64,000 nt of DNA, from NCBI RefSeq assembly GCF_021401245.1, contig NZ_JACBFY010000005.1, positions 496,001 through 560,000 of the forward strand. The letters run 5' to 3'. Positions 1-64,000 of the stretch are shown piece after piece. Each line of letters starts with the position of its first letter. Position 1 is the stretch's first letter. The DNA is from Pseudacidovorax sp. NFM-22. GTDB taxonomy: Bacteria; Pseudomonadota; Gammaproteobacteria; Burkholderiales; Burkholderiaceae_C. A program made the translations under genes and the position numbers. Below the pieces are notes generated by a model, which was not told the DNA's origin, searched no databases, and was given only the letters and a program-made list of their open reading frames with translations.

Positions 1-14
1 CGGGGTCTCAGGGC

Positions 15-42
15 TTGCATTGGGCATGATTAAGTCTATCAT
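15..42 (+). promoter_or_regulatory. Candidate sigma70 promoter of the mhp-like operon
   Basis: TTGCAT at 15-20 and TATCAT at 37-42 are separated by 16 bases, giving a reasonable -35/-10 pair upstream of the first gene at 141. The palindrome at 48-61 begins just after the -10, where a repressor would block initiation. This is inferred from pattern only. Confidence 0.4.
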
Positions 43-47
43 TCACG

Positions 48-74
48 AATAATGCATTATTTCATGATAGTGCA
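48..74. promoter_or_regulatory. Palindromic operator candidate upstream of mhpB
   Basis: AATAATGCATTATT at 48-61 is a perfect 14-bp palindrome. It overlaps a second imperfect one, TGCA-N-TAT-N6-ATA-N-TGCA, at 53-74. The AT-rich patch stands out in a GC-rich region and lies between the candidate promoter and the operon. The regulator that would bind it is not encoded in the window downstream; it may lie upstream of base 1. Confidence 0.45.
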
Positions 75-140
75 CTACACCAGGCGCTCCGCCCATGCGC
101 AATGCGCTGCGGGGCGGTGTGACAAAAACAGGAGACTTCG

Positions 141-1088
141 ATGACGGTGGCGCTTTGCGCACTTTCCCACTCGCCGCTCTACGGCATCGCCGAACCGGCC
201 GCTGGCGTCCTGGCGGAGGTGGATGCAGGACTGAGGCACCTGCAAGCCTTTGCGCGGGCCTTCGACCCGGAGGTCACGGTCGTGTTCGGCCCCGACCATT
301 TCAACGGTGTCTTCTACGACATGATGCCGGCCTTCTGCATCGGTCGAGCGGCCACGGCCGTGGGCGACTGGGGCACGCGCGAGGGGCCGCTGGCCGTGGA
401 CCGAGCCGCTGCATCGCGCCTGACACAGGCTGTGCTGGACAGCGGCATCGACATCGCCCAGTCCGAACGGCTGGTAATCGATCACGGCATCGCCCAGCCC
501 ATGGAGTTCCTGTTCGGGAAAGGCTTCATGCAGCCGCTGGTCCCAGTCTTCATCAACGCCGTCGGCCTGCCACTCGGGCCCATGCAGCGCGTTCGACTGC
601 TGGGCGAAGCAGTGGGCCGGGAGGTCGCACGCTGGAACAGGCGCGTGCTGCTCGTGGCCTCCGGCGGCCTGTCCCATGATCCGCCGGTGCCGCGACTCGC
701 CGACGCTACGGCCGACGTGGCGGCCCGCCTGATCGACGGCCGCAATCCCACGCCAGAGGCCCGTGCGCTGCGCCAGCAGCGCGTGATCGAGGCCGGACGC
801 ACGCATGCCCAGGGCCACGGGCATTACCAGGAAGTCAACCCCGCTTTCGACAGGAAGGTGCTCGACCTGCTGAGCACCGGCGCGCTGGAGGCTTTCGACG
901 TCTGGCGCAACGAGCAGATCGAAACCGAGGGCGGTCATTCTGGCCACGAGATTCGCGCTTGGGTCGCCGCCTTCGCCGCCCTGCATGCCATCGGCCCCTA
1001 CCGCATGACGCACAGAGGCTACTGGCCGGTGCGTGAATGGATGACGGGCTTCGCCCTTGCCTGTGCCGAACTGGAGCAACACCCATGA
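141..1088 (+). CDS. mhpB: 3-carboxyethylcatechol 2,3-dioxygenase (MhpB-type extradiol dioxygenase)
   Basis: This is a type II (LigB-superfamily) extradiol dioxygenase, 315 aa against 314 in E. coli MhpB, and collinear with it. It should cleave 2,3-dihydroxyphenylpropionate or a close catechol meta to the hydroxyls, using Fe(II), in the cytoplasm. His115 (in IDHGIAQP) and His179 (in GGLSHDPP) fall at the same positions as the conserved catalytic histidines of the E. coli enzyme. GPDHFNG near residue 50 and the C-terminal HEIRAWVAAFAA block are also family signatures. A GGAGA ribosome-binding site precedes the ATG. The stop overlaps the next start as ATGA, so the genes are coupled. The substrate may differ from the E. 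coli one, because the downstream genes do not match the classical mhp order. Confidence 0.88.
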   Translation: MTVALCALSHSPLYGIAEPAAGVLAEVDAGLRHLQAFARAFDPEVTVVFGPDHFNGVFYDMMPAFCIGRAATAVGDWGTREGPLAVDRAAASRLTQAVLDSGIDIAQSERLVIDHGIAQPMEFLFGKGFMQPLVPVFINAVGLPLGPMQRVRLLGEAVGREVARWNRRVLLVASGGLSHDPPVPRLADATADVAARLIDGRNPTPEARALRQQRVIEAGRTHAQGHGHYQEVNPAFDRKVLDLLSTGALEAFDVWRNEQIETEGGHSGHEIRAWVAAFAALHAIGPYRMTHRGYWPVREWMTGFALACAELEQHP

Positions 1089-1537
1089 ACCACCCCGAAC
1101 GCCCCATCACACCCGAGCTGCGCCTGGCCCTCCTGGCGCTCACGCATGAACATGCCTGGCGCCTGGACCACGGCGCGGCCGACACGTTGCATGAGCTGTA
1201 CGCCGAAGACGGCGAGTTGTTGCAGTTGCCGCCGCGCGACCTCATCGGCCGGGAAGCGATACGCGCCTGGGGCGCGGACCGGGTCAAGCTGCCGCGGGTG
1301 TCGCGCCATGTGGAGACGAATCACCGCTTCTTCTGGGACGGTGAGCGCCTGCGTGGAACGCTGTATGCAACCGTCTACCGCTGCGAGAGCGAACCGGCCA
1401 CCGAAACCCGGCCCTTCATGGTGGGCGACTACCTGGACGAGTATGTCCAGGTGAACGGTACCTGGCTGATCCGCCAGCGGATCATCGCCAAGGCCCTGCG
1501 CGTGGCGCCCGCCCCGGCGACAGGGGGCCAGCGATGA
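1085..1537 (+). CDS. NTF2-like (SnoaL-type) small protein
   Basis: The protein has 150 aa with the pattern of an NTF2/SnoaL-like alpha+beta barrel: an N-terminal helix (LLALTHEHAWRLD), then D-x-L-x-x-L-Y-x-x-D-G, a G-R-x-A-I-R-A-W turn, RHVETNHRF and a C-terminal WLIRQRI strand. Such domains serve as isomerases, dehydratases, hydrolases or the beta subunit of ring-hydroxylating oxygenases. No ferredoxin or alpha subunit is present here, so an isomerase, lyase or tautomerase-like auxiliary role in the aromatic operon is more likely. The start was placed at ATG 1085 because it overlaps the mhpB stop (ATGA) and gives the normal family N-terminus. A longer upstream frame has no supporting ribosome-binding site. 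Confidence 0.6.
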   Translation: MNHPERPITPELRLALLALTHEHAWRLDHGAADTLHELYAEDGELLQLPPRDLIGREAIRAWGADRVKLPRVSRHVETNHRFFWDGERLRGTLYATVYRCESEPATETRPFMVGDYLDEYVQVNGTWLIRQRIIAKALRVAPAPATGGQR

Positions 1538-1968
1538 GCGGCGCGGCACCGACGCGCCGCAACCGCGCGGCGGTCTACAAGCTCGACGAGATGCCCCTGG
1601 AGACGGTGCGCCCCGGCTTCGCAAGGACCGGGCTTCGCGCGGACGACTGCATCACCACCGTCAACTGGTTCGAGCCAGGCTACCGCAGCACTGGCCGCCA
1701 CAGCCATCCCTTCGATCAGCTCAGCTACGTGCTCACGGGACGCCTTCGTTTCTGGGTCGATGACGAGGTCTTCGACATCACGGCCCCCAGCATGCTCTAC
1801 ATCCCCGGCGATGCCTTGCACGGTGCCGAGCCGCTCGGAGAGGAGCGCGTGCTCAACGTGGATGTATTCGCCCCGGTGCGGGCGGACTACCTGCCGCTGT
1901 GTGCGCATCAGCACTTCGTCGAACGGCCCTCTGACGAGACAAAGGCGCAGAAGGAGGAAGCACCATGA
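1534..1968 (+). CDS. Cupin-domain protein
   Basis: This is a 144-aa single-domain cupin. Motif 1 is readable as G-x(5)-H-S-H-P-x-D-Q-L-S-Y-V-L-x-G around residues 50-70, and motif 2 as P-G-D-A-x-H around 91-96. The histidines and the acidic position would bind a divalent metal. Small cupins in aromatic operons act as accessory oxygenases, isomerases or sensors; the sequence does not say which. Its ATG overlaps the stop of the gene before, and its stop overlaps the start of the hydroxylase gene as ATGA, so it is translated as part of the same unit. A strong AAGGAGG for the next gene lies inside its 3' end. Confidence 0.65.
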   Translation: MSGAAPTRRNRAAVYKLDEMPLETVRPGFARTGLRADDCITTVNWFEPGYRSTGRHSHPFDQLSYVLTGRLRFWVDDEVFDITAPSMLYIPGDALHGAEPLGEERVLNVDVFAPVRADYLPLCAHQHFVERPSDETKAQKEEAP

Positions 1969-3578
1969 GCGCGGGCATGCAGCACGACGTCGACGTGCTC
2001 GTGGTGGGCGCCGGCCCGGTCGGCCTGACGCTGATCAACCTGCTGGCCGACGCCGGCGTGCGCACGCTGCTCGTCGACCGCGCCGGCGATGTGTCGGACG
2101 AACCCCGCGCGATCAGCATCACCGACGAGACACTGCGCGTGATGCAGGACATCGGCATCATGGATCGCCTCGCGCCCGAGATGCTGATGGACACCGGCGC
2201 ACGCTACTTCGGCCGCAAGGGCCAGTTGCTTGCCGAGGTGCGTGCACGCCAGCCGCGGCTTGGGCAACCGGCCAAGTCCCAGTTCGACCAACCCGTGCTT
2301 GCGCAGTTGTTGCGTGATGCGGCCCGTGCGCGAGCGCAGGCCCATGTGTGCTTCAACACCGAAGCGACCCAGATCCGCATGGACCCCGAGGGCGTGACGG
2401 TGGACCTGAAAGGCCCAGAGGGCACCCGCACGCTGCGCAGCCGCTGGCTGGTCGCCTGCGATGGCGGACGCAGCACCATCCGCACCCAGTTGGGCATCGC
2501 GCTGGAGGGCTCCACCCAGGTCCAGAGATGGATCGTCATCGACGTGCTCAACGGTCGCGGCGAACCCGAGCCCTTCTCGCAATTCCACTGCAACGGACGG
2601 CGCCCGTGCGTGGTGGTGCCGGGCGTCAAGGGCCGCTGCCGCTACGAGTTCATGCTGCTTGCGCAGGACGATCCCCAGACGATCCTGCAGCCCGATGCGG
2701 TCGTGCGCCTGGTGGCGCCGTATCAGGCGATCGAACCGCGCGACATCCGCCGCGCGGCGGTCTACGTGGCCCAGCAGCGCATCGCAACGACATTCCGGCA
2801 AGGCCGCGTGCTGCTGGCGGGGGACGCGGCCCACCTCATGCCGCCATTCGCCGGCCAGGGCCTCAATGCCGGCGTGCGCGACGCCGCCAACCTGGCGTGG
2901 AAGCTGGCGGCCGCGGTCCGTGGCCAGGCGACCGACGCGCTGCTGGACACCTACGAGCAGGAGCGGCGGCCGCATGCCGCCGACATGGTTCGGCTGTCCT
3001 ACCGGATCGGCAAGGTGGTCATGAGCACTCACCCTGTCGCGACGGCAATGCGGGACTGGGCACTGACCGCACTCGGGCTGGTTCCCGCCGCCAAGGCGTG
3101 GATCGTGGGCATGAAGTTTCTGCGGCAACCTCACTTCGTCGAGGGCTGCGTCCGCGAGCCTGCCCCGCACTTGCAGCCAGCGGTCGCCTCGCTGGTCGGC
3201 AAGGCGCTGGCCCAGCCGCGTGTGCGAACGGCGAAGGGCGAGACGGTCTGGCTCGATCGCCTGCTGGGCGCCGGCTGGGCCCTGCTGGAATTCCGTCCGG
3301 ACGGCGGCCTGCAGGTCACCCGCGAGGCACAGGCGGGGCATCGCGAGACGCCCGTCGCCGTCGAAGACCTTGACGGACTGTTCACACAGGCGGCGGGCAG
3401 CGGCGCTGTGCTGCTCGTGAGGCCCGATCGCTATGTCGCCGCAGCCGTGGCAGGCCGTGACGAGCTGCCGCAGTTGCTGCGCAGCTTCGACACCCTGCTG
3501 CCTGGACTTGGCAGTTCGTTCGAGCGCAGGGAAGCGCAGACGCCGAACGCAACCCTTTCCCGCTCCGCGTTGGCCTGA
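1965..3578 (+). CDS. mhpA: MhpA-like FAD-dependent aromatic hydroxylase
   Basis: This 537-aa flavoprotein monooxygenase belongs to the 3-(3-hydroxyphenyl)propionate hydroxylase family (group A, NAD(P)H-dependent). It should add a second hydroxyl ortho to an existing phenolic OH and so supply the catechol for MhpB. Visible signatures are the FAD dinucleotide fold VVGAGPVGL at about residues 13-21, the central VACDGGRSTIR (DG motif), and GDAAHLMPPFAGQGLN from residue 286, which contacts the flavin ribityl chain. The C-terminal thioredoxin-like region is present, so the protein is full length. A strong AAGGAGG precedes the ATG. The next gene lies 41 bases downstream. Confidence 0.82.
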   Translation: MSAGMQHDVDVLVVGAGPVGLTLINLLADAGVRTLLVDRAGDVSDEPRAISITDETLRVMQDIGIMDRLAPEMLMDTGARYFGRKGQLLAEVRARQPRLGQPAKSQFDQPVLAQLLRDAARARAQAHVCFNTEATQIRMDPEGVTVDLKGPEGTRTLRSRWLVACDGGRSTIRTQLGIALEGSTQVQRWIVIDVLNGRGEPEPFSQFHCNGRRPCVVVPGVKGRCRYEFMLLAQDDPQTILQPDAVVRLVAPYQAIEPRDIRRAAVYVAQQRIATTFRQGRVLLAGDAAHLMPPFAGQGLNAGVRDAANLAWKLAAAVRGQATDALLDTYEQERRPHAADMVRLSYRIGKVVMSTHPVATAMRDWALTALGLVPAAKAWIVGMKFLRQPHFVEGCVREPAPHLQPAVASLVGKALAQPRVRTAKGETVWLDRLLGAGWALLEFRPDGGLQVTREAQAGHRETPVAVEDLDGLFTQAAGSGAVLLVRPDRYVAAAVAGRDELPQLLRSFDTLLPGLGSSFERREAQTPNATLSRSALA

Positions 3579-3619
3579 AAGGCCACGCATCGATCCCCTC
3601 TTTCATCAAAGGTGCCATC

Positions 3620-4474
3620 TTGAAATTCGTCAGTTATGTCCACGAGGGCAGGGAGCGCTACGGCCTCGTCGCGGGCGAAGGCGTGATCGACATTCACGCA
3701 CTGCTGGGCAGTCGCTATCCCGATCTGAAGTCGCTGATTGCTGGCGACGCGCTGTCGCAAGCAGCGCAGGCCGCCCAGGCCCGCGAGCCCGACCACCGTC
3801 TGAGCGATCTGCGACTGCTGCCAGTCATTCCGAACCCCGGCAAGATTTGGTGCGCCGGCCTCAACTACGGCGAGCATGTACGCGAGACCGGGCGGGAGGT
3901 CAGCGAGAAGCCGGTTTATTTCCTGCGCTTCGCGGACTCGCAGGTGGGGCATCTGTCGCCCATCCTGCGCCCGCCAGAGTCGACGCGGCTCGACTTCGAA
4001 GGCGAGATCGCGGTGGTCATCGGGCGGCCAGGCCGGCGCATCGCCGAAGCCGACGCCTGGACGCACATCGCTGGCTACGCCTGCTACAACGACGCCACCA
4101 TTCGCGACTGGCAGCTGCACACCAGCCAATGGGGCCCGGGCAAGAACTTCTTCGCCACGGGCGGCTTCGGCCCCTGGCTCGTGAGCGCGGATGAGATCGA
4201 GCCCGACGCCGAGCTGACCATCGTCACGCGACTGAACGGTCAAGAAGTACAGCGGGCCACCACGCGCATGCTGATCCACAGCATTCCCCGCCTGATCGCC
4301 TACGCCTCCACCGTTGCCCCCCTGCAAGCGGGTGACGTGATCGTCACCGGCACGCCGGGCGGCGTGGGCGCCAAGCGCACTCCGCCGCTGTGGATGAAGG
4401 ATGGAGACGTCGTGGAGGTCGAGGTCGAAGGCATCGGCACGCTGCGCAACCCCGTGAAAGACGAAGTTCTTTGA
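3620..4474 (+). CDS. FAH-family hydrolase (2-keto-4-pentenoate hydratase / HHDD isomerase type)
   Basis: The 284-aa protein has a short N-terminal domain followed by the fumarylacetoacetate-hydrolase fold. The metal triad E-x-E...D is seen in FEGEIAVVIG (about residues 125-135) and in the following YNDATIRD. The C-terminal GDVIVTGTPGGVG is a family hallmark. Members cleave or hydrate 2-oxo acids from meta-cleavage pathways. In this operon it stands where MhpC/MhpD would be expected, so it probably acts on the MhpB ring-fission product or a derivative. Translation appears to start at a TTG (M-K-F-V-S-Y), eight bases after AAAGGTG; no better ATG is available. Confidence 0.75.
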   Translation: MKFVSYVHEGRERYGLVAGEGVIDIHALLGSRYPDLKSLIAGDALSQAAQAAQAREPDHRLSDLRLLPVIPNPGKIWCAGLNYGEHVRETGREVSEKPVYFLRFADSQVGHLSPILRPPESTRLDFEGEIAVVIGRPGRRIAEADAWTHIAGYACYNDATIRDWQLHTSQWGPGKNFFATGGFGPWLVSADEIEPDAELTIVTRLNGQEVQRATTRMLIHSIPRLIAYASTVAPLQAGDVIVTGTPGGVGAKRTPPLWMKDGDVVEVEVEGIGTLRNPVKDEVL

Positions 4475-4513
4475 GCCTCGGGCGCCCGCCCACAGCCCCA
4501 ACAGGAGACAAAC

Positions 4514-5668
4514 ATGCATCTCAAGAAGTTCATCTGCCTGCTCGCCGCCTGCGGCGCACTCACGCTAGGCGTGACGGCGCAGGCGCAGCAGGCCACCATC
4601 GGAGTCGTTCTGTCCACAACCGGCCCCGCCGCGTCGCTGGGCATTCTGGAGAAGAACGGTGTCGCGACAGCCGCCGACCAGTCGGCACAGAAGCTGCGAC
4701 TGATCCACGTCGACGACGCGAGCGACCCCTCGGAAGCGACTCGCCTCACCCGCAAGCTCATCACGGAAGACAAGGTGGACGCCATCATCGGCACCACCGG
4801 AACGCCTGGCGCGCTGGCGATGATCGGTGTGGTGGCGGAAGGCCGCACACCGGTCATCTCGCTGGCGCCCGCCAACATCCTCGTGACTCCCGCGGAGGGC
4901 CCGAAGCGGTGGGTGTTCAAGACGACGACCAATGACGACCACGAAGGCCGACCGCTGTTCCAGCACATGAAGGCCCATGGGGTCAAGAACCTGGCCTTCG
5001 TCGGCTTCTCCGATTCCTATGGCGAGCAATGGGTGAAGATGTCCCGCCAACTGGCCAGCGAGAACCAACTGCAGATCGTGGCCGAGGAGCGCTATGCCCG
5101 CACGGACACGTCCGTCGCGTCGCAGGTCCTCAAGATCGTCTCGAAGACGCCCGATGCCGTCGTGATCGCCGCCTCCGGCGGCGGCGCGGCCATGCCCCTG
5201 CTCGAACTCAGGAAGCGCGGCTTCAAGGGGCGCATCTACGTGACGCTTGGCGCCACCTTCGGCGACTTCATCAAGCTGGCGGGCGCCGAGGCCGAAGGCA
5301 TCTATGCACCCTTCGCGGCGGTCATGAACGTTGGCCAGCTCCCACAAGGCGATCCGGGCCGCAAGAGCGCGACCGACTTCGTGCAGGCCTATGAAGGGAA
5401 GTTCGGCGCCAATACCGCCAACATCTTTGCCGGCTCGGCATGGGACGCGGTCAAGCTCCTGGACATGGCCCTGCCGGTCGCAGCCAAGAGCGCTGCACCG
5501 GGCACGCCGGAGTTCCGCGAGGCACTGCGCACCGCGCTGGAAAACCTGAAGGAGCTGGCCGCATCGCGCGGGGTCTACAACACCTCCCCGACGGACCACA
5601 CCGGGCTGGACGCCAGCGCACTGCGCGTGGGTCGGTACGCCCAGGGTCGCTGGGTTCTGGAGAACTAG
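4514..5668 (+). CDS. ABC transporter periplasmic binding protein, LIV family
   Basis: This 384-aa type I periplasmic binding protein carries a clear Sec signal peptide: M-H-L-K-K, a hydrophobic core to about residue 20, and cleavage near AQA-QQ. The mature part begins ATIGVVLSTTGPAASLG, typical of LivJ/LivK-like receptors, and continues with GTTGTPGALAM and TTTNDDHEG. The receptors of this family in aromatic operons usually bind aromatic acids rather than amino acids, so a hydroxyphenylpropionate-like ligand is inferred. A good AGGAGA ribosome-binding site precedes the ATG. The permease and ATPase genes follow directly, completing the importer. Confidence 0.85.
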   Translation: MHLKKFICLLAACGALTLGVTAQAQQATIGVVLSTTGPAASLGILEKNGVATAADQSAQKLRLIHVDDASDPSEATRLTRKLITEDKVDAIIGTTGTPGALAMIGVVAEGRTPVISLAPANILVTPAEGPKRWVFKTTTNDDHEGRPLFQHMKAHGVKNLAFVGFSDSYGEQWVKMSRQLASENQLQIVAEERYARTDTSVASQVLKIVSKTPDAVVIAASGGGAAMPLLELRKRGFKGRIYVTLGATFGDFIKLAGAEAEGIYAPFAAVMNVGQLPQGDPGRKSATDFVQAYEGKFGANTANIFAGSAWDAVKLLDMALPVAAKSAAPGTPEFREALRTALENLKELAASRGVYNTSPTDHTGLDASALRVGRYAQGRWVLEN

Positions 5669-5737
5669 GCCGCGGCCCTTGCCGCTTTTCTGCTTCCTCC
5701 GCTGCTGCGGAGGGTCATCGACCGAGCTCTTCCGACC

Positions 5738-6775
5738 ATGGACCTTTCCATCGCTGCGATCCTGTCACTGGACGGCGCCGCCAACGGGGCTGTCTACGCC
5801 CTGCTGGCGCTGGCCACCGTGCTGGTGTTTCTGGTGACGCGCATCATCTTCATTCCCCAAGGCGACTTCGTGGCCTATGGTGCGCTGTGTTTCGCCGGGC
5901 TGCATGCCCAGCGCATGCCCGGCGTGATGTGGCTGCTGGTTGGCCTGACAGCACTCGCCGGCCTGGTGGAGGGCGCGGCACTGTTGCGCCGAGGCGTCTC
6001 GCCGGGCCGTGCCGCCCGGCAGTGGCTTGCGCTCGTGGGGCCGCCACTGGCCGTGGCCGTGGCAGTGGGGGCGACGACGCCGAGCCCTTCCGTGCTGGTC
6101 CAGAGCCTTGCCGCTGTGGCGCTGGTGACGGCGCTCGGTCCTTTGATCTACAGGCTGGCCTACCAACCCCTCGCGGATGCGAGCGTCCTCGTGCTCCTCA
6201 TCGTGTCGGTGGGTGTGCATTTCGCGCTCACGGGCCTGGCGTTGTACTTCTTCGGCCCGGAGGGCTTTCGCAACCCGGCATTCTGGGATGCCAATTTCAC
6301 CACCGGGCCGCTCACCTGGAGCGGCCAGACGCTGTTGACCTTCGCGGTGATGGCCCTCGTCATGGTGGCCCTCTTCTATTTCTTCGGCTCCACCCTTCGA
6401 GGCAAGGCACTGCGTGCCACCGCGGTCAACCGGCTCGGCGCACGACTCATGGGCATCTCGACCCAGGCGGCCGGAAGCCAGGCCCTCACGCTGGCCGCCT
6501 TCATCGGTGCGGTTTCAGGGCTGCTCATCGGGGCCACCACGACCATGTTCTACGACTCGGGCTTCCTCATTGGCCTCAAAGGCTTCGTGGCCGCCATCAT
6601 CGGCGGCCTGGGAAGCTACCCGCTGGCCGCGGCCGGGGCTCTGCTGGTGGGCGTGCTGGAATCCTTCGGCTCCTTCTGGGCGAGTTCCTTCAAGGAGGTG
6701 ATCGTGTTCACCCTGATTCTCCCGGTGCTGCTATGGCGCAGTTGGGCGCATCCGACCACCGACGAAGAGGAATGA
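5738..6775 (+). CDS. ABC transporter permease, LivH-like
   Basis: The protein has 345 aa with about eight hydrophobic segments. The N-terminus (GAANGAVYALLALATVLVF...TRIIFIPQGDF) and the C-terminal block KGFVAAIIGGLGSYPLAAAG are diagnostic of LivH inner-membrane permeases. It should form a heterodimeric channel with the LivM half of the next protein. It starts 69 bases after the binding-protein gene with only a weak ribosome-binding site. Its stop overlaps the next gene (ATGA), suggesting coupled synthesis of the two permease subunits. Confidence 0.85.
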   Translation: MDLSIAAILSLDGAANGAVYALLALATVLVFLVTRIIFIPQGDFVAYGALCFAGLHAQRMPGVMWLLVGLTALAGLVEGAALLRRGVSPGRAARQWLALVGPPLAVAVAVGATTPSPSVLVQSLAAVALVTALGPLIYRLAYQPLADASVLVLLIVSVGVHFALTGLALYFFGPEGFRNPAFWDANFTTGPLTWSGQTLLTFAVMALVMVALFYFFGSTLRGKALRATAVNRLGARLMGISTQAAGSQALTLAAFIGAVSGLLIGATTTMFYDSGFLIGLKGFVAAIIGGLGSYPLAAAGALLVGVLESFGSFWASSFKEVIVFTLILPVLLWRSWAHPTTDEEE

Positions 6776-8643
6776 CCATGTCGCGCCCGCACAGTCCATC
6801 CAACACGCTCGCCTCGGCGCGCGCGCCCGAACTGCAGATCGGCACGAGCGACCAGCCCGGCCCCGACCTGCGTCGCGCCGGCCTGATCCTCTTCCTGCTC
6901 GCCATGGCCGCGCTCCCCCTGCTGCCCGTGCCTGAGTTCTGGATCACCCAAGCCGTCTACATCGGCCTCTACGCCCTGGTCGCACTCGGTCTTGTTCTGA
7001 TCACGGGCATCGTCGGTCTGACCTCCTTCGGCCAGGCCGCGTTCGTGGGCGTTGGCGCCTACACCACCGCATGGCTCACCGTGAGTCACGGGCTCTCGCC
7101 TTGGCTGACGCTGCCGCTGGCCCTCTCTGCCACGGCGGTGATCGCCGCAATGCTGGGCTGGCTCACGCTGCGCATGTCCGGACACTACCTGCCCCTGGCG
7201 ACGATGGCCTGGGCACTCTCGCTCTACTACCTCTTGGGCAACCTGGACACCTTCGGCAAATACGACGGCATCGTCGACGTGCCCGCGCTCACGCTGCCGG
7301 GCGGCCTCACGCTCGACTCGGGGCGTAGCTTCTATGCCCTCGTTTGGCCGCTGCTGATCGTGGCATCGTTGGCCGTCAGGCGATTGCTCGACTCCCGAGC
7401 GGGGCGCGCCTTGCGGTCGGTCAAGGGCGGCACCACGCTCGCCGAGGCCATGGGGGTCGACACGTTCAGGGCCAAGGTCCACGCCTTCGTACTGGCCGCC
7501 TTGCTGGCGGCGTTGTCAGGCTGGCTGTTCGCGCACTTCCAGCGCACGGTCAACCCCTCGCCTTTCGCACTGAACAAAGGCATCGAATACCTGTTCATGG
7601 CAGTGCTCGGCGGCGCCGGTCATGTCTGGGGCGCCGTCGCCGGCGCAGCCCTGGTCAAGCTGCTGGAAGACCAGTTGCGCGAGCTGCTTCCGTCACTGCT
7701 GGGCTCAAGTGGCAATTTCGAGATCATCGGCTTCGGCATCATCCTGATCCTGACCCTGCAGTACATGCGCGACGGCGTCTGGGAATTCGTGGATCGCAAG
7801 CTGCCGCGCCTGCCCCGTCGCGTCGACTGGCGGGACGCGGCACCCCTGCCGCGACGTGCGCAGCCCCCGCGCGGCCAGACGGTCCTGGCGGCGAAGGGAC
7901 TGCGCAAGGTCTTCGGGGGGCTGGTTGCCGTCAAGGACGTCGAGTTGCACGTCGATGCAGGCGAGATCGTCGGTCTGATCGGACCCAACGGCGCGGGCAA
8001 GTCGACCACCTTCAACCTGCTCACCGGTGTGCTGCCGGCGAGCGCGGGCGAAGTGAGCTTCGTCGGCGCGCCGGTCGAGGGACTGAACTCCCGGCAGATC
8101 GCCCTGCGCGGCATGGCGCGCACCTTTCAGCACGTCAAGATGATGCCCACCATGTCCGTGCTGGAGAACGTTGCACTGGGTGCGCACGCGCGCGGCCACG
8201 CCGGCATGTGGCGCGCCATGATGCGCATCGACCGTGCGGAAGAGCGGCAGCTGATGAAGACCGCGCAGGACCAGCTCGAACGCATCGGCATGGGCGGCCT
8301 CATGCATGTGCCCGCGGGCAGCCTTGCGCTCGGTCAGCAGCGCCTGATGGAGATCGCCCGGGCGCTGGCCGCCGATCCTGTCCTGCTGCTGCTGGATGAG
8401 CCCGCAGCGGGCTTGCGCCATCGGGAAAAGGCGCAGCTGGCCGATGTTCTGCGTCAGCTGCGCGACGAGGGACTGTCGATCCTGCTGGTCGAACATGACA
8501 TGGACATGGTGATGAATCTCTGCGACAGGATCGTCGTCATGGAGTTCGGCACCCGCCTCATGGACGGCACGCCTGCGCAGGTTCAGGCAGATCCGGCCGT
8601 GCGGGCAGCCTACCTGGGCACCGTCCACGAGGAGCCGGCATGA
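6772..8643 (+). CDS. Fused LivM permease - LivG ATPase
   Basis: This 623-aa protein joins two normally separate subunits. Residues ~35-340 form a LivM permease (GLTSFGQAAFVGVGAY, GHYLPLATMAWALS, and NKGIEYLFMAVLGGAGHVWGA near residue 270). A basic linker follows, then a LivG ATPase from ~residue 365 with Walker A GPNGAGKST near 405, LALGQQ in place of the classic signature, Walker B LLLLDEPAAG and the switch His in VEHDMDMV. The start at 6772 gives an ATGA overlap with livH; a second ATG at 6778 is equally possible. The frame is open far upstream, but that stretch is antisense noise within livH. Such fusions occur in several Burkholderiales. Confidence 0.87.
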   Translation: MTMSRPHSPSNTLASARAPELQIGTSDQPGPDLRRAGLILFLLAMAALPLLPVPEFWITQAVYIGLYALVALGLVLITGIVGLTSFGQAAFVGVGAYTTAWLTVSHGLSPWLTLPLALSATAVIAAMLGWLTLRMSGHYLPLATMAWALSLYYLLGNLDTFGKYDGIVDVPALTLPGGLTLDSGRSFYALVWPLLIVASLAVRRLLDSRAGRALRSVKGGTTLAEAMGVDTFRAKVHAFVLAALLAALSGWLFAHFQRTVNPSPFALNKGIEYLFMAVLGGAGHVWGAVAGAALVKLLEDQLRELLPSLLGSSGNFEIIGFGIILILTLQYMRDGVWEFVDRKLPRLPRRVDWRDAAPLPRRAQPPRGQTVLAAKGLRKVFGGLVAVKDVELHVDAGEIVGLIGPNGAGKSTTFNLLTGVLPASAGEVSFVGAPVEGLNSRQIALRGMARTFQHVKMMPTMSVLENVALGAHARGHAGMWRAMMRIDRAEERQLMKTAQDQLERIGMGGLMHVPAGSLALGQQRLMEIARALAADPVLLLLDEPAAGLRHREKAQLADVLRQLRDEGLSILLVEHDMDMVMNLCDRIVVMEFGTRLMDGTPAQVQADPAVRAAYLGTVHEEPA

Positions 8644-9359
8644 GGTCGCCAATGCTGTCGATCCATTCCCTGCGCGCCGGATACGGCGCGGCGCAGGTGC
8701 TGATGGATGTGTCGCTCAGAGCGACCGCGGGGCAGGTCGTGACCGTGGTCGGACCCAACGGTGCGGGCAAATCCACGCTGCTCAACGCCATCATGGGTGT
8801 CATCCCTTCGCAAGGCGGTATCGACTTCAAGGGTCGTCCGATGGCGGCAACCACGCTGGAAGAGCGCGTGCGCAGCGGCATCGCCCTGGTGCCCGAGACG
8901 CGCGCACTCTTCACCACGATGTCGGTCCAGGACAACCTCGTGCTGGGCGCCTACTCAAGACAAAGGAAGCAGCGCGATGGAGCCGAGCTCGAACGCGTGT
9001 ACGCGCTCTTTCCGCGGCTGAAGGAGCGCTGGCGGCAGGAGGCAGGAACACTGTCGGGCGGCGAGCGGCAAATGCTCGCCATCGGCCGCGCACTGATGGG
9101 CCGACCGGCACTGCTCATGCTCGACGAACCCAGTCTGGGCCTCGCGCCCCTGGTGGTGCGCGACATCTTCAGGATCATCGAAGACCTGCGCGCCACTGGC
9201 GTCACCATCCTCCTGGTGGAACAGAACGCCCGTGCAGCCCTCGAGGTGGCCGACTACGGTTATGTGCTCGAAATGGGCGTGGTGGCGATGGAAGGTGAAG
9301 CAGCGGACCTGGCCAAGAACGCCCAGGTCATCGAGGCGTACCTGGGCAAGGCTCGCTGA
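8640..9359 (+). CDS. ABC transporter ATPase, LivF-like
   Basis: This is a 239-aa nucleotide-binding subunit. Walker A GPNGAGKST is at about residue 38, the signature LSGGERQ at ~138, Walker B LLMLDEPSLG at ~157 and the His switch in LLVEQNARAAL. The pattern VRSGIALVPETRALF identifies LivF rather than LivG. It pairs with the ATPase half of the fused protein to drive uptake at the inner membrane. Its ATG overlaps the preceding stop. It is the last gene of the plus-strand operon. The 87 bases to the convergent operon contain a GC hairpin without a T tract. Confidence 0.88.
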   Translation: MRSPMLSIHSLRAGYGAAQVLMDVSLRATAGQVVTVVGPNGAGKSTLLNAIMGVIPSQGGIDFKGRPMAATTLEERVRSGIALVPETRALFTTMSVQDNLVLGAYSRQRKQRDGAELERVYALFPRLKERWRQEAGTLSGGERQMLAIGRALMGRPALLMLDEPSLGLAPLVVRDIFRIIEDLRATGVTILLVEQNARAALEVADYGYVLEMGVVAMEGEAADLAKNAQVIEAYLGKAR

Positions 9360-9446
9360 ACGGTGCAGGTGGACCTGTCGCGGGCCCGGCATGGGCCCCA
9401 GAGACGGCGCCGTGCGTGAATCGGTGGTTCGCTCGCGCCAGGCCTG

Positions 9447-10046
9447 TCAGGCCCCCGCGGCGCGCAGCGCCTGCAGCCGCTGCTCGGCCTGCTGGCGCAG
9501 GTCGGCATACACGCTGCGGCCATGGGCATCGATGGCCACCGTGGCGGGGCCCAGGTCCTCCACCTCCAGCGTCAGCAGGCGGAACTGGGCGATGTAGTCG
9601 GTCCAGTGCACGGCCACCACGCGCCGGATGGCCTGCGACAGCAACGTGCTGCCGCCGCCCAGGAAGGACAGGTACACGCAGCCCTGCCGCTGCAACGCCT
9701 GCACGCTGGCGTCGTCCAGCCCGCCCTTGCCGCCCACCAGCCTCAGGCCCGCGCCTTCGATCAGGCGCGGCATGTAGGGGCTGTAGCGGGTGCTGGTGGT
9801 GGGGTTGAGGTACAGCGCCTCGTGGCCCTCGCCGTCGGCCCGCTCGCGGTTGAAGCAGCTCAGGTGGAAGAAGGCGCCGTCCTGCAGATCCACTGGCAGC
9901 GGCTCGCCGCGGTCCAGGTGGTCCACCATGCGCTGGTGGGTGGGCAGGCCGATGGACATGGTGACCGTGCCGCTGACGGTGACCAGGTCGCCCACTGTCA
10001 GGGCCTCGACCTCGGCGCGCTGAAGGGGCAGTCTCAGCGCTTTCAT
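9447..10046 (-). CDS. L(+)-tartrate dehydratase / class I fumarase beta subunit
   Basis: The 199-aa protein matches the beta (C-terminal, swivelling) domain of class I fumarate/tartrate hydratases. It starts with MKALRLPL, followed by GDLVTVSGTVTMSIGLPTHQRM and, near the middle, TTSTRYSPYMPRLIE and GGKGGLD, all family-typical. With the alpha subunit it should form an oxygen-sensitive [4Fe-4S] dehydratase that reversibly adds water to a C4-type dicarboxylate. The start ATG overlaps the end of the alpha gene. It is the last gene of the minus-strand operon. The true substrate (fumarate, tartrate, a methylated or larger homologue) cannot be read from sequence. Confidence 0.85.
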   Translation of the reverse strand: MKALRLPLQRAEVEALTVGDLVTVSGTVTMSIGLPTHQRMVDHLDRGEPLPVDLQDGAFFHLSCFNRERADGEGHEALYLNPTTSTRYSPYMPRLIEGAGLRLVGGKGGLDDASVQALQRQGCVYLSFLGGGSTLLSQAIRRVVAVHWTDYIAQFRLLTLEVEDLGPATVAIDAHGRSVYADLRQQAEQRLQALRAAGA

Positions 10047-10912
10047 TCGATGCGCTCCACGCGGCCGTCGGCATGCAGGCGTGCCCGCGTGCGGCGGTTG
10101 ATCCAGCAGTTCAGGCTCACGGCCACCGGCACGAAGCCGTGCGAGGCCGCGTAGTTGATGTGCACCGCCATGGCCGTCGTGTCGCCGCCCGTGCCCATGG
10201 GCCCGAAGCCCAGTCGGTTGATGGCGGCGAGCAGGCGGCCTTCCATGGCGGCCAGCACGGGCTCCGGGTTGGTCTGGCCGAAGGGGCACAGCACCGCCTC
10301 CTTGGCGATGCGGGCCGCATGGTCGAAGGTGCCGCCGATGCCCACGCCCACGACGATGGGCGGGCAGGGCTGCGAGCCGGCGCGCACCACCGTGTCGAGC
10401 ACGTAGTTCTCGATGGTCTCCAGCGAGGGGTAGACGAAGGTGTCCAGCGCCTCCCACCGGCCCGTGCCCATGGCCTTGGGCGCGCAGGTGATGTCCACGT
10501 AGTCGGCCTCGTCCAGCAGGTCGAAGGTGACGATGGGCATGTCCTTGCCCGCATGGCTGCGCTCGTGCGTGAGCGGGTTGGTCACCATCTTGAGGATGGG
10601 CGGATCGCTGCGGGCCGCCATGCGTGCGAACCCCTCGACGATGGCCTGCCGCACCGGCCCCTCGAAGCGCACGCGCGTGCCGACCTTGATGCTGTAGGTG
10701 GGAATGCCCACGTCCGAGCACACCAGGCCGCCCGTTCGCTCCGCCGCCTCGGCGGACTTGAGCATGATGGTGAGCGTCTTGCGGCCGGTGTCGTTGCCCT
10801 CGCGCGGCACCGCGTCGCGCAGGGCCGCCTGGGTATCGTCGGGCACCTTCTTGAGGGACCATTCGTAGAGGTCGGCCGCGACCTGGGCCACCTGTTCGCT
10901 GGTGATGGGCAT
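10043..10912 (-). CDS. L(+)-tartrate dehydratase / class I fumarase alpha subunit
   Basis: This 289-aa subunit should carry the [4Fe-4S] cluster. Three cysteines stand in conserved settings: VCSDVGIPTY (~residue 65), DITCAPKAMG (~150) and the C-terminal LNCWINRR. GVGIGGTFDHAA and GPMGTGGDTTA are further alpha-subunit blocks. The length and motif order agree with TtdA-type two-subunit enzymes rather than the fused FumA. It overlaps the beta gene by four bases and follows the PanE-like gene by 15 bases. In this operon the dehydratase likely prepares or processes the product of the HpaI-type aldolase. Confidence 0.87.
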   Translation of the reverse strand: MPITSEQVAQVAADLYEWSLKKVPDDTQAALRDAVPREGNDTGRKTLTIMLKSAEAAERTGGLVCSDVGIPTYSIKVGTRVRFEGPVRQAIVEGFARMAARSDPPILKMVTNPLTHERSHAGKDMPIVTFDLLDEADYVDITCAPKAMGTGRWEALDTFVYPSLETIENYVLDTVVRAGSQPCPPIVVGVGIGGTFDHAARIAKEAVLCPFGQTNPEPVLAAMEGRLLAAINRLGFGPMGTGGDTTAMAVHINYAASHGFVPVAVSLNCWINRRTRARLHADGRVERIE

Positions 10913-10927
10913 GTCCGCTTCTTCCTG

Positions 10928-11953
10928 TCAGGCGGCGATGCCGCTGCTCTGCGCGCGCAGCCGCGCCAGGCCGTGGATGGTGGTGAGGGCCGGAACCGGC
11001 ATCGCCACCGCGGCGGCGCATTCCAGCACCGCGCCGAGGATGGCGCCGATCTCCACCGGCCGGCCGGCCTCGAAGTCCTGCAGCATCGAGGTCTTGATGT
11101 GGCCCAGCGCCCTCGCCTGCGCAATGCGCCGCGCCGGCTCGATGTCCAGCGCCAGGCCGATGCGCCCGCCGATGCCCAGCAGCTCGTCCATCATGCGCAC
11201 GAACAGGGCGTGGAGTTCGGGCGTGTCGATCATGTCGTCGGTGTGCGCACCGGTGAGCAGGCTCACCGGGTTGAAGCAGGCATTGCCCAGCAGCTTGAGC
11301 CAGATGTCGCGGCGGATGTCTTCGCTCACCTGGGCGTCGAGGCCTCCGCCCTTGAGCCGCTGCGCCAGCGCCTGCACACGCGTGCTGTCGCCGCCGGCCG
11401 GCTCGCCCAGCAGCAGCCGGCCACCGCTGTCGTGCTGCACCACGCCGGGTGCGGGGCAATGGCAGGCCGCGAAGACGCTCAGGCCCAGCACCTGCGACTG
11501 CGGCAGTGCCGCTTCGGTGCGGCCCTCGGCGTCGACGCTGCGCAGCCGCAGGCCGGCGCAGCTGCGCCCGCCGGCCAGGAAGTACCACCAGGGCAGGCCG
11601 TTGGCGGCGCTCAGCACCCGCGTGCCGGGATGGAGCAGGGGCGCGAGGCGCGGCGCCAGCGCCGGCAGCGCGGGCGCCTTGACGGTCAGCAGCACGATGT
11701 CCTGCGGGCCCAGGGCCTCGGGCGTATCGGCCACGCGCACCGGCACCACCTGGCGCTCGCCCTGGCTGCGCAGCTCCAGGCCGCGCTGCTGCAGGGCCTG
11801 CAGGGTGGCGCCGCGCGCCAGCACGCTGACCGCCTCGCCGGCGAGTGCCAGCCGCGCGGCCAGCCAGCCGCCGATGGCGCCCGCGCCGACTACGCAGATG
11901 CGTGGGGCGGCCGGCTCTGCGCCGCCGGCTTCATTCGGCCGAGGCGTGCTCAT
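10928..11953 (-). CDS. 2-dehydropantoate 2-reductase family protein (PanE/ApbA-like)
   Basis: The 341-aa protein has an N-terminal NADP Rossmann motif VVGAGAIGGWLAARLALAG at about residues 20-38. The C-terminal helical domain carries WLKLLGNACFNPVS, which includes the conserved Lys and Asn of ketopantoate reductases. Operon copies of this family, away from pantothenate genes, often reduce other 2-oxo acids made by aldolases. That role fits here because an HpaI-type aldolase lies two genes upstream. ATG 11953 was chosen because it overlaps the preceding stop (ATGA) and is followed directly by the Rossmann fold. Confidence 0.78.
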   Translation of the reverse strand: MSTPRPNEAGGAEPAAPRICVVGAGAIGGWLAARLALAGEAVSVLARGATLQALQQRGLELRSQGERQVVPVRVADTPEALGPQDIVLLTVKAPALPALAPRLAPLLHPGTRVLSAANGLPWWYFLAGGRSCAGLRLRSVDAEGRTEAALPQSQVLGLSVFAACHCPAPGVVQHDSGGRLLLGEPAGGDSTRVQALAQRLKGGGLDAQVSEDIRRDIWLKLLGNACFNPVSLLTGAHTDDMIDTPELHALFVRMMDELLGIGGRIGLALDIEPARRIAQARALGHIKTSMLQDFEAGRPVEIGAILGAVLECAAAVAMPVPALTTIHGLARLRAQSSGIAA

Positions 11954-12798
11954 GAAGCTGTGGGCAACGGATAGTCGTGCTCGTTGGCCACCTTGCCCGG
12001 CTTGCCCGCGAAGTCCATGCGCGGCGGGGCGAAGATGTCCAGCAGCCAGGCGCCGCCGTCGTTGGTGTTGCGGCTGGTGTGGATCACCTTGGGCGGGATC
12101 ACCGTGAGCGAGGGACTGCCGACCTGGATGGCCTGGTCCTCGCGCCAGTCGTTCATGTCGGCCGTCCACGGGTAGCGCATGTGGTGCACCCAGTCGCCGC
12201 GCAGCGCCAGCGAGCCCTGCTCGAAGTCCGTGTGCGAATGCGGGCTCAGCTTGCGCACGTCGCGCGCCACCATGCGCGGCGTCATCACGTTCACCATCAG
12301 GTTGGTGCTGCGGAAGATGCGCATGTTGCTGTCGGCCTGCGTGTGCTGCGCCAGCGGATAGTGCCGCAGCCGGAAGCCGTCGGCCGGCGTGGGCCAGGGC
12401 ACGAGCGGCGCCACCTCGGGCGTGGGCCGGGCATAGTCGGCCGCGTTGCCGGCCAGCGCCAGCAGGTCGGCCGCCCGGTGCGAGAAGACGCAGACCACCT
12501 GCCCGCCCGCCTTCATCACGACCCGGCTGTCGCCGGGCGGCACGATGGTCACGGACTCGGCACCGGCCTCGATGCGGGCGTCGCCCGTATGGATGGTCGC
12601 GCCGGCATCGGGCAGGAAGACGAAGTACTCGTCGGGCTGATCGCGACGCGCCAGCGTCGCGCCGGGCTGGACCTCGCTCACGGTCACGATGAAGTTGGCG
12701 CCGCGGCTCACCCAGGTGCGGGCGCCGTCGGCCTCGTGCGCCGGCGGCTCGTCATGGTGGCGGGCGACAGAGGCCGGGCGGATCGTGGAAGTGCTCAT
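11950..12798 (-). CDS. Two-domain cupin-like protein of unknown function
   Basis: The 282-aa protein appears to contain two beta-barrel (cupin-like) halves. The N-half has RRDQPDEYFVFLPDAGATI and VTIVPPGDSRV. The C-half, after about residue 165, has KLSPHSHTDFEQGSLALRGDWVHHMRYPW and VIPPKVIHTSRNTNDGGAWLLDIFAPPR. The second half keeps a metal-site-like H-S-H...E and a later H, so it could be the catalytic barrel; the first half lacks histidines. I do not recognise a named enzyme. It overlaps both neighbours by four bases, so it belongs to the aldolase operon and may be an isomerase or a lyase for a keto acid. Confidence 0.6.
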   Translation of the reverse strand: MSTSTIRPASVARHHDEPPAHEADGARTWVSRGANFIVTVSEVQPGATLARRDQPDEYFVFLPDAGATIHTGDARIEAGAESVTIVPPGDSRVVMKAGGQVVCVFSHRAADLLALAGNAADYARPTPEVAPLVPWPTPADGFRLRHYPLAQHTQADSNMRIFRSTNLMVNVMTPRMVARDVRKLSPHSHTDFEQGSLALRGDWVHHMRYPWTADMNDWREDQAIQVGSPSLTVIPPKVIHTSRNTNDGGAWLLDIFAPPRMDFAGKPGKVANEHDYPLPTAS

Positions 12799-13571
12799 GC
12801 GTTCACCTTCGAAGGGGAAGAGGAAGTCGGCGCGGCGGGCCGGGCGATGGCCTGCGCCGCCTGGCGCAGCAGCCCCTGGTCGGAGCCATGGATGAACCAG
12901 CGCACGCCGAGTGCGCGGTAGCGCTCGCGCTCGGCCTGGCTGCCGACGAACATGCCGACCAGCTTGCCGGCGGCCAGGCCGGCGCGGATGACCTGCTCGG
13001 TGGCCTCGGCCACCTCCGGCGCCTGGGCGCTGTCCAGGCCCATCGACAGTGCCAGGTCGGCGCGGCCGATGAAGAGCCCGGCCACGCCTTCGACGGCAGC
13101 GATGCCGGCCGCATTGCGCACAGCCTCCACGCTCTCGATCTGCGCCAGCACCACGCTGCGGTCGCCCTGGCGGATGGCTTCCTTCATGCCCAGGGCGCCA
13201 TAGCCGGCCGCGCGCGGCGAGCTGGAATAGCCGCGGTCGCCACCCACGTAGCGGCAATGGGCGACCACCTCGCGCGCATCGGCCACGGTGTCCACATGCG
13301 GCACCAGCACGCCGGCCGCGCCCATGTCCAGCACCGAGAGCAGGCCGGCGGCCGTGCGCTCCAGCACGCGCACGAAGAGCGGCAGCCCGCAGCTGCGGCC
13401 CGCCATGAGCGCGAGATCCAGCGCCGCGCGATCGAAGGGCGCGTGCTCGGCATCGAGCACGGCGAAGTCCAGGCCGGTGCCGCCCAGGATCTCCACGCAC
13501 TGCGGCGAGGTGGTCTTGACGAAGGTGCCGACATGCCAGTCGTCACCGGTGGGAAGAAGCGCGCGGGTCAT
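12795..13571 (-). CDS. HpcH/HpaI-type class II aldolase
   Basis: This 258-aa TIM-barrel protein belongs to the HpcH/HpaI family (2,4-dihydroxyhept-2-ene-1,7-dioate or citramalyl-type aldolases), which splits 2-keto-4-hydroxy acids into pyruvate or oxaloacetate plus an aldehyde. Visible landmarks are VLDAEHAPFD at ~residue 40 (catalytic His), LVPHVDTVADA, the metal Glu in AQIESVEAV and the metal Asp in FIGRADLALSMG. The start ATG follows the flavin reductase with a four-base overlap. Aldolase, PanE-like reductase and tartrate-type dehydratase together describe breakdown of a hydroxylated keto-dicarboxylic acid. Confidence 0.82.
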   Translation of the reverse strand: MTRALLPTGDDWHVGTFVKTTSPQCVEILGGTGLDFAVLDAEHAPFDRAALDLALMAGRSCGLPLFVRVLERTAAGLLSVLDMGAAGVLVPHVDTVADAREVVAHCRYVGGDRGYSSSPRAAGYGALGMKEAIRQGDRSVVLAQIESVEAVRNAAGIAAVEGVAGLFIGRADLALSMGLDSAQAPEVAEATEQVIRAGLAAGKLVGMFVGSQAERERYRALGVRWFIHGSDQGLLRQAAQAIARPAAPTSSSPSKVNA

Positions 13572-14209
13572 GGGGTGTCTCCGGCAGGTTCGCCCGGCGG
13601 CCGCTGCAGGGCCGGGCGGTGGAAGGTCTCGCCCAGCGCGGCGTAGTACGGGCCGCCGAGCCGCGCGATGGGGCGCAGCCGCTGGCTGTCGACGTTGCGC
13701 CCGTCGTAGACGGTGCGCGACAGATGAAAGCTCAGCACCTCGCCGATGTAGAGCGTGTTGAGCCCGCGGCCCAGCGTGACGAACTGGTCGAGCCGGCATT
13801 CCATGTGGATGGGCGAGGCCGCGATGCGCGGCACCGGCGTGTGCACGCCGGGCAGTAGCGCGATGCCCAGGGCCTCGGGCTCGCCGACCTCCGGCGGATA
13901 GTCGGCGCCGCACTGGTGCAGCGTCTCCATCACGTCCTCGGTCGCCACGTTGACGCAAAAGAAGCCGGTGTCGCGGATGTTGCGCGCCGTGTCCTTGAGC
14001 GTGCCCTGGCGCGTGCCGATGTTGACCGCCACCATGGGCGGGCTGTGGGCCACGTAGTTGTACGAACTGAAGGGCGCGGCATTGACGCGGCCCTCGCGGT
14101 CGACCGTGGTGATCCAGGCCACCGGCCGCGGCACCACGATGCCGCAGATCAGGCGGTAGGCCGTGGCCGTGTCCAGGCCGCCAGCGGCGACTTCCTCGTG
14201 GTCGTTCAC
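13568..14209 (-). CDS. Flavin reductase-like FMN-binding protein
   Basis: This is a 213-aa split-barrel flavoprotein of the DIM6/NTAB (flavin reductase-like) family. The fold is shown by YRLICGIVVPRPVAWITTVDREGRVNAAPFSSYN at residues ~18-50, the FMN-phosphate region and the later FCVNVATED. Members supply reduced flavin to a two-component monooxygenase or reduce quinones. No partner oxygenase is in the operon, so its job is uncertain. It starts at GTG 14209, which overlaps the amidohydrolase stop as GTGA; the next downstream ATG would remove the fold's first strand. Confidence 0.7.
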   Translation of the reverse strand: MNDHEEVAAGGLDTATAYRLICGIVVPRPVAWITTVDREGRVNAAPFSSYNYVAHSPPMVAVNIGTRQGTLKDTARNIRDTGFFCVNVATEDVMETLHQCGADYPPEVGEPEALGIALLPGVHTPVPRIAASPIHMECRLDQFVTLGRGLNTLYIGEVLSFHLSRTVYDGRNVDSQRLRPIARLGGPYYAALGETFHRPALQRPPGEPAGDTP

Positions 14210-15147
14210 GCGCGCGCCCTGCTGCCGCCCTTGGCGAACACGCGCCGGCCGGTGTCGTGCCACACGGCCCGCTGCTCGGCCGGCGAGAGCAGGTCCGACG
14301 CATCGATCATGCGCTGGACCATGTCCTTGTAGGTGCCCGACGAGGTACCGATGTCCGAGCCCCACATCACCCGCTCGGCGCCGAACAGGTCGACGGCGCG
14401 CCGCAGCACCTGGTTGGCGGGAAAGCCTTCCTCGCGGCAGTGGTCGAGGTTGATGGAGGTGAACTTGAAGGAGATGCGCTCGCAGGCGGCCAGCTGCTCC
14501 CAGCGCGCGTCCATGCCGAAGTGCGGGCCGTCGTGCAGCTCGGGCTCCAGCAGGTGGTCGAGCACGATGCGCACGTTGCGGTAGCGCTCGGCCAGGGCCA
14601 GCAGCGCCGGCACGGCCGGGCCGCCGCCGCCCTGGGCCAGCACCTCCAGGTCCATCACGATGCCGGCCTCGTCCACGGCCTCCCAGCTCTTGAGCGCATG
14701 GGGCGAATCGAGCCAGGGCATGCTGCCGTCGGGCTTGCGGCCCCCGAAGAGGCGCAGGCCCACGAGGTCGTGCTCGCGCACATAGCGGCGCACCAGGTCG
14801 GGCGTGCCCGGGTCTTCGGCATCGAGGATCACCACGGCGGAGAAGAGCTCGGGATGCGCGTCCGACGAGTCCAGGATGTAGCTGTTGTCGTAGCGGTAGA
14901 CCATGCGCTTCTGCACTGCGACGGCACCGTCCACGTTCTCCTCCTTCATCCACACGCGCATGCGCGAGACGTCGGGCACCTCGTTGATGGGGTTGGGGCC
15001 GTGGTGGCCGCCGGGCCGGCCGATCACGCCCGGCGGGCGGTAGGGCGCATCGGCGGCACGTTGCATGGGGTTGCGCGGATAGCGTTGCTGGTCGTCGGCC
15101 ACGAGGTGGGCATGTGCATCGAACAGCAGGGGACGGGTGTCGCTCAT
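14206..15147 (-). CDS. Amidohydrolase-2 family metal-dependent hydrolase
   Basis: The 313-aa TIM-barrel hydrolase begins with the metal motif FDAHAHL at residues ~9-15. It has LDHLLEP (metal His) about two-thirds along and ends with VMWGSDIGTSSGTYKD, in which the Asp would be the catalytic base. Close families include 2-pyrone-4,6-dicarboxylate lactonase, 4-oxalomesaconate hydratase and gamma-resorcylate/ACMS-type decarboxylases. Lactone or ring-fission-product hydrolysis therefore fits best here, feeding the aldolase. The gene lies four bases after the Bug receptor gene and overlaps the flavin reductase gene. Confidence 0.75.
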   Translation of the reverse strand: MSDTRPLLFDAHAHLVADDQQRYPRNPMQRAADAPYRPPGVIGRPGGHHGPNPINEVPDVSRMRVWMKEENVDGAVAVQKRMVYRYDNSYILDSSDAHPELFSAVVILDAEDPGTPDLVRRYVREHDLVGLRLFGGRKPDGSMPWLDSPHALKSWEAVDEAGIVMDLEVLAQGGGGPAVPALLALAERYRNVRIVLDHLLEPELHDGPHFGMDARWEQLAACERISFKFTSINLDHCREEGFPANQVLRRAVDLFGAERVMWGSDIGTSSGTYKDMVQRMIDASDLLSPAEQRAVWHDTGRRVFAKGGSRARA

Positions 15148-15150
15148 GGG

Positions 15151-16110
15151 TCAATCCAGGGTGATGTTGGTGGTCTCTATGACCTTCTTCCACTTGGCGC
15201 TGTCGCTCGCCATCAGCTGCACCAGCTGCTGCGGGTTGCCGCCGATGGGTGCGGCGCCGTACTGCTCCAGCCGGGCGCGGGCCTCGGGCGTGGCGATCAC
15301 GGCATTGATCTCGGTGTTCAGGCGCGTCACCACGGCCTCGGGCAGGCCCTTGGGCCCGACGATGGCCATCCACACGGTGGCCTCCACGGGAATGCCCTGC
15401 TCGATGGCCGTGGGCACCTGCGGCAGCCCCGCGAAGCGCTGGCGCGAGGTGACGGCCAGGCCCTTGAGCTTGCCGGCCTGGATCTGCGGCACCAGCGAGG
15501 TGATGGGCATGGACACCGCATCGACGTTGCCGCCCACGGTGTCGGTGATGGCCGGCGTGTCGCCCTTGTAGGGCACGCCCAGCGCCTCGACCCTGGCCTG
15601 GCTCTTGAGCAGCTCGGCCGTGAGGTGGCCGATGGTGCCGTTGCCCGGATTGGCGATGCTCACCTTGCCGGGCTGGGCGCGGGCACGCTCCAGCAGCGCC
15701 TGCAGCGAATCGACCTTGAGCGCCGGACTCACGGCGATGCCCATCGGGATCTCGCCGATGGCGATCACCGGCGTCAGGTCCTTCTGGGGGTCGAAGCGCA
15801 GGTTCTTGTAGAGGTACTTGTTGTTGGCCAGCGGGCCCGAGGTGGAGAGCGCCAGCGTGTAGCCGTCGGGCGCGGCCTTGGCCACCATGTCGGTGCCCAG
15901 GTTGCCGCCGGCGCCGGCGCGGTTGTCCACCACCACCGGCTGCCCCAGCTTCTCCGACAGGCGCTGGCCGATGAGCCGGGCCAGCGCGTCAGTGCTGCCG
16001 CCGGCCGGGAAGGGAACGATCAGGGTGATGGGCTTGGCGGGCCACTCGGCGGCCAGGGCCGGCAGGGCGGCGGCGCAGGCAAGCAGCGCCACGGCAAGGC
16101 GTCGTTTCAT
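15151..16110 (-). CDS. Bug/TctC-type periplasmic solute receptor
   Basis: This 319-aa protein has a Sec signal peptide (MKRR, hydrophobic to about residue 20, AAE cleavage) and the Bug hallmarks W-P-x-K-P-I-T-L-I-V-P-F-x-A-G-G near residue 25 and VDNRAGAGGNLGTDMVAKAAPDGYT near 60. Bug receptors bind carboxylates for TctAB-type membrane transporters or act as sensors. No tctAB genes are in the window, so it is an orphan. It is the first gene of the eight-gene minus-strand operon, suggesting that its ligand is the pathway substrate. Confidence 0.88.
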   Translation of the reverse strand: MKRRLAVALLACAAALPALAAEWPAKPITLIVPFPAGGSTDALARLIGQRLSEKLGQPVVVDNRAGAGGNLGTDMVAKAAPDGYTLALSTSGPLANNKYLYKNLRFDPQKDLTPVIAIGEIPMGIAVSPALKVDSLQALLERARAQPGKVSIANPGNGTIGHLTAELLKSQARVEALGVPYKGDTPAITDTVGGNVDAVSMPITSLVPQIQAGKLKGLAVTSRQRFAGLPQVPTAIEQGIPVEATVWMAIVGPKGLPEAVVTRLNTEINAVIATPEARARLEQYGAAPIGGNPQQLVQLMASDSAKWKKVIETTNITLD

Positions 16111-16178
16111 CGTGTGTGTCTCCGTTGGAATGCCGCGATCATGCGCAGCCCTGCCCCGCGGACCAAGCGGGCATTGCG

Positions 16179-16201
16179 GACTTTCCGCGCGGCGGAAAGT
16201 C
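16179..16201. promoter_or_regulatory. Perfect inverted repeat between IclR gene and its target operon
   Basis: GACTTTCCGC and GCGGAAAGTC form 10-bp perfect arms around a GCG spacer. The element overlaps the stop codon of the iclR-type gene and lies about 70 bases before the Bug-gene start. The TTTCCGC...GCGGAAA layout and position fit an operator bound by the adjacent IclR protein. A purely RNA-level hairpin (terminator-like, but with no T tract) is the alternative. Confidence 0.5.
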
Positions 16202-16982
16202 AGCCGCGCGGCGACGCCAGCGCCTCCAGCGCCTGGGCGATGGCGGCCGCGGCCTGCTGCAGCGGCGGCAGGAAGCGCCCCACGGCCTGCGCGGGCGTGA
16301 GTGCGGAGGAGAACCAGGTGAGCCCGATGGTGGCGACCACGCGCGGGCCTTCGAAGATCGGCACCGCCACCGTGGAGGACTCGGGCCGCACGCGCGGATC
16401 GCGCAACGCGTAGCCACGCTCGCGGGTCTCATCCAGCATGGCGCGGATGGCGTCGGCATCGCCCACTTCGCGCTCTTCGGGATGCGGCGTGCGGGCCAGC
16501 AGCTCGATCAGCGCCTGCTGCTCCTGCACGTCGGCGAAGGCCAGGTAGGCCCGGCCCAGCGCCTGCGTGAGCAGGCTCAGCCGCATGTTGATCGTGGAAT
16601 GGAAGAAGGACAGCGGCGACTGGGGGATGGTGCTGTAGCGCACCACCATCGCATCGCCGTCGTGCACCGCCACCGAGACGGGCCATTTGAGCTCGGCCGT
16701 CAGCCGGTCGGCGATGGCCGAGGAGGCCTCCACGATGCGCGGCTCGCTGTGGTAGCCGCTGGCGAGCGAGGCCACCTCGGCCGTGAGGTAGTAGGCGCCG
16801 TATTGCGGCGCATGCCGCACGAAGCCGGTGGCCTGCAGGGTGTGCAGCAGGCGCACGATGCTGGGCTTGGGAATGCCCGTCTGCCGGTGCAGCATGTCCA
16901 GCGTGGAGACGGGCTGGCGGTTGAGCGCCTGCAGCAACGCCAGGGCACGGACGACGACGTTGATGGGCGGGGCAGAGGGCAT
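16200..16982 (-). CDS. IclR-family transcriptional regulator
   Basis: The 260-aa regulator has an N-terminal winged helix (ALALLQALN at ~residue 11, then STLDMLHRQTGIPKPSIVRLLHTLQATGFV) and a C-terminal IclR ligand-binding domain ending EALASPRG. It sits directly upstream of, and in the same direction as, the aldolase/dehydratase operon, so that operon is its probable target. The inverted repeat at 16179-16201 is the probable binding site. A TAGAAT -10-like hexamer at 16996-17001 would place the transcript start within ten bases of the ATG, so its mRNA may be nearly leaderless. Confidence 0.85.
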   Translation of the reverse strand: MPSAPPINVVVRALALLQALNRQPVSTLDMLHRQTGIPKPSIVRLLHTLQATGFVRHAPQYGAYYLTAEVASLASGYHSEPRIVEASSAIADRLTAELKWPVSVAVHDGDAMVVRYSTIPQSPLSFFHSTINMRLSLLTQALGRAYLAFADVQEQQALIELLARTPHPEEREVGDADAIRAMLDETRERGYALRDPRVRPESSTVAVPIFEGPRVVATIGLTWFSSALTPAQAVGRFLPPLQQAAAAIAQALEALASPRG

Positions 16983-17043
16983 GGGGCGGCGACGGATTCT
17001 AGGGAGCGCCCCCTCGGCCCTACGCGCCCCCGCCGCCCCAGCC

Positions 17044-17958
17044 CTACTTCGACGGCACGACCGGGGCCAGCAGATCCGACAGCGCGGGCATGTCCTTCAG
17101 CGCCGTATGCCGTGCCCGGATGGCCAGCACGCCGCGCACGCGGGCCGGGTCGAGCGAGAGATCGCGCTGCAGCCCGCCGTCGGACGCGAGCAGGTCGTCG
17201 AGCACGCAACCGGCCGCCGCCGCATCCAGGCCTTCGTGCCGCGCCATGAGCACGTCGCAGGCCTCGGCGCGGTGGGCTGGCACGTGCAGCCAGTCGATGG
17301 CCTCGCGGTAGGCCCGCATGAAGGCCTGCGCCTGCGGTGCATGGGCCGCCAGCCAGCGCTGGCGCGCCGCCCCCACCGTCCCTATGTAGGGGCCGATGAG
17401 CGGCCCGGCCTGGGCCAGGATGCGAAAGCCGCGCGACGCGGCCAGCCGCTCGTAGGGCACGCGCAGCAGCGTGGCATCGTGCGCGCCGGCCAGCAGTTGC
17501 TGGTAACGGGCCGCGGTGCCGCCTGCGCTCACGATGCGAACGTGCTCGCCGCCCAGGCCCGCCTGCGCCAGCATGTCGCGCAGCACGAAGGCAAAGCCCG
17601 TGGTGAGCGCGTCCACCGACAGCGTGCAACCCGCCAGGGCCTGCAGCGATGCGATTTCGGGCCGCGCGACCAGCGCCAGGAAGCCGCCGTCGCCGCCCAT
17701 GAAGGCCCGCAGGTCTGGCGGCTCGGGCAACTCGGCCTCGCCCTGGCCGAGCTGGTAGGCGGCGATGTTGTCGAAGCCACACAGGCCGATGTCGGCCTCG
17801 CCGTTCATTAGCGCCTGCACCAGGAAGCGCGAGTTCGGTGTGTAGGCCAGCGAGACGGCGAGTCCGTGCGCGGCGAAGACTCCGCGCGACTGGCCGATCC
17901 AGATCGGCAGGTTGAAGGCGCCGTCGAAGGCCAGCAGGCGCAGTGGATAGGCGGTCAT
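17044..17958 (-). CDS. NMT1/THI5-like substrate-binding protein without signal peptide
   Basis: The protein has 304 aa from ATG 17958 (preceded by GAGG; an ATG six codons upstream is possible). The pattern FDGAFNLPIWIGQSRGVFAAHGLAVSL, then GEADIGLCGFDNIAAYQLG and DGGFLALVARPE, identifies the SsuA/THI5-like (NMT1) ABC binding-protein fold. It differs from an ordinary receptor in having no export signal: the mature-type sequence starts at residue 4. It could be a cytoplasmic ligand-binding or pyrimidine-related protein, or its signal may lie in an unrecognised alternative start. It follows the LacI gene by 34 bases, so it is probably co-transcribed with it and functionally tied to the divergent ABC cluster. 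Confidence 0.6.
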   Translation of the reverse strand: MTAYPLRLLAFDGAFNLPIWIGQSRGVFAAHGLAVSLAYTPNSRFLVQALMNGEADIGLCGFDNIAAYQLGQGEAELPEPPDLRAFMGGDGGFLALVARPEIASLQALAGCTLSVDALTTGFAFVLRDMLAQAGLGGEHVRIVSAGGTAARYQQLLAGAHDATLLRVPYERLAASRGFRILAQAGPLIGPYIGTVGAARQRWLAAHAPQAQAFMRAYREAIDWLHVPAHRAEACDVLMARHEGLDAAAAGCVLDDLLASDGGLQRDLSLDPARVRGVLAIRARHTALKDMPALSDLLAPVVPSK

Positions 17959-17992
17959 GCGCACCTCGCTGCACAAGGCGCGGCAGCGCGCC

Positions 17993-19042
17993 TCAGGCGT
18001 CGGCGGCGCCGGTGGACTGGCGCACCACCAGCTCGGGCTGGAACACGATCACGCGCGGCGGCCGCGGTGCCTCGGCAGTGGCGCGCGCCTCGATCTCCTC
18101 GATCATCAGGGTGCCGGCCTGCCGTCCCATCTCCAGATGCTGCATGCGCACGGTGGTCAGCGGTGGACTCACCAGGTCGGCCATCAGCATGTCGTTCTGG
18201 CCCACCACCGACAGGTGCTGCGGCACCACCAGGCCCGCCTGGCGCGCCGCCTCGTAGGCGCCCAGCGCCAGCAGGTCGTTGGCCGCGCACACGGCCGTGA
18301 AGGGCGGGCGCGCCTGTGGGCCGTGCCCGGCCAGCCGCTGCTGCATCGCCTTCAGGCCGGCATCGCGGCCCGTGCCATCGGCCACGGCCACGGCTTGGGG
18401 TTCGAGCCCATGACGGGCCAGGGCCGCCGTCGCAAAGCGCAGCCGTTCGATGCCCAGTTGCATGTTCTGCGGCGTGGCCAGCAGCGCGATGCGCCGGTGT
18501 CCCAGCGCATGCAGATGGTCGATGGCCAGGCTGGCGGCCCGCTCGCGGTCGCCATGCACGGCGCTGAAGCGTCCATCGGGATCGGCCCGCGAGGTGAGCA
18601 CGGCGGGCAGGCCGGCCTTGGCCAGGGCAGCGAGCAACTCGTCGTCCAGCGTGGCCACCACCACGCCGTCCACCCGCTGCCACAGCAGCCGCTCGACCAT
18701 CGCCTTGCCCGAGGGCACGGCGTTCATGCTCACCACCAGGGGAAAGAAGCCGCGCGGAACGATGGCCGCCTCCACGCCCTGCATGATCTGGGCGGTGACC
18801 ATGTTGGTCATGTCGGGCACGAGCACGCCGATGACCATCGAGCGGCCCCGGCGCAGCGAGGCGGCTGCACGGTTGGGGCGCCAGCCCAGCTCCTTGGCCG
18901 CGGCCTCCACCTTGGCGACGATGTCGCGGCTGATGAGGTGGCGCCGCTCGGGATCGAGGGCCCTCGACACCGTGGAGAGATGGACGCCCGCATGCTTGGC
19001 GACTTGCCGCAATGTGGCGGGCGCAGAGGGCGGCACTGTCAT
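17993..19042 (-). CDS. LacI-family transcriptional regulator
   Basis: The 349-aa protein has a DNA-binding head with TLRQVAKHAGVHLSTVSRAL at residues ~10-29 and the hinge helix (NRAAASLRRGRS). The periplasmic-binding-protein-like core begins VIGVLVPDMTNMV, with the effector-domain block FTAVCAANDLLALGAYEAARQAGL. ATG 19042 was chosen because it places the helix-turn-helix at the usual distance; an ATG five codons upstream is an alternative. The two identical TGCAACCGGTTGCA palindromes at 23128 and 23238 are classic LacI-type operators and are its likely targets, together controlling the amidohydrolase genes and the divergent ABC transporter. Confidence 0.88.
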   Translation of the reverse strand: MTVPPSAPATLRQVAKHAGVHLSTVSRALDPERRHLISRDIVAKVEAAAKELGWRPNRAAASLRRGRSMVIGVLVPDMTNMVTAQIMQGVEAAIVPRGFFPLVVSMNAVPSGKAMVERLLWQRVDGVVVATLDDELLAALAKAGLPAVLTSRADPDGRFSAVHGDRERAASLAIDHLHALGHRRIALLATPQNMQLGIERLRFATAALARHGLEPQAVAVADGTGRDAGLKAMQQRLAGHGPQARPPFTAVCAANDLLALGAYEAARQAGLVVPQHLSVVGQNDMLMADLVSPPLTTVRMQHLEMGRQAGTLMIEEIEARATAEAPRPPRVIVFQPELVVRQSTGAADA

Positions 19043-19154
19043 GGAGCGGCGGATCATACAAGGGGCATGGCGGGGTACGGCCCTGCAGGAAGGGGGTCGG
19101 CGACAGCGAAGGCGGGGGCGTCCTGGACATGCATTTCTCCTGCTTCGGAATCGG

Positions 19155-20570
19155 TCAGGCGCGCGCGGGCCAGCGGGGCTGCGCGAGGCGTTCGAAGCCC
19201 GCCTCGGCCAGCAGTTGCGCGGCATCGGCCCGTGCCGCGGCCATCACGGCGTCGGCATCGGGCACCTGCGGAAAGTGGCCGTCCTGCATCGCGATGCGGC
19301 CATCGACCATCACCAGCGTGGCGTCGGCACCGCGGCAGCCGCGCACGAAGGCGGTGAGCGGGTCTTCGATCATCTGCAGATGGGCGCGGCGGCGGTCGAA
19401 GAGCACGAGGTCGGCGCGCTTGCCGGGCTCCAGCGAGCCGATCTCGCGCTCCAGCCCCAGCGCCCGCGCCGCACCCAGCGTGGCCATGGCCAGCGCCTGG
19501 CGGGGCGTGATGGCATCGCGGTCGCCGTAGCGCACGGCCTGCAGGAAGCAGCAGGCCTTGATCTGCTCGACCATGTCGACGCTGTAGTCGACGGCCGGGC
19601 CGTCGGTGCCGAGCGCGCAGCGGATGCCGGCCTCGTGCATGGCGCGCCAGGGCCCCAGGCCGCCGCCGCGGATCGACTCGGAGGTGGGCGTGTAGACGAC
19701 CGAGGCGCCGCGCCGGGCCACCTTCTGCAGATCCTCGTCGCTGAAATGGATGCCGTGCTTGAGGATCCAGCGGTGGTCGAGCACGCCCAGCTGCTCCAGG
19801 TATTCGACGTCGCTGCGGCCAGTCTGGCGGCGGTACTTGGTGAAGCCCATGCGCATCGACAGCGTGCCGCCGGACATGTGGACCGCCACGCGCAGGTCGA
19901 GCGCCTGGGCCAGCGCATGGCCCGCGCGCACCAGGCTGTCGGAGCTGCGGCCCATCTCCGTATGGTGGGCATTGCATTCGACGGTCAGGGCCGTGCGCGT
20001 CATGCCGTTGGCACCGCCCTCCAGGGCCTGCACCAGGGCGCCGATCTGCCGCGTGGCCTCGGCCTCGTCCCAGGGATGCTCGGGCAGCTTGGGCGTGCGG
20101 CACTGGAAGGGAATGGCCAGCACCTGCCGCAGTCCGGCCTGGGCCATGGCCTCGGCCGCGTCGTGCGTGAGCTCGGGCCAGGAAAAGGGCGACTGGTGGT
20201 TGAGCACGCAGGTGGTGCCGGTGCGCAGCATCTCCAGCGCGGCCAGCCGCGCCGAGTTGCGCACCGCCGGGCGGCGCATGGCGCGTCGGCTGTGGGCGCT
20301 GAAGTCGCGCGCCCAGGGTTCGAGCAGCATGCCGTCCGCCAGGCCCTTGAGCAGGTTCATGTGCAGGTGCTGGTGCATGTTGACCAGCCCCGGCGTCAGG
20401 AAGCGGCCACCGGCGTCCACGGTGCGCACGCCGTCCGGCACGCCGGGCAGCGCCGCCATGGGCCCGACGGCGACGATGCGTCCGCCCTCCACCAGGACGA
20501 AGCCCTGCGGATGGATGTCGCCGGCCTCGTTGCCGGTGATCACGCAGGCATTGGCAAAAAGGGTGCGCAT
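19155..20570 (-). CDS. Amidohydrolase (cytosine/guanine deaminase-like, ATZ/TRZ type)
   Basis: This 471-aa TIM-barrel hydrolase has the small beta-sandwich formed by both termini (N: VEGGRIVAVGP; C: SLEPGKRADLVLFD). Metal residues look intact: MHQHLH at ~residue 66, the His in VAVHMSGG, the His in KHGIHFSDED and the Asp in LGTDGPA. The usual H-x-x-E glutamate, which shuttles protons in deaminases, is Gly in HMSGG, so the chemistry may differ from hydrolytic deamination. Substrates of the family are N-heterocycles, amidines and triazines. It lies 47 bases after its paralogue in a LacI-controlled unit. The ATG is preceded by GGAA. Confidence 0.78.
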   Translation of the reverse strand: MRTLFANACVITGNEAGDIHPQGFVLVEGGRIVAVGPMAALPGVPDGVRTVDAGGRFLTPGLVNMHQHLHMNLLKGLADGMLLEPWARDFSAHSRRAMRRPAVRNSARLAALEMLRTGTTCVLNHQSPFSWPELTHDAAEAMAQAGLRQVLAIPFQCRTPKLPEHPWDEAEATRQIGALVQALEGGANGMTRTALTVECNAHHTEMGRSSDSLVRAGHALAQALDLRVAVHMSGGTLSMRMGFTKYRRQTGRSDVEYLEQLGVLDHRWILKHGIHFSDEDLQKVARRGASVVYTPTSESIRGGGLGPWRAMHEAGIRCALGTDGPAVDYSVDMVEQIKACCFLQAVRYGDRDAITPRQALAMATLGAARALGLEREIGSLEPGKRADLVLFDRRRAHLQMIEDPLTAFVRGCRGADATLVMVDGRIAMQDGHFPQVPDADAVMAAARADAAQLLAEAGFERLAQPRWPARA

Positions 20571-20617
20571 GGCGGTTCCTTCGATCGGTGCGGAATGGGG
20601 GCCGGCCGGGGTTCGCG

Positions 20618-21931
20618 TCATGCCGCCGCCCCGTGAAGCCGGGCCAGCAGTGCCGCACGTCGCGCCCGGCCTTCCTCGGCCAGCGCGGCGTCGTCGTGCC
20701 GGGCCGGCGCCGTGGCGGCATGGATGCGGCGACCACCCACGAAGACGGCATGCGCGTCCCGCGCGCGCCCGCAGCACACGAAGGTGGAGACCGGCTTGTG
20801 CGAGACCTGGAAGTGCGGCGCACGCATGTCGAAGACCGCCACGTCGCCCTGCTTGCCCGGCTCCAGCGAGCCGATCTCGTCCAGCAGGCCCAGCGCCCGC
20901 GCGCCGCCCAGGGTGGCGGCCTCCAGTGCCGCCTCGGCGGACATCGCGGTGGGATCGAGGTTCAGGGTGTTCTGGACCATGACCAGCGCCTTCATCTCCT
21001 CGACCATGTCGACGGTGCAGCTCGCCGCCGGCCCGCCCGTGCCGATGGCGAAGTGCCCGCCCTGGCGCAGCAGCGCCGTCCAGCTGGTGCAGGCGCGGCC
21101 CAGGGCGGCGTCCGCCAGCGGCTGCGCCACGCCCGTGCAGCCGGACTCCAGCATGAGCATCAGGTCGGCCGGCCCGAGCCGGTCCAGACCCTCGATCAGC
21201 CAGCGCGAATCGAGCAGGCCGAGCTCCATCAGATGCGTGATGGCGCTGCGGCCCTGCCTGCGCAGGGCCGCCTGCCAGGACGCCTCGTCGGCACGCCCCC
21301 CAGGCTGCGTGAAGAGGCGAAGCCCGTGCCGGTCGGCAAGGGCGGCGGCGCGCACCAGCTGCGCCTCGTCCACGGCGCCGGTGCAGATCGACACCGGGTC
21401 GCTGCGCACCGACAGGGCCAGGCGCAGCAGTGGGTCGGAGACGTTGCAGGCGTGCCGGGCGAGGTCTTCACCCGTGGCGGCGAAGTCGAGGCAGGCCACC
21501 TGGCGCAGGCCGTGCGCACCGAAGGCCGCGGTGGCCGCCGCCAGCCGCGCGGCCGTGGCAGCACCGGGCACGTGGTGCAGCACGGTGGTCACGCCGCCGG
21601 TCGCCAGCTCGGCGGCCGCCAGTTGCGCGGCGGCGCGCACGTCCTCGTCGTGCAGCATCGACTCGGCCGCGGCGCAGCGGGCCGGGTCTGCGGCGCCCGG
21701 CCAGCCCATCAGCAGATGCTCCCAGGGCCGGTGGCTGGCATCGATCAGGCCGGGCAGCACGATCATGCCGCTGGCGTCCAGCCGCTCGCCCTCGAAGCCA
21801 TCGGGAATGCGGGCCTGCGGCCCGGTGCTGGCGATGCGGCCGTCGTCGCCGATGAGCACGAAGCCGCCGGCAAAGACCTCCCGCGCCGCGTTCATCGTGA
21901 CGACATGGCCGCCGTGGATGAGGATGGCCAT
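20618..21931 (-). CDS. Amidohydrolase paralogue lacking metal ligands (candidate pseudoenzyme)
   Basis: The 437-aa protein is collinear with the neighbouring amidohydrolase, including GGVTTVLHH, the SLEPGKQGDVAVFD sandwich and TLGGARALGLL. All metal positions differ. The first H-x-H becomes SHRPWEH, where Pro replaces the second His. The barrel His becomes Gln in FTQPGG. The GIH His becomes Asp in GLDRLG. The essential Asp of GTDG becomes Gly in IGTGGPA. The frame is intact and codon use is normal, so it is maintained rather than decaying. A regulatory or structural partner, or a metal-free ligand binder, is more likely than a hydrolase. It is nine bases from the M24 gene and 47 from its paralogue. 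Confidence 0.7.
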   Translation of the reverse strand: MAILIHGGHVVTMNAAREVFAGGFVLIGDDGRIASTGPQARIPDGFEGERLDASGMIVLPGLIDASHRPWEHLLMGWPGAADPARCAAAESMLHDEDVRAAAQLAAAELATGGVTTVLHHVPGAATAARLAAATAAFGAHGLRQVACLDFAATGEDLARHACNVSDPLLRLALSVRSDPVSICTGAVDEAQLVRAAALADRHGLRLFTQPGGRADEASWQAALRRQGRSAITHLMELGLLDSRWLIEGLDRLGPADLMLMLESGCTGVAQPLADAALGRACTSWTALLRQGGHFAIGTGGPAASCTVDMVEEMKALVMVQNTLNLDPTAMSAEAALEAATLGGARALGLLDEIGSLEPGKQGDVAVFDMRAPHFQVSHKPVSTFVCCGRARDAHAVFVGGRRIHAATAPARHDDAALAEEGRARRAALLARLHGAAA

Positions 21932-21939
21932 GCGCTGCC

Positions 21940-23097
21940 TCAGCCGCAGACGGTCACTTCGGACGGCGACGCATGCATGGAGACGTAGCCGTGCGGCGTG
22001 ATCAGGCCCATCTGCCCCAGCTGCATGCCGACCCTCTCGTCGGCGGTCGTCGGGTTGGGCTGCAGCACGATGGTCACGCCCGGCTCCAGGGTGTAGGGCA
22101 CATGCGGCGGCGCGAAGTTGGGGCCCAGGGCCGGCGGCAGGATGTCGACGCCGAAGCCGTGCAGCAGCCCGTCCACCGTGGTGTAGCCCGCGTCCCGGAT
22201 GCTCAGCGACACCTCGCGCAGCTCGTCGAGCGTGACGCCGGGCTTCATGGCCTCGGCCAGCGCGTCGTGCGCCGTCTTGAGCACGCCATACAGGTGCGCG
22301 TACTGCGCGGTGGGCTCGCCCAGGAAGAAGGGCCGCAGCAGCTGGGCCGAGTACATGCCGTAGCTCACGGTCAGCTCGGTGTTGATCACGTCGCCCATCT
22401 GCAGCTTGCGACGCGACAGGATCTGGTTGGGCACGCAGCTTTCCGAGGCCGCCATGGGCGTGCTGTTGAGGTAGAGGAAGTTGGGCTGGCAGCCGAACTG
22501 CCAGGCCACTTCCTCGCTCAGCACCAGCAGTTCGCGCTCTTCCACACCGGGGCGGATGGCCGCATGCAGGGCCGCCATCACCCGGTCGCAGCCGGCCGCG
22601 GCCACGCGCTGCCAGGCCAGCTCCTCCTCGCTCTTGCGGATGCGCAGGCGCTTGAAGGGCATGCTCAGGTCGCTCCATTGCGCATCGGGCACCAGGCCCA
22701 GCAGGCGCGTGTGCTCCTGATGGAACATGGGCCCGACCAGCCCGATGGCGGCATCGGCCAGGCCGCGGCTGCGCAGCTCTGCCGCGATCACGGCCGGCGC
22801 GTCGCGGCTGCTCCGGCGCACGTCGGCGATGCGCGACAGGTCCCGCGCGGTGGCGAAGTGGTTGTGGTGCGTGATCCAGAGCACGGGCTCGCCTTCCACC
22901 GGCACGAGGCAGTAGGCCTCGTGGAAGGGCGCCACTTCCGTCACGTAGTGGATGTCCGCCTGGTAGTGCCGGCGCGAGCCGCTGTGGCCGAACAGCAGCA
23001 GGGCGCGCACGCCACGCTCCTGCGCCAGCCCACGCACGGCCGCCAGGCGCCGCGCCATTTCGCCGTCGCTGAAGCGCGGCAGTCCTTCGATGCTCAT
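21940..23097 (-). CDS. M24-fold (creatinase/prolidase-like) protein with atypical active site
   Basis: The protein has 385 aa from ATG 23097, which has a good GGAGG; in-frame ATGs further upstream lie within the promoter/operator. The N-terminal creatinase domain is followed by the pita-bread domain after residue ~160. The HGFG His is kept. The ligand Asp pair is replaced (NTELTVSYGMYSAQ), the first ligand Glu is Gln (VLQPNP) and the last is Gly (MQLGQMG). A dinuclear-metal peptidase is therefore unlikely. Metal-independent creatinase-like C-N hydrolysis is possible. As first gene of the LacI-controlled leftward operon it should act on the imported compound or its product. Confidence 0.7.
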   Translation of the reverse strand: MSIEGLPRFSDGEMARRLAAVRGLAQERGVRALLLFGHSGSRRHYQADIHYVTEVAPFHEAYCLVPVEGEPVLWITHHNHFATARDLSRIADVRRSSRDAPAVIAAELRSRGLADAAIGLVGPMFHQEHTRLLGLVPDAQWSDLSMPFKRLRIRKSEEELAWQRVAAAGCDRVMAALHAAIRPGVEERELLVLSEEVAWQFGCQPNFLYLNSTPMAASESCVPNQILSRRKLQMGDVINTELTVSYGMYSAQLLRPFFLGEPTAQYAHLYGVLKTAHDALAEAMKPGVTLDELREVSLSIRDAGYTTVDGLLHGFGVDILPPALGPNFAPPHVPYTLEPGVTIVLQPNPTTADERVGMQLGQMGLITPHGYVSMHASPSEVTVCG

Positions 23098-23127
23098 GGA
23101 AACCTCCAGAGAAATGCCCGGCGTGAA

Positions 23128-23141
23128 TGCAACCGGTTGCA
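23128..23141. promoter_or_regulatory. LacI-type operator, leftward copy
   Basis: TGCAACCGGTTGCA is a perfect 14-bp palindrome with the central CG typical of LacI-family sites. It lies three bases downstream of the leftward -10 and so would block that promoter. An identical copy lies 110 bp away. Confidence 0.75.
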
Positions 23142-23143
23142 TG

Positions 23144-23173
23144 ATCATATGCAAAGCTCGCAGTCCGGCGCAA
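23144..23173 (-). promoter_or_regulatory. Leftward promoter of the M24/amidohydrolase operon
   Basis: On the minus strand, TTGCGC (23173-23168) and TATGAT (23149-23144) are spaced by 18 bases. The operator at 23128-23141 lies immediately downstream. Confidence 0.5.
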
Positions 23174-23198
23174 GCGAACGTACGAGAAACAAAATCGT

Positions 23199-23228
23199 TT
23201 GACAGGCATTACGAGGTGCGGCACGATT
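23199..23228 (+). promoter_or_regulatory. Rightward promoter of the ABC transporter operon
   Basis: A perfect TTGACA stands at 23199-23204. The matching -10 is weak (CACGAT or ACGATT around 23222-23228), so the exact hexamer is uncertain. The operator at 23238-23251 would cover the start region. Confidence 0.4.
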
Positions 23229-23237
23229 CTCTTCAAG

Positions 23238-23251
23238 TGCAACCGGTTGCA
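23238..23251. promoter_or_regulatory. LacI-type operator, rightward copy
   Basis: This is the second exact copy of TGCAACCGGTTGCA. It is 59 bases before the ATPase start codon and just downstream of the rightward promoter. Finding the identical 14-mer on both sides of a divergent region is strong evidence for a single shared repressor. Confidence 0.75.
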
Positions 23252-23309
23252 GTCACCAAGGATTGAACGTGACCCTTTCGACGCGCATCACCCGCAGGGC
23301 GGGCCCGCC

Positions 23310-24083
23310 ATGAACCGTCCCGCCATCGAGATCCGGGCGCTCACCAAGCGCTATACCAACGGGGGCGAGGCGCTGGTCGCCCTGCAGTCCTTCGACGTGA
23401 CGGTCGAGGAAGGTGCCTTCGTCGCAGTGGTGGGCCCCTCGGGCTGCGGCAAGTCCACCCTGCTCAAGACGCTTGGCGGCCTGCAGCCCTACTCCGAAGG
23501 CGGCGTGGCCATCCGCGGCGAGCCCGTGCGGGGGCCGCGCAAGGACATCGGCATCGTCTTCCAGTCGCCGGTGCTCTTTCCCTGGCGCACGGTGCTGCAG
23601 AACGTGCTGCTGCCGGCACAGATCCTGCGACTCGATCCCGCCCGGCATGCCGCCGTGGCGCGCGAGCTGCTGGCGCTGGTCGGCCTGGCCGATTTCGCGT
23701 CCCGCTATCCGTGGGAGCTGTCGGGCGGCATGCAGCAGCGCGCGGCCCTGGCCCGGGCGCTGGTCAACGACCCCACGCTGCTGCTCATGGACGAACCCTT
23801 CGGTGCCCTGGACGCCATGACGCGCGAGCACATGAACGTGGAGCTGCAGCGCATCTGGCTGGAGCGGCGCAAGACGGTGCTGCTCATCACCCACTCCATC
23901 GCCGAGGCGGTGTACCTGGCCGACCGCGTGCTGGTGATGTCGCCGCGGCCGGGGCGGCTCATCGACGACATCCGCATCGACCTGCCCCGGCCGCGGGGCC
24001 TGGAGGTGATGGCCTCGCCGGAATTCGGGGCCCATGTGGCGCACATCCGTGCGCTGTTCAACCTGCGCGGAGGCGTGGACTGA
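23310..24083 (+). CDS. ABC transporter ATPase (nitrate/taurine/sulfonate type)
   Basis: The 257-aa ATPase resembles SsuB/TauB/NrtD. Walker A is GPSGCGKST at ~residue 43, the Q-loop region is IGIVFQSPVLFPWRTVLQNV, the signature LSGGMQQRAALARAL and Walker B LLLMDEPFGALD. The C-terminal SPRPGRLIDDIRIDLPRPR is typical of this subfamily. The ATG at 23310 gives the standard N-terminus; an upstream in-frame ATG at 23199 lies in the promoter and is rejected. Its stop overlaps the permease start (TGATG). Confidence 0.87.
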   Translation: MNRPAIEIRALTKRYTNGGEALVALQSFDVTVEEGAFVAVVGPSGCGKSTLLKTLGGLQPYSEGGVAIRGEPVRGPRKDIGIVFQSPVLFPWRTVLQNVLLPAQILRLDPARHAAVARELLALVGLADFASRYPWELSGGMQQRAALARALVNDPTLLLMDEPFGALDAMTREHMNVELQRIWLERRKTVLLITHSIAEAVYLADRVLVMSPRPGRLIDDIRIDLPRPRGLEVMASPEFGAHVAHIRALFNLRGGVD

Positions 24084-24868
24084 TGATGACCCGACGACAA
24101 CTGGCCATGGTGATCGCGCTGTTCCTGTGCACGCTCCTGCTGTGGGAGGCGGTGTGCCGCCTGGGCGCGGTGCCCAACTATGTGCTGCCCTCGCCCAGCG
24201 AGGTGTTCGCCGCGCTGGTGCGCGGCCTGGCCTCGGGCATGTACCTGCGCCATGGCGCCGTCACGCTGCTGGAGACGCTGCTGGGCTTCGTCATCGGCAC
24301 CGGCCTGGGCCTGCTGCTGGGCACGCTGATCGCCACCTACCGCTACGTGGACATGCTGATGTATCCCTACATCATCATGTTCCAGTCCATGCCCAAGGTG
24401 GCGCTGGCGCCCATCTTCGCGCTGTGGCTGGGCCTGGGCATGCAGTCCAAGGTGTTCAGCGCCGCCATCATCTGCTTCTTCCCGCTCATGGTGAACACCA
24501 TCGCCGGCCTGCGCTCGGCCGACGAGGACCGGGTCAGCCTGATGCTGTCGCTGGGCGCCTCGCCCTGGCAGGTCTTCCGGCACCTGCGCCTGCCCGGCGC
24601 GCTGCCCTTCGTCATCGCCGGGCTGGAGCTGGCGGTGGTGCTGTCGCTCATCGGCGTGATCGTGGCGGAGTTCGTGGGCGCCGAGGCGGGCCTGGGCACG
24701 CTGATCCAGACCATGAGCTTCAACATGGACGTGGCCGGCCAGTTCTCGGTGCTGCTGCTGCTGTCGGTGATCGGCCTGGTGCTCAACCGCCTGATCAAGA
24801 TGCTGCGCCGGCGCGTGCTGTTCTGGGACCCTTCCGAGAAGGCACGCCGGGCGACGCCCAGCGTCTGA
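24083..24868 (+). CDS. ABC transporter permease (SsuC/TauC type)
   Basis: This 261-aa inner-membrane protein has about six hydrophobic segments. The N-terminus MMTRRQLAMVIALFLCTLLLWE leads into VPNYVLPSPSEV, usual in this family. The EAA-type coupling loop is visible as LMLSLGASPWQVFRHLRLPGALP around residues 152-175. The C-terminus (NRLIKMLRRRVLFW) is standard. It should pair as a homodimer with the ATPase encoded just before it. The start overlaps the ATPase stop; the second ATG, one codon in, is equally usable. Confidence 0.87.
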   Translation: MMTRRQLAMVIALFLCTLLLWEAVCRLGAVPNYVLPSPSEVFAALVRGLASGMYLRHGAVTLLETLLGFVIGTGLGLLLGTLIATYRYVDMLMYPYIIMFQSMPKVALAPIFALWLGLGMQSKVFSAAIICFFPLMVNTIAGLRSADEDRVSLMLSLGASPWQVFRHLRLPGALPFVIAGLELAVVLSLIGVIVAEFVGAEAGLGTLIQTMSFNMDVAGQFSVLLLLSVIGLVLNRLIKMLRRRVLFWDPSEKARRATPSV

Positions 24869-24927
24869 CCGCGCCCCGCGGGCGCCGCCCGCACCCCGAT
24901 CCCACCCTTGAACCGGAGCCGTCGTCC

Positions 24928-26025
24928 ATGACCCCTGCATCCCTGATCCAGCGCCGCACCCTCGTGCGTGCCGCAGCCGCCGCCACGGTGTCGGCCGGGC
25001 CCTTGCGCGCACTGGCGGCCGCGCCCTCGCGCGTGCGCTACGTGCTGGCGATCCCCACGCTGTCGGTGGTGATCTCCAACCAGACCTCCATCCCCACCGC
25101 GCTCGGCTACTACGACGAGGAAAGCGTGCGCGTGGAGCCGGTGCTCGCCGGTGCTGCCGGCATCACGGGGGCGGTGCAGCTGGTGGCCTCGGGCAACCAG
25201 GACATGGGCTCGGGCTCCTTCATTCCGGTGATGTCGCGCGCCGCCGCGGGCCAGGATTTGGGCCTCACCTTCTTCTACCAGCAGATCCGCAGCTACCCCG
25301 TGGAGGTGGCGGTGCCGACCGACCACCCGGCGCGCACCCTGGCGGACCTGCGGGGCAAGCTCATCGGCGTGCCGACGCTCGCCAACGAAGGCGTGGCGAT
25401 GGTGGACTTCGCGGCGCGCGAGGCGGGCATGGTGCCCGGCACGGACCTGCGCGTGATCGCGGTGGGCTCGGGCGCGCAGGCCGGGCAGGCGCTGCGCTCG
25501 GGGCAGGTGGCCGCCTATGTCGCGCCGCGCTCGCAGACGCGGCAGCTCGAAAGCCTGGGCATCACCATGCGCGCCCTGCCTTCCCCGCCGCGCTTCAAGG
25601 ACCTCTTCGGCGCCAGCACCTTCGCGCGGCGCGACTACATCGCCCGCAGTCGACGCACGGTGGTGGGCGTGGCACGCGCCATCGCCAAGAGCACGGTCTT
25701 TCTCGTCAACAACCCCGAGGCCGCCATCCGCCTGCACTGGAAGGCCTTCCCCGAGCAGATGCCCCAGGGCGGCAACCCCGACAAGGCGCTGCAGGATGCG
25801 ATGCGTGTGATGACGGCGCAGATCGAGGCGCTGTCCTTCCAGGACAACGACAGCACGCACAAGTGGGGCTACTTCCGGCCCCAGTCGGTGGCTGCGCTGA
25901 TCGACATCTTCGGCTGGACGAAGGTGCAACGGCCCCAGGACTTCTTCACCAACGACCTGATCGACGAGATCAATGCCTTCGACGCCGGCAAGATCGCCGC
26001 GCAGGCGCGCAGCTTCCGGGTCTGA
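24928..26025 (+). CDS. ABC transporter substrate-binding protein (SsuA/TauA-like)
   Basis: The 365-aa receptor has a Tat-like signal: QRRTLVR followed by an Ala-rich stretch ending ALAAAPS near residue 34. The core shows the NMT1-type pattern (ALGYYDEESVRVEPVLAGAAG, then LRGKLIGVPTLANEGVAMVDF). It is the only clearly exported receptor for this transporter. The ligand is unknown. The neighbouring amidohydrolases and the creatinase-like protein suggest a nitrogenous small molecule (guanidino, amidine or N-heterocycle). It starts 59 bases after the permease gene. Confidence 0.82.
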   Translation: MTPASLIQRRTLVRAAAAATVSAGPLRALAAAPSRVRYVLAIPTLSVVISNQTSIPTALGYYDEESVRVEPVLAGAAGITGAVQLVASGNQDMGSGSFIPVMSRAAAGQDLGLTFFYQQIRSYPVEVAVPTDHPARTLADLRGKLIGVPTLANEGVAMVDFAAREAGMVPGTDLRVIAVGSGAQAGQALRSGQVAAYVAPRSQTRQLESLGITMRALPSPPRFKDLFGASTFARRDYIARSRRTVVGVARAIAKSTVFLVNNPEAAIRLHWKAFPEQMPQGGNPDKALQDAMRVMTAQIEALSFQDNDSTHKWGYFRPQSVAALIDIFGWTKVQRPQDFFTNDLIDEINAFDAGKIAAQARSFRV

Positions 26026-26119
26026 CGAAACGCCCTGGCACGCCGGGCCTTCGCGAAGCGCTCGGCATGGTGGAAGCGACGGGTGGCGGCGTTGCGCCCG
26101 CGCCCCGCCGCGCTCTGCA

Positions 26120-26449
26120 TCAAACCGCGATTTCGAGCGAGGCGATCAGGCCCTGCGCAAGGCGGAAGCGGTACCGCAGGTCCACCGGGCTGCCGGGGAA
26201 GTCGCCCCGCACATGCGCCGTGACGGTACACACGTCGTCCCGCGCCTCCAGCGCGAAGGGCTCGACGGTGTAGCGGTACTGCGTCGACGCCGCGGCCTTC
26301 CAGGCCCGGATCGCCGCCCGGCCGGCATGGGTGCGTCCTTCGTCCGTCACGGTGGCGTCCGCCGTGAAGCAGGCGCCCACGGCGTCCGGGTCCTGGCGGT
26401 CTGCCGCGAAGTAGGCGGTGATGGGTAGCGGAAGCTCGGTCGTCTTCAT
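26120..26449 (-). CDS. NTF2-like (SnoaL-type) protein
   Basis: The 109-aa single-domain protein shows the NTF2-like pattern: PITAYFAADRQDPDAVGACFTADATVTDEG (cone helix plus D-x-x-V strand), H-A-G-R-A-A-I-R-A-W and a C-terminal beta sheet ending GLIASLEI. Proteins of this size act as small isomerases or hydrolases or have no known role. It is divergent from a LysR gene with 97 bases between them, the usual arrangement for a LysR target. Confidence 0.65.
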   Translation of the reverse strand: MKTTELPLPITAYFAADRQDPDAVGACFTADATVTDEGRTHAGRAAIRAWKAAASTQYRYTVEPFALEARDDVCTVTAHVRGDFPGSPVDLRYRFRLAQGLIASLEIAV

Positions 26450-26546
26450 TCTGTGCTCCTGGGTTGGAAAGACCTCACGATGCCTGCTGCGGAGTGATTA
26501 GAGAATCCGCCAGAATCTTCATGGGTCATGAAGCAGGAGATACAGA

Positions 26547-27461
26547 ATGCGCGGATCGGAGTTTGCGGAGCTCAAGGCCTTCGCCGCCGTGGTCGAGCGC
26601 GCCAGCTTCGCGCGGGCCGCGGCGGCGCTCGGCCTCTCGCCCTCGGCCTTGAGCCAGACGATCCGGCAGCTCGAAACGCGCCTGGGCCAGCGGCTGCTGA
26701 ACCGCACCACCCGCAGCGTGGCGCCGACGCAGGCCGGCGCCCGGCTCTACGAGCAGCTGGCACCGCTGCTGCAGTCGTTGTCGGCCGCCGTGGCCGAGGC
26801 GTCATCGGCCGCCGGGCAGATGGGCGGCGTCCTGCGGATCAACACGCTGGGCATGGCGGCACGGCAGCTCATCGCGCCCCGGCTCGACCGCTTCCATCGC
26901 GCGCACCCCGACGTGGTGCTGGACATCGTGGTCGACGATGCGCTCGGCGACATCGTCGCCGGCCGCTTCGACGCCGGCATCCGGGTGGGCGGCCGACTGG
27001 AGAAGGACATGGTCGCCGTCCGGCTGACGCCGGATATCCGCATGGTGGCCGTGGCCTCGCCCGACTACGTCTCGCGCCATGGCGCACCGGCCACCCCACA
27101 GGACCTGCACCACCACGCCTGCATCAACTGGCGGCTGGAGGCCGATGGCCGGGCCTACCGCTGGGAGTTCGAACGACGGCGCGAACGCCTGGAGATCGCC
27201 GTGACGGGGCCCCTGGTGACCAACGATGCCGGCCTGGGCCTCTCGGCCGCCCTGCAGGGCCTGGGCATCGCCTACGCCTTCGATCAGGAGAGCGTGGCCA
27301 CGCTGCTGGCCGACGGGCGGCTGGTGCAGGTGCTGGCGGATTGGTCCATCACGCGGCCGGGCCTGTTTCTCTACCACCCGAGCCGGCGGCACATGCCGGC
27401 GCCGCTGCGCGCCTTCATCGACTGCCTGCTGGACCGCGATCAGCCCTCGCCGGCGGCATAG
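26547..27461 (+). CDS. LysR-family transcriptional regulator
   Basis: This is a 304-aa LTTR. The N-terminal helix-turn-helix reads AFAAVVERASFARAAAALGLSPSALSQTIRQLE (residues ~9-41), followed by LGQRLLNRTTRSVAPTQAG. The effector domain is complete to the C-terminus (LRAFIDCLLDRD). A good AGGAG lies nine bases before the ATG. It is divergent from the NTF2-like gene, its likely target. Its last 22 bases overlap the convergent ABC exporter gene. Confidence 0.9.
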   Translation: MRGSEFAELKAFAAVVERASFARAAAALGLSPSALSQTIRQLETRLGQRLLNRTTRSVAPTQAGARLYEQLAPLLQSLSAAVAEASSAAGQMGGVLRINTLGMAARQLIAPRLDRFHRAHPDVVLDIVVDDALGDIVAGRFDAGIRVGGRLEKDMVAVRLTPDIRMVAVASPDYVSRHGAPATPQDLHHHACINWRLEADGRAYRWEFERRRERLEIAVTGPLVTNDAGLGLSAALQGLGIAYAFDQESVATLLADGRLVQVLADWSITRPGLFLYHPSRRHMPAPLRAFIDCLLDRDQPSPAA

Positions 27462-29251
27462 TCCCGCGCGCCGTGCATGCGCCACTCGCCGCCGCCCAGC
27501 AGTTCGAGCACATGCGTGTGGTAGCGCAGCACCGCTTGCCGGTGCGCGATGCTGACCATGGTGGCGCCCGTGTCGCGCAGGCGCTGGTAGAGCGCGGCCT
27601 CGGTGGCTGCATCGAGCGCGCTGGTGGCCTCGTCCAGGATGACCACGCGCGGCCGGCGGGCCAGCACGCGGGCGAAGGCCATGCGCTGCTGCTCGCCCAT
27701 CGACAGCAGCTTCTCCCAGTCGTGGACGGCGTCGAGCCCGCCCACGCGCTCGGCCAGGCCGCCCAGGTGCGCGGCGTCGAGGATGTCCAGCAGCTGCGCG
27801 TCTGTGTGCTTCGATGCATCGGCGGGATAGAGGATCTGGCTGCGCAGCGTGCCCAGCTGCATGTAGGGCCGCTGCGGCAGGAAGAAGACCTGCTCGGGCG
27901 GCAGGGTGCGCACCGTGCCGCTGCCGTTGCGCCACAGGCCGGCCAGTGCGCGCAGCAGCGAGCTCTTTCCGCAGCCGCTGGGGCCCGCGATCATCAGACC
28001 CTCGCCCGGATTGAGGCGCAGCGAGAGGTCGCGGATCAGCAGCCGGTTGAACTGCGGCGTGTAGAGCGTCACGTTCTCCACGCACAACTCGTCGTTGCCG
28101 CATTCGCTCTGGATCTGGCCGGCCGGCGCGCTCGCCACCGCCACGGCCGAGGGCGCGCGCGTGCTGCCCGGCATCACCACGCCGGCGAGGGTGTGCAGGC
28201 GGTCGATGCCCGCCACGAAGCGGCTCAGGCCTTCGAAGTTGTCCACGATCAGGCCCACGGCACCGAGCACGGCGGCGAAGGCGCCGCCGGCCTGCACGGC
28301 GCGGCCCACTTCCAGGTTGCCAGCCAGCACCTCGCCCGCCAGGATGATGCTGGGCACCACCAGCGTCAGCTGACTGAAGGCGCGCTGGAAGAGATTGAGC
28401 GAGCGCTGCTTCTTGATGAGCCGACCGTAGTTGGAGAAGGCGGCCTGGAAGCGGTTGTCCAGCTCCACGCGCTCCTGCGCTTCGCCACGGTAGAAGGCGA
28501 TGGATTCGGCGTTCTCGCGAAAGCGCATCAGCCCGAAGCGGAAGTCCGCCTCGCGCCGCAGCTGCCAGAAGTTGAGCCGGATGAGCGGCGCCCCGAAGAC
28601 GTACAGCGCCACCACCGTGCCCACCGTGGCATAGATCGCCAGGAAGAGCACCAGCATCTTCGAGATGGACCACAGCACCGCGCTGAAAGCCACCAGCTGC
28701 ATCAGCGAGCCGAGAAAGATCAGCGCGTAGTTGATGGAGCGGCCGGTGAAGGTGTTGATGTCCTCGCTGATGCGCTGGTCGGGGTTGTCCAAGTCCTGCC
28801 GGCTGCCCAGCTCGTAGTAGCGCCGCTGCTGCAGGTAGCCATCGAGGAAGCGGTGCGTGAGCCACCGGCGCCAGTGGTTGCCGAGGTAATCGCGCAGGTA
28901 GTAATAGCCGGCGTACATGGGCGCGGCGAAGGCCAGCACCACCAGGCTCCAGCGTACGGCGCTCCAGAAGCGGTCGGCATCGCGGGCGGCCAAGGCCGAG
29001 GTCATCTCGCCGGTGCGCGAGATCAGCATCACGGCCAGGTGCGTCTCGCACAACATCACCACCAGCAGCACGCCCAGCAGGCTCCAGGCCTTGACCCGCT
29101 GGTCCCCCACCCAGTAGGGGCGGGCCACTTCCATGAACTGACGCCACGCCGCCATCGAGAGCGTGGGGGCGCGGTGTCGGCGCTGCTTGTGGCTGCGGTC
29201 GCGGGGCTTGGGCGAAAGGTCAACGGGTTCGGGGGGCGCGATGGCGGACAT
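27440..29251 (-). CDS. SbmA/YddA-type ABC transporter (fused membrane and ATPase domains)
   Basis: This 603-aa half transporter belongs to the ABCD/SbmA-BacA/YddA family (vitamin B12, peptide or fatty-acyl-CoA type). Residues ~45-360 form the membrane domain with about six segments and the EAA-like DRFWSAVRWSLVVLAF...YYLRDYLGNHWRRWLT block. The ATPase has Walker A GPSGCGKSS at ~432, LLSMGEQQRMAFARVLA as signature and VVILDEATSALD as Walker B. The N-terminal 30 residues are basic and cytoplasmic. Its substrate is not readable. The gene stands alone, and its 3' end overlaps the LysR gene. Confidence 0.83.
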   Translation of the reverse strand: MSAIAPPEPVDLSPKPRDRSHKQRRHRAPTLSMAAWRQFMEVARPYWVGDQRVKAWSLLGVLLVVMLCETHLAVMLISRTGEMTSALAARDADRFWSAVRWSLVVLAFAAPMYAGYYYLRDYLGNHWRRWLTHRFLDGYLQQRRYYELGSRQDLDNPDQRISEDINTFTGRSINYALIFLGSLMQLVAFSAVLWSISKMLVLFLAIYATVGTVVALYVFGAPLIRLNFWQLRREADFRFGLMRFRENAESIAFYRGEAQERVELDNRFQAAFSNYGRLIKKQRSLNLFQRAFSQLTLVVPSIILAGEVLAGNLEVGRAVQAGGAFAAVLGAVGLIVDNFEGLSRFVAGIDRLHTLAGVVMPGSTRAPSAVAVASAPAGQIQSECGNDELCVENVTLYTPQFNRLLIRDLSLRLNPGEGLMIAGPSGCGKSSLLRALAGLWRNGSGTVRTLPPEQVFFLPQRPYMQLGTLRSQILYPADASKHTDAQLLDILDAAHLGGLAERVGGLDAVHDWEKLLSMGEQQRMAFARVLARRPRVVILDEATSALDAATEAALYQRLRDTGATMVSIAHRQAVLRYHTHVLELLGGGEWRMHGARDYAAGEG

Positions 29252-29343
29252 CAGGCGTCTGAAGTCAGGGAGAGGAAGTGCAGCGCTCGCACGAAGGCGG
29301 CGCGGGCATGGGAGGCTTCAGACTCGGCCAGGGGCGGGTGCGC

Positions 29344-29544
29344 TCAGCAGCAGCCCAGGTGCGCCTGCACCGCACGGCCGTTCAGGCCGGCGCGGTCGAC
29401 CGCGCCGATCAGGTGCTGCTCGTCGACGCCCAGTTCCTGGGCGTAGTGGCGGATCTCGGTGCGGTCGTTGACGTTGATGTCGGAGCGCTCGCTGCGACGC
29501 AGGGCGAAGGGCTCTTCGGCAAGGTACTTTTCCATGGAATGCAT
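29344..29544 (-). CDS. DUF3606-type small protein
   Basis: The 66-aa protein contains the pattern D-I-N-V-N-D-R-T-E-I-R-H-Y-A-Q-E-L-G-V-D-E-x-x-L, seen in the DUF3606 family (small stress or plasmid-associated proteins of unknown role). ATG 29544 is preceded by GGGAG; a second ATG three codons later is possible. It ends with a Gly-Cys-Cys tail. It lies 92 bases upstream of the exporter gene on the same strand, and no functional link is evident. Confidence 0.6.
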   Translation of the reverse strand: MHSMEKYLAEEPFALRRSERSDINVNDRTEIRHYAQELGVDEQHLIGAVDRAGLNGRAVQAHLGCC

Positions 29545-29740
29545 GACCGGCTCCCGGACGTTCGTGGGTGATCGAATGCCGACGATGATCCGGCCAGCCT
29601 GACATCCAGGCCCTGCGGACGGCGGCTGATGCCGTTGAAGTCCGCCGCCTACGCGCAGCGAAGGCGGCCATGCCGCTCGCAAGGCCTTCCGGCGCGGAGC
29701 CTTTGCCGCATGTGCGCCGGGACGCATTGCGAATCAAGTA

Positions 29741-29751
29741 TGGTTCAACCA
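29741..29751. promoter_or_regulatory. GntR-type operator, site 1
   Basis: TGGTTCAACCA is an exact copy of the shared palindrome, 49 bases before the LCAD-like gene. An extended -10 (TGCTAGCAT, 29758-29766) follows seven bases downstream, so the operator occupies the -35/spacer region. Confidence 0.7.
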
Positions 29752-29799
29752 ATTAGGTGCTAGCATGCCTGGCGTCCTTCTTCTTCTGCAAGCCCCGCC

Positions 29800-30957
29800 A
29801 TGCACCAACCCCACTGGATGAATGCCGAGCTCGAGTCGCTGCGCGATGCCGCGCGGCGCTTCTACGAAACCGAACTGGTGCCGCACGAGCCGCGCTGGTG
29901 CGCCCAGCAGCATGTGGATCGCGAGGTCTGGTACAAGGCCGGCGCCGCCGGCCTGCTGTGCCCCGGCATCGCCGAGGCCTACGGTGGCGGCGGCGGCAGC
30001 TTCCTGCACGAGGCCGTGATCTTTGCCGAGCAGGCCCGTGCCATCGCCGGCGGCATGGGCAACTCGCTGCACAGCGGCATCGTGGCCCATTACGTCGAGA
30101 ACTTCGCCAGCGAGGACCAGAAGCGCCGCTGGCTGCCGAAGATGGCCACCGGCGAGCTGGTCGGTGCGCTGGCCATGACCGAGCCGGGCACCGGCAGCGA
30201 CCTGCAGTCCATCCGCACGCGGGCACTGCGCGATGGCGATCACTATGTGGTCGATGGGGCCAAGACCTACATCACCAACGGCACCAGCGCCGACCTGATC
30301 TGCCTGGTCGCCAAGACCGATCCGTCGCAGGGCGCGCGCGGCGTGTCCATCCTGGTGGTCGAGGCCGCGAAGGTGACGGGCCTGCGCCGCGGCCAGCCGC
30401 TGCACAAGATCGGCATGCATTCGCAGGACACCTGCGAGTTGTTCTTCGACGGCATGCGCGTGCCCTGCGAGAACCTGCTGGGGCCCGAGGAGGGCCAGGG
30501 CTTTCGGCAGCTGATGAAGGAGCTGGCGCGGGAGCGGCTGATCACCGCGCTGATGTCCCTGGCCTGCATGGAGCGCGCCATCGAGGAGACGCTGCGCTTC
30601 ACCGCAGGCCGGCGCGTGTTCGGCCAGCCGCTGCTCGAGATGCAGAACACCCGCTTCAGGCTGGCGGAATGCGAGACCCAGGCCCACCTGGCGGGCGCCT
30701 TCGTCGACGACTGCGCCCGCCGCCTCCTGGCCGGCGCGCTGTCGCCCGCGACCGCCGCCATGGCCAAGTGGTGGGTCACCGACGCCTGCGGCAAGGTGGT
30801 GGACGAATGCCTGCAGCTGCACGGTGGCGCCGGCTACATGACCGAATACCCCATCGCCCGCCTGTACCAGAACGTGCGGGTGCACCGCATCCTGGCCGGC
30901 ACCAACGAGATCATGAAGGAGCTGATCGCCCGCGACATGGCGCAGCGCGCGGTCTGA
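29800..30957 (+). CDS. Acyl-CoA dehydrogenase, LCAD-like
   Basis: The 385-aa enzyme most resembles long-chain acyl-CoA dehydrogenase. LAMTEPGTGSDLQ (residues ~124-136) binds FAD. KELARERLITALM places a Glu where LCAD and isovaleryl-CoA dehydrogenase keep their catalytic base. The C-terminus LAGTNEIMKELIARDM matches LCAD, where the MCAD-type Glu is absent. LHGGAGYMTEYPIAR is also conserved. It should introduce the 2,3 double bond in a long or branched acyl-CoA and pass electrons to ETF. It is monocistronic behind operator site 1. No clear ribosome-binding site precedes ATG 29800; an ATG at 29818 is the alternative. Confidence 0.87.
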   Translation: MHQPHWMNAELESLRDAARRFYETELVPHEPRWCAQQHVDREVWYKAGAAGLLCPGIAEAYGGGGGSFLHEAVIFAEQARAIAGGMGNSLHSGIVAHYVENFASEDQKRRWLPKMATGELVGALAMTEPGTGSDLQSIRTRALRDGDHYVVDGAKTYITNGTSADLICLVAKTDPSQGARGVSILVVEAAKVTGLRRGQPLHKIGMHSQDTCELFFDGMRVPCENLLGPEEGQGFRQLMKELARERLITALMSLACMERAIEETLRFTAGRRVFGQPLLEMQNTRFRLAECETQAHLAGAFVDDCARRLLAGALSPATAAMAKWWVTDACGKVVDECLQLHGGAGYMTEYPIARLYQNVRVHRILAGTNEIMKELIARDMAQRAV

Positions 30958-30996
30958 CGCCGCGCCGCGCCGGGGCCCGGCCGGACGGCGCCGACG

Positions 30997-31965
30997 CTAT
31001 TGCAGCTGGATCGCGCTCTTGCCCTTGATCCCCGCCCACTCGTCGTAGGCCTTGCGCATCACGGCGGCGAACTGCGTCGGCGTGATGGGCGTGGGCGGCT
31101 GCAGGCCGAAGCCGGCGATGCGCTCGCGCACGTCGGGCATCGCACCGGCCCGGCTGAAGGCATCGGCAAGGCGGTCGACCACCGGCTGCGGCGTCTTCGC
31201 GGGGGCGAACACGCCGGCGAAGGATTCGGCCGTCAGCCCGCCGATGCCCAGCTCCTGGAAGGTGGGCAGGTCCGGCAGCGAGGGAATGCGCCGCGCGCCG
31301 GTCGTGGCCAGCACGCGGATGCGCCCATCGGCAGCGAACTGCATGGCCGAGTAGCCCGACACCACGCCGGCATCCAGGCGCCCCGCGATCAGGTCGGGAA
31401 TGATCGGCGCCTCTCCCTTGTACGGCACGTGGTTCAGGCTGAAGCCGCCGGCGCGCGAAATGATCTCGCCGAAGTAGTGCGAGGTCGAGGCATGGCCGGT
31501 GGTGCCGAAGCTCAGTGGCTTGGGGGCTTCCCGCGCGCGCTGCATGAATTCGGCCAGCGTGCGGGGCCCCTGTCCAGGCACGGCCCAGATGCCCGTGATC
31601 TCGTAGCAGCGCGCCACCGGCACGAAGTCGCGGAAGGGGTCGTAGTTCACCTGCGGCAGCAGCAGCGGATTCGTGACCAGCGCCGTCATGTTGAACAGCA
31701 GCGTGTAGCCGTCGGCCGGCGCGCGGGCCACGGCCTCGCTGCCGATCATCGAATTGGCACCGGGACGGTTGTCCACCACCACAGGCTGGCCGAGCAGCCC
31801 TTCCACCTTCTGCGCAAACATCCGCGCCACGGCATCGGTCTGCCCGCCCGGCGGGTAGGGAACGATCAACTTGATGGGACGGTCGGGGAAGGCCGGGGCC
31901 TGCGCACCGGCAGCGAAAGGGGCGATGCCGAGCAGGGCCAGGGTCTGGCGGCGAGAAATGGGCAT
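30997..31965 (-). CDS. Bug/TctC-type periplasmic solute receptor
   Basis: This 322-aa receptor starts at ATG 31965 with a twin-arginine-like signal (SRRQTLALLG, AGAQA) ahead of the Bug motifs FPDRPIKLIVPYPPGGQTDAVAR and VDNRPGANSMIGSEAVARAPADGYT. The shared operator at 32048-32058 lies 83 bases upstream, between it and the divergent oxidoreductase gene, so both are likely under the same control. No TctAB partner is present. Confidence 0.87.
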   Translation of the reverse strand: MPISRRQTLALLGIAPFAAGAQAPAFPDRPIKLIVPYPPGGQTDAVARMFAQKVEGLLGQPVVVDNRPGANSMIGSEAVARAPADGYTLLFNMTALVTNPLLLPQVNYDPFRDFVPVARCYEITGIWAVPGQGPRTLAEFMQRAREAPKPLSFGTTGHASTSHYFGEIISRAGGFSLNHVPYKGEAPIIPDLIAGRLDAGVVSGYSAMQFAADGRIRVLATTGARRIPSLPDLPTFQELGIGGLTAESFAGVFAPAKTPQPVVDRLADAFSRAGAMPDVRERIAGFGLQPPTPITPTQFAAVMRKAYDEWAGIKGKSAIQLQ

Positions 31966-32047
31966 GGGTGTCTCCGTCTTGAGGGGTGGCGCGCGGCCCG
32001 CGTGCGCCGCGCCCGCCAATGTTTCAAAGCAGGCGCGGCACGTCAAT

Positions 32048-32058
32048 AGGTTCAACCA
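32048..32058. promoter_or_regulatory. GntR-type operator, site 2
   Basis: AGGTTCAACCA matches the core at 10 of 11 positions. It lies in the divergent gap between a Bug gene and the quinone-oxidoreductase gene. TAGCAT at 32073-32078 is the likely rightward -10. Confidence 0.6.
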
Positions 32059-32139
32059 TACGATTTATCGGCTAGCATCTTCGGGCCTACCCACCCGAGC
32101 TGACTGGCGGCGCCCGCGCCGCCCCGGAGACATCGCCCC

Positions 32140-33114
32140 ATGAGAGCCCTGCAGGTTCCCGGCTACGGCCCCGACGACCGCATCACCCTCCTGACCCTGC
32201 CCCCGCCCCTGCCCGCGCCGGGCGAGGTGCGCATCCGCGTGCAGGCCTGCGGCATTTCCTACGTCGACCTGCTGCTTGCGCGCGGCGCCTACCAGGTGCG
32301 CCCGCCGCCGCCTTTCGTGCCAGGCAGCGAATACAGCGGCATCGTCGATGCCATCGGCGAGGGCACGGACACGCACCTGGCACCGGGCGACCCGGTCTGC
32401 GGCACGCGCCAGGGCGCCTGGGCGGAGTACATCTGCCTGCCGGCCGCACGCGCGCAGCCCCTGCCCTCCGGCATCGACCCGACGCTGGCTGCGGTGGCCA
32501 GCGCGTCGGCCTACACCGCGCTGTACGGCCTGCGCGAACGCGGGGCGCTGAAGGCCGGCGACACCCTGCTCGTGCTGGGCGCCGCCGGTGCCGTCGGCCA
32601 TGCGGCGGTGCAGATCGGCCGGGCGCTCGGTGCACGCGTGCTCGCCCTGGCCTCCAGCGAAGCCAAGCGCGCCGCCGCGCGCGATGCCGGCGCCGACGCG
32701 GTGATCGACGGTGCCAGCGACGACTGGAAGGAGCAGGTCAAGCGCCTGGCCGTTCCGCGCGGCGTGGATGTGGTGTTCGACCCCGTGGGCGGCCCGGCCA
32801 CCGATGCGGCCTTCCGCACCCTGGGCTGGGGCGGGCGGCACCTGATGGTCGGCTTCGCCGGCGGCGAGATCGGTGCCCTCAAGACCAACCTGGCTATCGT
32901 CAAGGGCGCTGCCCTGGTGGGGGTGGACGTGCGGCAGTTCGGCGAGCGCGAGCCGGCCCGCGCGGCAGCCCTGCTGCGCGAGAGCGTCGGCTGGTTCACC
33001 CAAGGCCGGGTGCGGCCCCTGGTCCGGCAGGTGCTGCCGGTCGAACGCTTCGACGAGGCGGCCACCCTGGCGCAGGAACGCCAGGGCGTGGGCCGCGTCG
33101 TCATCACCTTCTGA
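32140..33114 (+). CDS. NADPH:quinone oxidoreductase-family MDR protein
   Basis: This 324-aa medium-chain dehydrogenase/reductase belongs to the zinc-free QOR branch. The N-terminal GroES-like domain ends in VPGSEYSGIVDAIGEG, and the NADP fold shows LVLGAAGAVGHAAVQIGRALGARVLALA from ~residue 145. No catalytic zinc cysteine is seen at the usual place. Members reduce quinones or enoyl/enone double bonds. In this acyl-CoA island it could act as an enoyl-CoA or enone reductase. GGAG precedes the ATG, and the crotonase gene follows after 11 bases. Confidence 0.82.
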   Translation: MRALQVPGYGPDDRITLLTLPPPLPAPGEVRIRVQACGISYVDLLLARGAYQVRPPPPFVPGSEYSGIVDAIGEGTDTHLAPGDPVCGTRQGAWAEYICLPAARAQPLPSGIDPTLAAVASASAYTALYGLRERGALKAGDTLLVLGAAGAVGHAAVQIGRALGARVLALASSEAKRAAARDAGADAVIDGASDDWKEQVKRLAVPRGVDVVFDPVGGPATDAAFRTLGWGGRHLMVGFAGGEIGALKTNLAIVKGAALVGVDVRQFGEREPARAAALLRESVGWFTQGRVRPLVRQVLPVERFDEAATLAQERQGVGRVVITF

Positions 33115-33125
33115 GGCGCGTCGCC

Positions 33126-33896
33126 ATGCCCACTTCCGACACGCGCGGCGGCGTCCGCGTCGCCCGCCAGGACGCGCTGCTCTGCATCACGCTAGACCGT
33201 CCGGCCAAGCGCAATGCCGTGGACCGCGCCATGGCCGACGCCCTGGACGCGGCCTTGAACATGCTGGACGACGATCCCGCCCTGCGCGCAGGCGTGCTCG
33301 ACGGCGGCCCGTCGGTCTTCTGCGCTGGCAGCGATCTGGCGGCGAAGGGCGACTACGTGACAGCCCGCGGTGGTGAATACGGCCTCATCCGCCGACGGCG
33401 GCGCAAGCCCCTCATCGCCGCCATCGAGGGGCTGGCGCTCGGCGGTGGGCTGGAGATCGCATTGGCCTGCGACATGGTGGTCGCGGCCCGCGATGCGCAG
33501 CTCGGCCTGCCCGAGGTCAAGCGTGGCGTGCTGCCCACCTGCGGTGCGCTGTTCCGCCTGCTGCAGGCACTGCCGCCCGCCATCGCGCGCGAGCTGGTGC
33601 TGACCGGCCAGCCCATCGACGGGGCCCGCGCCCATGCGCTGGGCCTGGTGAACCGTCTGAGCGAGCCGGGCCAGGCGCAGGCCGATGCGCGCGCCTTGGC
33701 CACACAGATCGCCGCCAATGCACCGCTTTCGGTCCAGGCCAGCCTGGAGGCCATGAACGGCCTTCTGGCCGCCGCCGACGCGGCGGGCTGGCAGGCCACC
33801 GAGGCCGCACTCGCACGCATCCGCGGCAGCGAGGACCTGGCCGAAGGCCTGCGCGCCTTCTTCGAGAAGCGGCCGCCCGTCTGGCAGGGCCGCTGA
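33126..33896 (+). CDS. Enoyl-CoA hydratase/isomerase family protein
   Basis: The 256-aa crotonase-fold protein begins with the CoA-binding LDRPAKRNAVD segment. The oxyanion-hole strands are FCAGSDLAAKG (~62-72) and AIEGLALGGGLEIALACD (~100-117), followed by LPEVKRGVLPTCGALFRL. The Glu in L-P-E-V-K corresponds to one catalytic acid; the second acid position is less clear, so hydratase versus isomerase is open. It follows the MDR gene in the same operon. Confidence 0.83.
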   Translation: MPTSDTRGGVRVARQDALLCITLDRPAKRNAVDRAMADALDAALNMLDDDPALRAGVLDGGPSVFCAGSDLAAKGDYVTARGGEYGLIRRRRRKPLIAAIEGLALGGGLEIALACDMVVAARDAQLGLPEVKRGVLPTCGALFRLLQALPPAIARELVLTGQPIDGARAHALGLVNRLSEPGQAQADARALATQIAANAPLSVQASLEAMNGLLAAADAAGWQATEAALARIRGSEDLAEGLRAFFEKRPPVWQGR

Positions 33897-33938
33897 GCGA
33901 TGCGCTGCGGCGGCCGTCCGCCGCTGCGGCGCCATCAC

Positions 33939-33963
33939 GGCTTCGATGGCTTCGATGGCTTCG
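33939..33963. repeat. Short 9-bp tandem repeat
   Basis: GGCTTCGAT is repeated twice plus a seven-base partial third copy in the 198-base gap before the racemase gene. No coding gene could be supported there. It is too short to call a functional repeat. Confidence 0.5.
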
Positions 33964-34006
33964 CAGCGCCCGTCGACAAGCCGCCGACGGCCATGTTAGA
34001 TTTCCT

Positions 34007-34017
34007 TGGTCCAACCA
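34007..34017. promoter_or_regulatory. GntR-type operator, site 3
   Basis: TGGTCCAACCA lies four bases downstream of an extended -10 (TGTTAGATT, 33994-34002), so it would cover the transcription start of the racemase gene. Confidence 0.65.
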
Positions 34018-34049
34018 TTGATTTACGTCGACCGAACTCAGGAGACCCC

Positions 34050-34094
34050 ATGTCCCTCTGCACATCCATCCCCGCCGCCGGAGCGCCCCGCTGA
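34050..34094 (+). CDS. Possible 14-residue leader peptide coupled to the racemase gene
   Basis: An ATG behind CAGGAGA opens a 15-codon frame (14 residues plus TGA). Its TGA overlaps the racemase ATG as TGATG. The only good ribosome-binding site in the leader belongs to this small frame, so the racemase may be translated by re-initiation. Whether the peptide has a role is unknown. Confidence 0.3.
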
Positions 34095-35230
34095 TGCCCG
34101 GCCCGCTCCACGGCGTACGCGTGATCGAGATCGCCTCGATCGGCCCCGGCCCGCTGGCCGCCATGCTGCTGGCCGACATGGGGGCGGAAGTGATCCGCGT
34201 CGACCGCCCCGGCCCGGCCGCCGGCGCAGGCATGGTTCCGCCGCACCAGGACATCTCGCGCCGCGGCCGGCGCTCCATCGCGCTGGACATCAAGCAGGAG
34301 GCCGCCCGCGAGGTGCTGCTGCGACTGATCGACGGCGCCGACGTGGTGGTGGAGGGCTTCCGCCCCGGCGTGATGGAACGGCTGGGGCTGGGGCCCGACA
34401 CCTGCCTGGCGCGCAACCCACGGCTGGTCTACGGCCGCATGACCGGCTGGGGCCAACAGGGGCCGCTGGCCGCGGCGGCGGGCCACGACATCAACTACAT
34501 CGCGCTGGCGGGCGCGCTGGGCATGATCGGGACGCCCGAGGCACCGGTGGCGCCGCTCAATCTGGTCGGCGACTACGGCGGCGGCACCATGCTGCTGGCC
34601 TTCGGCATCGCCTGCGCGCTGTTCGAGGCGCGTGGCAGCGGTCAGGGCCAGGTGGTCGATGCGGCCATGGTCGATGGCGTGTCGCTGCTCATGACGCTGT
34701 TCCACAGCATGCAGGCCGCGGGCCGCAGCAAGCCGCGCGGCACCGGCGTGCTGGACGGCGGCAGCCACTTCTACGGCAGCTACCGCTGCGCGGATGGCGG
34801 CTGGATCTCGCTGGGCACCATCGAGCCGCAGTTCTACGCCCTGTTGCTGGAGAAGCTGGGCATCGAGGACCCCGCGGCCTGGCCGCAGCACGAGCCCAGC
34901 CGCTGGCCGGCACTGAAAGCCGAACTGGCGCGCCGGTTCGCCCAGAAGACACGCGACGAATGGTGCGCCCTGCTCGAAGGCACGGACGTGTGCTTCGCGC
35001 CGGTGCTGGCCCTGGACGAAGTGCCCCGCCATCCGCACCAGGTGGCGCGGGACGCCTTCTACACGCAGGACGGCCTGACGCAGCCGGCGCCGGCGCCGCG
35101 CTTCAGCCGCTCGGCGCCCGAACGGCCGCGCCCGCCGGTGTCCGCGGGCACGGACACCGACGCGATCCTGCGTGAACTCGGCTACGGCGACACGGAGATC
35201 GCGGCCCTGCGCGGCGCCGGCGCGGGCTGA
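34094..35230 (+). CDS. Alpha-methylacyl-CoA racemase (family III CoA-transferase fold)
   Basis: This 378-aa protein has the CaiB fold ([13 protein letters not shown] at ~residues 29-41). It keeps the racemase catalytic set rather than the CoA-transferase Asp: [11 protein letters not shown] contains the His of the Mycobacterium MCR enzyme, VGDYGGG contains the partner Asp and IEPQFY the Glu. [22 protein letters not shown] is also MCR-like. It should interconvert (2R)- and (2S)-2-methylacyl-CoA thioesters, a step needed before beta-oxidation of isoprenoid or sterol side chains. It overlaps a possible leader frame (TGATG). Confidence 0.83.
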
Positions 35231-35304
35231 ACGGGCGCGGCCCCTCAGGGCTGCGCTTCACGAACCGTGCGGCACTCGGACGCTGCGGTTCGGCGCGGGC
35301 ATCC

Positions 35305-36375
35305 TTAGCGCTCGATCCACCCGGCGGCACGCTGCAACAGGCCGCGCGCGGCGTGGTGCAGCCGCTCGCCGGTGGCCACCGGCGCGAGGCCGGCACAGGC
35401 CCGCGCATGCGTGCCCTCCAGCACGATGGCCAGCTTGTAGCAGGCCAGCACGGCATACCAGCGGAAGGCGGCAATGTCGCGCCGGGTGAAGCGGGCGTAG
35501 TGCTCGACCAGTTCCTCCTCGCGCACGAAGCCCTCCCACGGGGCGATGCTGAGCGTGAGGTGGTGCGAGCCGTCGGGCCGCGGCCAGGTGGCCAGCAGCC
35601 AGCCCAGGTCCAGCAGTGGATCGCCCACGGTGGACATCTCCCAGTCCACCACCGCGGCCAGCTCGCCGCTGTCGTGGCGGAACAGGACGTTGGACAGGTG
35701 GAAGTCCCCGTGCAGCAGCCCCGGCGCCGTGTCCGCCGGCTGATGGGCCTGCAGCCACTGGGCGATGGGCGCCACATCCGGCAGGCCCGCCGGCCCCGGC
35801 CAGCCGGCATGGGTGGCATAGCTTTCGAGCTGACGGCTCCAGCGCTGCACCTGTCGTGTCAGGAAGCCCTGAGGGCGGCCGAAGTCCGCCAGGCCCAGGG
35901 CCGTGGGATCGAGGTTGCCCAGCACCGCGATGGCCTCGGCCATGGCCAGGCCCATGCGCCGCCGCAGGTCGGGCCGCGCGGCATGCAGCGGCGGCAAACC
36001 GCCGGTGCCGGCGTTGAAGCCTTCGACCGCACGCATGACGAAGAAGGCGGTGCCCAGCACCTGCGTGTCGGCGCAGGCGGCGACCAGCGCGGGATGCGGG
36101 ACGCCGCTGCCCGCCAGCGCGCCGAGCACGCGGGCCTCGCGCAGCATGGCCTGGTCGCTTTCGGGCCGGGGATGCGCGGGCGGCCGGCGCAGCACATAGG
36201 CCTGGCCGTCGCGCTCGAAGCGCAGGAGGATGTTCTGTGTGCCGCCGGTCAGCAGCCGGCAACCCTCCAGCGGCCCGCGGCCGACGCCCTGGCCATCGAG
36301 CCAGTCCTGGAGCCGATCCAGCGCAACCGGCAGGACTGCGGCGGCATCCGCAGCGATGTCGGCGCCCCTGCTCAG
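35305..36375 (-). CDS. LvaA/ACAD10-type acyl-CoA kinase (APH-fold phosphotransferase)
   Basis: The protein is about 356 aa with the aminoglycoside-phosphotransferase fold. GGTQNILLRFE is the nucleotide loop (~residue 41), LLHGDFHLSNVLF the catalytic loop (~residues 220-232) and VVDWEMSTVGDPLLDLG the metal loop. This subfamily includes the kinase domains of ACAD10/11 and LvaA, which phosphorylate 4-hydroxyacyl-CoA so that the hydroxyl can be eliminated. It directly follows an ACAD10/11-like dehydrogenase gene. Start problem: between that gene's stop and the conserved region no ATG, GTG or TTG is in frame. A CTG at 36375, overlapping the stop as CTGA, is the best candidate. Confidence 0.72.
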   Translation of the reverse strand: MSRGADIAADAAAVLPVALDRLQDWLDGQGVGRGPLEGCRLLTGGTQNILLRFERDGQAYVLRRPPAHPRPESDQAMLREARVLGALAGSGVPHPALVAACADTQVLGTAFFVMRAVEGFNAGTGGLPPLHAARPDLRRRMGLAMAEAIAVLGNLDPTALGLADFGRPQGFLTRQVQRWSRQLESYATHAGWPGPAGLPDVAPIAQWLQAHQPADTAPGLLHGDFHLSNVLFRHDSGELAAVVDWEMSTVGDPLLDLGWLLATWPRPDGSHHLTLSIAPWEGFVREEELVEHYARFTRRDIAAFRWYAVLACYKLAIVLEGTHARACAGLAPVATGERLHHAARGLLQRAAGWIER

Positions 36376-37649
36376 AGCGCCTCCCTGAAGCGCTCGCGCG
36401 CCTTCTGCGCCAGCGTGGGCAGGTGCTGGCTCGGGAACAGCTCGTCGCCCGGCCGGACCTGCGCCAGCAGCTCCTTGGCCAGGGTGATCTGGTGCACCTC
36501 GGTCGGGCCGTCGGCCAGCCCCATGACGTAGGACGCCAGCAGCTGGTCGAAGAAGGGCATCTCGTTGCTCACACCCAGCGAGCCGTGCACCTGGATGGCC
36601 CGCGACACGATGTCGTGCAGCACCTTGGGCATGGCGGCCTTGACGGCCGAGATGTCCTTGCGCACCTTCTTGTAATCGTCGTGCTTGTCGATCAGCCAGG
36701 CGGTGCGCATCACCAGCAGGCGGAACTGCTCCAGCTGGATCCACGAATCGGCCACCATGGCCTGCACCAGCTGCTTGTCGGCCAGGGTGCCGCGCCGGCT
36801 CGGGCGCGACACCGCCCGCTCGCACATCATGTCCAGCGCCTTGCGGGCCTCGCCGATGGTGCGCATGGCATGGTGGATGCGCCCGCCGCCCAGCCGCGTC
36901 TGCGCCACCAGGAAGGCGTCGCCCTGCCCGCCCAGCATGTGGTCCGCCGGCACGCGCAGGTCTTCGTAGGCGAGGTAGCCGTGGGCATGGCCCTGCGGCT
37001 TGCGGCCGGCCAGGTGCACATCGCGCACATGGCGCAGGCCCGGTGCGTCCGGGGGCACGATGAAGGCCGACAGCCGCCGGTGCGGCTTGGCCTCCGGATC
37101 GGTGACGGCCAGCGTGATGAAGAAGGCGGCGTAGTTGGAGCTGGAGGCGAACCACTTCTGGCCGTTGAGCACCCAGTCGCCACCCTCGCGCCGGGCGGTG
37201 GTGCGGATCAGCGTCGGGTCGGCGCCGCCGTGCGGCTCGGTCATGGCGAAGCTGGAGACGATCTCGTTGGCCAGCAGCGGTTCGAGCCAGCGGCGCTTCT
37301 GCGCGGGCGTGCCGTAGTGCGCCAGGATCTCGGCATTGCCGGTATCGGGCGCCTGGCAGCCGAAGACGGTAGGCGCATAGGCCGAGCGCCCGAGGATCTC
37401 GTTGAGCAGGGCCAGCTTGACCTGACCGTAGCCCGGTCCGCCCAGGGCCGGCCCCAGGTGACAGGCCCACAGGCCGCGGGCCTTGACCTGCGCCTGCAGC
37501 GGCCGGACGAGGCGGTTGCGCAGCGGATCCTGCACCGCATAGGGGCTGACGAGCACATGCTCGAGCGGCTCGACCTCTTCGCGCACGAAGCGGTCCACCC
37601 AGTCCAGCTGCTGCTGGAAGTCGGAATCGGTCTCGAAGTCCCAGGCCAT
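36372..37649 (-). CDS. Acyl-CoA dehydrogenase, ACAD10/11 (LvaC)-like
   Basis: The 425-aa dehydrogenase has FAMTEPHGGADPTLIR for FAD binding (~residue 130) and WFASSSNYAAFFITLAVTDP. The C-terminal LADGPTEVHQITLAKELL carries D-G-P in place of the usual E-G-T, a hallmark of the ACAD10/11 branch. In that branch the partner kinase phosphorylates a 4-hydroxyacyl-CoA and the dehydrogenase-fold enzyme removes phosphate to give an enoyl-CoA. The adjacent APH-type gene supports this. It lies 20 bases after the SDR gene in the large minus-strand operon. Confidence 0.82.
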   Translation of the reverse strand: MAWDFETDSDFQQQLDWVDRFVREEVEPLEHVLVSPYAVQDPLRNRLVRPLQAQVKARGLWACHLGPALGGPGYGQVKLALLNEILGRSAYAPTVFGCQAPDTGNAEILAHYGTPAQKRRWLEPLLANEIVSSFAMTEPHGGADPTLIRTTARREGGDWVLNGQKWFASSSNYAAFFITLAVTDPEAKPHRRLSAFIVPPDAPGLRHVRDVHLAGRKPQGHAHGYLAYEDLRVPADHMLGGQGDAFLVAQTRLGGGRIHHAMRTIGEARKALDMMCERAVSRPSRRGTLADKQLVQAMVADSWIQLEQFRLLVMRTAWLIDKHDDYKKVRKDISAVKAAMPKVLHDIVSRAIQVHGSLGVSNEMPFFDQLLASYVMGLADGPTEVHQITLAKELLAQVRPGDELFPSQHLPTLAQKARERFREAL

Positions 37650-37669
37650 CGCGTTCTCTCCTGCTGCTG

Positions 37670-38431
37670 TCAGGCCGTCAGGCCGCCGTCCACCGCAATG
37701 GTGTGGCCCACGACATAGGCCGCGAGCGGCGACGCCAGGAACATCGCCACGGCGGCGATGTCCTGCGGCGTGCCGATGCGCGCGGCGGGTATGCGCTGCA
37801 GGGTGGCCTGCAGGCGCTGCGGATTGCGGGTGGTCACGCGCGTGAGCTTGGTGTCCACCAGGCCCGGTGCGATGCCGTTCACGCGGATGCCGTCGGGCGC
37901 CAGGGCCACGCCCAGCGTGCGGGTGAGGTTGATCGCCGCCGCCTTGGAGGCGGCATAGGCCGGATTGCCGACGGCCGACCTGTAGCCCGAGACCGAGCTC
38001 ACGACGACCACGGCGCCGCCCGCCGCCTTGAGCGGCCCGTGCAGATGCATGCAGCAGCCCATCACGCTGTGGAGGTTGACCTCGACCACGCGGCGGAAGG
38101 TGTCGAGGTCGAACTCGGCCCGGCCGTACTCGACGATGCCCTGCGACAGCACCAGCACGTCCAGCCGGTCGAAAAGCGGCGTCCAGGCGCCGATGGCCCG
38201 CACATCGCCCACGTCCACCTGCGAGAAGTGCAGGCCCTGCAGATCGCTGCCCTCCTCGGCCCGGTAGTCCTCGGCGCGCGCACGGGTGCCCCACACGTGC
38301 ACCTGCGCGCCCGCCGCGCGAAAGGCCTGCGCGATGCCGTTGCCGATGCCGCTGGTGCCGCCCACCACGAGCACGCGCTGGCCGTCGAAGCGAAGGCCGT
38401 GCGAGCCGGGCTGTGTCGAGGCGGGGTTCAC
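37670..38431 (-). CDS. Short-chain dehydrogenase/reductase
   Basis: The 253-aa classical SDR has the cofactor motif GGTSGIGNG at ~residues 24-32. LVLSQGIVEYG sits in place of the N-N-A-G motif, and the active site comprises VVVSSVSGY plus YAASKAAAINL (Tyr-x-x-x-Lys). The C-terminus HTIAVDGGLTA is standard. It likely oxidises a secondary alcohol in the acyl-CoA pathway, comparable in place to LvaD in levulinate operons. Translation seems to start at GTG 38431, as no upstream ATG precedes the Rossmann strand. Confidence 0.82.
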   Translation of the reverse strand: MNPASTQPGSHGLRFDGQRVLVVGGTSGIGNGIAQAFRAAGAQVHVWGTRARAEDYRAEEGSDLQGLHFSQVDVGDVRAIGAWTPLFDRLDVLVLSQGIVEYGRAEFDLDTFRRVVEVNLHSVMGCCMHLHGPLKAAGGAVVVVSSVSGYRSAVGNPAYAASKAAAINLTRTLGVALAPDGIRVNGIAPGLVDTKLTRVTTRNPQRLQATLQRIPAARIGTPQDIAAVAMFLASPLAAYVVGHTIAVDGGLTA

Positions 38432-38456
38432 GCCGAGTCGCCCGCAGGCCGTCCGT

Positions 38457-40619
38457 TCACTCGAAGCGCTCGTTGCGCTCGGCCTTGCTCAGCAGCAGCG
38501 CCGGGGGCTCGAAGCGCTCGCCGTACTTCTGCGCGAGCGCCATGGCCCGCTCGGCGAAGGCCCGGGTGCCGACCATGTTGACGAACTGCAGCGTGCCGCC
38601 CGTCCAGCGCGGAAAACCGATGCCCAGGATGGAGCCGATGTTGGCGTCGCGCGCCGTCTCGACCACGCCCTCCTGCATGGCGCGGATCGACTCGATGGCC
38701 TGCGCATACAGCAGGCGGTCCTGCAGGTCCTCCATGGGCACGTCGGCACCGCCCTTGCCGTACTCCGCCGCCAGGCCCGGCCAGAGCCGCTTGGGCCCGT
38801 CCGCCGGATAGTCGTAGAAGCCCCCGCCGCCCGCGCGCCCCGGCCGCTTCAGGCCGTCGACCATGCGCTCGATCACCGCCCACGCCGGATGCTGCGGCAG
38901 CGGCTGGCCTTCGGCCGCCAGGTCCGCCTCGGTCTGGCGGCGCATGGACATCGCCAGCGCCATCGAGGTCTCGTCCATCACGGCCAGCGGCCCGACCGGC
39001 ATGCCCACGGCCAGGGCCGCGTTCTCGATGACCTCCGCCGCCACGCCCTCGGCCAGCATCGCGGCGCCCTCCTTGGTGAACATGCCGAACACGCGGCTGG
39101 TGAAGAAGCCGCGCGCATCGTTGACCACGATGGGCGTCTTGCCGATCTGCTGCACGAAGTCCAGCGCCCGCGCGAGCGTCTCGGCCGAGGTCCTGCGGCC
39201 CTTGATGACCTCCACCAGCGGCATGCGGTCCACTGGCGAGAAGAAGTGCAGGCCGATGAAGTTCTCCGGCCTTTCGGAGGCCTCGGCCAGTCCGCTGATG
39301 GGCAGCGTGGACGTGTTGGAGGCGAAGATGCCGCCGGGGGCGAGCATGGGCTCGGCCTCGCGCGTCACCTGGGCCTTGAGCGGCCGGTTCTCGAACACGC
39401 CCTCCACGATCAGCTCGCAGCCCGCCAGGTCGGCGGCATCGCCCGTCGGCGTGATCCGCGCCAGCTGCGCATCGCGCTTCTCGGGCGCCAGGGCGCCCTT
39501 GGCGACGCGCTTGTCGAGGTTGGCCGCGACGCGCTCGAGGCCCTTGCGCGCCTGCTCGGCCGTCGCGTCCTTGAGCACGGCGGCAATGCCCCGCGCCGCG
39601 CACACCTGGGCAATGCCCGACCCCATCAGCCCCGCGCCGAGGATGCCGATGCGGCCGACCGTGCCGGTGGGGACGCCGGCCGGTCGCCCCTTGCCGGACT
39701 TCACCTCGTTCATCTGGAAGAAGAAGGTGGTGATCAGGTTCTTGGCCACCGGCCCGGTGGCCAGGCCCACGAAGTGCCGGCTCTCGATGCGCGTGGCGGT
39801 GTCGAAGTCCACCACCGCGCCTTCGACCGCGGCCGACATGATGGCCAGCGGCGCCGGATAGCGCCCACGCGTCTTCTTCATCAGCAGCACCGGCGCCGTC
39901 CGCAGGTAGGTCAGCGAGGCCGGCGCGGTGGCCGTGGCGCCGGGCAGGCGCCAGCCCTTGCGGTCCCAGGGTTGCGCCGGGGCGGGGTTGGCCGCGATCC
40001 ACTGCCGCGCCAGCGCCATCAGCACGTCGGCGTCGGCGGCCACGCCATCGATCAGTTTCATTGCCTGCGCGCGCGCCGGGTCGAAGGTGGTGCCGTCGAC
40101 GAGCAGCGGCATCGCCGCCTCGAGCCCGAGCATGCGCACCAGCCGCACCACGCCGCCACCGCCAGGCAGCAGGCCCAGGCCTGACTCGGGCAGCCCCAGC
40201 ATCAGCCGCGGGTCATCGAGGGCGAAGCGCGCATGGCAGGCCAGGCACAGCTCGAAGCCGCCGCCGAGCGCCGTGCCGTTGATGGCGGCCACCACGGGCC
40301 GGCCCAGCGTCTCCAGCCGGCGCAGCACCGCCTTCATGGCCTGCGAGCGCTCGTACAGCGCCGCCTTGCCGTCCGGTCCCACGGCCAGCAGGCTGTTCAG
40401 GTCGCCACCGGCGAAGAAGGTCTTCTTGGCCGAGCTGAGGATGACGCCGGTGATGCTGTCGATCTCGGCGGCGATGCGGTCCACGGCCGCTGCATAGGCG
40501 CTGCGGAACACCGTGTTCATGGTGTTGGCCGACTGGCCGGCCATGTCGAAGGTCAGGGTGACGACGCCGCTGGCGTCCTTGTCCCAGCGGATGGCTTCCT
40601 GGATGTAGTCCTGGCTCAC
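38457..40619 (-). CDS. FadB/FadJ-type enoyl-CoA hydratase / 3-hydroxyacyl-CoA dehydrogenase
   Basis: This 720-aa bifunctional enzyme has an N-terminal crotonase domain (FFAGGDLNSLLAVG ~70, INGTALGGGFELCLACH ~113, GLPESGLGLLPGGGGVVRL) and an NAD-binding domain (VGRIGILGAGLMGSGIAQVCAARG ~315-338). The dehydrogenase active region is FIGLHFFSPVDRMPLVEVI, and the C-terminal domain carries the GIGFPRWTGGTLQFVN block. It catalyses hydration and NAD oxidation in beta-oxidation. It starts at GTG 40619 behind GAGGAG and lies ten bases from the thiolase gene, with which it would form a trifunctional-type complex. Confidence 0.88.
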   Translation of the reverse strand: MSQDYIQEAIRWDKDASGVVTLTFDMAGQSANTMNTVFRSAYAAAVDRIAAEIDSITGVILSSAKKTFFAGGDLNSLLAVGPDGKAALYERSQAMKAVLRRLETLGRPVVAAINGTALGGGFELCLACHARFALDDPRLMLGLPESGLGLLPGGGGVVRLVRMLGLEAAMPLLVDGTTFDPARAQAMKLIDGVAADADVLMALARQWIAANPAPAQPWDRKGWRLPGATATAPASLTYLRTAPVLLMKKTRGRYPAPLAIMSAAVEGAVVDFDTATRIESRHFVGLATGPVAKNLITTFFFQMNEVKSGKGRPAGVPTGTVGRIGILGAGLMGSGIAQVCAARGIAAVLKDATAEQARKGLERVAANLDKRVAKGALAPEKRDAQLARITPTGDAADLAGCELIVEGVFENRPLKAQVTREAEPMLAPGGIFASNTSTLPISGLAEASERPENFIGLHFFSPVDRMPLVEVIKGRRTSAETLARALDFVQQIGKTPIVVNDARGFFTSRVFGMFTKEGAAMLAEGVAAEVIENAALAVGMPVGPLAVMDETSMALAMSMRRQTEADLAAEGQPLPQHPAWAVIERMVDGLKRPGRAGGGGFYDYPADGPKRLWPGLAAEYGKGGADVPMEDLQDRLLYAQAIESIRAMQEGVVETARDANIGSILGIGFPRWTGGTLQFVNMVGTRAFAERAMALAQKYGERFEPPALLLSKAERNERFE

Positions 40620-40629
40620 GGCGATCTCC

Positions 40630-41838
<1,209 letters not shown>

Positions 41839-41894
41839 GGGAATCCTCGTAGGGGCTGGATGAAGGGAAAGGCGCGCCAGGAGAGGCGCCGCAT

Positions 41895-45714
<3,820 letters not shown>

Positions 45715-45739
45715 GGGGGCTCCTGACGGGTCGCGGCGC

Positions 45740-46513
45740 TCAGAGGCTGATGTGGAAGCCGCCGTTGACGCCGATGTGCTGGCCGGTCATGTAGCTGCCT
45801 GCATCGGACAGCAGGAAGGCCAGCATGCGCACCGCCTCCTCGGCGGTGGACCAGCGGCCCAGGGGAATCTGCGCCAGCATGCCGTCCTTGAACTTCTCGC
45901 CGCGCACCACTTCGGTCATGGGCGTTTCCACCACGCCGAAGCAGATGGAGTTGGTGCGGATGTTGTAGCGGCCCCATTCGCGGGCGGCGGTCATCGTCAT
46001 GCCCAGCAGGCCGGCCTTGGCGGCGGCGTAGTTGATCTGGCCGATGGAACCCTTGCGGCCAGCGTCCGAAGAGATGTTGATGATCGAACCGCCGCGGGTG
46101 TCGCCGCCGCGCGACCGCGCCACCATGTGCCGGCCCACGGCCTGCAGCCAGTAGAAGCTGCCGGTGAGGTGCACGTCGATCACGTCCTTCCATTGCTGGT
46201 CGGTCATCTTCTCGATCATGGCCGGGCGCGTGATGCCGGCGTTGTTGACCAGGCCGTGCAGCGCGCCGAAGCGCTCCACCGCCTCGTCCACGGCGCGGGT
46301 GGCCAGCGCGGCGTCTGTCACGCTGCCGACCACCGTCATCACCCGGTCGGCGGGCAGCTCGGCCATGGCGGAGCGCAGGCCGTCGCCGTTCATGTCCACC
46401 GCCACCACGCGGCCATCGAGCTGAACGATCAGCTCGGTCAGCGCCTTGCCGATGCCCTGGCCGGCGCCGGTGACGACGACCGTGCGGTCCTGCAGAGTGA
46501 CGATAGGGTTCAT
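45740..46513 (-). CDS. Short-chain dehydrogenase/reductase
   Basis: The 257-aa classical SDR has VVTGAGQGIGKALTE at ~residues 12-26, LVNNAGITRPAMIE (~88) and the active site IINISSDAG plus YAAAKAGLLGMT, ending MTGQHIGVNGGFHISL. ATG 46513 was taken because GGAG lies nine bases upstream; an upstream ATG would lie in the operator region. It is the first gene of a ten-gene operon running to 35305 and is probably a 3-hydroxyacyl-CoA or hydroxy-ring dehydrogenase. Operator site 4 lies 22 bases upstream. Confidence 0.85.
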   Translation of the reverse strand: MNPIVTLQDRTVVVTGAGQGIGKALTELIVQLDGRVVAVDMNGDGLRSAMAELPADRVMTVVGSVTDAALATRAVDEAVERFGALHGLVNNAGITRPAMIEKMTDQQWKDVIDVHLTGSFYWLQAVGRHMVARSRGGDTRGGSIINISSDAGRKGSIGQINYAAAKAGLLGMTMTAAREWGRYNIRTNSICFGVVETPMTEVVRGEKFKDGMLAQIPLGRWSTAEEAVRMLAFLLSDAGSYMTGQHIGVNGGFHISL

Positions 46514-46534
46514 GAGTCGGTGCTCCATTTTGTT

Positions 46535-46545
46535 TGGTTGAACCA
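46535..46545. promoter_or_regulatory. GntR-type operator, site 4
   Basis: TGGTTGAACCA, flanked to give the longer palindrome TTGGTTGAACCAA, lies directly upstream of the leftward SDR-led operon. A TAACAT -10-like hexamer adjoins it on the minus strand. Confidence 0.75.
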
Positions 46546-46630
46546 ATGTTAGATGTTGGCAGATTCAGACGTCAACGGTCGTCCCGGTGGCCGGCCCGCG
46601 CATCTGTCGCGTCCGTGTCTCGTCCCTATT

Positions 46631-46641
46631 TGGTTGAACCA
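46631..46641. promoter_or_regulatory. GntR-type operator, site 5
   Basis: This is a second exact TTGGTTGAACCAA, 96 bp from site 4 in the same divergent region and upstream of the rightward thiolase-like operon. TATTAT at 46643-46648 is the probable -10. Confidence 0.75.
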
Positions 46642-46687
46642 ATATTATGGCGGCGATCATCTTTCAAGGTTCACAGGAGAAACGCCG

Positions 46688-47863
46688 ATGACCATCAAGG
46701 GCAAGGCCTGCATCGCAGGGGCCTTCGAGCATCCGACGCGCAAGGCGCCGGACAAGACCGTGGCCCAGCTGCATGCCGAATGCGCGCGCGGCGCGCTGGC
46801 CGATTCCGGCCTCACGCTGCAGGACGTGGACGGCTACTTCTGCGCCGGCGACGCGCCCGGCCTCGGCGCCAACAGCATGGCCGACTACCTGGGCCTGACC
46901 CGCCTGCGCCACGTCGACACCACGGATACCGGCGGCTCCGCCTACCTCATCCACGTGTCGCATGCCGCGCAGGCCATCGCCGCCGGCAAGTGCGACGTGG
47001 CGCTGATCACCCTGGCCGGGCGGCCGCGCACCGAAGGCGGCAGCGGCGTGGGCGTCGGTGCCCGCTTGGTGACGGCCGCCACGCCCGACGCGGCGTGGGA
47101 GATGCCGTACTCGCCGGTCACGGTCAACATGTACGCCCTGGCCGCCGCGCGCCACATGCACGAGTACGGCACCACCCTCGAACAGCTGGCCTGGATCAAG
47201 GTGGCCGCCTCGCAGCATGCCCAGCACAACCCGCATGCGATGCTGCGGGAGACCGTGACGGTCGAGGAGGTGCTGGCCTCGCCGTTGATCTCCGACCCGC
47301 TGCACAAGCTCGACTGCTGTGTGGTGAGCGACGGCGGCGGTGCCCTGGTGGTGGTGCGGCCCGAGATCGCACGCCGGCTCAAGCGGCCCGTGGTGCGGGT
47401 GCTGGGTGCCGGCGAAACCATCAAGGGCCAGCTCGGCGGCGCGGTGGACCTGACCTGGTCGGGCGCTGCCGTGTCCGGCCCGGCCGCCTTTGCCGAGGCG
47501 GGCGTGAAGCCGGCCGACATCCAGTACGCCTCGATCTACGACAGCTTCACCATCACGGTGCTGATGCAGCTGGAAGACCTCGGCTTCTGCCCCAAGGGCC
47601 AGGGCGGCCGCTTCGTGGCCGACGGCAATCTGATCTCCGGCGTGGGCAGGCTGCCCTTCAACACCGACGGTGGCGGCCTGTGCAACAACCACCCGGCCAA
47701 CCGGGGCGGCATCACCAAGGTGATCGAGGCGGTGCGCCAGCTGCGCGGCGAGGCCCATCCCAAGGTACAGGTGCCCGACTGCCGGCTGGCGCTGGCACAG
47801 GGCACGGGCGGCCTGCTCGGCTCGCGCCACGGCAGCGCCACGCTCATCATGGAAAGGGAATGA
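46688..47863 (+). CDS. SCP2-type thiolase-fold protein without catalytic cysteines (Ltp2-like)
   Basis: The 391-aa protein follows the thiolase fold (AQAIAAGKCDVALI; DGGGLCNNHPANRGG with the His retained). The nucleophilic Cys position is Gly in TDTGGSAYL, and the second Cys position is in ALAQGTGGLLG, with no Cys. The usual H-D-A-F is YDSF. These changes match aldolase-type members such as Ltp2 in sterol side-chain degradation, which work with a DUF35 partner. The very next gene encodes such a partner. A retro-aldol cleavage is therefore more likely than thiolysis. ATG 46688 is preceded by AGGAG. Confidence 0.78.
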   Translation: MTIKGKACIAGAFEHPTRKAPDKTVAQLHAECARGALADSGLTLQDVDGYFCAGDAPGLGANSMADYLGLTRLRHVDTTDTGGSAYLIHVSHAAQAIAAGKCDVALITLAGRPRTEGGSGVGVGARLVTAATPDAAWEMPYSPVTVNMYALAAARHMHEYGTTLEQLAWIKVAASQHAQHNPHAMLRETVTVEEVLASPLISDPLHKLDCCVVSDGGGALVVVRPEIARRLKRPVVRVLGAGETIKGQLGGAVDLTWSGAAVSGPAAFAEAGVKPADIQYASIYDSFTITVLMQLEDLGFCPKGQGGRFVADGNLISGVGRLPFNTDGGGLCNNHPANRGGITKVIEAVRQLRGEAHPKVQVPDCRLALAQGTGGLLGSRHGSATLIMERE

Positions 47864-47867
47864 CATC

Positions 47868-48266
47868 ATGGCGACCCCGTACACCGAACGCCCCCTCACC
47901 ACGCTACCGCACGATGCCGCCACCGAGCGCTTCTGGGCCGGCACCGCCGAACACCTGCTGCTGACGCGCCAGTGCACGAGCTGCCACAAGCCCCACTGGT
48001 ACCCGCGGCCGGTCTGCCCCTTCTGCCAGGGCGACACCGAGTGGCGCAGCCTGTCGGGCAAGGGCACGATCTACAGCGTCAGCGTGACGCGCCGCGCGGG
48101 TCCGGTGGCCTATGCCATCGCCTATGTGACGCTGGACGAGGGCATCACCATGCTGACCAACATCGTGGATTGCGACCTCGATTCGCTGCACATCGGCCAG
48201 CGCGTGCAGGTGCGCTTCAAGCCTGCCGAAGACGGCACGCTGGTGCCCATGTTCACGCCCAGCTGA
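47868..48266 (+). CDS. DUF35 OB-fold/zinc-ribbon partner protein
   Basis: The 132-aa protein has a rubredoxin-like zinc ribbon with C-x-x-C...C-x-x-C (CTSCHKPHWYPRPVCPFCQG, residues ~36-55), then an OB fold (GKGTIYSVSVTRRAGPVAYAIAYV, GQRVQVRF). Such proteins form stable complexes with SCP2-thiolases, as ChsH2-DUF35 does with Ltp2, and deliver acyl-CoA. It begins four bases after the thiolase-fold gene, so equimolar synthesis is likely. Confidence 0.85.
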   Translation: MATPYTERPLTTLPHDAATERFWAGTAEHLLLTRQCTSCHKPHWYPRPVCPFCQGDTEWRSLSGKGTIYSVSVTRRAGPVAYAIAYVTLDEGITMLTNIVDCDLDSLHIGQRVQVRFKPAEDGTLVPMFTPS

Positions 48267-48277
48267 AAGGCGCCGCC

Positions 48278-49072
48278 ATGGACACCTTGCAGTTCGAGGT
48301 CCGGGACCAGGTCGGCTGGGTGCGCCTGTCCCGTCCCGCCATCCACAACCCCTTCGACGCGGACCTGCGTGCCGACCTGATGACCGTGCTGGAGCAGGTC
48401 CGCGACGACCCCAGCATCCGCGTGCTGGTGCTCACCGCCACGCCCGGCACCTTCTGTGCCGGCGGCAACCTGCATCTGCTCAAGGCGCAGATGGATTCCG
48501 GGCCGGCCTACTGGCAGCAGCGCATCCGCGGCGGGCTGCGATTCGTCCAGGACATGCTGAACCTGGGGCGGCCGGTCATCGCCGCCGTGGACGGCCCGGC
48601 CATGGGCGCCGGCTTCGCGCTGGCCCTCACGGCCGACATCGTGCTGGCGTCCGAGCGTGCGCGCTTCTGCATGGCCTACCTGCGGCTGGGACTGGTGCCC
48701 GATCTGGGCGCGATGTACCTGCTGCCGCGCGCGGTGGGCGTGCAGCGGGCCAAGGAGCTGATCTTCTCCACCCGCGACATCGATGGGCACGAGGCGCAGC
48801 GCCTGGGCATCGCGATGGAGGTCCATCCGAGCGAAGCGCTGGAGGCCCGCGCCGCCGCCGTCGCCCGCAGCCTCACGCAGGCCGCGCCCACGGCCCTGGC
48901 CCTGACCAAGGCCGCGCTCAATGCTTCGCTCGATGCGGACCAGCAGACCCTGTTCAGCATGGAGGCGGGCAGCCAGGCCGCCGCCTTCGCGGCGCCCGAG
49001 CCGCGCGAAGCCATCGAGGCCATGCTGGCCCGGCGGCCGCCGCCGTACCGCGGCTTCCCGCCAGCCGCCTGA
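48278..49072 (+). CDS. Enoyl-CoA hydratase/isomerase family protein
   Basis: The 264-aa crotonase has SRPAIHNPFD, FCAGGNLHLLKAQ (~62-74), [20 protein letters not shown] (~103-122) and LVPDLGAMYLLPRAVG, with one acidic catalytic candidate. It is a paralogue of the gene at 43829 in the divergent operon. A conserved PPPYRGF tail closes the protein. It starts 11 bases after the DUF35 gene and is the last of this three-gene unit, unless read-through continues into the GntR genes 78 bases on. Confidence 0.84.
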   Translation: MDTLQFEVRDQVGWVRLSRPAIHNPFDADLRADLMTVLEQVRDDPSIRVLVLTATPGTFCAGGNLHLLKAQMDSGPAYWQQRIRGGLRFVQDMLNLGRPVIAAVDGPAMGAGFALALTADIVLASERARFCMAYLRLGLVPDLGAMYLLPRAVGVQRAKELIFSTRDIDGHEAQRLGIAMEVHPSEALEARAAAVARSLTQAAPTALALTKAALNASLDADQQTLFSMEAGSQAAAFAAPEPREAIEAMLARRPPPYRGFPPAA

Positions 49073-49139
49073 GCGCGATCGCCCGAGCGTCCTGCCGGGG
49101 CCCGGGGACGCGTCGTCGCTGTATTACGATTGCCCAAAG

Positions 49140-49150
49140 AGGTTCATCCA
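49140..49150. promoter_or_regulatory. GntR-type operator, degenerate site 6 at the regulator gene
   Basis: AGGTTCATCCA matches the core at 9 of 11 positions and abuts the ATG of the first GntR gene, overlapping its ribosome-binding region. It may mediate autoregulation. By itself this match would be weak. Confidence 0.4.
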
Positions 49151-49978
49151 ATGCCGACGAAGCGCATCTCCCCGTCCATTCCGCGCGCCAAGGCCGGCCC
49201 CGGCGCCACAGCCGCCCTCGCAGAACCGGCCGTCACGCCCCTGTTCCAGCCGGTGCGCACGCGCCGCACCTTCGAGGCGGTCGCCAGTCAGATCCGCGAA
49301 CAGCTGGCCCGCGGCGAGCTGCGCCCCGGCGACCGGCTGCCCGCCGAGAAGGACCTGGCCGAGCAGTTCGATGTCAGCCGAAGCGCCGTGCGCGAGGCGC
49401 TGCGCAGCCTGGAGTCGGCGGGCGTGGTGGAGGCCCTCACCGGCCTGAACGGCGGCTTCTTCATCCGCAACGGCAAGCCCACCAGCCTGACCCAGTCCGT
49501 GCGCGACATGGTGTCGCTGCAGCAGGCGTCGATCGCCCACGTCACCGAGGCCCGCATCGAGCTGATGGCGGTGGCCATCCGCCTGGCCTGCGAGCGGGCC
49601 ACCGAGGAGGAGATCGACGCCATCGAGGCCGACATCGACTACCACACCGACCTGTTCCGGCAAGGCCACGGCTCGCGCAATACCCATTCGGTGATCCGCT
49701 TCTACCAGCTCATCGCCGAGGCCACCCACAACGAGGTGTTCACGGCGATGGTCGATGCGTTGTCGGAAATCATCCGCGGCCTGCTGGCCCAGGTGGACCC
49801 GCGTCCGCGCAAGGACTTCATGCAGGTGCGCCGCAAGGTGCTCACGCACCTGCGCGCCCGCGATGCCTCGGCCGCGGCGGCGGCCATGACGGCACACCTC
49901 AAGCTCATCAGCGACTACCTCGAAAGCGAAAGCAAGAAGGCCGCGACCAAGCGCGCCGCTGCCCGCCGGGCCGCTTGA
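49151..49978 (+). CDS. GntR-family regulator (FadR/FCD type), first of a tandem pair
   Basis: The 275-aa protein has a winged helix at residues ~36-100 (QIREQLARGELRPGDRLPAEKDLAEQFDVSRSAVREALRSLESAGVV) and a C-terminal FCD ligand domain. The usual F-H in the FCD metal motif reads RFYQLIAEATHN, so metal binding may be altered. An AGAGG precedes ATG 49151. This protein and its neighbour are the natural candidates to bind the TGGTTBAACCA palindromes found at nearly every promoter from 29.7 to 63.6 kb, because FCD regulators bind sites of the TNGTNNNACNA type. Confidence 0.88.
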   Translation: MPTKRISPSIPRAKAGPGATAALAEPAVTPLFQPVRTRRTFEAVASQIREQLARGELRPGDRLPAEKDLAEQFDVSRSAVREALRSLESAGVVEALTGLNGGFFIRNGKPTSLTQSVRDMVSLQQASIAHVTEARIELMAVAIRLACERATEEEIDAIEADIDYHTDLFRQGHGSRNTHSVIRFYQLIAEATHNEVFTAMVDALSEIIRGLLAQVDPRPRKDFMQVRRKVLTHLRARDASAAAAAMTAHLKLISDYLESESKKAATKRAAARRAA

Positions 49979-49998
49979 CGCCCCAGCTCTCCAGACCC

Positions 49999-50826
49999 AT
50001 GGCAACCAAGACTTCGTCTCCCTCCGCTCTCTCCGCCGCGCCGCATCCCGACCCGGCGGCGCCGGCCGTGCGCTTCCAGGCCGTGCGCTCGGCCCGCGCC
50101 TTCGAGGAGATCGCCGACCAGATCCGCACCGAACTGGCCGAAGGCCGGCTGAAGGTGGGCAGCCGCCTGCCGGCCGAACGGGCCCTGGCGGTGCAGTTCG
50201 GCGTGTCGCGCAACACGCTGCGCGAGGCACTGCGCTCGCTGGAACACGGCGGCCTGGTGCGGCTGCAGAAGGGCGCCAGCGGCGGTGCCTTCATCAGCGA
50301 AGGCTCGGGCCTGGCCATCACCACCAGCCTGATGGACCTGTACCACATCGGCACCATCACGCCCGCCCACCTGACCGAGGCGCGCATCTGGCTCGAATCG
50401 GTGATCGTGCGCGAGGCCTGCAGCCGCGCCACGCCCGCGGACCTGGAGGCGCTGCGCAACAACGTCGAGGCCGCCGCTCAGGCCACGAAGGACGGCGACT
50501 TCCAGCGCCGCGCCGAGATGCACCTGGACTTCCACCGCATCCTGGCGCGCATGACGGGCAACCCGCTCATGGTGCTGATGATGGACAGCCTGATGGCCGT
50601 GCTCAGCCGTTTCATCCAGACCCTGGGCGAGTACGAGAACGCCTTTGTGCTGCCCTCGCGCAAGCGCTTCCTCAAGCACATGGAGGCGCGCGACGTCGAC
50701 GCCGCCGTGGCCGAGATGGAGGCCAGCCTCAAGCGCCTGCAGAAGGGCTACCTCTCGCACCTGGCGACCGATGACGCTACGTCGGCGCCCGCGCCCCGCA
50801 GCCGCGCACCGGCCAAGAAGCGCTGA
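49999..50826 (+). CDS. GntR-family regulator (FadR/FCD type), second of a tandem pair
   Basis: The 275-aa protein, the same length as its neighbour, has a matching layout: QIRTELAEGRLKVGSRLPAERALAVQFGVSRNTLREALRSLEHGG, then GGAFISEG. Its FCD domain keeps HLDFHRILARMTGNP with the metal-type His. It is clearly a duplicate that has diverged. ATG 49999 has no ribosome-binding site. A TTG at 49975 overlapping the previous stop is possible; either way translation is probably coupled. A good terminator follows at 50832. Confidence 0.87.
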   Translation: MATKTSSPSALSAAPHPDPAAPAVRFQAVRSARAFEEIADQIRTELAEGRLKVGSRLPAERALAVQFGVSRNTLREALRSLEHGGLVRLQKGASGGAFISEGSGLAITTSLMDLYHIGTITPAHLTEARIWLESVIVREACSRATPADLEALRNNVEAAAQATKDGDFQRRAEMHLDFHRILARMTGNPLMVLMMDSLMAVLSRFIQTLGEYENAFVLPSRKRFLKHMEARDVDAAVAEMEASLKRLQKGYLSHLATDDATSAPAPRSRAPAKKR

Positions 50827-50831
50827 GCGCC

Positions 50832-50857
50832 GCGGGGTCGCGCCCCGCTTCCTTTTT
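50832..50857 (+). terminator. Intrinsic terminator after the GntR pair
   Basis: GCGGGG (50832-50837) pairs with CCCCGC (50843-50848) around a five-base loop, followed by TTCCTTTTT. Confidence 0.65.
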
Positions 50858-50952
50858 CCTGTCTTTCCTGCCTCGCCGTTGGCGAAGGCGGATGCTCGCG
50901 GCCGCCTGCCCGGTGCGGCCGCGTTGCGTGCATGCGTCTTCGAGCCATAGAA

Positions 50953-50963
50953 TGGCTCTACCA
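50953..50963. promoter_or_regulatory. GntR-type operator, site 7
   Basis: TGGCTCTACCA (9 of 11) sits directly after a TAGAAT -10 (50948-50953), 39 bases before the MaoC gene. Confidence 0.5.
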
Positions 50964-51001
50964 TTGACAAATGCATGGCCTGCAGCCGTGCGGCCACCAC
51001 C

Positions 51002-51481
51002 ATGTCCTACACCTACGAGCGCACCCCGCGCGGGATGTATTTCGAGGATTTCGAGATCGGCCGGACCATCGTCACCTCGCGGCGCACGGTCACGCTGACC
51101 GACATCGTCAACTTTGCCTGCCTGTCGGGCGACCACAACGCGCCGCACGTCGACCATGAGTTCTGCAAGACCCAGTCCTATGGCGAGCCCATCGCGCACG
51201 GTCCATTGGTGCTGGCCATCGTGGGCGGGCTGCAGTGCCTCACCGGCATCAACGACGGCACCATCATCGCCATGACGGGCCTGGACCAGTGGCGCATGCA
51301 CCTGCCGGTGAAGGCGGGCGACACCATCCATGCGCTGATCACGCCGGTGGAGAAGAAGCTCACCAGCAGCGGCACGAAGGGCATCGTGACCTGCGAACGC
51401 ATCGTCAAGAACCAGCGCGGCGAGACGGTGCACACCATGGTGATCGGCAACATGTACCGCTGCCGGCCGACGGCCGCCTGA
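51002..51481 (+). CDS. MaoC-family dehydratase
   Basis: The 159-aa single-hotdog protein contains LSGDHNAPHVDHEFC and, after a gap, GEPIAHGPLVLAIVGG, giving the Asp/His pattern of (R)-specific enoyl-CoA hydratases. The N-terminus (RTPRGMYFEDFEIG) is typical, which favours ATG 51002 over an ATG nine codons upstream; neither has a clear ribosome-binding site. It is monocistronic between a terminator and the next operator, so it can be controlled separately, and would hydrate an intermediate of the island. Confidence 0.83.
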   Translation: MSYTYERTPRGMYFEDFEIGRTIVTSRRTVTLTDIVNFACLSGDHNAPHVDHEFCKTQSYGEPIAHGPLVLAIVGGLQCLTGINDGTIIAMTGLDQWRMHLPVKAGDTIHALITPVEKKLTSSGTKGIVTCERIVKNQRGETVHTMVIGNMYRCRPTAA

Positions 51482-51570
51482 CCGCGGCGACGGCCGGGCA
51501 TGCGCCGCCAGGGGGCGGCCTCCGGTCAACCCCTAGGTGGACAGCGCGCAGGGACGGGCCACAATCTTAT

Positions 51571-51581
51571 TGGCCCAACCA
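51571..51581. promoter_or_regulatory. GntR-type operator, site 8
   Basis: TGGCCCAACCA, 41 bases before the Bug gene, is immediately preceded by a TCTTAT -10-like hexamer. The flanks (ATTGG...CCATTGATTT) match those of site 3. Confidence 0.6.
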
Positions 51582-51621
51582 TTGATTTCCCACCGACGCG
51601 CCGCCAAAAGGAAGACAGCCC

Positions 51622-52596
51622 ATGCACCGCCCGACCGCCGCCCGAATCCTCTGCCTGGCCTTCGCTGCCGCGGCGCCGGCACTCGCCGCCGCCCAGGAGG
51701 CGTATCCGACTCGGCCCATCACCATCGTCGTGCCCTACGCGGCCGGCGGCACCAGCGATGGCCAGGTTCGCATGTTCCAGGACGCGCTGGGCAAGGAACT
51801 GGGCCAGCCCATCGTGGTGGACAACCGCCCCGGCGCCTCGGGCGCCATCGCCGCCCAGCTGGTGGCGCGCGCACGGCCCGACGGCTACACCCTGCTCTAT
51901 CCCAACAACGGTGTGCTGACCACGCCGTTGCTCAACGACAAGGCCGGCTACGACGCCTTCAAGGACTTGCGGCCCGTGACGCTGACCTCGGTGGTGCCCA
52001 TGGTGCTGGTGGTCAACAAGGCCGTGCCTGCGGACGACGCCAAGTCCTTCTTCGAATGGGCGCGCAAGCAGCCCAAGGGCGTCATGTACGCCTCCGCCGG
52101 CACGGCCTCCTACGGCCATCTCTCCACGGCCCGCCTCATCCAGCTGTCGGGCATCAAGGCCGAACACATTCCCTACAAGGGCGAGGCGGCCTCCACCATG
52201 GCGGCGCGCACGGGCGAGGTGCAGATGCTGGTGACCACGCCCTCCTCCGCCATGCTGGGCCAGGTGCAGCAGGGCAACCTGAAGCTGCTGGGCGTCGGCA
52301 CCCGGGAACCCTCCAGCGTGGTACCGGGCACCCCGCCCCTGAACCGCGCCGTGCCCGGCTACGAGGCCCAGGCCTGGTTCGGCGTCATGGCACCGTCGGG
52401 AACGCCCGACGCCGTGGTGGAACGGCTCAACGCCGCCTTCCGCAAGGTCATGGCCGACGACGGGCTCAAGACCCGGCTGCTCGCCACCGGGGCCGTGGCT
52501 CGCACCACCAGCCCGGCCGAGTTCGCCCAGATGATGAGGACCGAGTCCGATCAGCTGCGCGAGATCGTCACCCAGTTCAACATCAAGGCGGAATGA
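51622..52596 (+). CDS. Bug/TctC-type periplasmic solute receptor
   Basis: The 324-aa protein has a Sec signal (hydrophobic core to about residue 24, ALAAAQE) and the Bug blocks YPTRPITIVVPYAAGGTSD and VDNRPGASGAIAAQLVARARPDGYT. It heads an operon with a flavoprotein dehydrogenase and a crotonase, and its stop overlaps the flavoprotein start (ATGA). The receptor gene is thus directly coupled to a catabolic enzyme gene, suggesting that its ligand is that enzyme's substrate or a precursor. Confidence 0.88.
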   Translation: MHRPTAARILCLAFAAAAPALAAAQEAYPTRPITIVVPYAAGGTSDGQVRMFQDALGKELGQPIVVDNRPGASGAIAAQLVARARPDGYTLLYPNNGVLTTPLLNDKAGYDAFKDLRPVTLTSVVPMVLVVNKAVPADDAKSFFEWARKQPKGVMYASAGTASYGHLSTARLIQLSGIKAEHIPYKGEAASTMAARTGEVQMLVTTPSSAMLGQVQQGNLKLLGVGTREPSSVVPGTPPLNRAVPGYEAQAWFGVMAPSGTPDAVVERLNAAFRKVMADDGLKTRLLATGAVARTTSPAEFAQMMRTESDQLREIVTQFNIKAE

Positions 52597-54383
52597 ACGC
52601 GCGCGCCCCCGAAGCGGCGGAGCACGACCTGGTGGTCGTCGGCTCTGGCGCAGCAGGCCTGACCGCCGCGATCACGGCCCGCAAGCGCGGGCTGGATGTG
52701 GTGGTGCTCGAAAAGGAGCCCGTCTTCGGCGGCACCACGGCACTGTCGGGTGGCGTGCTGTGGATTCCGCTGACGCACCACGGCCTGCGGCAGAACCCGG
52801 CCGACACCGCAGAACAAGTACGTGCCTTCATGCAGGCCGAGACCGGCCGGTTCTACGACGCAGCCGCGGTGGACGCCTTCATCGAGAACGGCCCGCGCAT
52901 GGTGGACTTCCTGGAGCGCGAGACGGCCATGCAGTTCGTGCCCACGCTCTACCCCGACTACCACCCCACCGCGCCGGGCGGCGCCGACGTCGGCCGCTCG
53001 ATCCTGGCCAAGCCCTACGACATCCGCGGCCTGGGCAAGGACATGGCCCGGCTCAAGCCGCCGCTGCGCAGCATCACCTTCATGGGGATGATGTTCAACT
53101 CGTCCAACGCCGACCTGAAGCACTTCTTCCGGGCCACCAAGTCGCTCACCTCCTTCTTCTACGTGGCGCGGCGCCTGGCCAACCACCTCAAGGAGCTGCT
53201 GCTCTACCGCCGCGCCGTGCAGGTCACCAGCGGCAATGCGCTGGCGGCACGGCTGGCGCAGTCCGCGCTGGACCTGGGCATTCCCATCCTGACCGGCATG
53301 CCGGCACAACGTCTGCTGGTGGAGGACGGCCGCGTCACCGGCGTGGTGGCCGGACCGGACGGGGCCGAGCGCACGCTGCGGGCACGGCATGGGGTGATCC
53401 TTGCCTGCGGCGGATTTCCGCACGACACCCGCCGGATCGCGCAGGCCTACCCGCACCTTCGACGCAGCCACCGCCACCTGTCGCCCACGCCGCAGAGCAA
53501 CACCGGCGACGGCTGCGCCATGGCCGAAGCGGCCGGCGGCGTGGTGGAGATCCGCTTCCAGGAGCCCGCCGCCTGGATGCCCGTCACCCATGTGGATTTC
53601 GGCGGCGGCCAGACCGGCGTGTTCCCGCATCTGCTGGATCGCTACAAGCCCGGCGTGATCGGCGTGATGGCCAACGGCCGGCGCTTCACCAACGAATCCA
53701 ACTCCTACCACGACGTCGGCGCCGCCCTGCACCGGGCCTGCGAAGGCATGCCCGAGACCGCGATGTGGCTCGTCTGCGACCAGGCTGCGCTCAGCAAGTA
53801 CGGCCTGGGCTACGTCAAGCCGGCGCCGATTCCGCATGGCGCGCTGCTGCGCAATGGCTATCTCCTGCGCGGCCGCACGCTGGAAGAGCTGGCCCGCAAC
53901 GCCGGCATCGACCCTGACGGTCTGGCCCGCACCGTGGCCGACTACAACCAGCCCGCGGCGCGGGGCGAGGACCCGGCCTTCGGTCGCGGCAGCACCAGTT
54001 TCAACCGCTACCTGGCCGACCCCGAACACGGACCCAACCCCTGCGTGGCGCCCCTCGCCCAGGGGCCCTTCTACGCCATCAAGCTGCTGATGGGCGACCT
54101 GGGCACCTTCGACGGCCTGAGCACTGCCGTCACCGGCGAAGTGCTGCGCCGTGACGGCAGCACGATTCCCGGCCTCTATGCGGCGGGCAACGACCGAGCC
54201 AGCGTGATGGGTGGCAACTACCCGGCCGCGGGCATCACGCACGGGCCCAACATGGCCTTCGCCTTTCTCACGGCCAACCAGATTGCCGATCAGGCGCTGC
54301 AACTCGGCAAGGCGGCGCCGTCCATGCCAGTCGGGCAGCCGATGCCAGGCGTTGCGGCGGGCCAACCGGTGCAGGTGGCGTGA
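52593..54383 (+). CDS. FAD-dependent dehydrogenase, 3-ketosteroid-delta1-dehydrogenase-like
   Basis: The 596-aa flavoprotein belongs to the fumarate-reductase/KstD superfamily. VVGSGAAGLTAAITARKRGLDVVVLEK (~residues 14-40) and GGTTALSGGVLWIP bind FAD. ANGRRFTNESNSYHDVG (~370) and the C-terminal GGNYPAAGITHGPNMAFAF follow. The Y-P-x-x-G-x-T block resembles the KstD substrate-binding Tyr/Gly pair, so desaturation next to a ring ketone is plausible. Other members reduce fumarate-like acids or act on urocanate, so the assignment is to superfamily with a preference. It sits between a Bug receptor and a crotonase gene, both overlapping. Confidence 0.75.
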   Translation: MNARAPEAAEHDLVVVGSGAAGLTAAITARKRGLDVVVLEKEPVFGGTTALSGGVLWIPLTHHGLRQNPADTAEQVRAFMQAETGRFYDAAAVDAFIENGPRMVDFLERETAMQFVPTLYPDYHPTAPGGADVGRSILAKPYDIRGLGKDMARLKPPLRSITFMGMMFNSSNADLKHFFRATKSLTSFFYVARRLANHLKELLLYRRAVQVTSGNALAARLAQSALDLGIPILTGMPAQRLLVEDGRVTGVVAGPDGAERTLRARHGVILACGGFPHDTRRIAQAYPHLRRSHRHLSPTPQSNTGDGCAMAEAAGGVVEIRFQEPAAWMPVTHVDFGGGQTGVFPHLLDRYKPGVIGVMANGRRFTNESNSYHDVGAALHRACEGMPETAMWLVCDQAALSKYGLGYVKPAPIPHGALLRNGYLLRGRTLEELARNAGIDPDGLARTVADYNQPAARGEDPAFGRGSTSFNRYLADPEHGPNPCVAPLAQGPFYAIKLLMGDLGTFDGLSTAVTGEVLRRDGSTIPGLYAAGNDRASVMGGNYPAAGITHGPNMAFAFLTANQIADQALQLGKAAPSMPVGQPMPGVAAGQPVQVA

Positions 54384-55270
54384 TGGGCAAGTGGCGAACC
54401 GAAGCGCGCTTCGTCGGCATGACAGTGGACGACGGGGTCGCCCGCGTCACCCTCGACCATCCGGCACGCCGCAACGCCCTGTCGTGGGACATGCTGGTCG
54501 AGCTGCGGGCCGCGCTGCTGGAGGCGGACGACCTGCGCGCCGTGCATGTCATCGTGCTCGAAGGCGCAGGGCCGGACTTCTGCGCCGGCTACGACATGCA
54601 GTCGGCCTACGCGCGCTATGCCAGCGAATCCGCCGGCGAGGCCGGCGCGGACGTCTACCGCAGCGGCAGCGGCTCCTTCGACGACGATGCCTGGAAGCTC
54701 GAGCGCTTCCAGGAACTGCTGCGCACGCCCTTCACGCTGCACAAGCCGGTGATCGCCAAGGTGCATGGCCATTGCGTGGCCGGTGGCACCGACTTGGCGC
54801 TGTACTGCGACATGGTGATCGCCGCGGACGACGCCCGCATCGGCTTCCCGGCCACGCGCGCCATGGGCTCGCCGCCCAACCACATGTGGTTCTACAACGT
54901 GGGGCCGCAATGGGCCAAGCGGCTGCTGCTGAGCGGGGATGTGGTCAGCGGTGCCGATGCGGCGCGAATCGGCCTGGCCGTGGCCAGCGCACCGGCCGAG
55001 GCGCTGGAGCAAGAGGTGATGAGCCTGGCGCGCCGCCTCGCCACCATCGATGCGGAGCTGCTGGCCACCAACAAGCGCATCGTCAACATCGCACTGGAAC
55101 TCGCGGGTGCCGGCACCATCGCCCGCCTGGCCGCCGAGATGGACAGCCGGGCCCACCTGAGCCGCGCCAAGCGGGAATTCGATGCCGACGTGGCGGCGAT
55201 GGGCTTCAAGGCCGCCGCACGTCGGCGGGACGAACCCTTCGGCGACGGCACGGTGCGACCCAGCTGGTGA
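54383..55270 (+). CDS. Enoyl-CoA hydratase/isomerase family protein
   Basis: The 295-aa crotonase has LDHPARRNALSWD, FCAGYDMQSAYARYA (~residues 67-81), KVHGHCVAGGTDLALYCDMVIAADDARIGFP (~125-155) and AMGSPPNHMWFYNVG. In the last block the usual second acid is not obvious. The C-terminal half is longer than in standard hydratases. The ATG overlaps the flavoprotein stop (TGATG). It may be a ring-hydrolysing or isomerising crotonase acting after the KstD-like step. Confidence 0.8.
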   Translation: MGKWRTEARFVGMTVDDGVARVTLDHPARRNALSWDMLVELRAALLEADDLRAVHVIVLEGAGPDFCAGYDMQSAYARYASESAGEAGADVYRSGSGSFDDDAWKLERFQELLRTPFTLHKPVIAKVHGHCVAGGTDLALYCDMVIAADDARIGFPATRAMGSPPNHMWFYNVGPQWAKRLLLSGDVVSGADAARIGLAVASAPAEALEQEVMSLARRLATIDAELLATNKRIVNIALELAGAGTIARLAAEMDSRAHLSRAKREFDADVAAMGFKAAARRRDEPFGDGTVRPSW

Positions 55271-55339
55271 GGCCTGCGGCGCCCGCAGGCGCCGTGGCTC
55301 CAGGCCCCAGAGGCCCCGGGCCGCCGGCTTGGCCCCTTC

Positions 55340-56305
55340 TCAGAGCTTGACGCGCCCCGAGCGCACCAGCTTCTCCGAACTCGCCAGCTGCTCCTTAAAG
55401 AAGGCGTGCGTGCGATCCGGCGCCCAGCCGACCGAGTCGAAGCCCAGCTCGGCAATCTTGGCCTTGACGTCGGGCAGCAGCACGATCTCGTTGACCTCCT
55501 TCGTGAGCAGGTCCACCACGGCCTTGGGCGTGCCGGCGGGTGCCATCAGCGCCGCCCAGCCCGGCATGTCCACGCCGGGATAGCCGAGTTCGGCAAAGGT
55601 GGGCACGTCGGGATAGCTGGGCGAGCGCTCGGCCGAGGCCACGGCCAGCGTGCGGATGCGACCCGGGTAGCGCTTGGTGCCGCCGATGGAGGCGCACACG
55701 GCCTGCACCTGGCCGCCGATCACGTCCTGCAGCGCAGGCGCCTCGCCCTTGTAGGGCACATGGATGGTCTCGATGCCGGCCGCCACGTTGAACAGCTCGC
55801 CGACGAAGTGCCCACCCGAGCCCTGCCCGTAGGAGGCGTAGGCGAGCTGCCCCGGCCGGGTCTTGGCCAGCGCCACGTACTGCCGCAGCGTGGAGGCCGC
55901 GAGGTTTTCGCTGATGCCCAGTGCGATGGGCGTGAGCGCGAGCATGCCCACGGTGCTGAAGTCCTCTTGCCGGTAACCCGGCTTGGACATCAGCAGCAGG
56001 TTGCTGAGAAAGGCGCTATAGGCCAGCAGCAGCGTGTAGCCGTCAGGGGCAGCCCGGGCCACGGTCTGTGCCGCGATGGCACCGGTGGCGCCGGGCTTGG
56101 ACTCCACGATCACCGGCTGGCCCAGCCGCTCGGTGAGCTTCTGGCCCACCAGCCGCATCATGATGTCGTGGCCGCCGCCCGGGGGCGTGGGGATGATGAA
56201 GCGGATGACGTTGTTGGGATAGCCCTGCGCCTGGGCCGCCGTGGTGGCGGCGCCGCCCAGGGTGGCCAGGCCGGCCGCCAGCACCTGTCGCCGGGAAAAT
56301 TCCAT
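55340..56305 (-). CDS. Bug/TctC-type periplasmic solute receptor
   Basis: The 321-aa protein starts at ATG 56305 with a twin-arginine-like signal (SRRQVLAAG...AAQAQG). The Bug core is FIIPTPPGGGHDIMMRLVG, VESKPGATGAIAAQTVARAAPDGYT and VPYKGEAPALQDVIGG. It is monocistronic, convergent with the crotonase gene, and preceded by operator site 9. It is the fourth Bug receptor in the window, and the third within the regulon. Confidence 0.87.
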   Translation of the reverse strand: MEFSRRQVLAAGLATLGGAATTAAQAQGYPNNVIRFIIPTPPGGGHDIMMRLVGQKLTERLGQPVIVESKPGATGAIAAQTVARAAPDGYTLLLAYSAFLSNLLLMSKPGYRQEDFSTVGMLALTPIALGISENLAASTLRQYVALAKTRPGQLAYASYGQGSGGHFVGELFNVAAGIETIHVPYKGEAPALQDVIGGQVQAVCASIGGTKRYPGRIRTLAVASAERSPSYPDVPTFAELGYPGVDMPGWAALMAPAGTPKAVVDLLTKEVNEIVLLPDVKAKIAELGFDSVGWAPDRTHAFFKEQLASSEKLVRSGRVKL

Positions 56306-56323
56306 GGTGTGCGTCTCTTTGAT

Positions 56324-56334
56324 TGGTTGAACCA
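56324..56334. promoter_or_regulatory. GntR-type operator, site 9
   Basis: TGGTTGAACCA, an exact core, lies 19 bases upstream of the Bug start codon on the minus strand. The 188-base gap to the next gene contains nothing else recognisable. Confidence 0.7.
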
Positions 56335-56492
56335 TCTACGTTATCAGGACGGAGGCGCCTCGCGCTCGGGAATAACGCGAAGGTGGCGCCCCGTGTGCCT
56401 TCGCCGGCAGCGGATGCATGGCGTTGACTGGCCTTCGGGTGCGCTTCACGAGTGCGCGCGCCGTCGGCATCTGCGGAGTCGGGCGAGCATCC

Positions 56493-56924
56493 CTAGCCGC
56501 CGGTGTCGCCGCCCGGCTGCACCCAGCGGGGGCTGTTGATGGCAAGCGCATCCCGCAGCCCATCGCGCAGATACGCCAGCAGGGTTGGCGAATCGAGCGG
56601 CAGCCGGCCGGAGGCGATCTCCGCGCGCAGGGCGTCGTCCGGGGCCAGGGCATCCGCTTGCGCCTCTGCGGCCGAGCGCTCACCGAGCAGCGCGGCCAGC
56701 CCGGCCCGCGCCTGCGCGTCGGCCGCCGGGCCAAGGCGCAGCTCACGCGCCACCAGCCGCAGCACGTTGACGCACACCCGCAGCTGGAAGGCGTGATAGC
56801 CGTCCAGCGAGGGGCGCAGTTCCAGGTCGAGGTAGTCGGCCGCGGCATCGAGCAGCACCTCGGCGGGCGGCACCCGTGTGGACACGGGGCGGTCTTCGGC
56901 CTTGCCTGCGGAGGGGGCGCTCAC
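56493..56924 (-). CDS. DUF6285-type small protein (possible LvaB-like kinase partner)
   Basis: The 143-aa helical protein has the pattern PPAEVLLDAAADYLDLELRPSLDGYHAFQLRVCVNVLRLVARELRLG at the N-terminus and LLAYLRDGLRDALAINSPRW near the C-terminus, typical of DUF6285 proteins encoded beside APH-type acyl-CoA kinases. It starts at GTG 56924, which overlaps the kinase stop (GTGA), and is the last gene of its operon. A role as a small subunit required by the kinase, as LvaB is for LvaA, is inferred from position. Confidence 0.65.
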   Translation of the reverse strand: MSAPSAGKAEDRPVSTRVPPAEVLLDAAADYLDLELRPSLDGYHAFQLRVCVNVLRLVARELRLGPAADAQARAGLAALLGERSAAEAQADALAPDDALRAEIASGRLPLDSPTLLAYLRDGLRDALAINSPRWVQPGGDTGG

Positions 56925-57940
56925 GGCGCCATCTCCAGCGGCGCGACCAGGTTCAGAAAGTCCCACAGCGGCTCCTCCATGCGGCGGCCGATGGCGGCCA
57001 GTTCCAGGCTGGCGGGGCGGCCGTCGGGCCGCTTCTGGCTGCCGCGGCGGGCGCAGGCGATGGCCCACTTGAGATTGGCGAAGGCCTCCCAGAAGCGCAC
57101 CCGCTGCGGGTCGACGGGCTGCCCGGAAGCCGACTCATAGGCGGCATAGAGCGCCTCGCGCGCGCCGAAGCCGCCCACTTCGCCCGGGCCGCCGAATCGC
57201 CAGGTGCGCATGCACAGCACGCCCAGGTCCTGCATGGGATCGCCGATGCGGGCGATCTCCCAGTCCAGCACGCAGCACACACCGTCCGGCCCGACGACGA
57301 GGTTGCCGGTGCGGAAGTCGGCATGCACCAGCGCCGGCGCCACCGGCGGCGGCAGGTGGCGGCCGATCCAGGCCATGGCATGGTCGAGCGCGGCATGGCG
57401 CACGCCGCAGCCATCGAGCAGGGCGCGGTAGGCCGCCAGTTCCTGCGCCGGCGTGAAGGCCTGCAGGAAGGACAGCCCGCGGATGGGCGTGCGATGGATC
57501 GTGGCGAGGATCTCGCCGCACTGGCCCGCCATGCGGGTGCGGGCAGCTGCGAAGGCCTCGTCGCGCAGGATGCGCCGGCCCAGCGTCTCGCCGGCCACGC
57601 GCCGGGTGACGTAGCCCTCACCCAGGCCGTCCTCGGGCGCGAGCACCGCCTCCACCACGGGCGCGGGCGTGCCGGCGGCGCGGGCGGCCTGCATCAGCGC
57701 CGCCTCCTGCGGGCCGTTCAGCTTGGGCACCTGGCCGGCGGCGGCACCGAGTGGGGGCGTCTGCTGCAGGATCAGCGGCTGCGGCGGCGCGCCCGGCACG
57801 GCCCAGTCGAAGGACCAGGTGGCCTTGGTCCCGCCGGCCGTCAGCCGCTGCAGGCCACGCACCTCGCCGGTCGAACCGGAGCGGCGCGCCAGCACACGGC
57901 CCAGCGCGTCCGCGACTTCGTCGCTTGGCGACGCGGCCAT
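56921..57940 (-). CDS. LvaA/ACAD10-type acyl-CoA kinase (APH-fold phosphotransferase)
   Basis: The 339-aa APH-fold protein has GGTKATWSFDW (~residue 36), the catalytic loop ALVHADFRTGNLVVG (~215) and the metal loop VLDWEIARIGDPMQDLGVLC. The C-terminus LWDFLNLV is usual for the ACAD10-associated group. The start at 57940 overlaps the ligase stop as TGATG. Gene order (acyl-CoA dehydrogenases, ligase, kinase, DUF6285 protein) resembles levulinate-type lva operons, implying phosphorylation of a 4-hydroxyacyl-CoA made or activated in this operon. Confidence 0.78.
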   Translation of the reverse strand: MAASPSDEVADALGRVLARRSGSTGEVRGLQRLTAGGTKATWSFDWAVPGAPPQPLILQQTPPLGAAAGQVPKLNGPQEAALMQAARAAGTPAPVVEAVLAPEDGLGEGYVTRRVAGETLGRRILRDEAFAAARTRMAGQCGEILATIHRTPIRGLSFLQAFTPAQELAAYRALLDGCGVRHAALDHAMAWIGRHLPPPVAPALVHADFRTGNLVVGPDGVCCVLDWEIARIGDPMQDLGVLCMRTWRFGGPGEVGGFGAREALYAAYESASGQPVDPQRVRFWEAFANLKWAIACARRGSQKRPDGRPASLELAAIGRRMEEPLWDFLNLVAPLEMAP

Positions 57941-59469
57941 CAGATCTGCCGGCCGGTGTTCTGCCAGAAGGGATCGCGCAGCCGGCGCTTGAAGATCTTG
58001 CCGCTGTCCTCGCGCGGCAGGCTGGCATGGAAGTCGATGCGCCGCGGCACCTTGTAGCGGGCCAGGCGGGCTTCCAGGTAGTGGCGGATGTCCGCCTCCG
58101 TGAGCTGCGCGCCGGGCTCGCGCTCCACGGCCGCAGCCAGCGACTCGCCGAAGTCCTCGTCCGGAATGCCGAAGACGGCGCAGTCGCGCACGCCCGGGCA
58201 CTGGGCCAGCACCATCTCGATCTCCGCGGGATACACGTTGGTGCCACCGAAGATCACCATGTCCGAGCGGCGGTCGCACAGGTACAGCCGGCCGTCCTTG
58301 AGGTAGCCGACGTCGCCCACGCTGATCAGGCCGTCGCGCTCGACGCTGCTGCGCTTGGCGTCGTTGTTGAGGTAGGTGAAGTCGGGATAGGCGGACACGC
58401 GCATGTAGATCTCGCCGATCTCGCCCTCGGGCACCGGGCGGCCGTCCTCGCCGTAGAAGGCCACGCGCGTGCCCGGCGTGGGGGTGCCGACCGAGCCGGG
58501 GTGCGCCAGCCAGTCCTGCGGCGTGGACAGCGTGGCCGTGCCCACCTCAGTGCCGCCGTAGGTCTCGTAGACCACCGGCCCCCACCAGTCCATCAGGGCC
58601 TGCTTGACCTCACGCGGGCACGGCGCGCCGGTGTGGGTGACCCACTGCAGCGAGCCCACGTCGTAGCGCGCGCGCACCTCGGCCGGCAGCTTGAGCAGGC
58701 GCACGAACATGGTGGGCACCATCACCGCATGGGTGATGCGGTGCCGGGCGATCAGCGCCAGGGTTTCCTCGGCGTCGAACTTGGACTGCACCACCAGCAG
58801 CTCGGCCGCACCGAAGGCCTGGCGGCCATAGGCATTGGGCGAGGCGTGGTACAGCGGGCCGGTGATCAGCGCCCGCACGCCGGGCACGAGGCCGTACACG
58901 CGCTCGATGATCTCCCGGTAGGCCTGCGCCTGCTCGGGCGTGGAGGGATGGCGCCGCACGCCCTTGGGATGCCCGGTGGTGCCCGAGGTGTAGATCATGG
59001 TCGCGCGGCTCGGCCGCGGCGCCGCGTCCCAGGGCGCGAAGCGTTCGCACCATTGCGGCCAGAGCACGTCGTCGGGCGCGGGTCGGGCCTGCGCGGCGTC
59101 GATGCCGTAGCGCGCCAGCACCTGCGGCGGCGTGGGCACCACGCGCACGACGAGCCCGGCCGGCAGCCGGCCGCGCAGCGGCGCCAGCAGGTCCGCATGG
59201 GCCACCAGCACCTTGGGGCGGGCGTCCTCCAGCACGTAGAGCAGTTCCTCCGCCTTGCCGTGCCAGTTCAGCGGAACCGCGTAGGCACCGATGGCGGCCG
59301 CCGCCTGCTGCACCTCGAAGAAGGCGAAGTCGTTGCGCAGCAGCAGCGCCACGCAGTCGCCCTCGGCAACGCCCAGCTCGGCCATACCGGTGGCTGCGCG
59401 CCGGGCCTGCAATTGCACCTGCGACCGGGGCACGCCCTGGTCATCCAGATAGATCATGGCTTCGTTCAT
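57940..59469 (-). CDS. Acyl-CoA synthetase (AMP-forming)
   Basis: The 509-aa ANL-family ligase has the P-loop MIYTSGTTGHPKGV (~residue 160), VYETYGGTEVG (A5 motif), SVGDVGYLKDGRLYLCDRRSDMVIFGG hinge, and the C-terminal PREDSGKIFKRRLRDPFW with the catalytic Lys. It activates a carboxylate with ATP and CoA. The substrate is unknown but probably medium-sized or cyclic. A second ATG four codons inside (MIYLDD) could be used. It is third in an operon behind two acyl-CoA dehydrogenases and 61 bases from the nearer one. Confidence 0.87.
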   Translation of the reverse strand: MNEAMIYLDDQGVPRSQVQLQARRAATGMAELGVAEGDCVALLLRNDFAFFEVQQAAAAIGAYAVPLNWHGKAEELLYVLEDARPKVLVAHADLLAPLRGRLPAGLVVRVVPTPPQVLARYGIDAAQARPAPDDVLWPQWCERFAPWDAAPRPSRATMIYTSGTTGHPKGVRRHPSTPEQAQAYREIIERVYGLVPGVRALITGPLYHASPNAYGRQAFGAAELLVVQSKFDAEETLALIARHRITHAVMVPTMFVRLLKLPAEVRARYDVGSLQWVTHTGAPCPREVKQALMDWWGPVVYETYGGTEVGTATLSTPQDWLAHPGSVGTPTPGTRVAFYGEDGRPVPEGEIGEIYMRVSAYPDFTYLNNDAKRSSVERDGLISVGDVGYLKDGRLYLCDRRSDMVIFGGTNVYPAEIEMVLAQCPGVRDCAVFGIPDEDFGESLAAAVEREPGAQLTEADIRHYLEARLARYKVPRRIDFHASLPREDSGKIFKRRLRDPFWQNTGRQI

Positions 59470-59530
59470 GGCCGTCTTGCTCTGCTCGTTGTCTCTGATG
59501 TTTCTATCGGGGGCTGGTCATCGGCGCCCG

Positions 59531-60667
59531 TCACGCCGCCAGCGCGGTCGCCAGCCGCGCCGTATGGGCACCGCTGTCGCCGAACAGCTGGTCCATCACG
59601 TGGATGCGGCGCAGGCAGTGGCCGACGGCGTATTCCTCGGTCATGCCGATACCCCCGTGCAGCTGGATGGCGCCATGCGCCACCTCGCGTGCATGGCGGC
59701 CGACGCACAGCTTGGCACGGTGCAGGTCGAGGCTCGACTCGTCGCCCTCGGGCAGATCGACCGCGACCGCGGCGGCCATGGCCATGCTGCGGGCCATCTC
59801 CAGGTCCACGCGCATCTCGGCCACCCGATGACGCAGCGCCTGGTTCTCGCCGATGGCGCGGCCGAACTGCTTGCGGGTGTGAAGGTAGTCGACCGCGAGC
59901 CGGTTGGCGGTCTCCGCCGCGCCCAGCATGTCGGCGCAGGCGAGCGCGATGCCCATGGCGACCGCACCGTCGATGGCACGGCCGCCCGCATCGCCGTCGG
60001 CGGGTTCGGCCAGGGGACGGGCCGGCACGGCCACCAGCCTCAGTTCGGCGGCCGGCGTGTCGTCCACCAGCCGGTAGGTGCGCCATTGCAGCCCGGGGGC
60101 GCCGGCATCGACGAGGAAGAGCGCACGGCCAGCCGGGCTGTCCGCGCTGCCGTCGATGCGGGCACTGACGATGACGTGGCCGGCCGAGCCCGCACCGAGC
60201 ACATGGGCCTTGGCGCCATCAAGCACCCACGCTCCGCCGCGGCGCGTGGCGCGGGTCTCGATCCAGCAGGGCGCGTGCCGGCCGGCGATTTCGTCATGGG
60301 CCCAGGCCATGCGCGCGCTGCCGTCGGCCAGGGCGGGCAGCCGCTCGGCGCACAGTGCCTCGTCGGCGCCCAGTCGCAGCACCGTCGCAGCCAACACCTG
60401 GGGCAGCAGCGGCTCCAGGCACAGGGCCCCACCCAGGGCCTGCATCACCGGCAGCAGGGCGCGGGCGCCGCCGTCGAAGCCGCCGTGCGCCGACGGCACC
60501 GCCAGCGCGGTGACGCCCAGCTCGGCCAGGTGCTGCCAGGTCTGCGGGTCCTGCCCGCCCTCGCTGGCAGCATGGGCGCGGCGCTGCTCGAAGCCGTAGC
60601 GCTCGGCCATCAGGCGCGTCAGGCTGTCCTGCAGCGCGCGTTGTTCATCGTCGAGTTCGAAATTCAT
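59531..60667 (-). CDS. Acyl-CoA dehydrogenase, non-catalytic-type subunit
   Basis: The 378-aa acyl-CoA dehydrogenase fold has ELGVTALAVPSAHGG and QLHGGIGMTEEYAVGHCLRRI. The C-terminus (DQLFGDSGAHTARLA) has no E-G-T or G-G-T-x-E motif, and the FAD loop reads MAWAHDEI rather than T-E-P-x-G-S. This is the pattern of the partner subunit in alpha2beta2 acyl-CoA dehydrogenases of sterol side-chain degradation. It lies 13 bases after the gene for a full-motif enzyme, so a heterotetramer is likely. Confidence 0.78.
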   Translation of the reverse strand: MNFELDDEQRALQDSLTRLMAERYGFEQRRAHAASEGGQDPQTWQHLAELGVTALAVPSAHGGFDGGARALLPVMQALGGALCLEPLLPQVLAATVLRLGADEALCAERLPALADGSARMAWAHDEIAGRHAPCWIETRATRRGGAWVLDGAKAHVLGAGSAGHVIVSARIDGSADSPAGRALFLVDAGAPGLQWRTYRLVDDTPAAELRLVAVPARPLAEPADGDAGGRAIDGAVAMGIALACADMLGAAETANRLAVDYLHTRKQFGRAIGENQALRHRVAEMRVDLEMARSMAMAAAVAVDLPEGDESSLDLHRAKLCVGRHAREVAHGAIQLHGGIGMTEEYAVGHCLRRIHVMDQLFGDSGAHTARLATALAA

Positions 60668-60680
60668 CGGGTTCCCTGCC

Positions 60681-61844
60681 TCATCCCAGGATGGCCTTGG
60701 CCAGAATGTCCTTCTGCACTTCGCTGGTGCCGCCGTAGATGCTGGCGGCGCGCGAGTAGAAGTAGCGTGGCACCAGCGGGCCGTGCACGAGTTCCTCGTC
60801 GCCCTCGCGCTGCTCCAGGCCGGCCGGACCGGCGAGCCGCGCCAGCAGCGCATTCACCGCCTGCTGCAGCGCCACGCCCTTGAGCTTGAGCACCGACGCG
60901 AAGGCCGGCAGCGCCTGCTGCTCGGCGGGGGTGAGCAGGAAGCGGTAGTTGGTCAGCTCGAGTGCGCGGATCTCCGCATCGAGTGCCGCCATCTCGGCGC
61001 GCAGCCCGGCATCGTCGATCAGCCGCCCGCCTTGGGGCAGCGCCGGGGCCGCCATGTGGCGTGCAAGGTCCAGCCGCTCGCGGCACAGCCCGACGTTGGC
61101 GATGCCGGTGCGCTCGTTGCCGAGCAGGAACTTGGCGCAGTCCCAGCCCTTGTTCTCCTCGCCCACCAGGTTGGCCACGGGCACCTGCACGTCGTCGAAG
61201 AACACCTCGTTGAGGTGGTGGCCACCGTCGATGGAGCGGATGGGGCGGATGGTGATGCCGGGCGACTTCAGGTCGATCAGCAGGAAGGAGATGCCGGCCT
61301 GCTTGCGGGCTTCGGGGTCGGTGCGCACCAGCGCGAACACCCAGTCGGCGAGGTGGGCGGTGGTGGTCCAGATCTTCTGCCCGTTGACCACATAGTGGTC
61401 GCCCCGGCGCTCGGCGCGGGTGCGCAGCGAGGCCAGGTCCGAGCCGGCACCCGGTTCCGAGAAGCCCTGGCAGAACCACAGGTCGAGGTTGGCGAGCCGC
61501 GGCAGAAAGTGGTCGCACTGCGCCGGCGTGCCGAACTTCATCAGCACCGGGCCCAGCATGGTGAGGTTGAACACCTGCGGCAGCGGTGCAGGCGCGCGGT
61601 AGAGCTCGTCCATGAGGATCAGACGCTCCATCTGCCCCAGCTCGGCGCCACCATAGCGCGCCGGCCAGTGCGGCGCGGCCCAACCGCGCTCATTGAGGAT
61701 GCGCTGCCAGGTCACGGTGTCCTGCTTGCGCGCCGGATGGCCGGCGCGCAGACGCGAGCGGATGTCCGCCGGCAGACGCTCGTCGATGAAGGCCCGTACC
61801 TCGGCACGGAAGGCGCGCTGCGCCGGTGTGAACTCCAGATCCAT
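60681..61844 (-). CDS. Acyl-CoA dehydrogenase, catalytic-type subunit
   Basis: This is a 387-aa enzyme. FCQGFSEPGAGSDLASLRT (~residues 125-143) binds FAD, GQKIWTTTAHLADW is the second flavin strand, and the C-terminus IYGGTSEVQKDILAKAILG is canonical for the FadE28/FadE26-like group. ATG 61844 has a GAGAGG ribosome-binding site; an upstream ATG lies in the operator. It heads the five-gene operon 61844-56493 and should work with the adjacent partner subunit. Operator site 10 lies 50 bases upstream. Confidence 0.85.
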   Translation of the reverse strand: MDLEFTPAQRAFRAEVRAFIDERLPADIRSRLRAGHPARKQDTVTWQRILNERGWAAPHWPARYGGAELGQMERLILMDELYRAPAPLPQVFNLTMLGPVLMKFGTPAQCDHFLPRLANLDLWFCQGFSEPGAGSDLASLRTRAERRGDHYVVNGQKIWTTTAHLADWVFALVRTDPEARKQAGISFLLIDLKSPGITIRPIRSIDGGHHLNEVFFDDVQVPVANLVGEENKGWDCAKFLLGNERTGIANVGLCRERLDLARHMAAPALPQGGRLIDDAGLRAEMAALDAEIRALELTNYRFLLTPAEQQALPAFASVLKLKGVALQQAVNALLARLAGPAGLEQREGDEELVHGPLVPRYFYSRAASIYGGTSEVQKDILAKAILG

Positions 61845-61893
61845 CCAGTCCTCTCGATGGGGCCGGCCCGGAAAGGCGGCCCGCAGAAAATTA

Positions 61894-61904
61894 TGGTTCA
61901 ACCA
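61894..61904. promoter_or_regulatory. GntR-type operator, site 10
   Basis: TGGTTCAACCA, an exact core. Flanks TTA...ATGATTGA resemble sites 3, 8 and 11. It precedes the acyl-CoA dehydrogenase operon. Confidence 0.72.
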
Positions 61905-61988
61905 ATGATTGATGGCAATGGCGGCGGACCCGGGTGCCGCGGCGCCCTCCGCCCCTGAATGGGGTCGAACGCCGGGCCCCGGCCGGCT

Positions 61989-63533
61989 TCAGACGATGCG
62001 GCTGCTGCGGCCGCTCCAGTAACGCTCGCGCAGGAGCCGCTTGTAGAGCTTGCCGTTGTCCTGGCGTGGCATCTGGGCCTCGAAGTCGATGCTGCGCGGA
62101 CACTTGAGCGCGGCCAGGCGCGAGCGGCAGAAGGCCAGCAGTTCCGCTTCCAGCGCGGGGCCGGCTTGGTCCATGTCCACCGGCTGGACCACGGCCTTCA
62201 CTTCTTCGCCGAATTCGGCGTTGGGCACGCCGAACACGGCCACGTCCATGACCTTCGGATGCAGCGTGAGCACCCCCTCGGCCTCCTGCGGATAGATGTT
62301 CACCCCGCCCGAGATGATCATGTAGGCCTTGCGGTCCGTGAGGTAGAGATAGCCTTCCTCGTCAAGGTAGCCCACGTCGCCCAGGGTGGACCAGCCCTGC
62401 GCGTTGAACACGCCCTCGGTCTTGCCGGGGTCGTTGTGGTAGGTGAAGCGACGGCTTCCCTCGAAGTAGATGGTTCCGGGCTCGCCGGGCGGCAGCACCC
62501 GGCCCTCGTCGTCCACGATGCGGATGGTGTTGAGCAGCGACCTGCCGACCGAGCCGCGGTGCGACAGCCATTCCTCGGAGGTGATGAAGGTGCAGCCCGA
62601 GCCTTCCGAGCCGCTGTACTGCTCGACGATGCACGGCCCCCACCAGTCGATCATCTGCTGCTTGACGTCCACCGGGCAGGGTGCCGCGGCATGCAGGGCG
62701 CAGCGCAGCGAGGACACGTCATAGGACGCGCGCACCTCGGTGGGCAGCTTGAGCATGCGTACGAACATCGTCGGCACCACCTGCGTGTGCGTCACGCCGA
62801 AGCGCTGGACGGCGGCAAGGAACCCCTCGGGGTCGAACTTCTCCATCACCACCACGGTGCCGCCCATGCGCTGCACCGTCGTACTGAAGCCCAGCGGCGC
62901 CGCATGGTAGAGCGGTGCCGGCGAGAGATAGATCGTGTCCTCGTCGAAGCCCAGGGTGCGCGCGAAGGTCGCCATGATGGGCACCATGGCCTCGACCGGG
63001 TTGTTGGCGAAGGGCACCTTGATGCCCTTGGGCTGACCCGTCGTGCCCGAGGAATACAGCATGTTGTGGCCCCCCACCTCGTCGGCAATGGGCGTGTCGG
63101 GGCGAGTGCCCGCGGCTTCTTCCCACCGCGCGAAGGCGCCGAAGGATGCGTCCACCGCCAGGCAGTGCGCCACGGCGGGGCAGAGGTCCGGCAGTTGCAG
63201 TGCCACCGTCTGCATGGCCGCCGAGGACACCAGCGCCGCGGCGCCGCAGTCGTTGACGATGTACGCCGCCTCGGCGGCGCTCAGGTGCGTGCTGATGGGT
63301 GTGAAGTACAGCCCCGCACTCATCGCGGCCCAATAGACCTCGTAGAAGCGGAGGTTGTTCTCCATCAGCACGGCGATGTGGTCCCCCGGGCGCAGCCCGA
63401 GGGCACGCAGGAGGTGCGCGCCCTGATTGGCGCGCGCTGTCAACGCGGCGTAGCTGAGGACAGCACCGGTGCCAGCCATGATGACGGCCGCCTTGTCGGG
63501 GTGGCGGAGGGCGGCGAGGCGGGGATGGGTCAT
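61989..63533 (-). CDS. Acyl-CoA synthetase (AMP-forming)
   Basis: The 514-aa ANL ligase has MLYSSGTTGQPKGIKVP (~residue 165), IVEQYSGSEGSG, the hinge STLGDVGYLDEEGYLYLTDRKAYMIISGG, and the C-terminal PRQDNGKLYKRLLRERYW with the catalytic Lys. It is close in layout to the ligase at 57940 but not identical; FEVYWAAMSAGLYFTPISTHLS-type N-terminal blocks are usual for FadD17/FadD3-like enzymes. It is monocistronic behind operator site 11. ATG 63533 was chosen, since upstream ATGs would run through the operator and terminator. Confidence 0.87.
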   Translation of the reverse strand: MTHPRLAALRHPDKAAVIMAGTGAVLSYAALTARANQGAHLLRALGLRPGDHIAVLMENNLRFYEVYWAAMSAGLYFTPISTHLSAAEAAYIVNDCGAAALVSSAAMQTVALQLPDLCPAVAHCLAVDASFGAFARWEEAAGTRPDTPIADEVGGHNMLYSSGTTGQPKGIKVPFANNPVEAMVPIMATFARTLGFDEDTIYLSPAPLYHAAPLGFSTTVQRMGGTVVVMEKFDPEGFLAAVQRFGVTHTQVVPTMFVRMLKLPTEVRASYDVSSLRCALHAAAPCPVDVKQQMIDWWGPCIVEQYSGSEGSGCTFITSEEWLSHRGSVGRSLLNTIRIVDDEGRVLPPGEPGTIYFEGSRRFTYHNDPGKTEGVFNAQGWSTLGDVGYLDEEGYLYLTDRKAYMIISGGVNIYPQEAEGVLTLHPKVMDVAVFGVPNAEFGEEVKAVVQPVDMDQAGPALEAELLAFCRSRLAALKCPRSIDFEAQMPRQDNGKLYKRLLRERYWSGRSSRIV

Positions 63534-63546
63534 GCGCCGTTTCTTA

Positions 63547-63571
63547 TGGTTCAACCAATCGAATACTAGCA
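63547..63571 (-). promoter_or_regulatory. GntR-type operator site 11 with adjacent extended -10
   Basis: TGGTTCAACCA occupies 63547-63557. On the minus strand an extended -10, TGCTAGTAT (63571-63563), lies five bases upstream of it, so bound protein would cover the start site of the ligase gene. Confidence 0.72.
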
Positions 63572-63630
63572 CGTCCACGCACGTCGAGGCTGTCAGGGGA
63601 AGTCCCAGGCGAAGCCGCGCAGCGGCCATG

Positions 63631-63652
63631 AAAAAGGGGGCTTGCGCCCCCT
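63631..63652 (-). terminator. Intrinsic terminator of the last acyl-CoA dehydrogenase gene
   Basis: Read on the minus strand, GGGGGC and GCCCCC form a six-pair stem with a four-base loop followed by TTTTT. It lies 22 bases past the stop of the partial gene at 63674. Confidence 0.75.
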
Positions 63653-63673
63653 GATGGAGTCGGGCCGACCCGT

Positions 63674-64000
63674 TCAGCCCAGGTCCATCTGCTTGGCGAG
63701 GATGTTGCGCTGGATCTCGTTGGTGCCGCCGCCGATGGGGCCCACGCGCGAGTCGCGGAAGAACATCTGCATGTCGTACTCCATCGAATAGCCCGCGCCG
63801 CCCATGATCTGCATGCCGATATCGGCGCACTTGAAGTTGTTGTCGGTGGCGACGATCTTGGCGATGGAGGCCTCGGTCACCGCCGGGGTGCCCGAGTCCA
63901 GCACGTCGGCCGCGCGGTAGACCATCTGGCGGGCCGTCTCCGACAGGATCAGCATGTCCGCCAGCTTGTGCTGGATCACCTGGAACTGAGAGATCGGCTG
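63674..64000 (-). CDS. Acyl-CoA dehydrogenase, C-terminal part (runs off the window)
   Basis: The frame is open to the right end of the window, so only about 108 C-terminal residues are seen. QPISQFQVIQHKLADML matches the conserved helix before the C-terminal domain. MQIMGGAGYSMEYDMQMFFRD and VGPIGGGTNEIQRNILAKQMDLG are the standard FAD/active-site ending. It is a fifth acyl-CoA dehydrogenase of the island, with its own terminator. Its promoter and any operator lie beyond base 64000. Confidence 0.88.
   Translation of the reverse strand, partial: QPISQFQVIQHKLADMLILSETARQMVYRAADVLDSGTPAVTEASIAKIVATDNNFKCADIGMQIMGGAGYSMEYDMQMFFRDSRVGPIGGGTNEIQRNILAKQMDLG

Follow-up and report, generated by a model that had tools for sequence, protein, structure and literature searches.

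In the window, the whole 64,000-nucleotide stretch of DNA that was analysed, a short palindrome recurs before genes of acyl-CoA catabolism. A preliminary description had listed eleven such sites, and all its coordinates carry the sequences it gave (exact cores at 29741, 46535, 46631, 56324, 61894 and 63547; variants at 32048, 34007, 49140, 50953 and 51571). A weight matrix was trained on these eleven sites, and their scores as quoted below are therefore circular. Gene starts were taken from a codon-usage script trained on the window, not from a standard gene caller. The leftmost candidate operator (29741..29751, exact core, score 28.4) is intergenic and lies 67 bases before the start of an acyl-CoA dehydrogenase gene (29818-30957, plus strand). 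The site at 32048..32058 (one mismatch, 21.5) stands between a divergent TctC/Bug gene on the minus strand and an ADH-enoyl-CoA hydratase operon on the plus strand, and an identical 19-mer is found between the orthologues in the genome G177 (L039:7764). A variant at 34007..34017 (22.3) precedes a CoA-transferase family III gene (34121-35230, plus strand).

The exact core at 46535..46545 (28.2), unchanged in the window and three relatives, is located at the head of a long minus-strand run (46528-35305) of SDR, DUF7064, ECH, MaoC, NMO, thiolase, FadB-like, SDR, ACAD and APH kinase genes. Another exact core (46631..46641, 29.4), directly followed by a TATTAT that is likewise invariant in the window and three relatives, precedes plus-strand genes for a thiolase-like protein, a ChsH2-type OB-fold protein and an enoyl-CoA hydratase (46688..49072; Pfam and gene calls), then two regulators, GntR1 (49151..49978) and GntR2 (49975..50826, with a start possibly as late as 50068). 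If these five genes are co-transcribed, the position of the 46631 operator implies autoregulation. The site at 49140..49150 (two mismatches, 16.4, the lowest score of all) was rejected as a firm operator since an extended Shine-Dalgarno sequence occupies the same place, 7-8 bases ahead of the ATG of GntR1; it is conserved in relatives, which a ribosome-binding site would also explain. Of the eleven sites proposed as operators, 49140 is therefore doubtful and probably a ribosome-binding site. Further downstream, variants precede a MaoC gene (50953..50963, 21.1, identical 19-mer in loci L006-L009; gene 50975-51481, plus strand) and a TctC-FAD (KstD-like)-ECH operon (51571..51581, 22.7; operon 51622-55270, plus strand). 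Three more exact cores serve minus-strand units: a TctC/Bug gene (56324..56334, 26.5, exact core also in L006-L009; gene 55340-56284), an ACAD-ACAD-CoA ligase-APH kinase-DUF6285 operon (61894..61904, 28.3; operon 61844-56493) and a CoA ligase gene (63547..63557, 24.3; gene 61989-63533) whose best NCBIfam model is FadD4, under its cut-off.

The matrix was applied to the window and the next 24 kb (88 kb in all) and returned 14 sites at 16.4-29.4, the next best scoring 9.3; at a threshold of 15, Markov controls averaged 0.2 sites. Three of the 14, at 67870, 69698 and 69712 (L001:3870, 5698 and 5712), lie past the window and were absent from the training set; they are free of the matrix circularity, as are the relatives and a de novo search described below. 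The earlier description is borne out, with a stronger result than had been claimed: sites were confirmed over the proposed extent (29741..63557), but the set continues past the window to about 69.7 kb. To the left of 29,741 no match reaches 9, in line with the absence of sites noted there. All 14 sites are intergenic in sequence that is 93% called coding, as had been proposed, although the distance to the nearest called start is 1-104 bases rather than 0-90. Within the window, 42 strand-matches (21 places) occur with up to two mismatches, versus 12.5 expected from shuffles.

Genome-wide scans used patterns and not the matrix. In such a scan, named beforehand as the test that could refute a local regulon, the 6.42-Mb genome (6,418,937 bases) was found to contain TGGTTNAACCA exactly at 8 places, of which 6 fall within the 34 kb first described; the stricter WTGGTYNRACCAW also occurs exactly at 8 places, and all of these are on contig C17 and 7 in the cluster. 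One-mismatch places outside the cluster were not retained as targets: among the matches listed, TGGTTBAACCA gives 74 forward matches versus 71 for the reversed pattern, and WTGGTYNRACCAW gives 33 versus 15 in the control, with 12 in the cluster, 1 at C17:391840 and 20 left. The exact site at C15:164792 (score 18.3) was also rejected: its neighbours are group II intron and rve transposase genes, and it appears to have arisen by chance. Overall, the palindrome appears to precede nearly every transcription unit of a catabolic set of about 40 kb and to be almost absent elsewhere in the genome. One further site, C17:391840, is on the cluster's contig but 134 kb distant and precedes a CoA-transferase operon whose orthologues lie inside the cluster in a relative; this operon is likely a target in trans, and the description of the regulon as self-contained was nearly right save for this one likely target. 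For the L004 CoA-transferase, searches of G177, G071 and G122 gave no match at E 1e-100, so the site could not be footprinted there, and the G053 stretch L048 (4.2 kb) has no site of its own. Regarding the substrate, a Rieske oxygenase closely matches PDB 7fhr (824.6 bits); the literature search listed no paper naming 7FHR.

The tandem regulators reported in the middle of the cluster are indeed FCD-type GntR proteins. GntR1 (on its longer ORF 49130-49978), GntR2 and the third such protein, GntR3 (L001:7086-7892), combine an N-terminal GntR winged helix with a C-terminal FCD domain (PF07729), with Pfam GntR/FCD bits of 71.1/59.6, 69.2/80.6 and 50.3/78.9, respectively, for cut-offs of 27/24.3. 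FCD-GntR proteins are known to bind palindromes of the TNGTNNNACNA type, and the core TGGTTSAACCA is found in the cluster and in distant loci. The FCD effector domain has seven helices in the FadR group and six in the VanR group (PMC7797058). Seven are predicted in the AlphaFold2 model of GntR2 (112-125, 130-151, 154-172, 176-193, 197-217, 225-237 and 241-269; block pLDDT 81-98 over 112-260), which would place it in the FadR group. Metal-binding FCD proteins are described as using Asp/Asn and three His as ligands (PMC7797058). The corresponding positions in 30 GntR2 rows hold H in 24 and N in 6, H in 30, R in 30, and S in 18 with H in 1, and in five GntR1 rows V/I, Y, R and H; in GntR3 they are D, H, H and H.

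GntR2 is the likeliest binder of the operator. Its binding is suggested by co-occurrence with the motif and by a conserved recognition helix, which reads SRNTLREALRSLE in 28 of the 30 rows aligned. Among loci fetched with GntR2, 32 of 33 have a site at 15 or more, the exception being L038 from Streptomyces (33% identical); GntR2 presence is given in these loci, and the unbiased test is the comparison of family genomes. Of the 71 sites scoring at least 20 in 28 distant loci, 70 lie outside called genes in sequence 78% called coding, and 62 are at most 400 bases before a called start. A de novo inverted-repeat search that left out the window sites ranked TGGTT-n1-AACCA first (29 observed versus 0.19 expected, in 19 of the 28 loci). 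Across 200 genomes of the family, GntR2 reaches at least 65% identity in four, which carry 7, 6, 5 and 3 sites, and the same-genus genome G071, which has no GntR2 match, has none. Of 22 family genomes with a homologue of the catabolic thiolase, 18 have no GntR2 match and carry 0 (16 genomes) or 1 (2 genomes) sites, though some thiolase matches (61-85%) may belong to other pathways. Against this association, weaker GntR2 homologues in G097 (55%) and G115 (48%) come without an exact site, and among the 193 family genomes that lack a GntR2 match, 34 have at least one, including G031, G112, G113 and G157 with 3-7 sites (reversed-pattern control 0-3 there). The Fisher values (1.1e-6 and 1.4e-4), from tables compiled by hand, are not leaned on, the cut-offs of at least 3 sites and 60% identity having been chosen after seeing the counts and relatedness being ignored.

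Binding by GntR1 or by a GntR1-GntR2 heterodimer in this genome, instead of GntR2 alone, is unlikely but keeps some weight. The two genes are in tandem with a 4-base overlap, their products are 36% identical, and the recognition helix of GntR1 (SRSAVREALRSLE) is similar, and it could bind the same sites; among the family genomes, moreover, GntR1 at 52% identity or more was found in just the four that carry GntR2 as well. However, in many motif-bearing loci (among them L014, L018, L021, L025, L028 and L030-L034) the fetched stretch contains no match to GntR1, although GntR1 may lie elsewhere in those genomes because the stretches span at most 10 kb on either side, and G044, G055 and G192, with distant GntR1 homologues alone (37-43%), have no exact site.

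The placement of the sites relative to promoters suggests that GntR2 represses. A promoter scanner found five promoter-like sites in 47.5 kb, all on an operator or within 5 bases of one; of these, 33973-34002 (+) ends 4 bases before the 34007 operator, 46575-46546 (-) abuts the 46535 operator, 51538-51565 (+) ends 5 bases before the 51571 operator and 61918-61890 (-) overlaps the 61894 operator. GntR proteins can also activate, and the scanner detected promoter-like sequence beside only 5 of the 14 operators; the promoters may be weak, given the 9 with none. Activation is nonetheless improbable, since the operators at 46535, 34007, 51571 and 69698 lie over or next to the -10/start and those at 46631 and 61894 over the spacer/-10, rather than at -41 or -61, and Atu1419, a demonstrated FCD repressor, is described with operators in the same positions (PMC7797058).

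GntR3, whose operon follows the twin sites 69698/69712, was rejected as the operator binder, and its binding, or that of a regulator encoded elsewhere, is very improbable: among L006-L037 it is matched only in L029 while all 32 loci have the motif (several, including L006-L009, end before its expected place), its helix and wing differ from those of GntR2, and it keeps the metal ligands that GntR2 lacks. Although short palindromes recur and C15:164792 looks accidental, an origin of the sites in chance, composition or copies of one repeated element can be dismissed in view of the varying flanks, the Markov controls, the genome confinement, the matrix scan, the co-occurrence with GntR2 loci and the de novo search.

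Control by a local FCD-GntR repressor is a known kind of regulation. A nearly identical palindrome, (A)ATTGGTnnnACCAAT(T) with the 9-bp core GGTnnnACC, is the operator of E. coli PdhR, a protein that senses pyruvate and has 35 reported targets (PMC7660256). By contrast, the present sites occur almost exclusively in a single catabolic cluster and have a TNA centre and TCA/TGA outer arms. The PdhR NCBIfam model matches both GntR1 and GntR2, in each case far under its cut-off. Unlike the cluster regulator, E. coli FadR acts broadly on fatty-acid metabolism. It shares the FadR-group fold with seven C-terminal helices and responds to acyl-CoA (PMC7797058); Foldseek matches to 1hw1 and 1h9g have TM 0.39-0.48, but sequence similarity is low (E 2e-8). 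Atu1419 of Agrobacterium fabrum is likewise an autoregulated FCD repressor of a catabolic cluster with palindromes located on the -10 and in the -35/-10 spacer, but belongs to the six-helix VanR group and is a tetramer with a zinc site and a different palindrome, ATGTATACAT (PMC7797058). E. coli NanR is the best PDB sequence match (6on4, E 8.6e-16) and the best NCBIfam match, under cut-off, but its operator is a (GGTATA)3 repeat (PMC8012715). Searches by motif letters gave no title on the GntR2 regulator among the matches listed, and those on GntR literature for catabolism, steroids and Pseudacidovorax listed nothing on its regulon; in the excerpt of PMC6449761, which deals with aromatic regulators of betaproteobacteria, GntR comes up once, in connection with AphS of the phenol genes.

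Taken together, one DNA-binding repressor appears to control the catabolic set of this Pseudacidovorax-like bacterium. The local FCD-GntR regulon proposed earlier is supported as the best reading, the motif tracking GntR2 across genera and classes of Proteobacteria. The palindrome is likely the operator of GntR2, a pathway-specific, autoregulated FadR-group FCD repressor, possibly aided by GntR1 and released by a CoA-thioester. A GntR2 dimer would occupy the 19-bp inverted repeat TCAATGGTTSAACCATTGA, spanning the -10/start region of the transcription units, and would block RNA polymerase at the cluster. Release would come from a metabolite of the cluster, most likely a CoA-thioester intermediate, and the units would thereby be induced together; the inducer is perhaps a CoA-thioester of this very pathway. 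More tentatively, GntR2 and its operator might form a portable module, conserved in alpha-, beta- and deltaproteobacteria while the surrounding CoA-catabolic operons reshuffle, split or scatter, with moved operons keeping or regaining the operator (as at C17:391840) and GntR1 heterodimers providing a second input.

With these results, a CoA-catabolic island of 40 kb that has relatives in several proteobacterial classes gains a uniform operator and a specific candidate for its regulator. The divergent promoter at 46535-46631, fused to one reporter, would make the substrate findable by inducer screening, and the motif also flags members of the pathway relocated outside the cluster.

All eleven candidate operators of the preliminary description, palindromes with the core TGGTTBAACCA, were found where it had placed them. 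In the 6,418,937-base source genome (window G000:C17:496001-560000), six of the eight exact occurrences of this core lie inside 29,741-63,557. Exact WTGGTYNRACCAW also occurs at eight places, all on contig C17, seven of them in the ~40-kb acyl-CoA catabolic cluster and one at C17:391840. A 19-column matrix trained on the eleven sites and applied to 88 kb returned 14 matches scoring 16.4-29.4, the next best reaching 9.3, while ten Markov controls gave a mean of 0.2 matches scoring at least 15. The 14 include three new sites past the window (67870, 69698 and 69712 in window numbering). To the left of 29,741, where no site had been claimed, the matrix found none scoring at least 9. The intergenic placement also stands, since all 14 sites lie outside genes in a stretch called 93% coding. 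Site 49140 is present but doubtful as an operator: its sequence, AAAGAGGTTCATCCAATG, is an extended Shine-Dalgarno sequence 7-8 bases ahead of the GntR1 start and the lowest-scoring match, and it is conserved in relatives as a ribosome-binding site would be too.

Genes were called by codon usage and domains by Pfam from 29.8 to ~76 kb. A site stands at the head of every gene run between 29.8 and 69.7 kb, as judged from orientation and gaps, the last run being preceded by the twin sites 69698/69712. No site was found in the 176-base gap ahead of the APH gene 35305-36195, within a long minus-strand run, so this gene may have a separate operator-less promoter. A promoter scanner reported two promoter-like sites in 29.5-47.5 kb (0.9 expected), two in 47.5-64 kb (0.7 expected) and one in bases 1-13000 of L001, the stretch directly after the window (0.4 expected). 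All five (46575-46546 and 61918-61890 on the minus strand; 33973-34002, 51538-51565 and L001:5670-5697 on the plus strand) overlap a candidate operator or sit at most 5 bases off, and the same scanner reported none at the remaining nine. Directly after operator 46631 stands a TATTAT that does not vary between the window and three relatives. A repressor bound over a -10, a start or a spacer would block transcription; the operator positions fit this mode of action, and Atu1419, a demonstrated repressor, has its operators arranged in the same way as described in PMC7797058. Activation by the regulator instead is improbable. In 46535-46641, two candidate operators lie 96 bases apart in a divergent promoter, with a spacing of 96-97 in L006, L007 and L009, and looping between 46535 and 46631 is possible.

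Both tandem regulators, GntR1 and GntR2, have GntR and FCD domains above Pfam cut-offs. In four related loci (L010, L011, L012, L046) the pair is divergent from an acyl-CoA dehydrogenase operon with a strong site (27.9-29.4) in between, unlike in the source genome, where it lies downstream of thiolase-OB-ECH; it would be autoregulated via 46631 if co-transcribed with these genes. Seven C-terminal helices in the GntR2 structure model (mean pLDDT 82.9, pTM 0.65) place the modelled protein in the FadR group, and the model's top Foldseek matches are GntR-family structures including NanR, CGL2915 and FadR, with modest TM-scores. The D/N-H-H-H metal ligands are lost in GntR2 (H/N, H, R and mostly S in 30 rows) and also missing from GntR1; GntR3 (L001:7086-7892), a third FCD-GntR encoded within the operon behind 69698/69712, retains the full D-H-H-H site. 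The inducer may be a CoA-thioester, as suggested by the loss of the metal site, the resemblance of the fold to FadR and the CoA-thioester enzymes of the cluster.

The search with GntR2 retrieved 33 loci. In 32 of them, named as Beta-, Alpha-, one Deltaproteobacterium or simply Proteobacteria, GntR2 identity is 43-98%, and each of these has at least one site scoring at least 15; the Streptomyces locus L038 (33%) has none. The closest named loci are Pseudacidovorax L006-L008 (95-98%) and a Comamonadaceae record, L009 (93%). The 28 distant loci, L010-L037, hold 87 matrix matches vs 5.6 expected, both summed from per-locus figures. When all 5-mer inverted repeats with spacers of 0-6 were searched de novo in these loci, window sites excluded, TGGTT-n1-AACCA ranked first (29 observed vs 0.19 expected; 19 of 28 loci). 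The consensus of the distant-locus sites is TCAATGGTTSAACCATTGA (70 sites; 28/28 loci), and 70 of 71 strong sites lie outside called genes; 62 of the 71 are at most 400 bases before a called start. For many of these motif-bearing loci, no GntR1 match was found inside the fetched stretch.

Exact WTGGTTNAACCAW was then counted in 200 family genomes. G000, G177, G053 and G122, the four in which GntR2 is at least 65% identical, hold 7, 6, 5 and 3 sites, and G071, of the same genus, has neither a GntR2 match nor a site. The single site of G158 (52%) lies ahead of a Rieske gene, 1.5 kb from the GntR2-like gene; G097 (55%) and G115 (48%) have none. On the contrary side, 34 of 193 genomes without a GntR2 match hold at least one site, and four of these (G031, G112, G113, G157) hold 3-7, against 0-3 for the reversed control. 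The thiolase at 46688 has homologues in 22 of the 200, a count that may include enzymes of other pathways; among the 18 bearers that lack a GntR2 match, 16 have no site and 2 have one, which suggests that the motif tracks the regulator and not this catabolic gene.

The core agrees with the box of E. coli PdhR, (A)ATTGGTnnnACCAAT(T), as given in PMC7660256, so the palindrome is predicted to be an ordinary FCD-class operator. Among the papers listed by searches of open-access literature for the motif letters and the topic, none resembles this regulon, which to that extent is a previously undescribed example of a familiar type of control.

The regulon may extend beyond the cluster. C17:391840 (L004:5001; score 22.5), 134 kb away, lies ~140 bases ahead of the called start of a CoA-transferase-NMO-TctC run (L004:5001-8471). 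The three genes have relatives in G053 (65, 67 and 60% identical), grouped together and flanked by relatives of the cluster's FadB-like and DUF6285 genes, which supports the run as a putative relocated regulon member; the G053 stretch with the trio (L048) itself lacks a site.

From 29.8 to ~76 kb are encoded acyl-CoA dehydrogenases, family III CoA-transferases, CoA ligases, enoyl-CoA and MaoC hydratases, a FadB-like protein, SDRs, an NMO-family protein, a Rieske oxygenase, two FAD_binding_2 enzymes (that at 52593 KstD-like), five TctC/Bug proteins and three FCD-GntR regulators. Three pairs of thiolase and ChsH2-type OB-fold protein (46688-48266, L001:884-2505, L001:8863-10553) suggest several side-chain or ring-cleavage steps. 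Two minus-strand APH-type kinases (56493-57940 and 35305-36195), one adjoining a DUF6285 protein, lie beside acyl-CoA dehydrogenases and CoA ligases; these kinase/dehydrogenase genes are presumably similar to LvaAB of Pseudomonas. They resemble the 4-hydroxyacyl-CoA kinase/dehydrogenase step as described for ACAD10/11, and ACAD11 is among the PDB matches of 56921-57940. The Rieske oxygenase (L001:5760-7076) matches PDB 7fhr, whose entry names a putative phthalate 4,5-dioxygenase, over its full length (824.6 bits), and the real substrate of the oxygenase may reveal the pathway.
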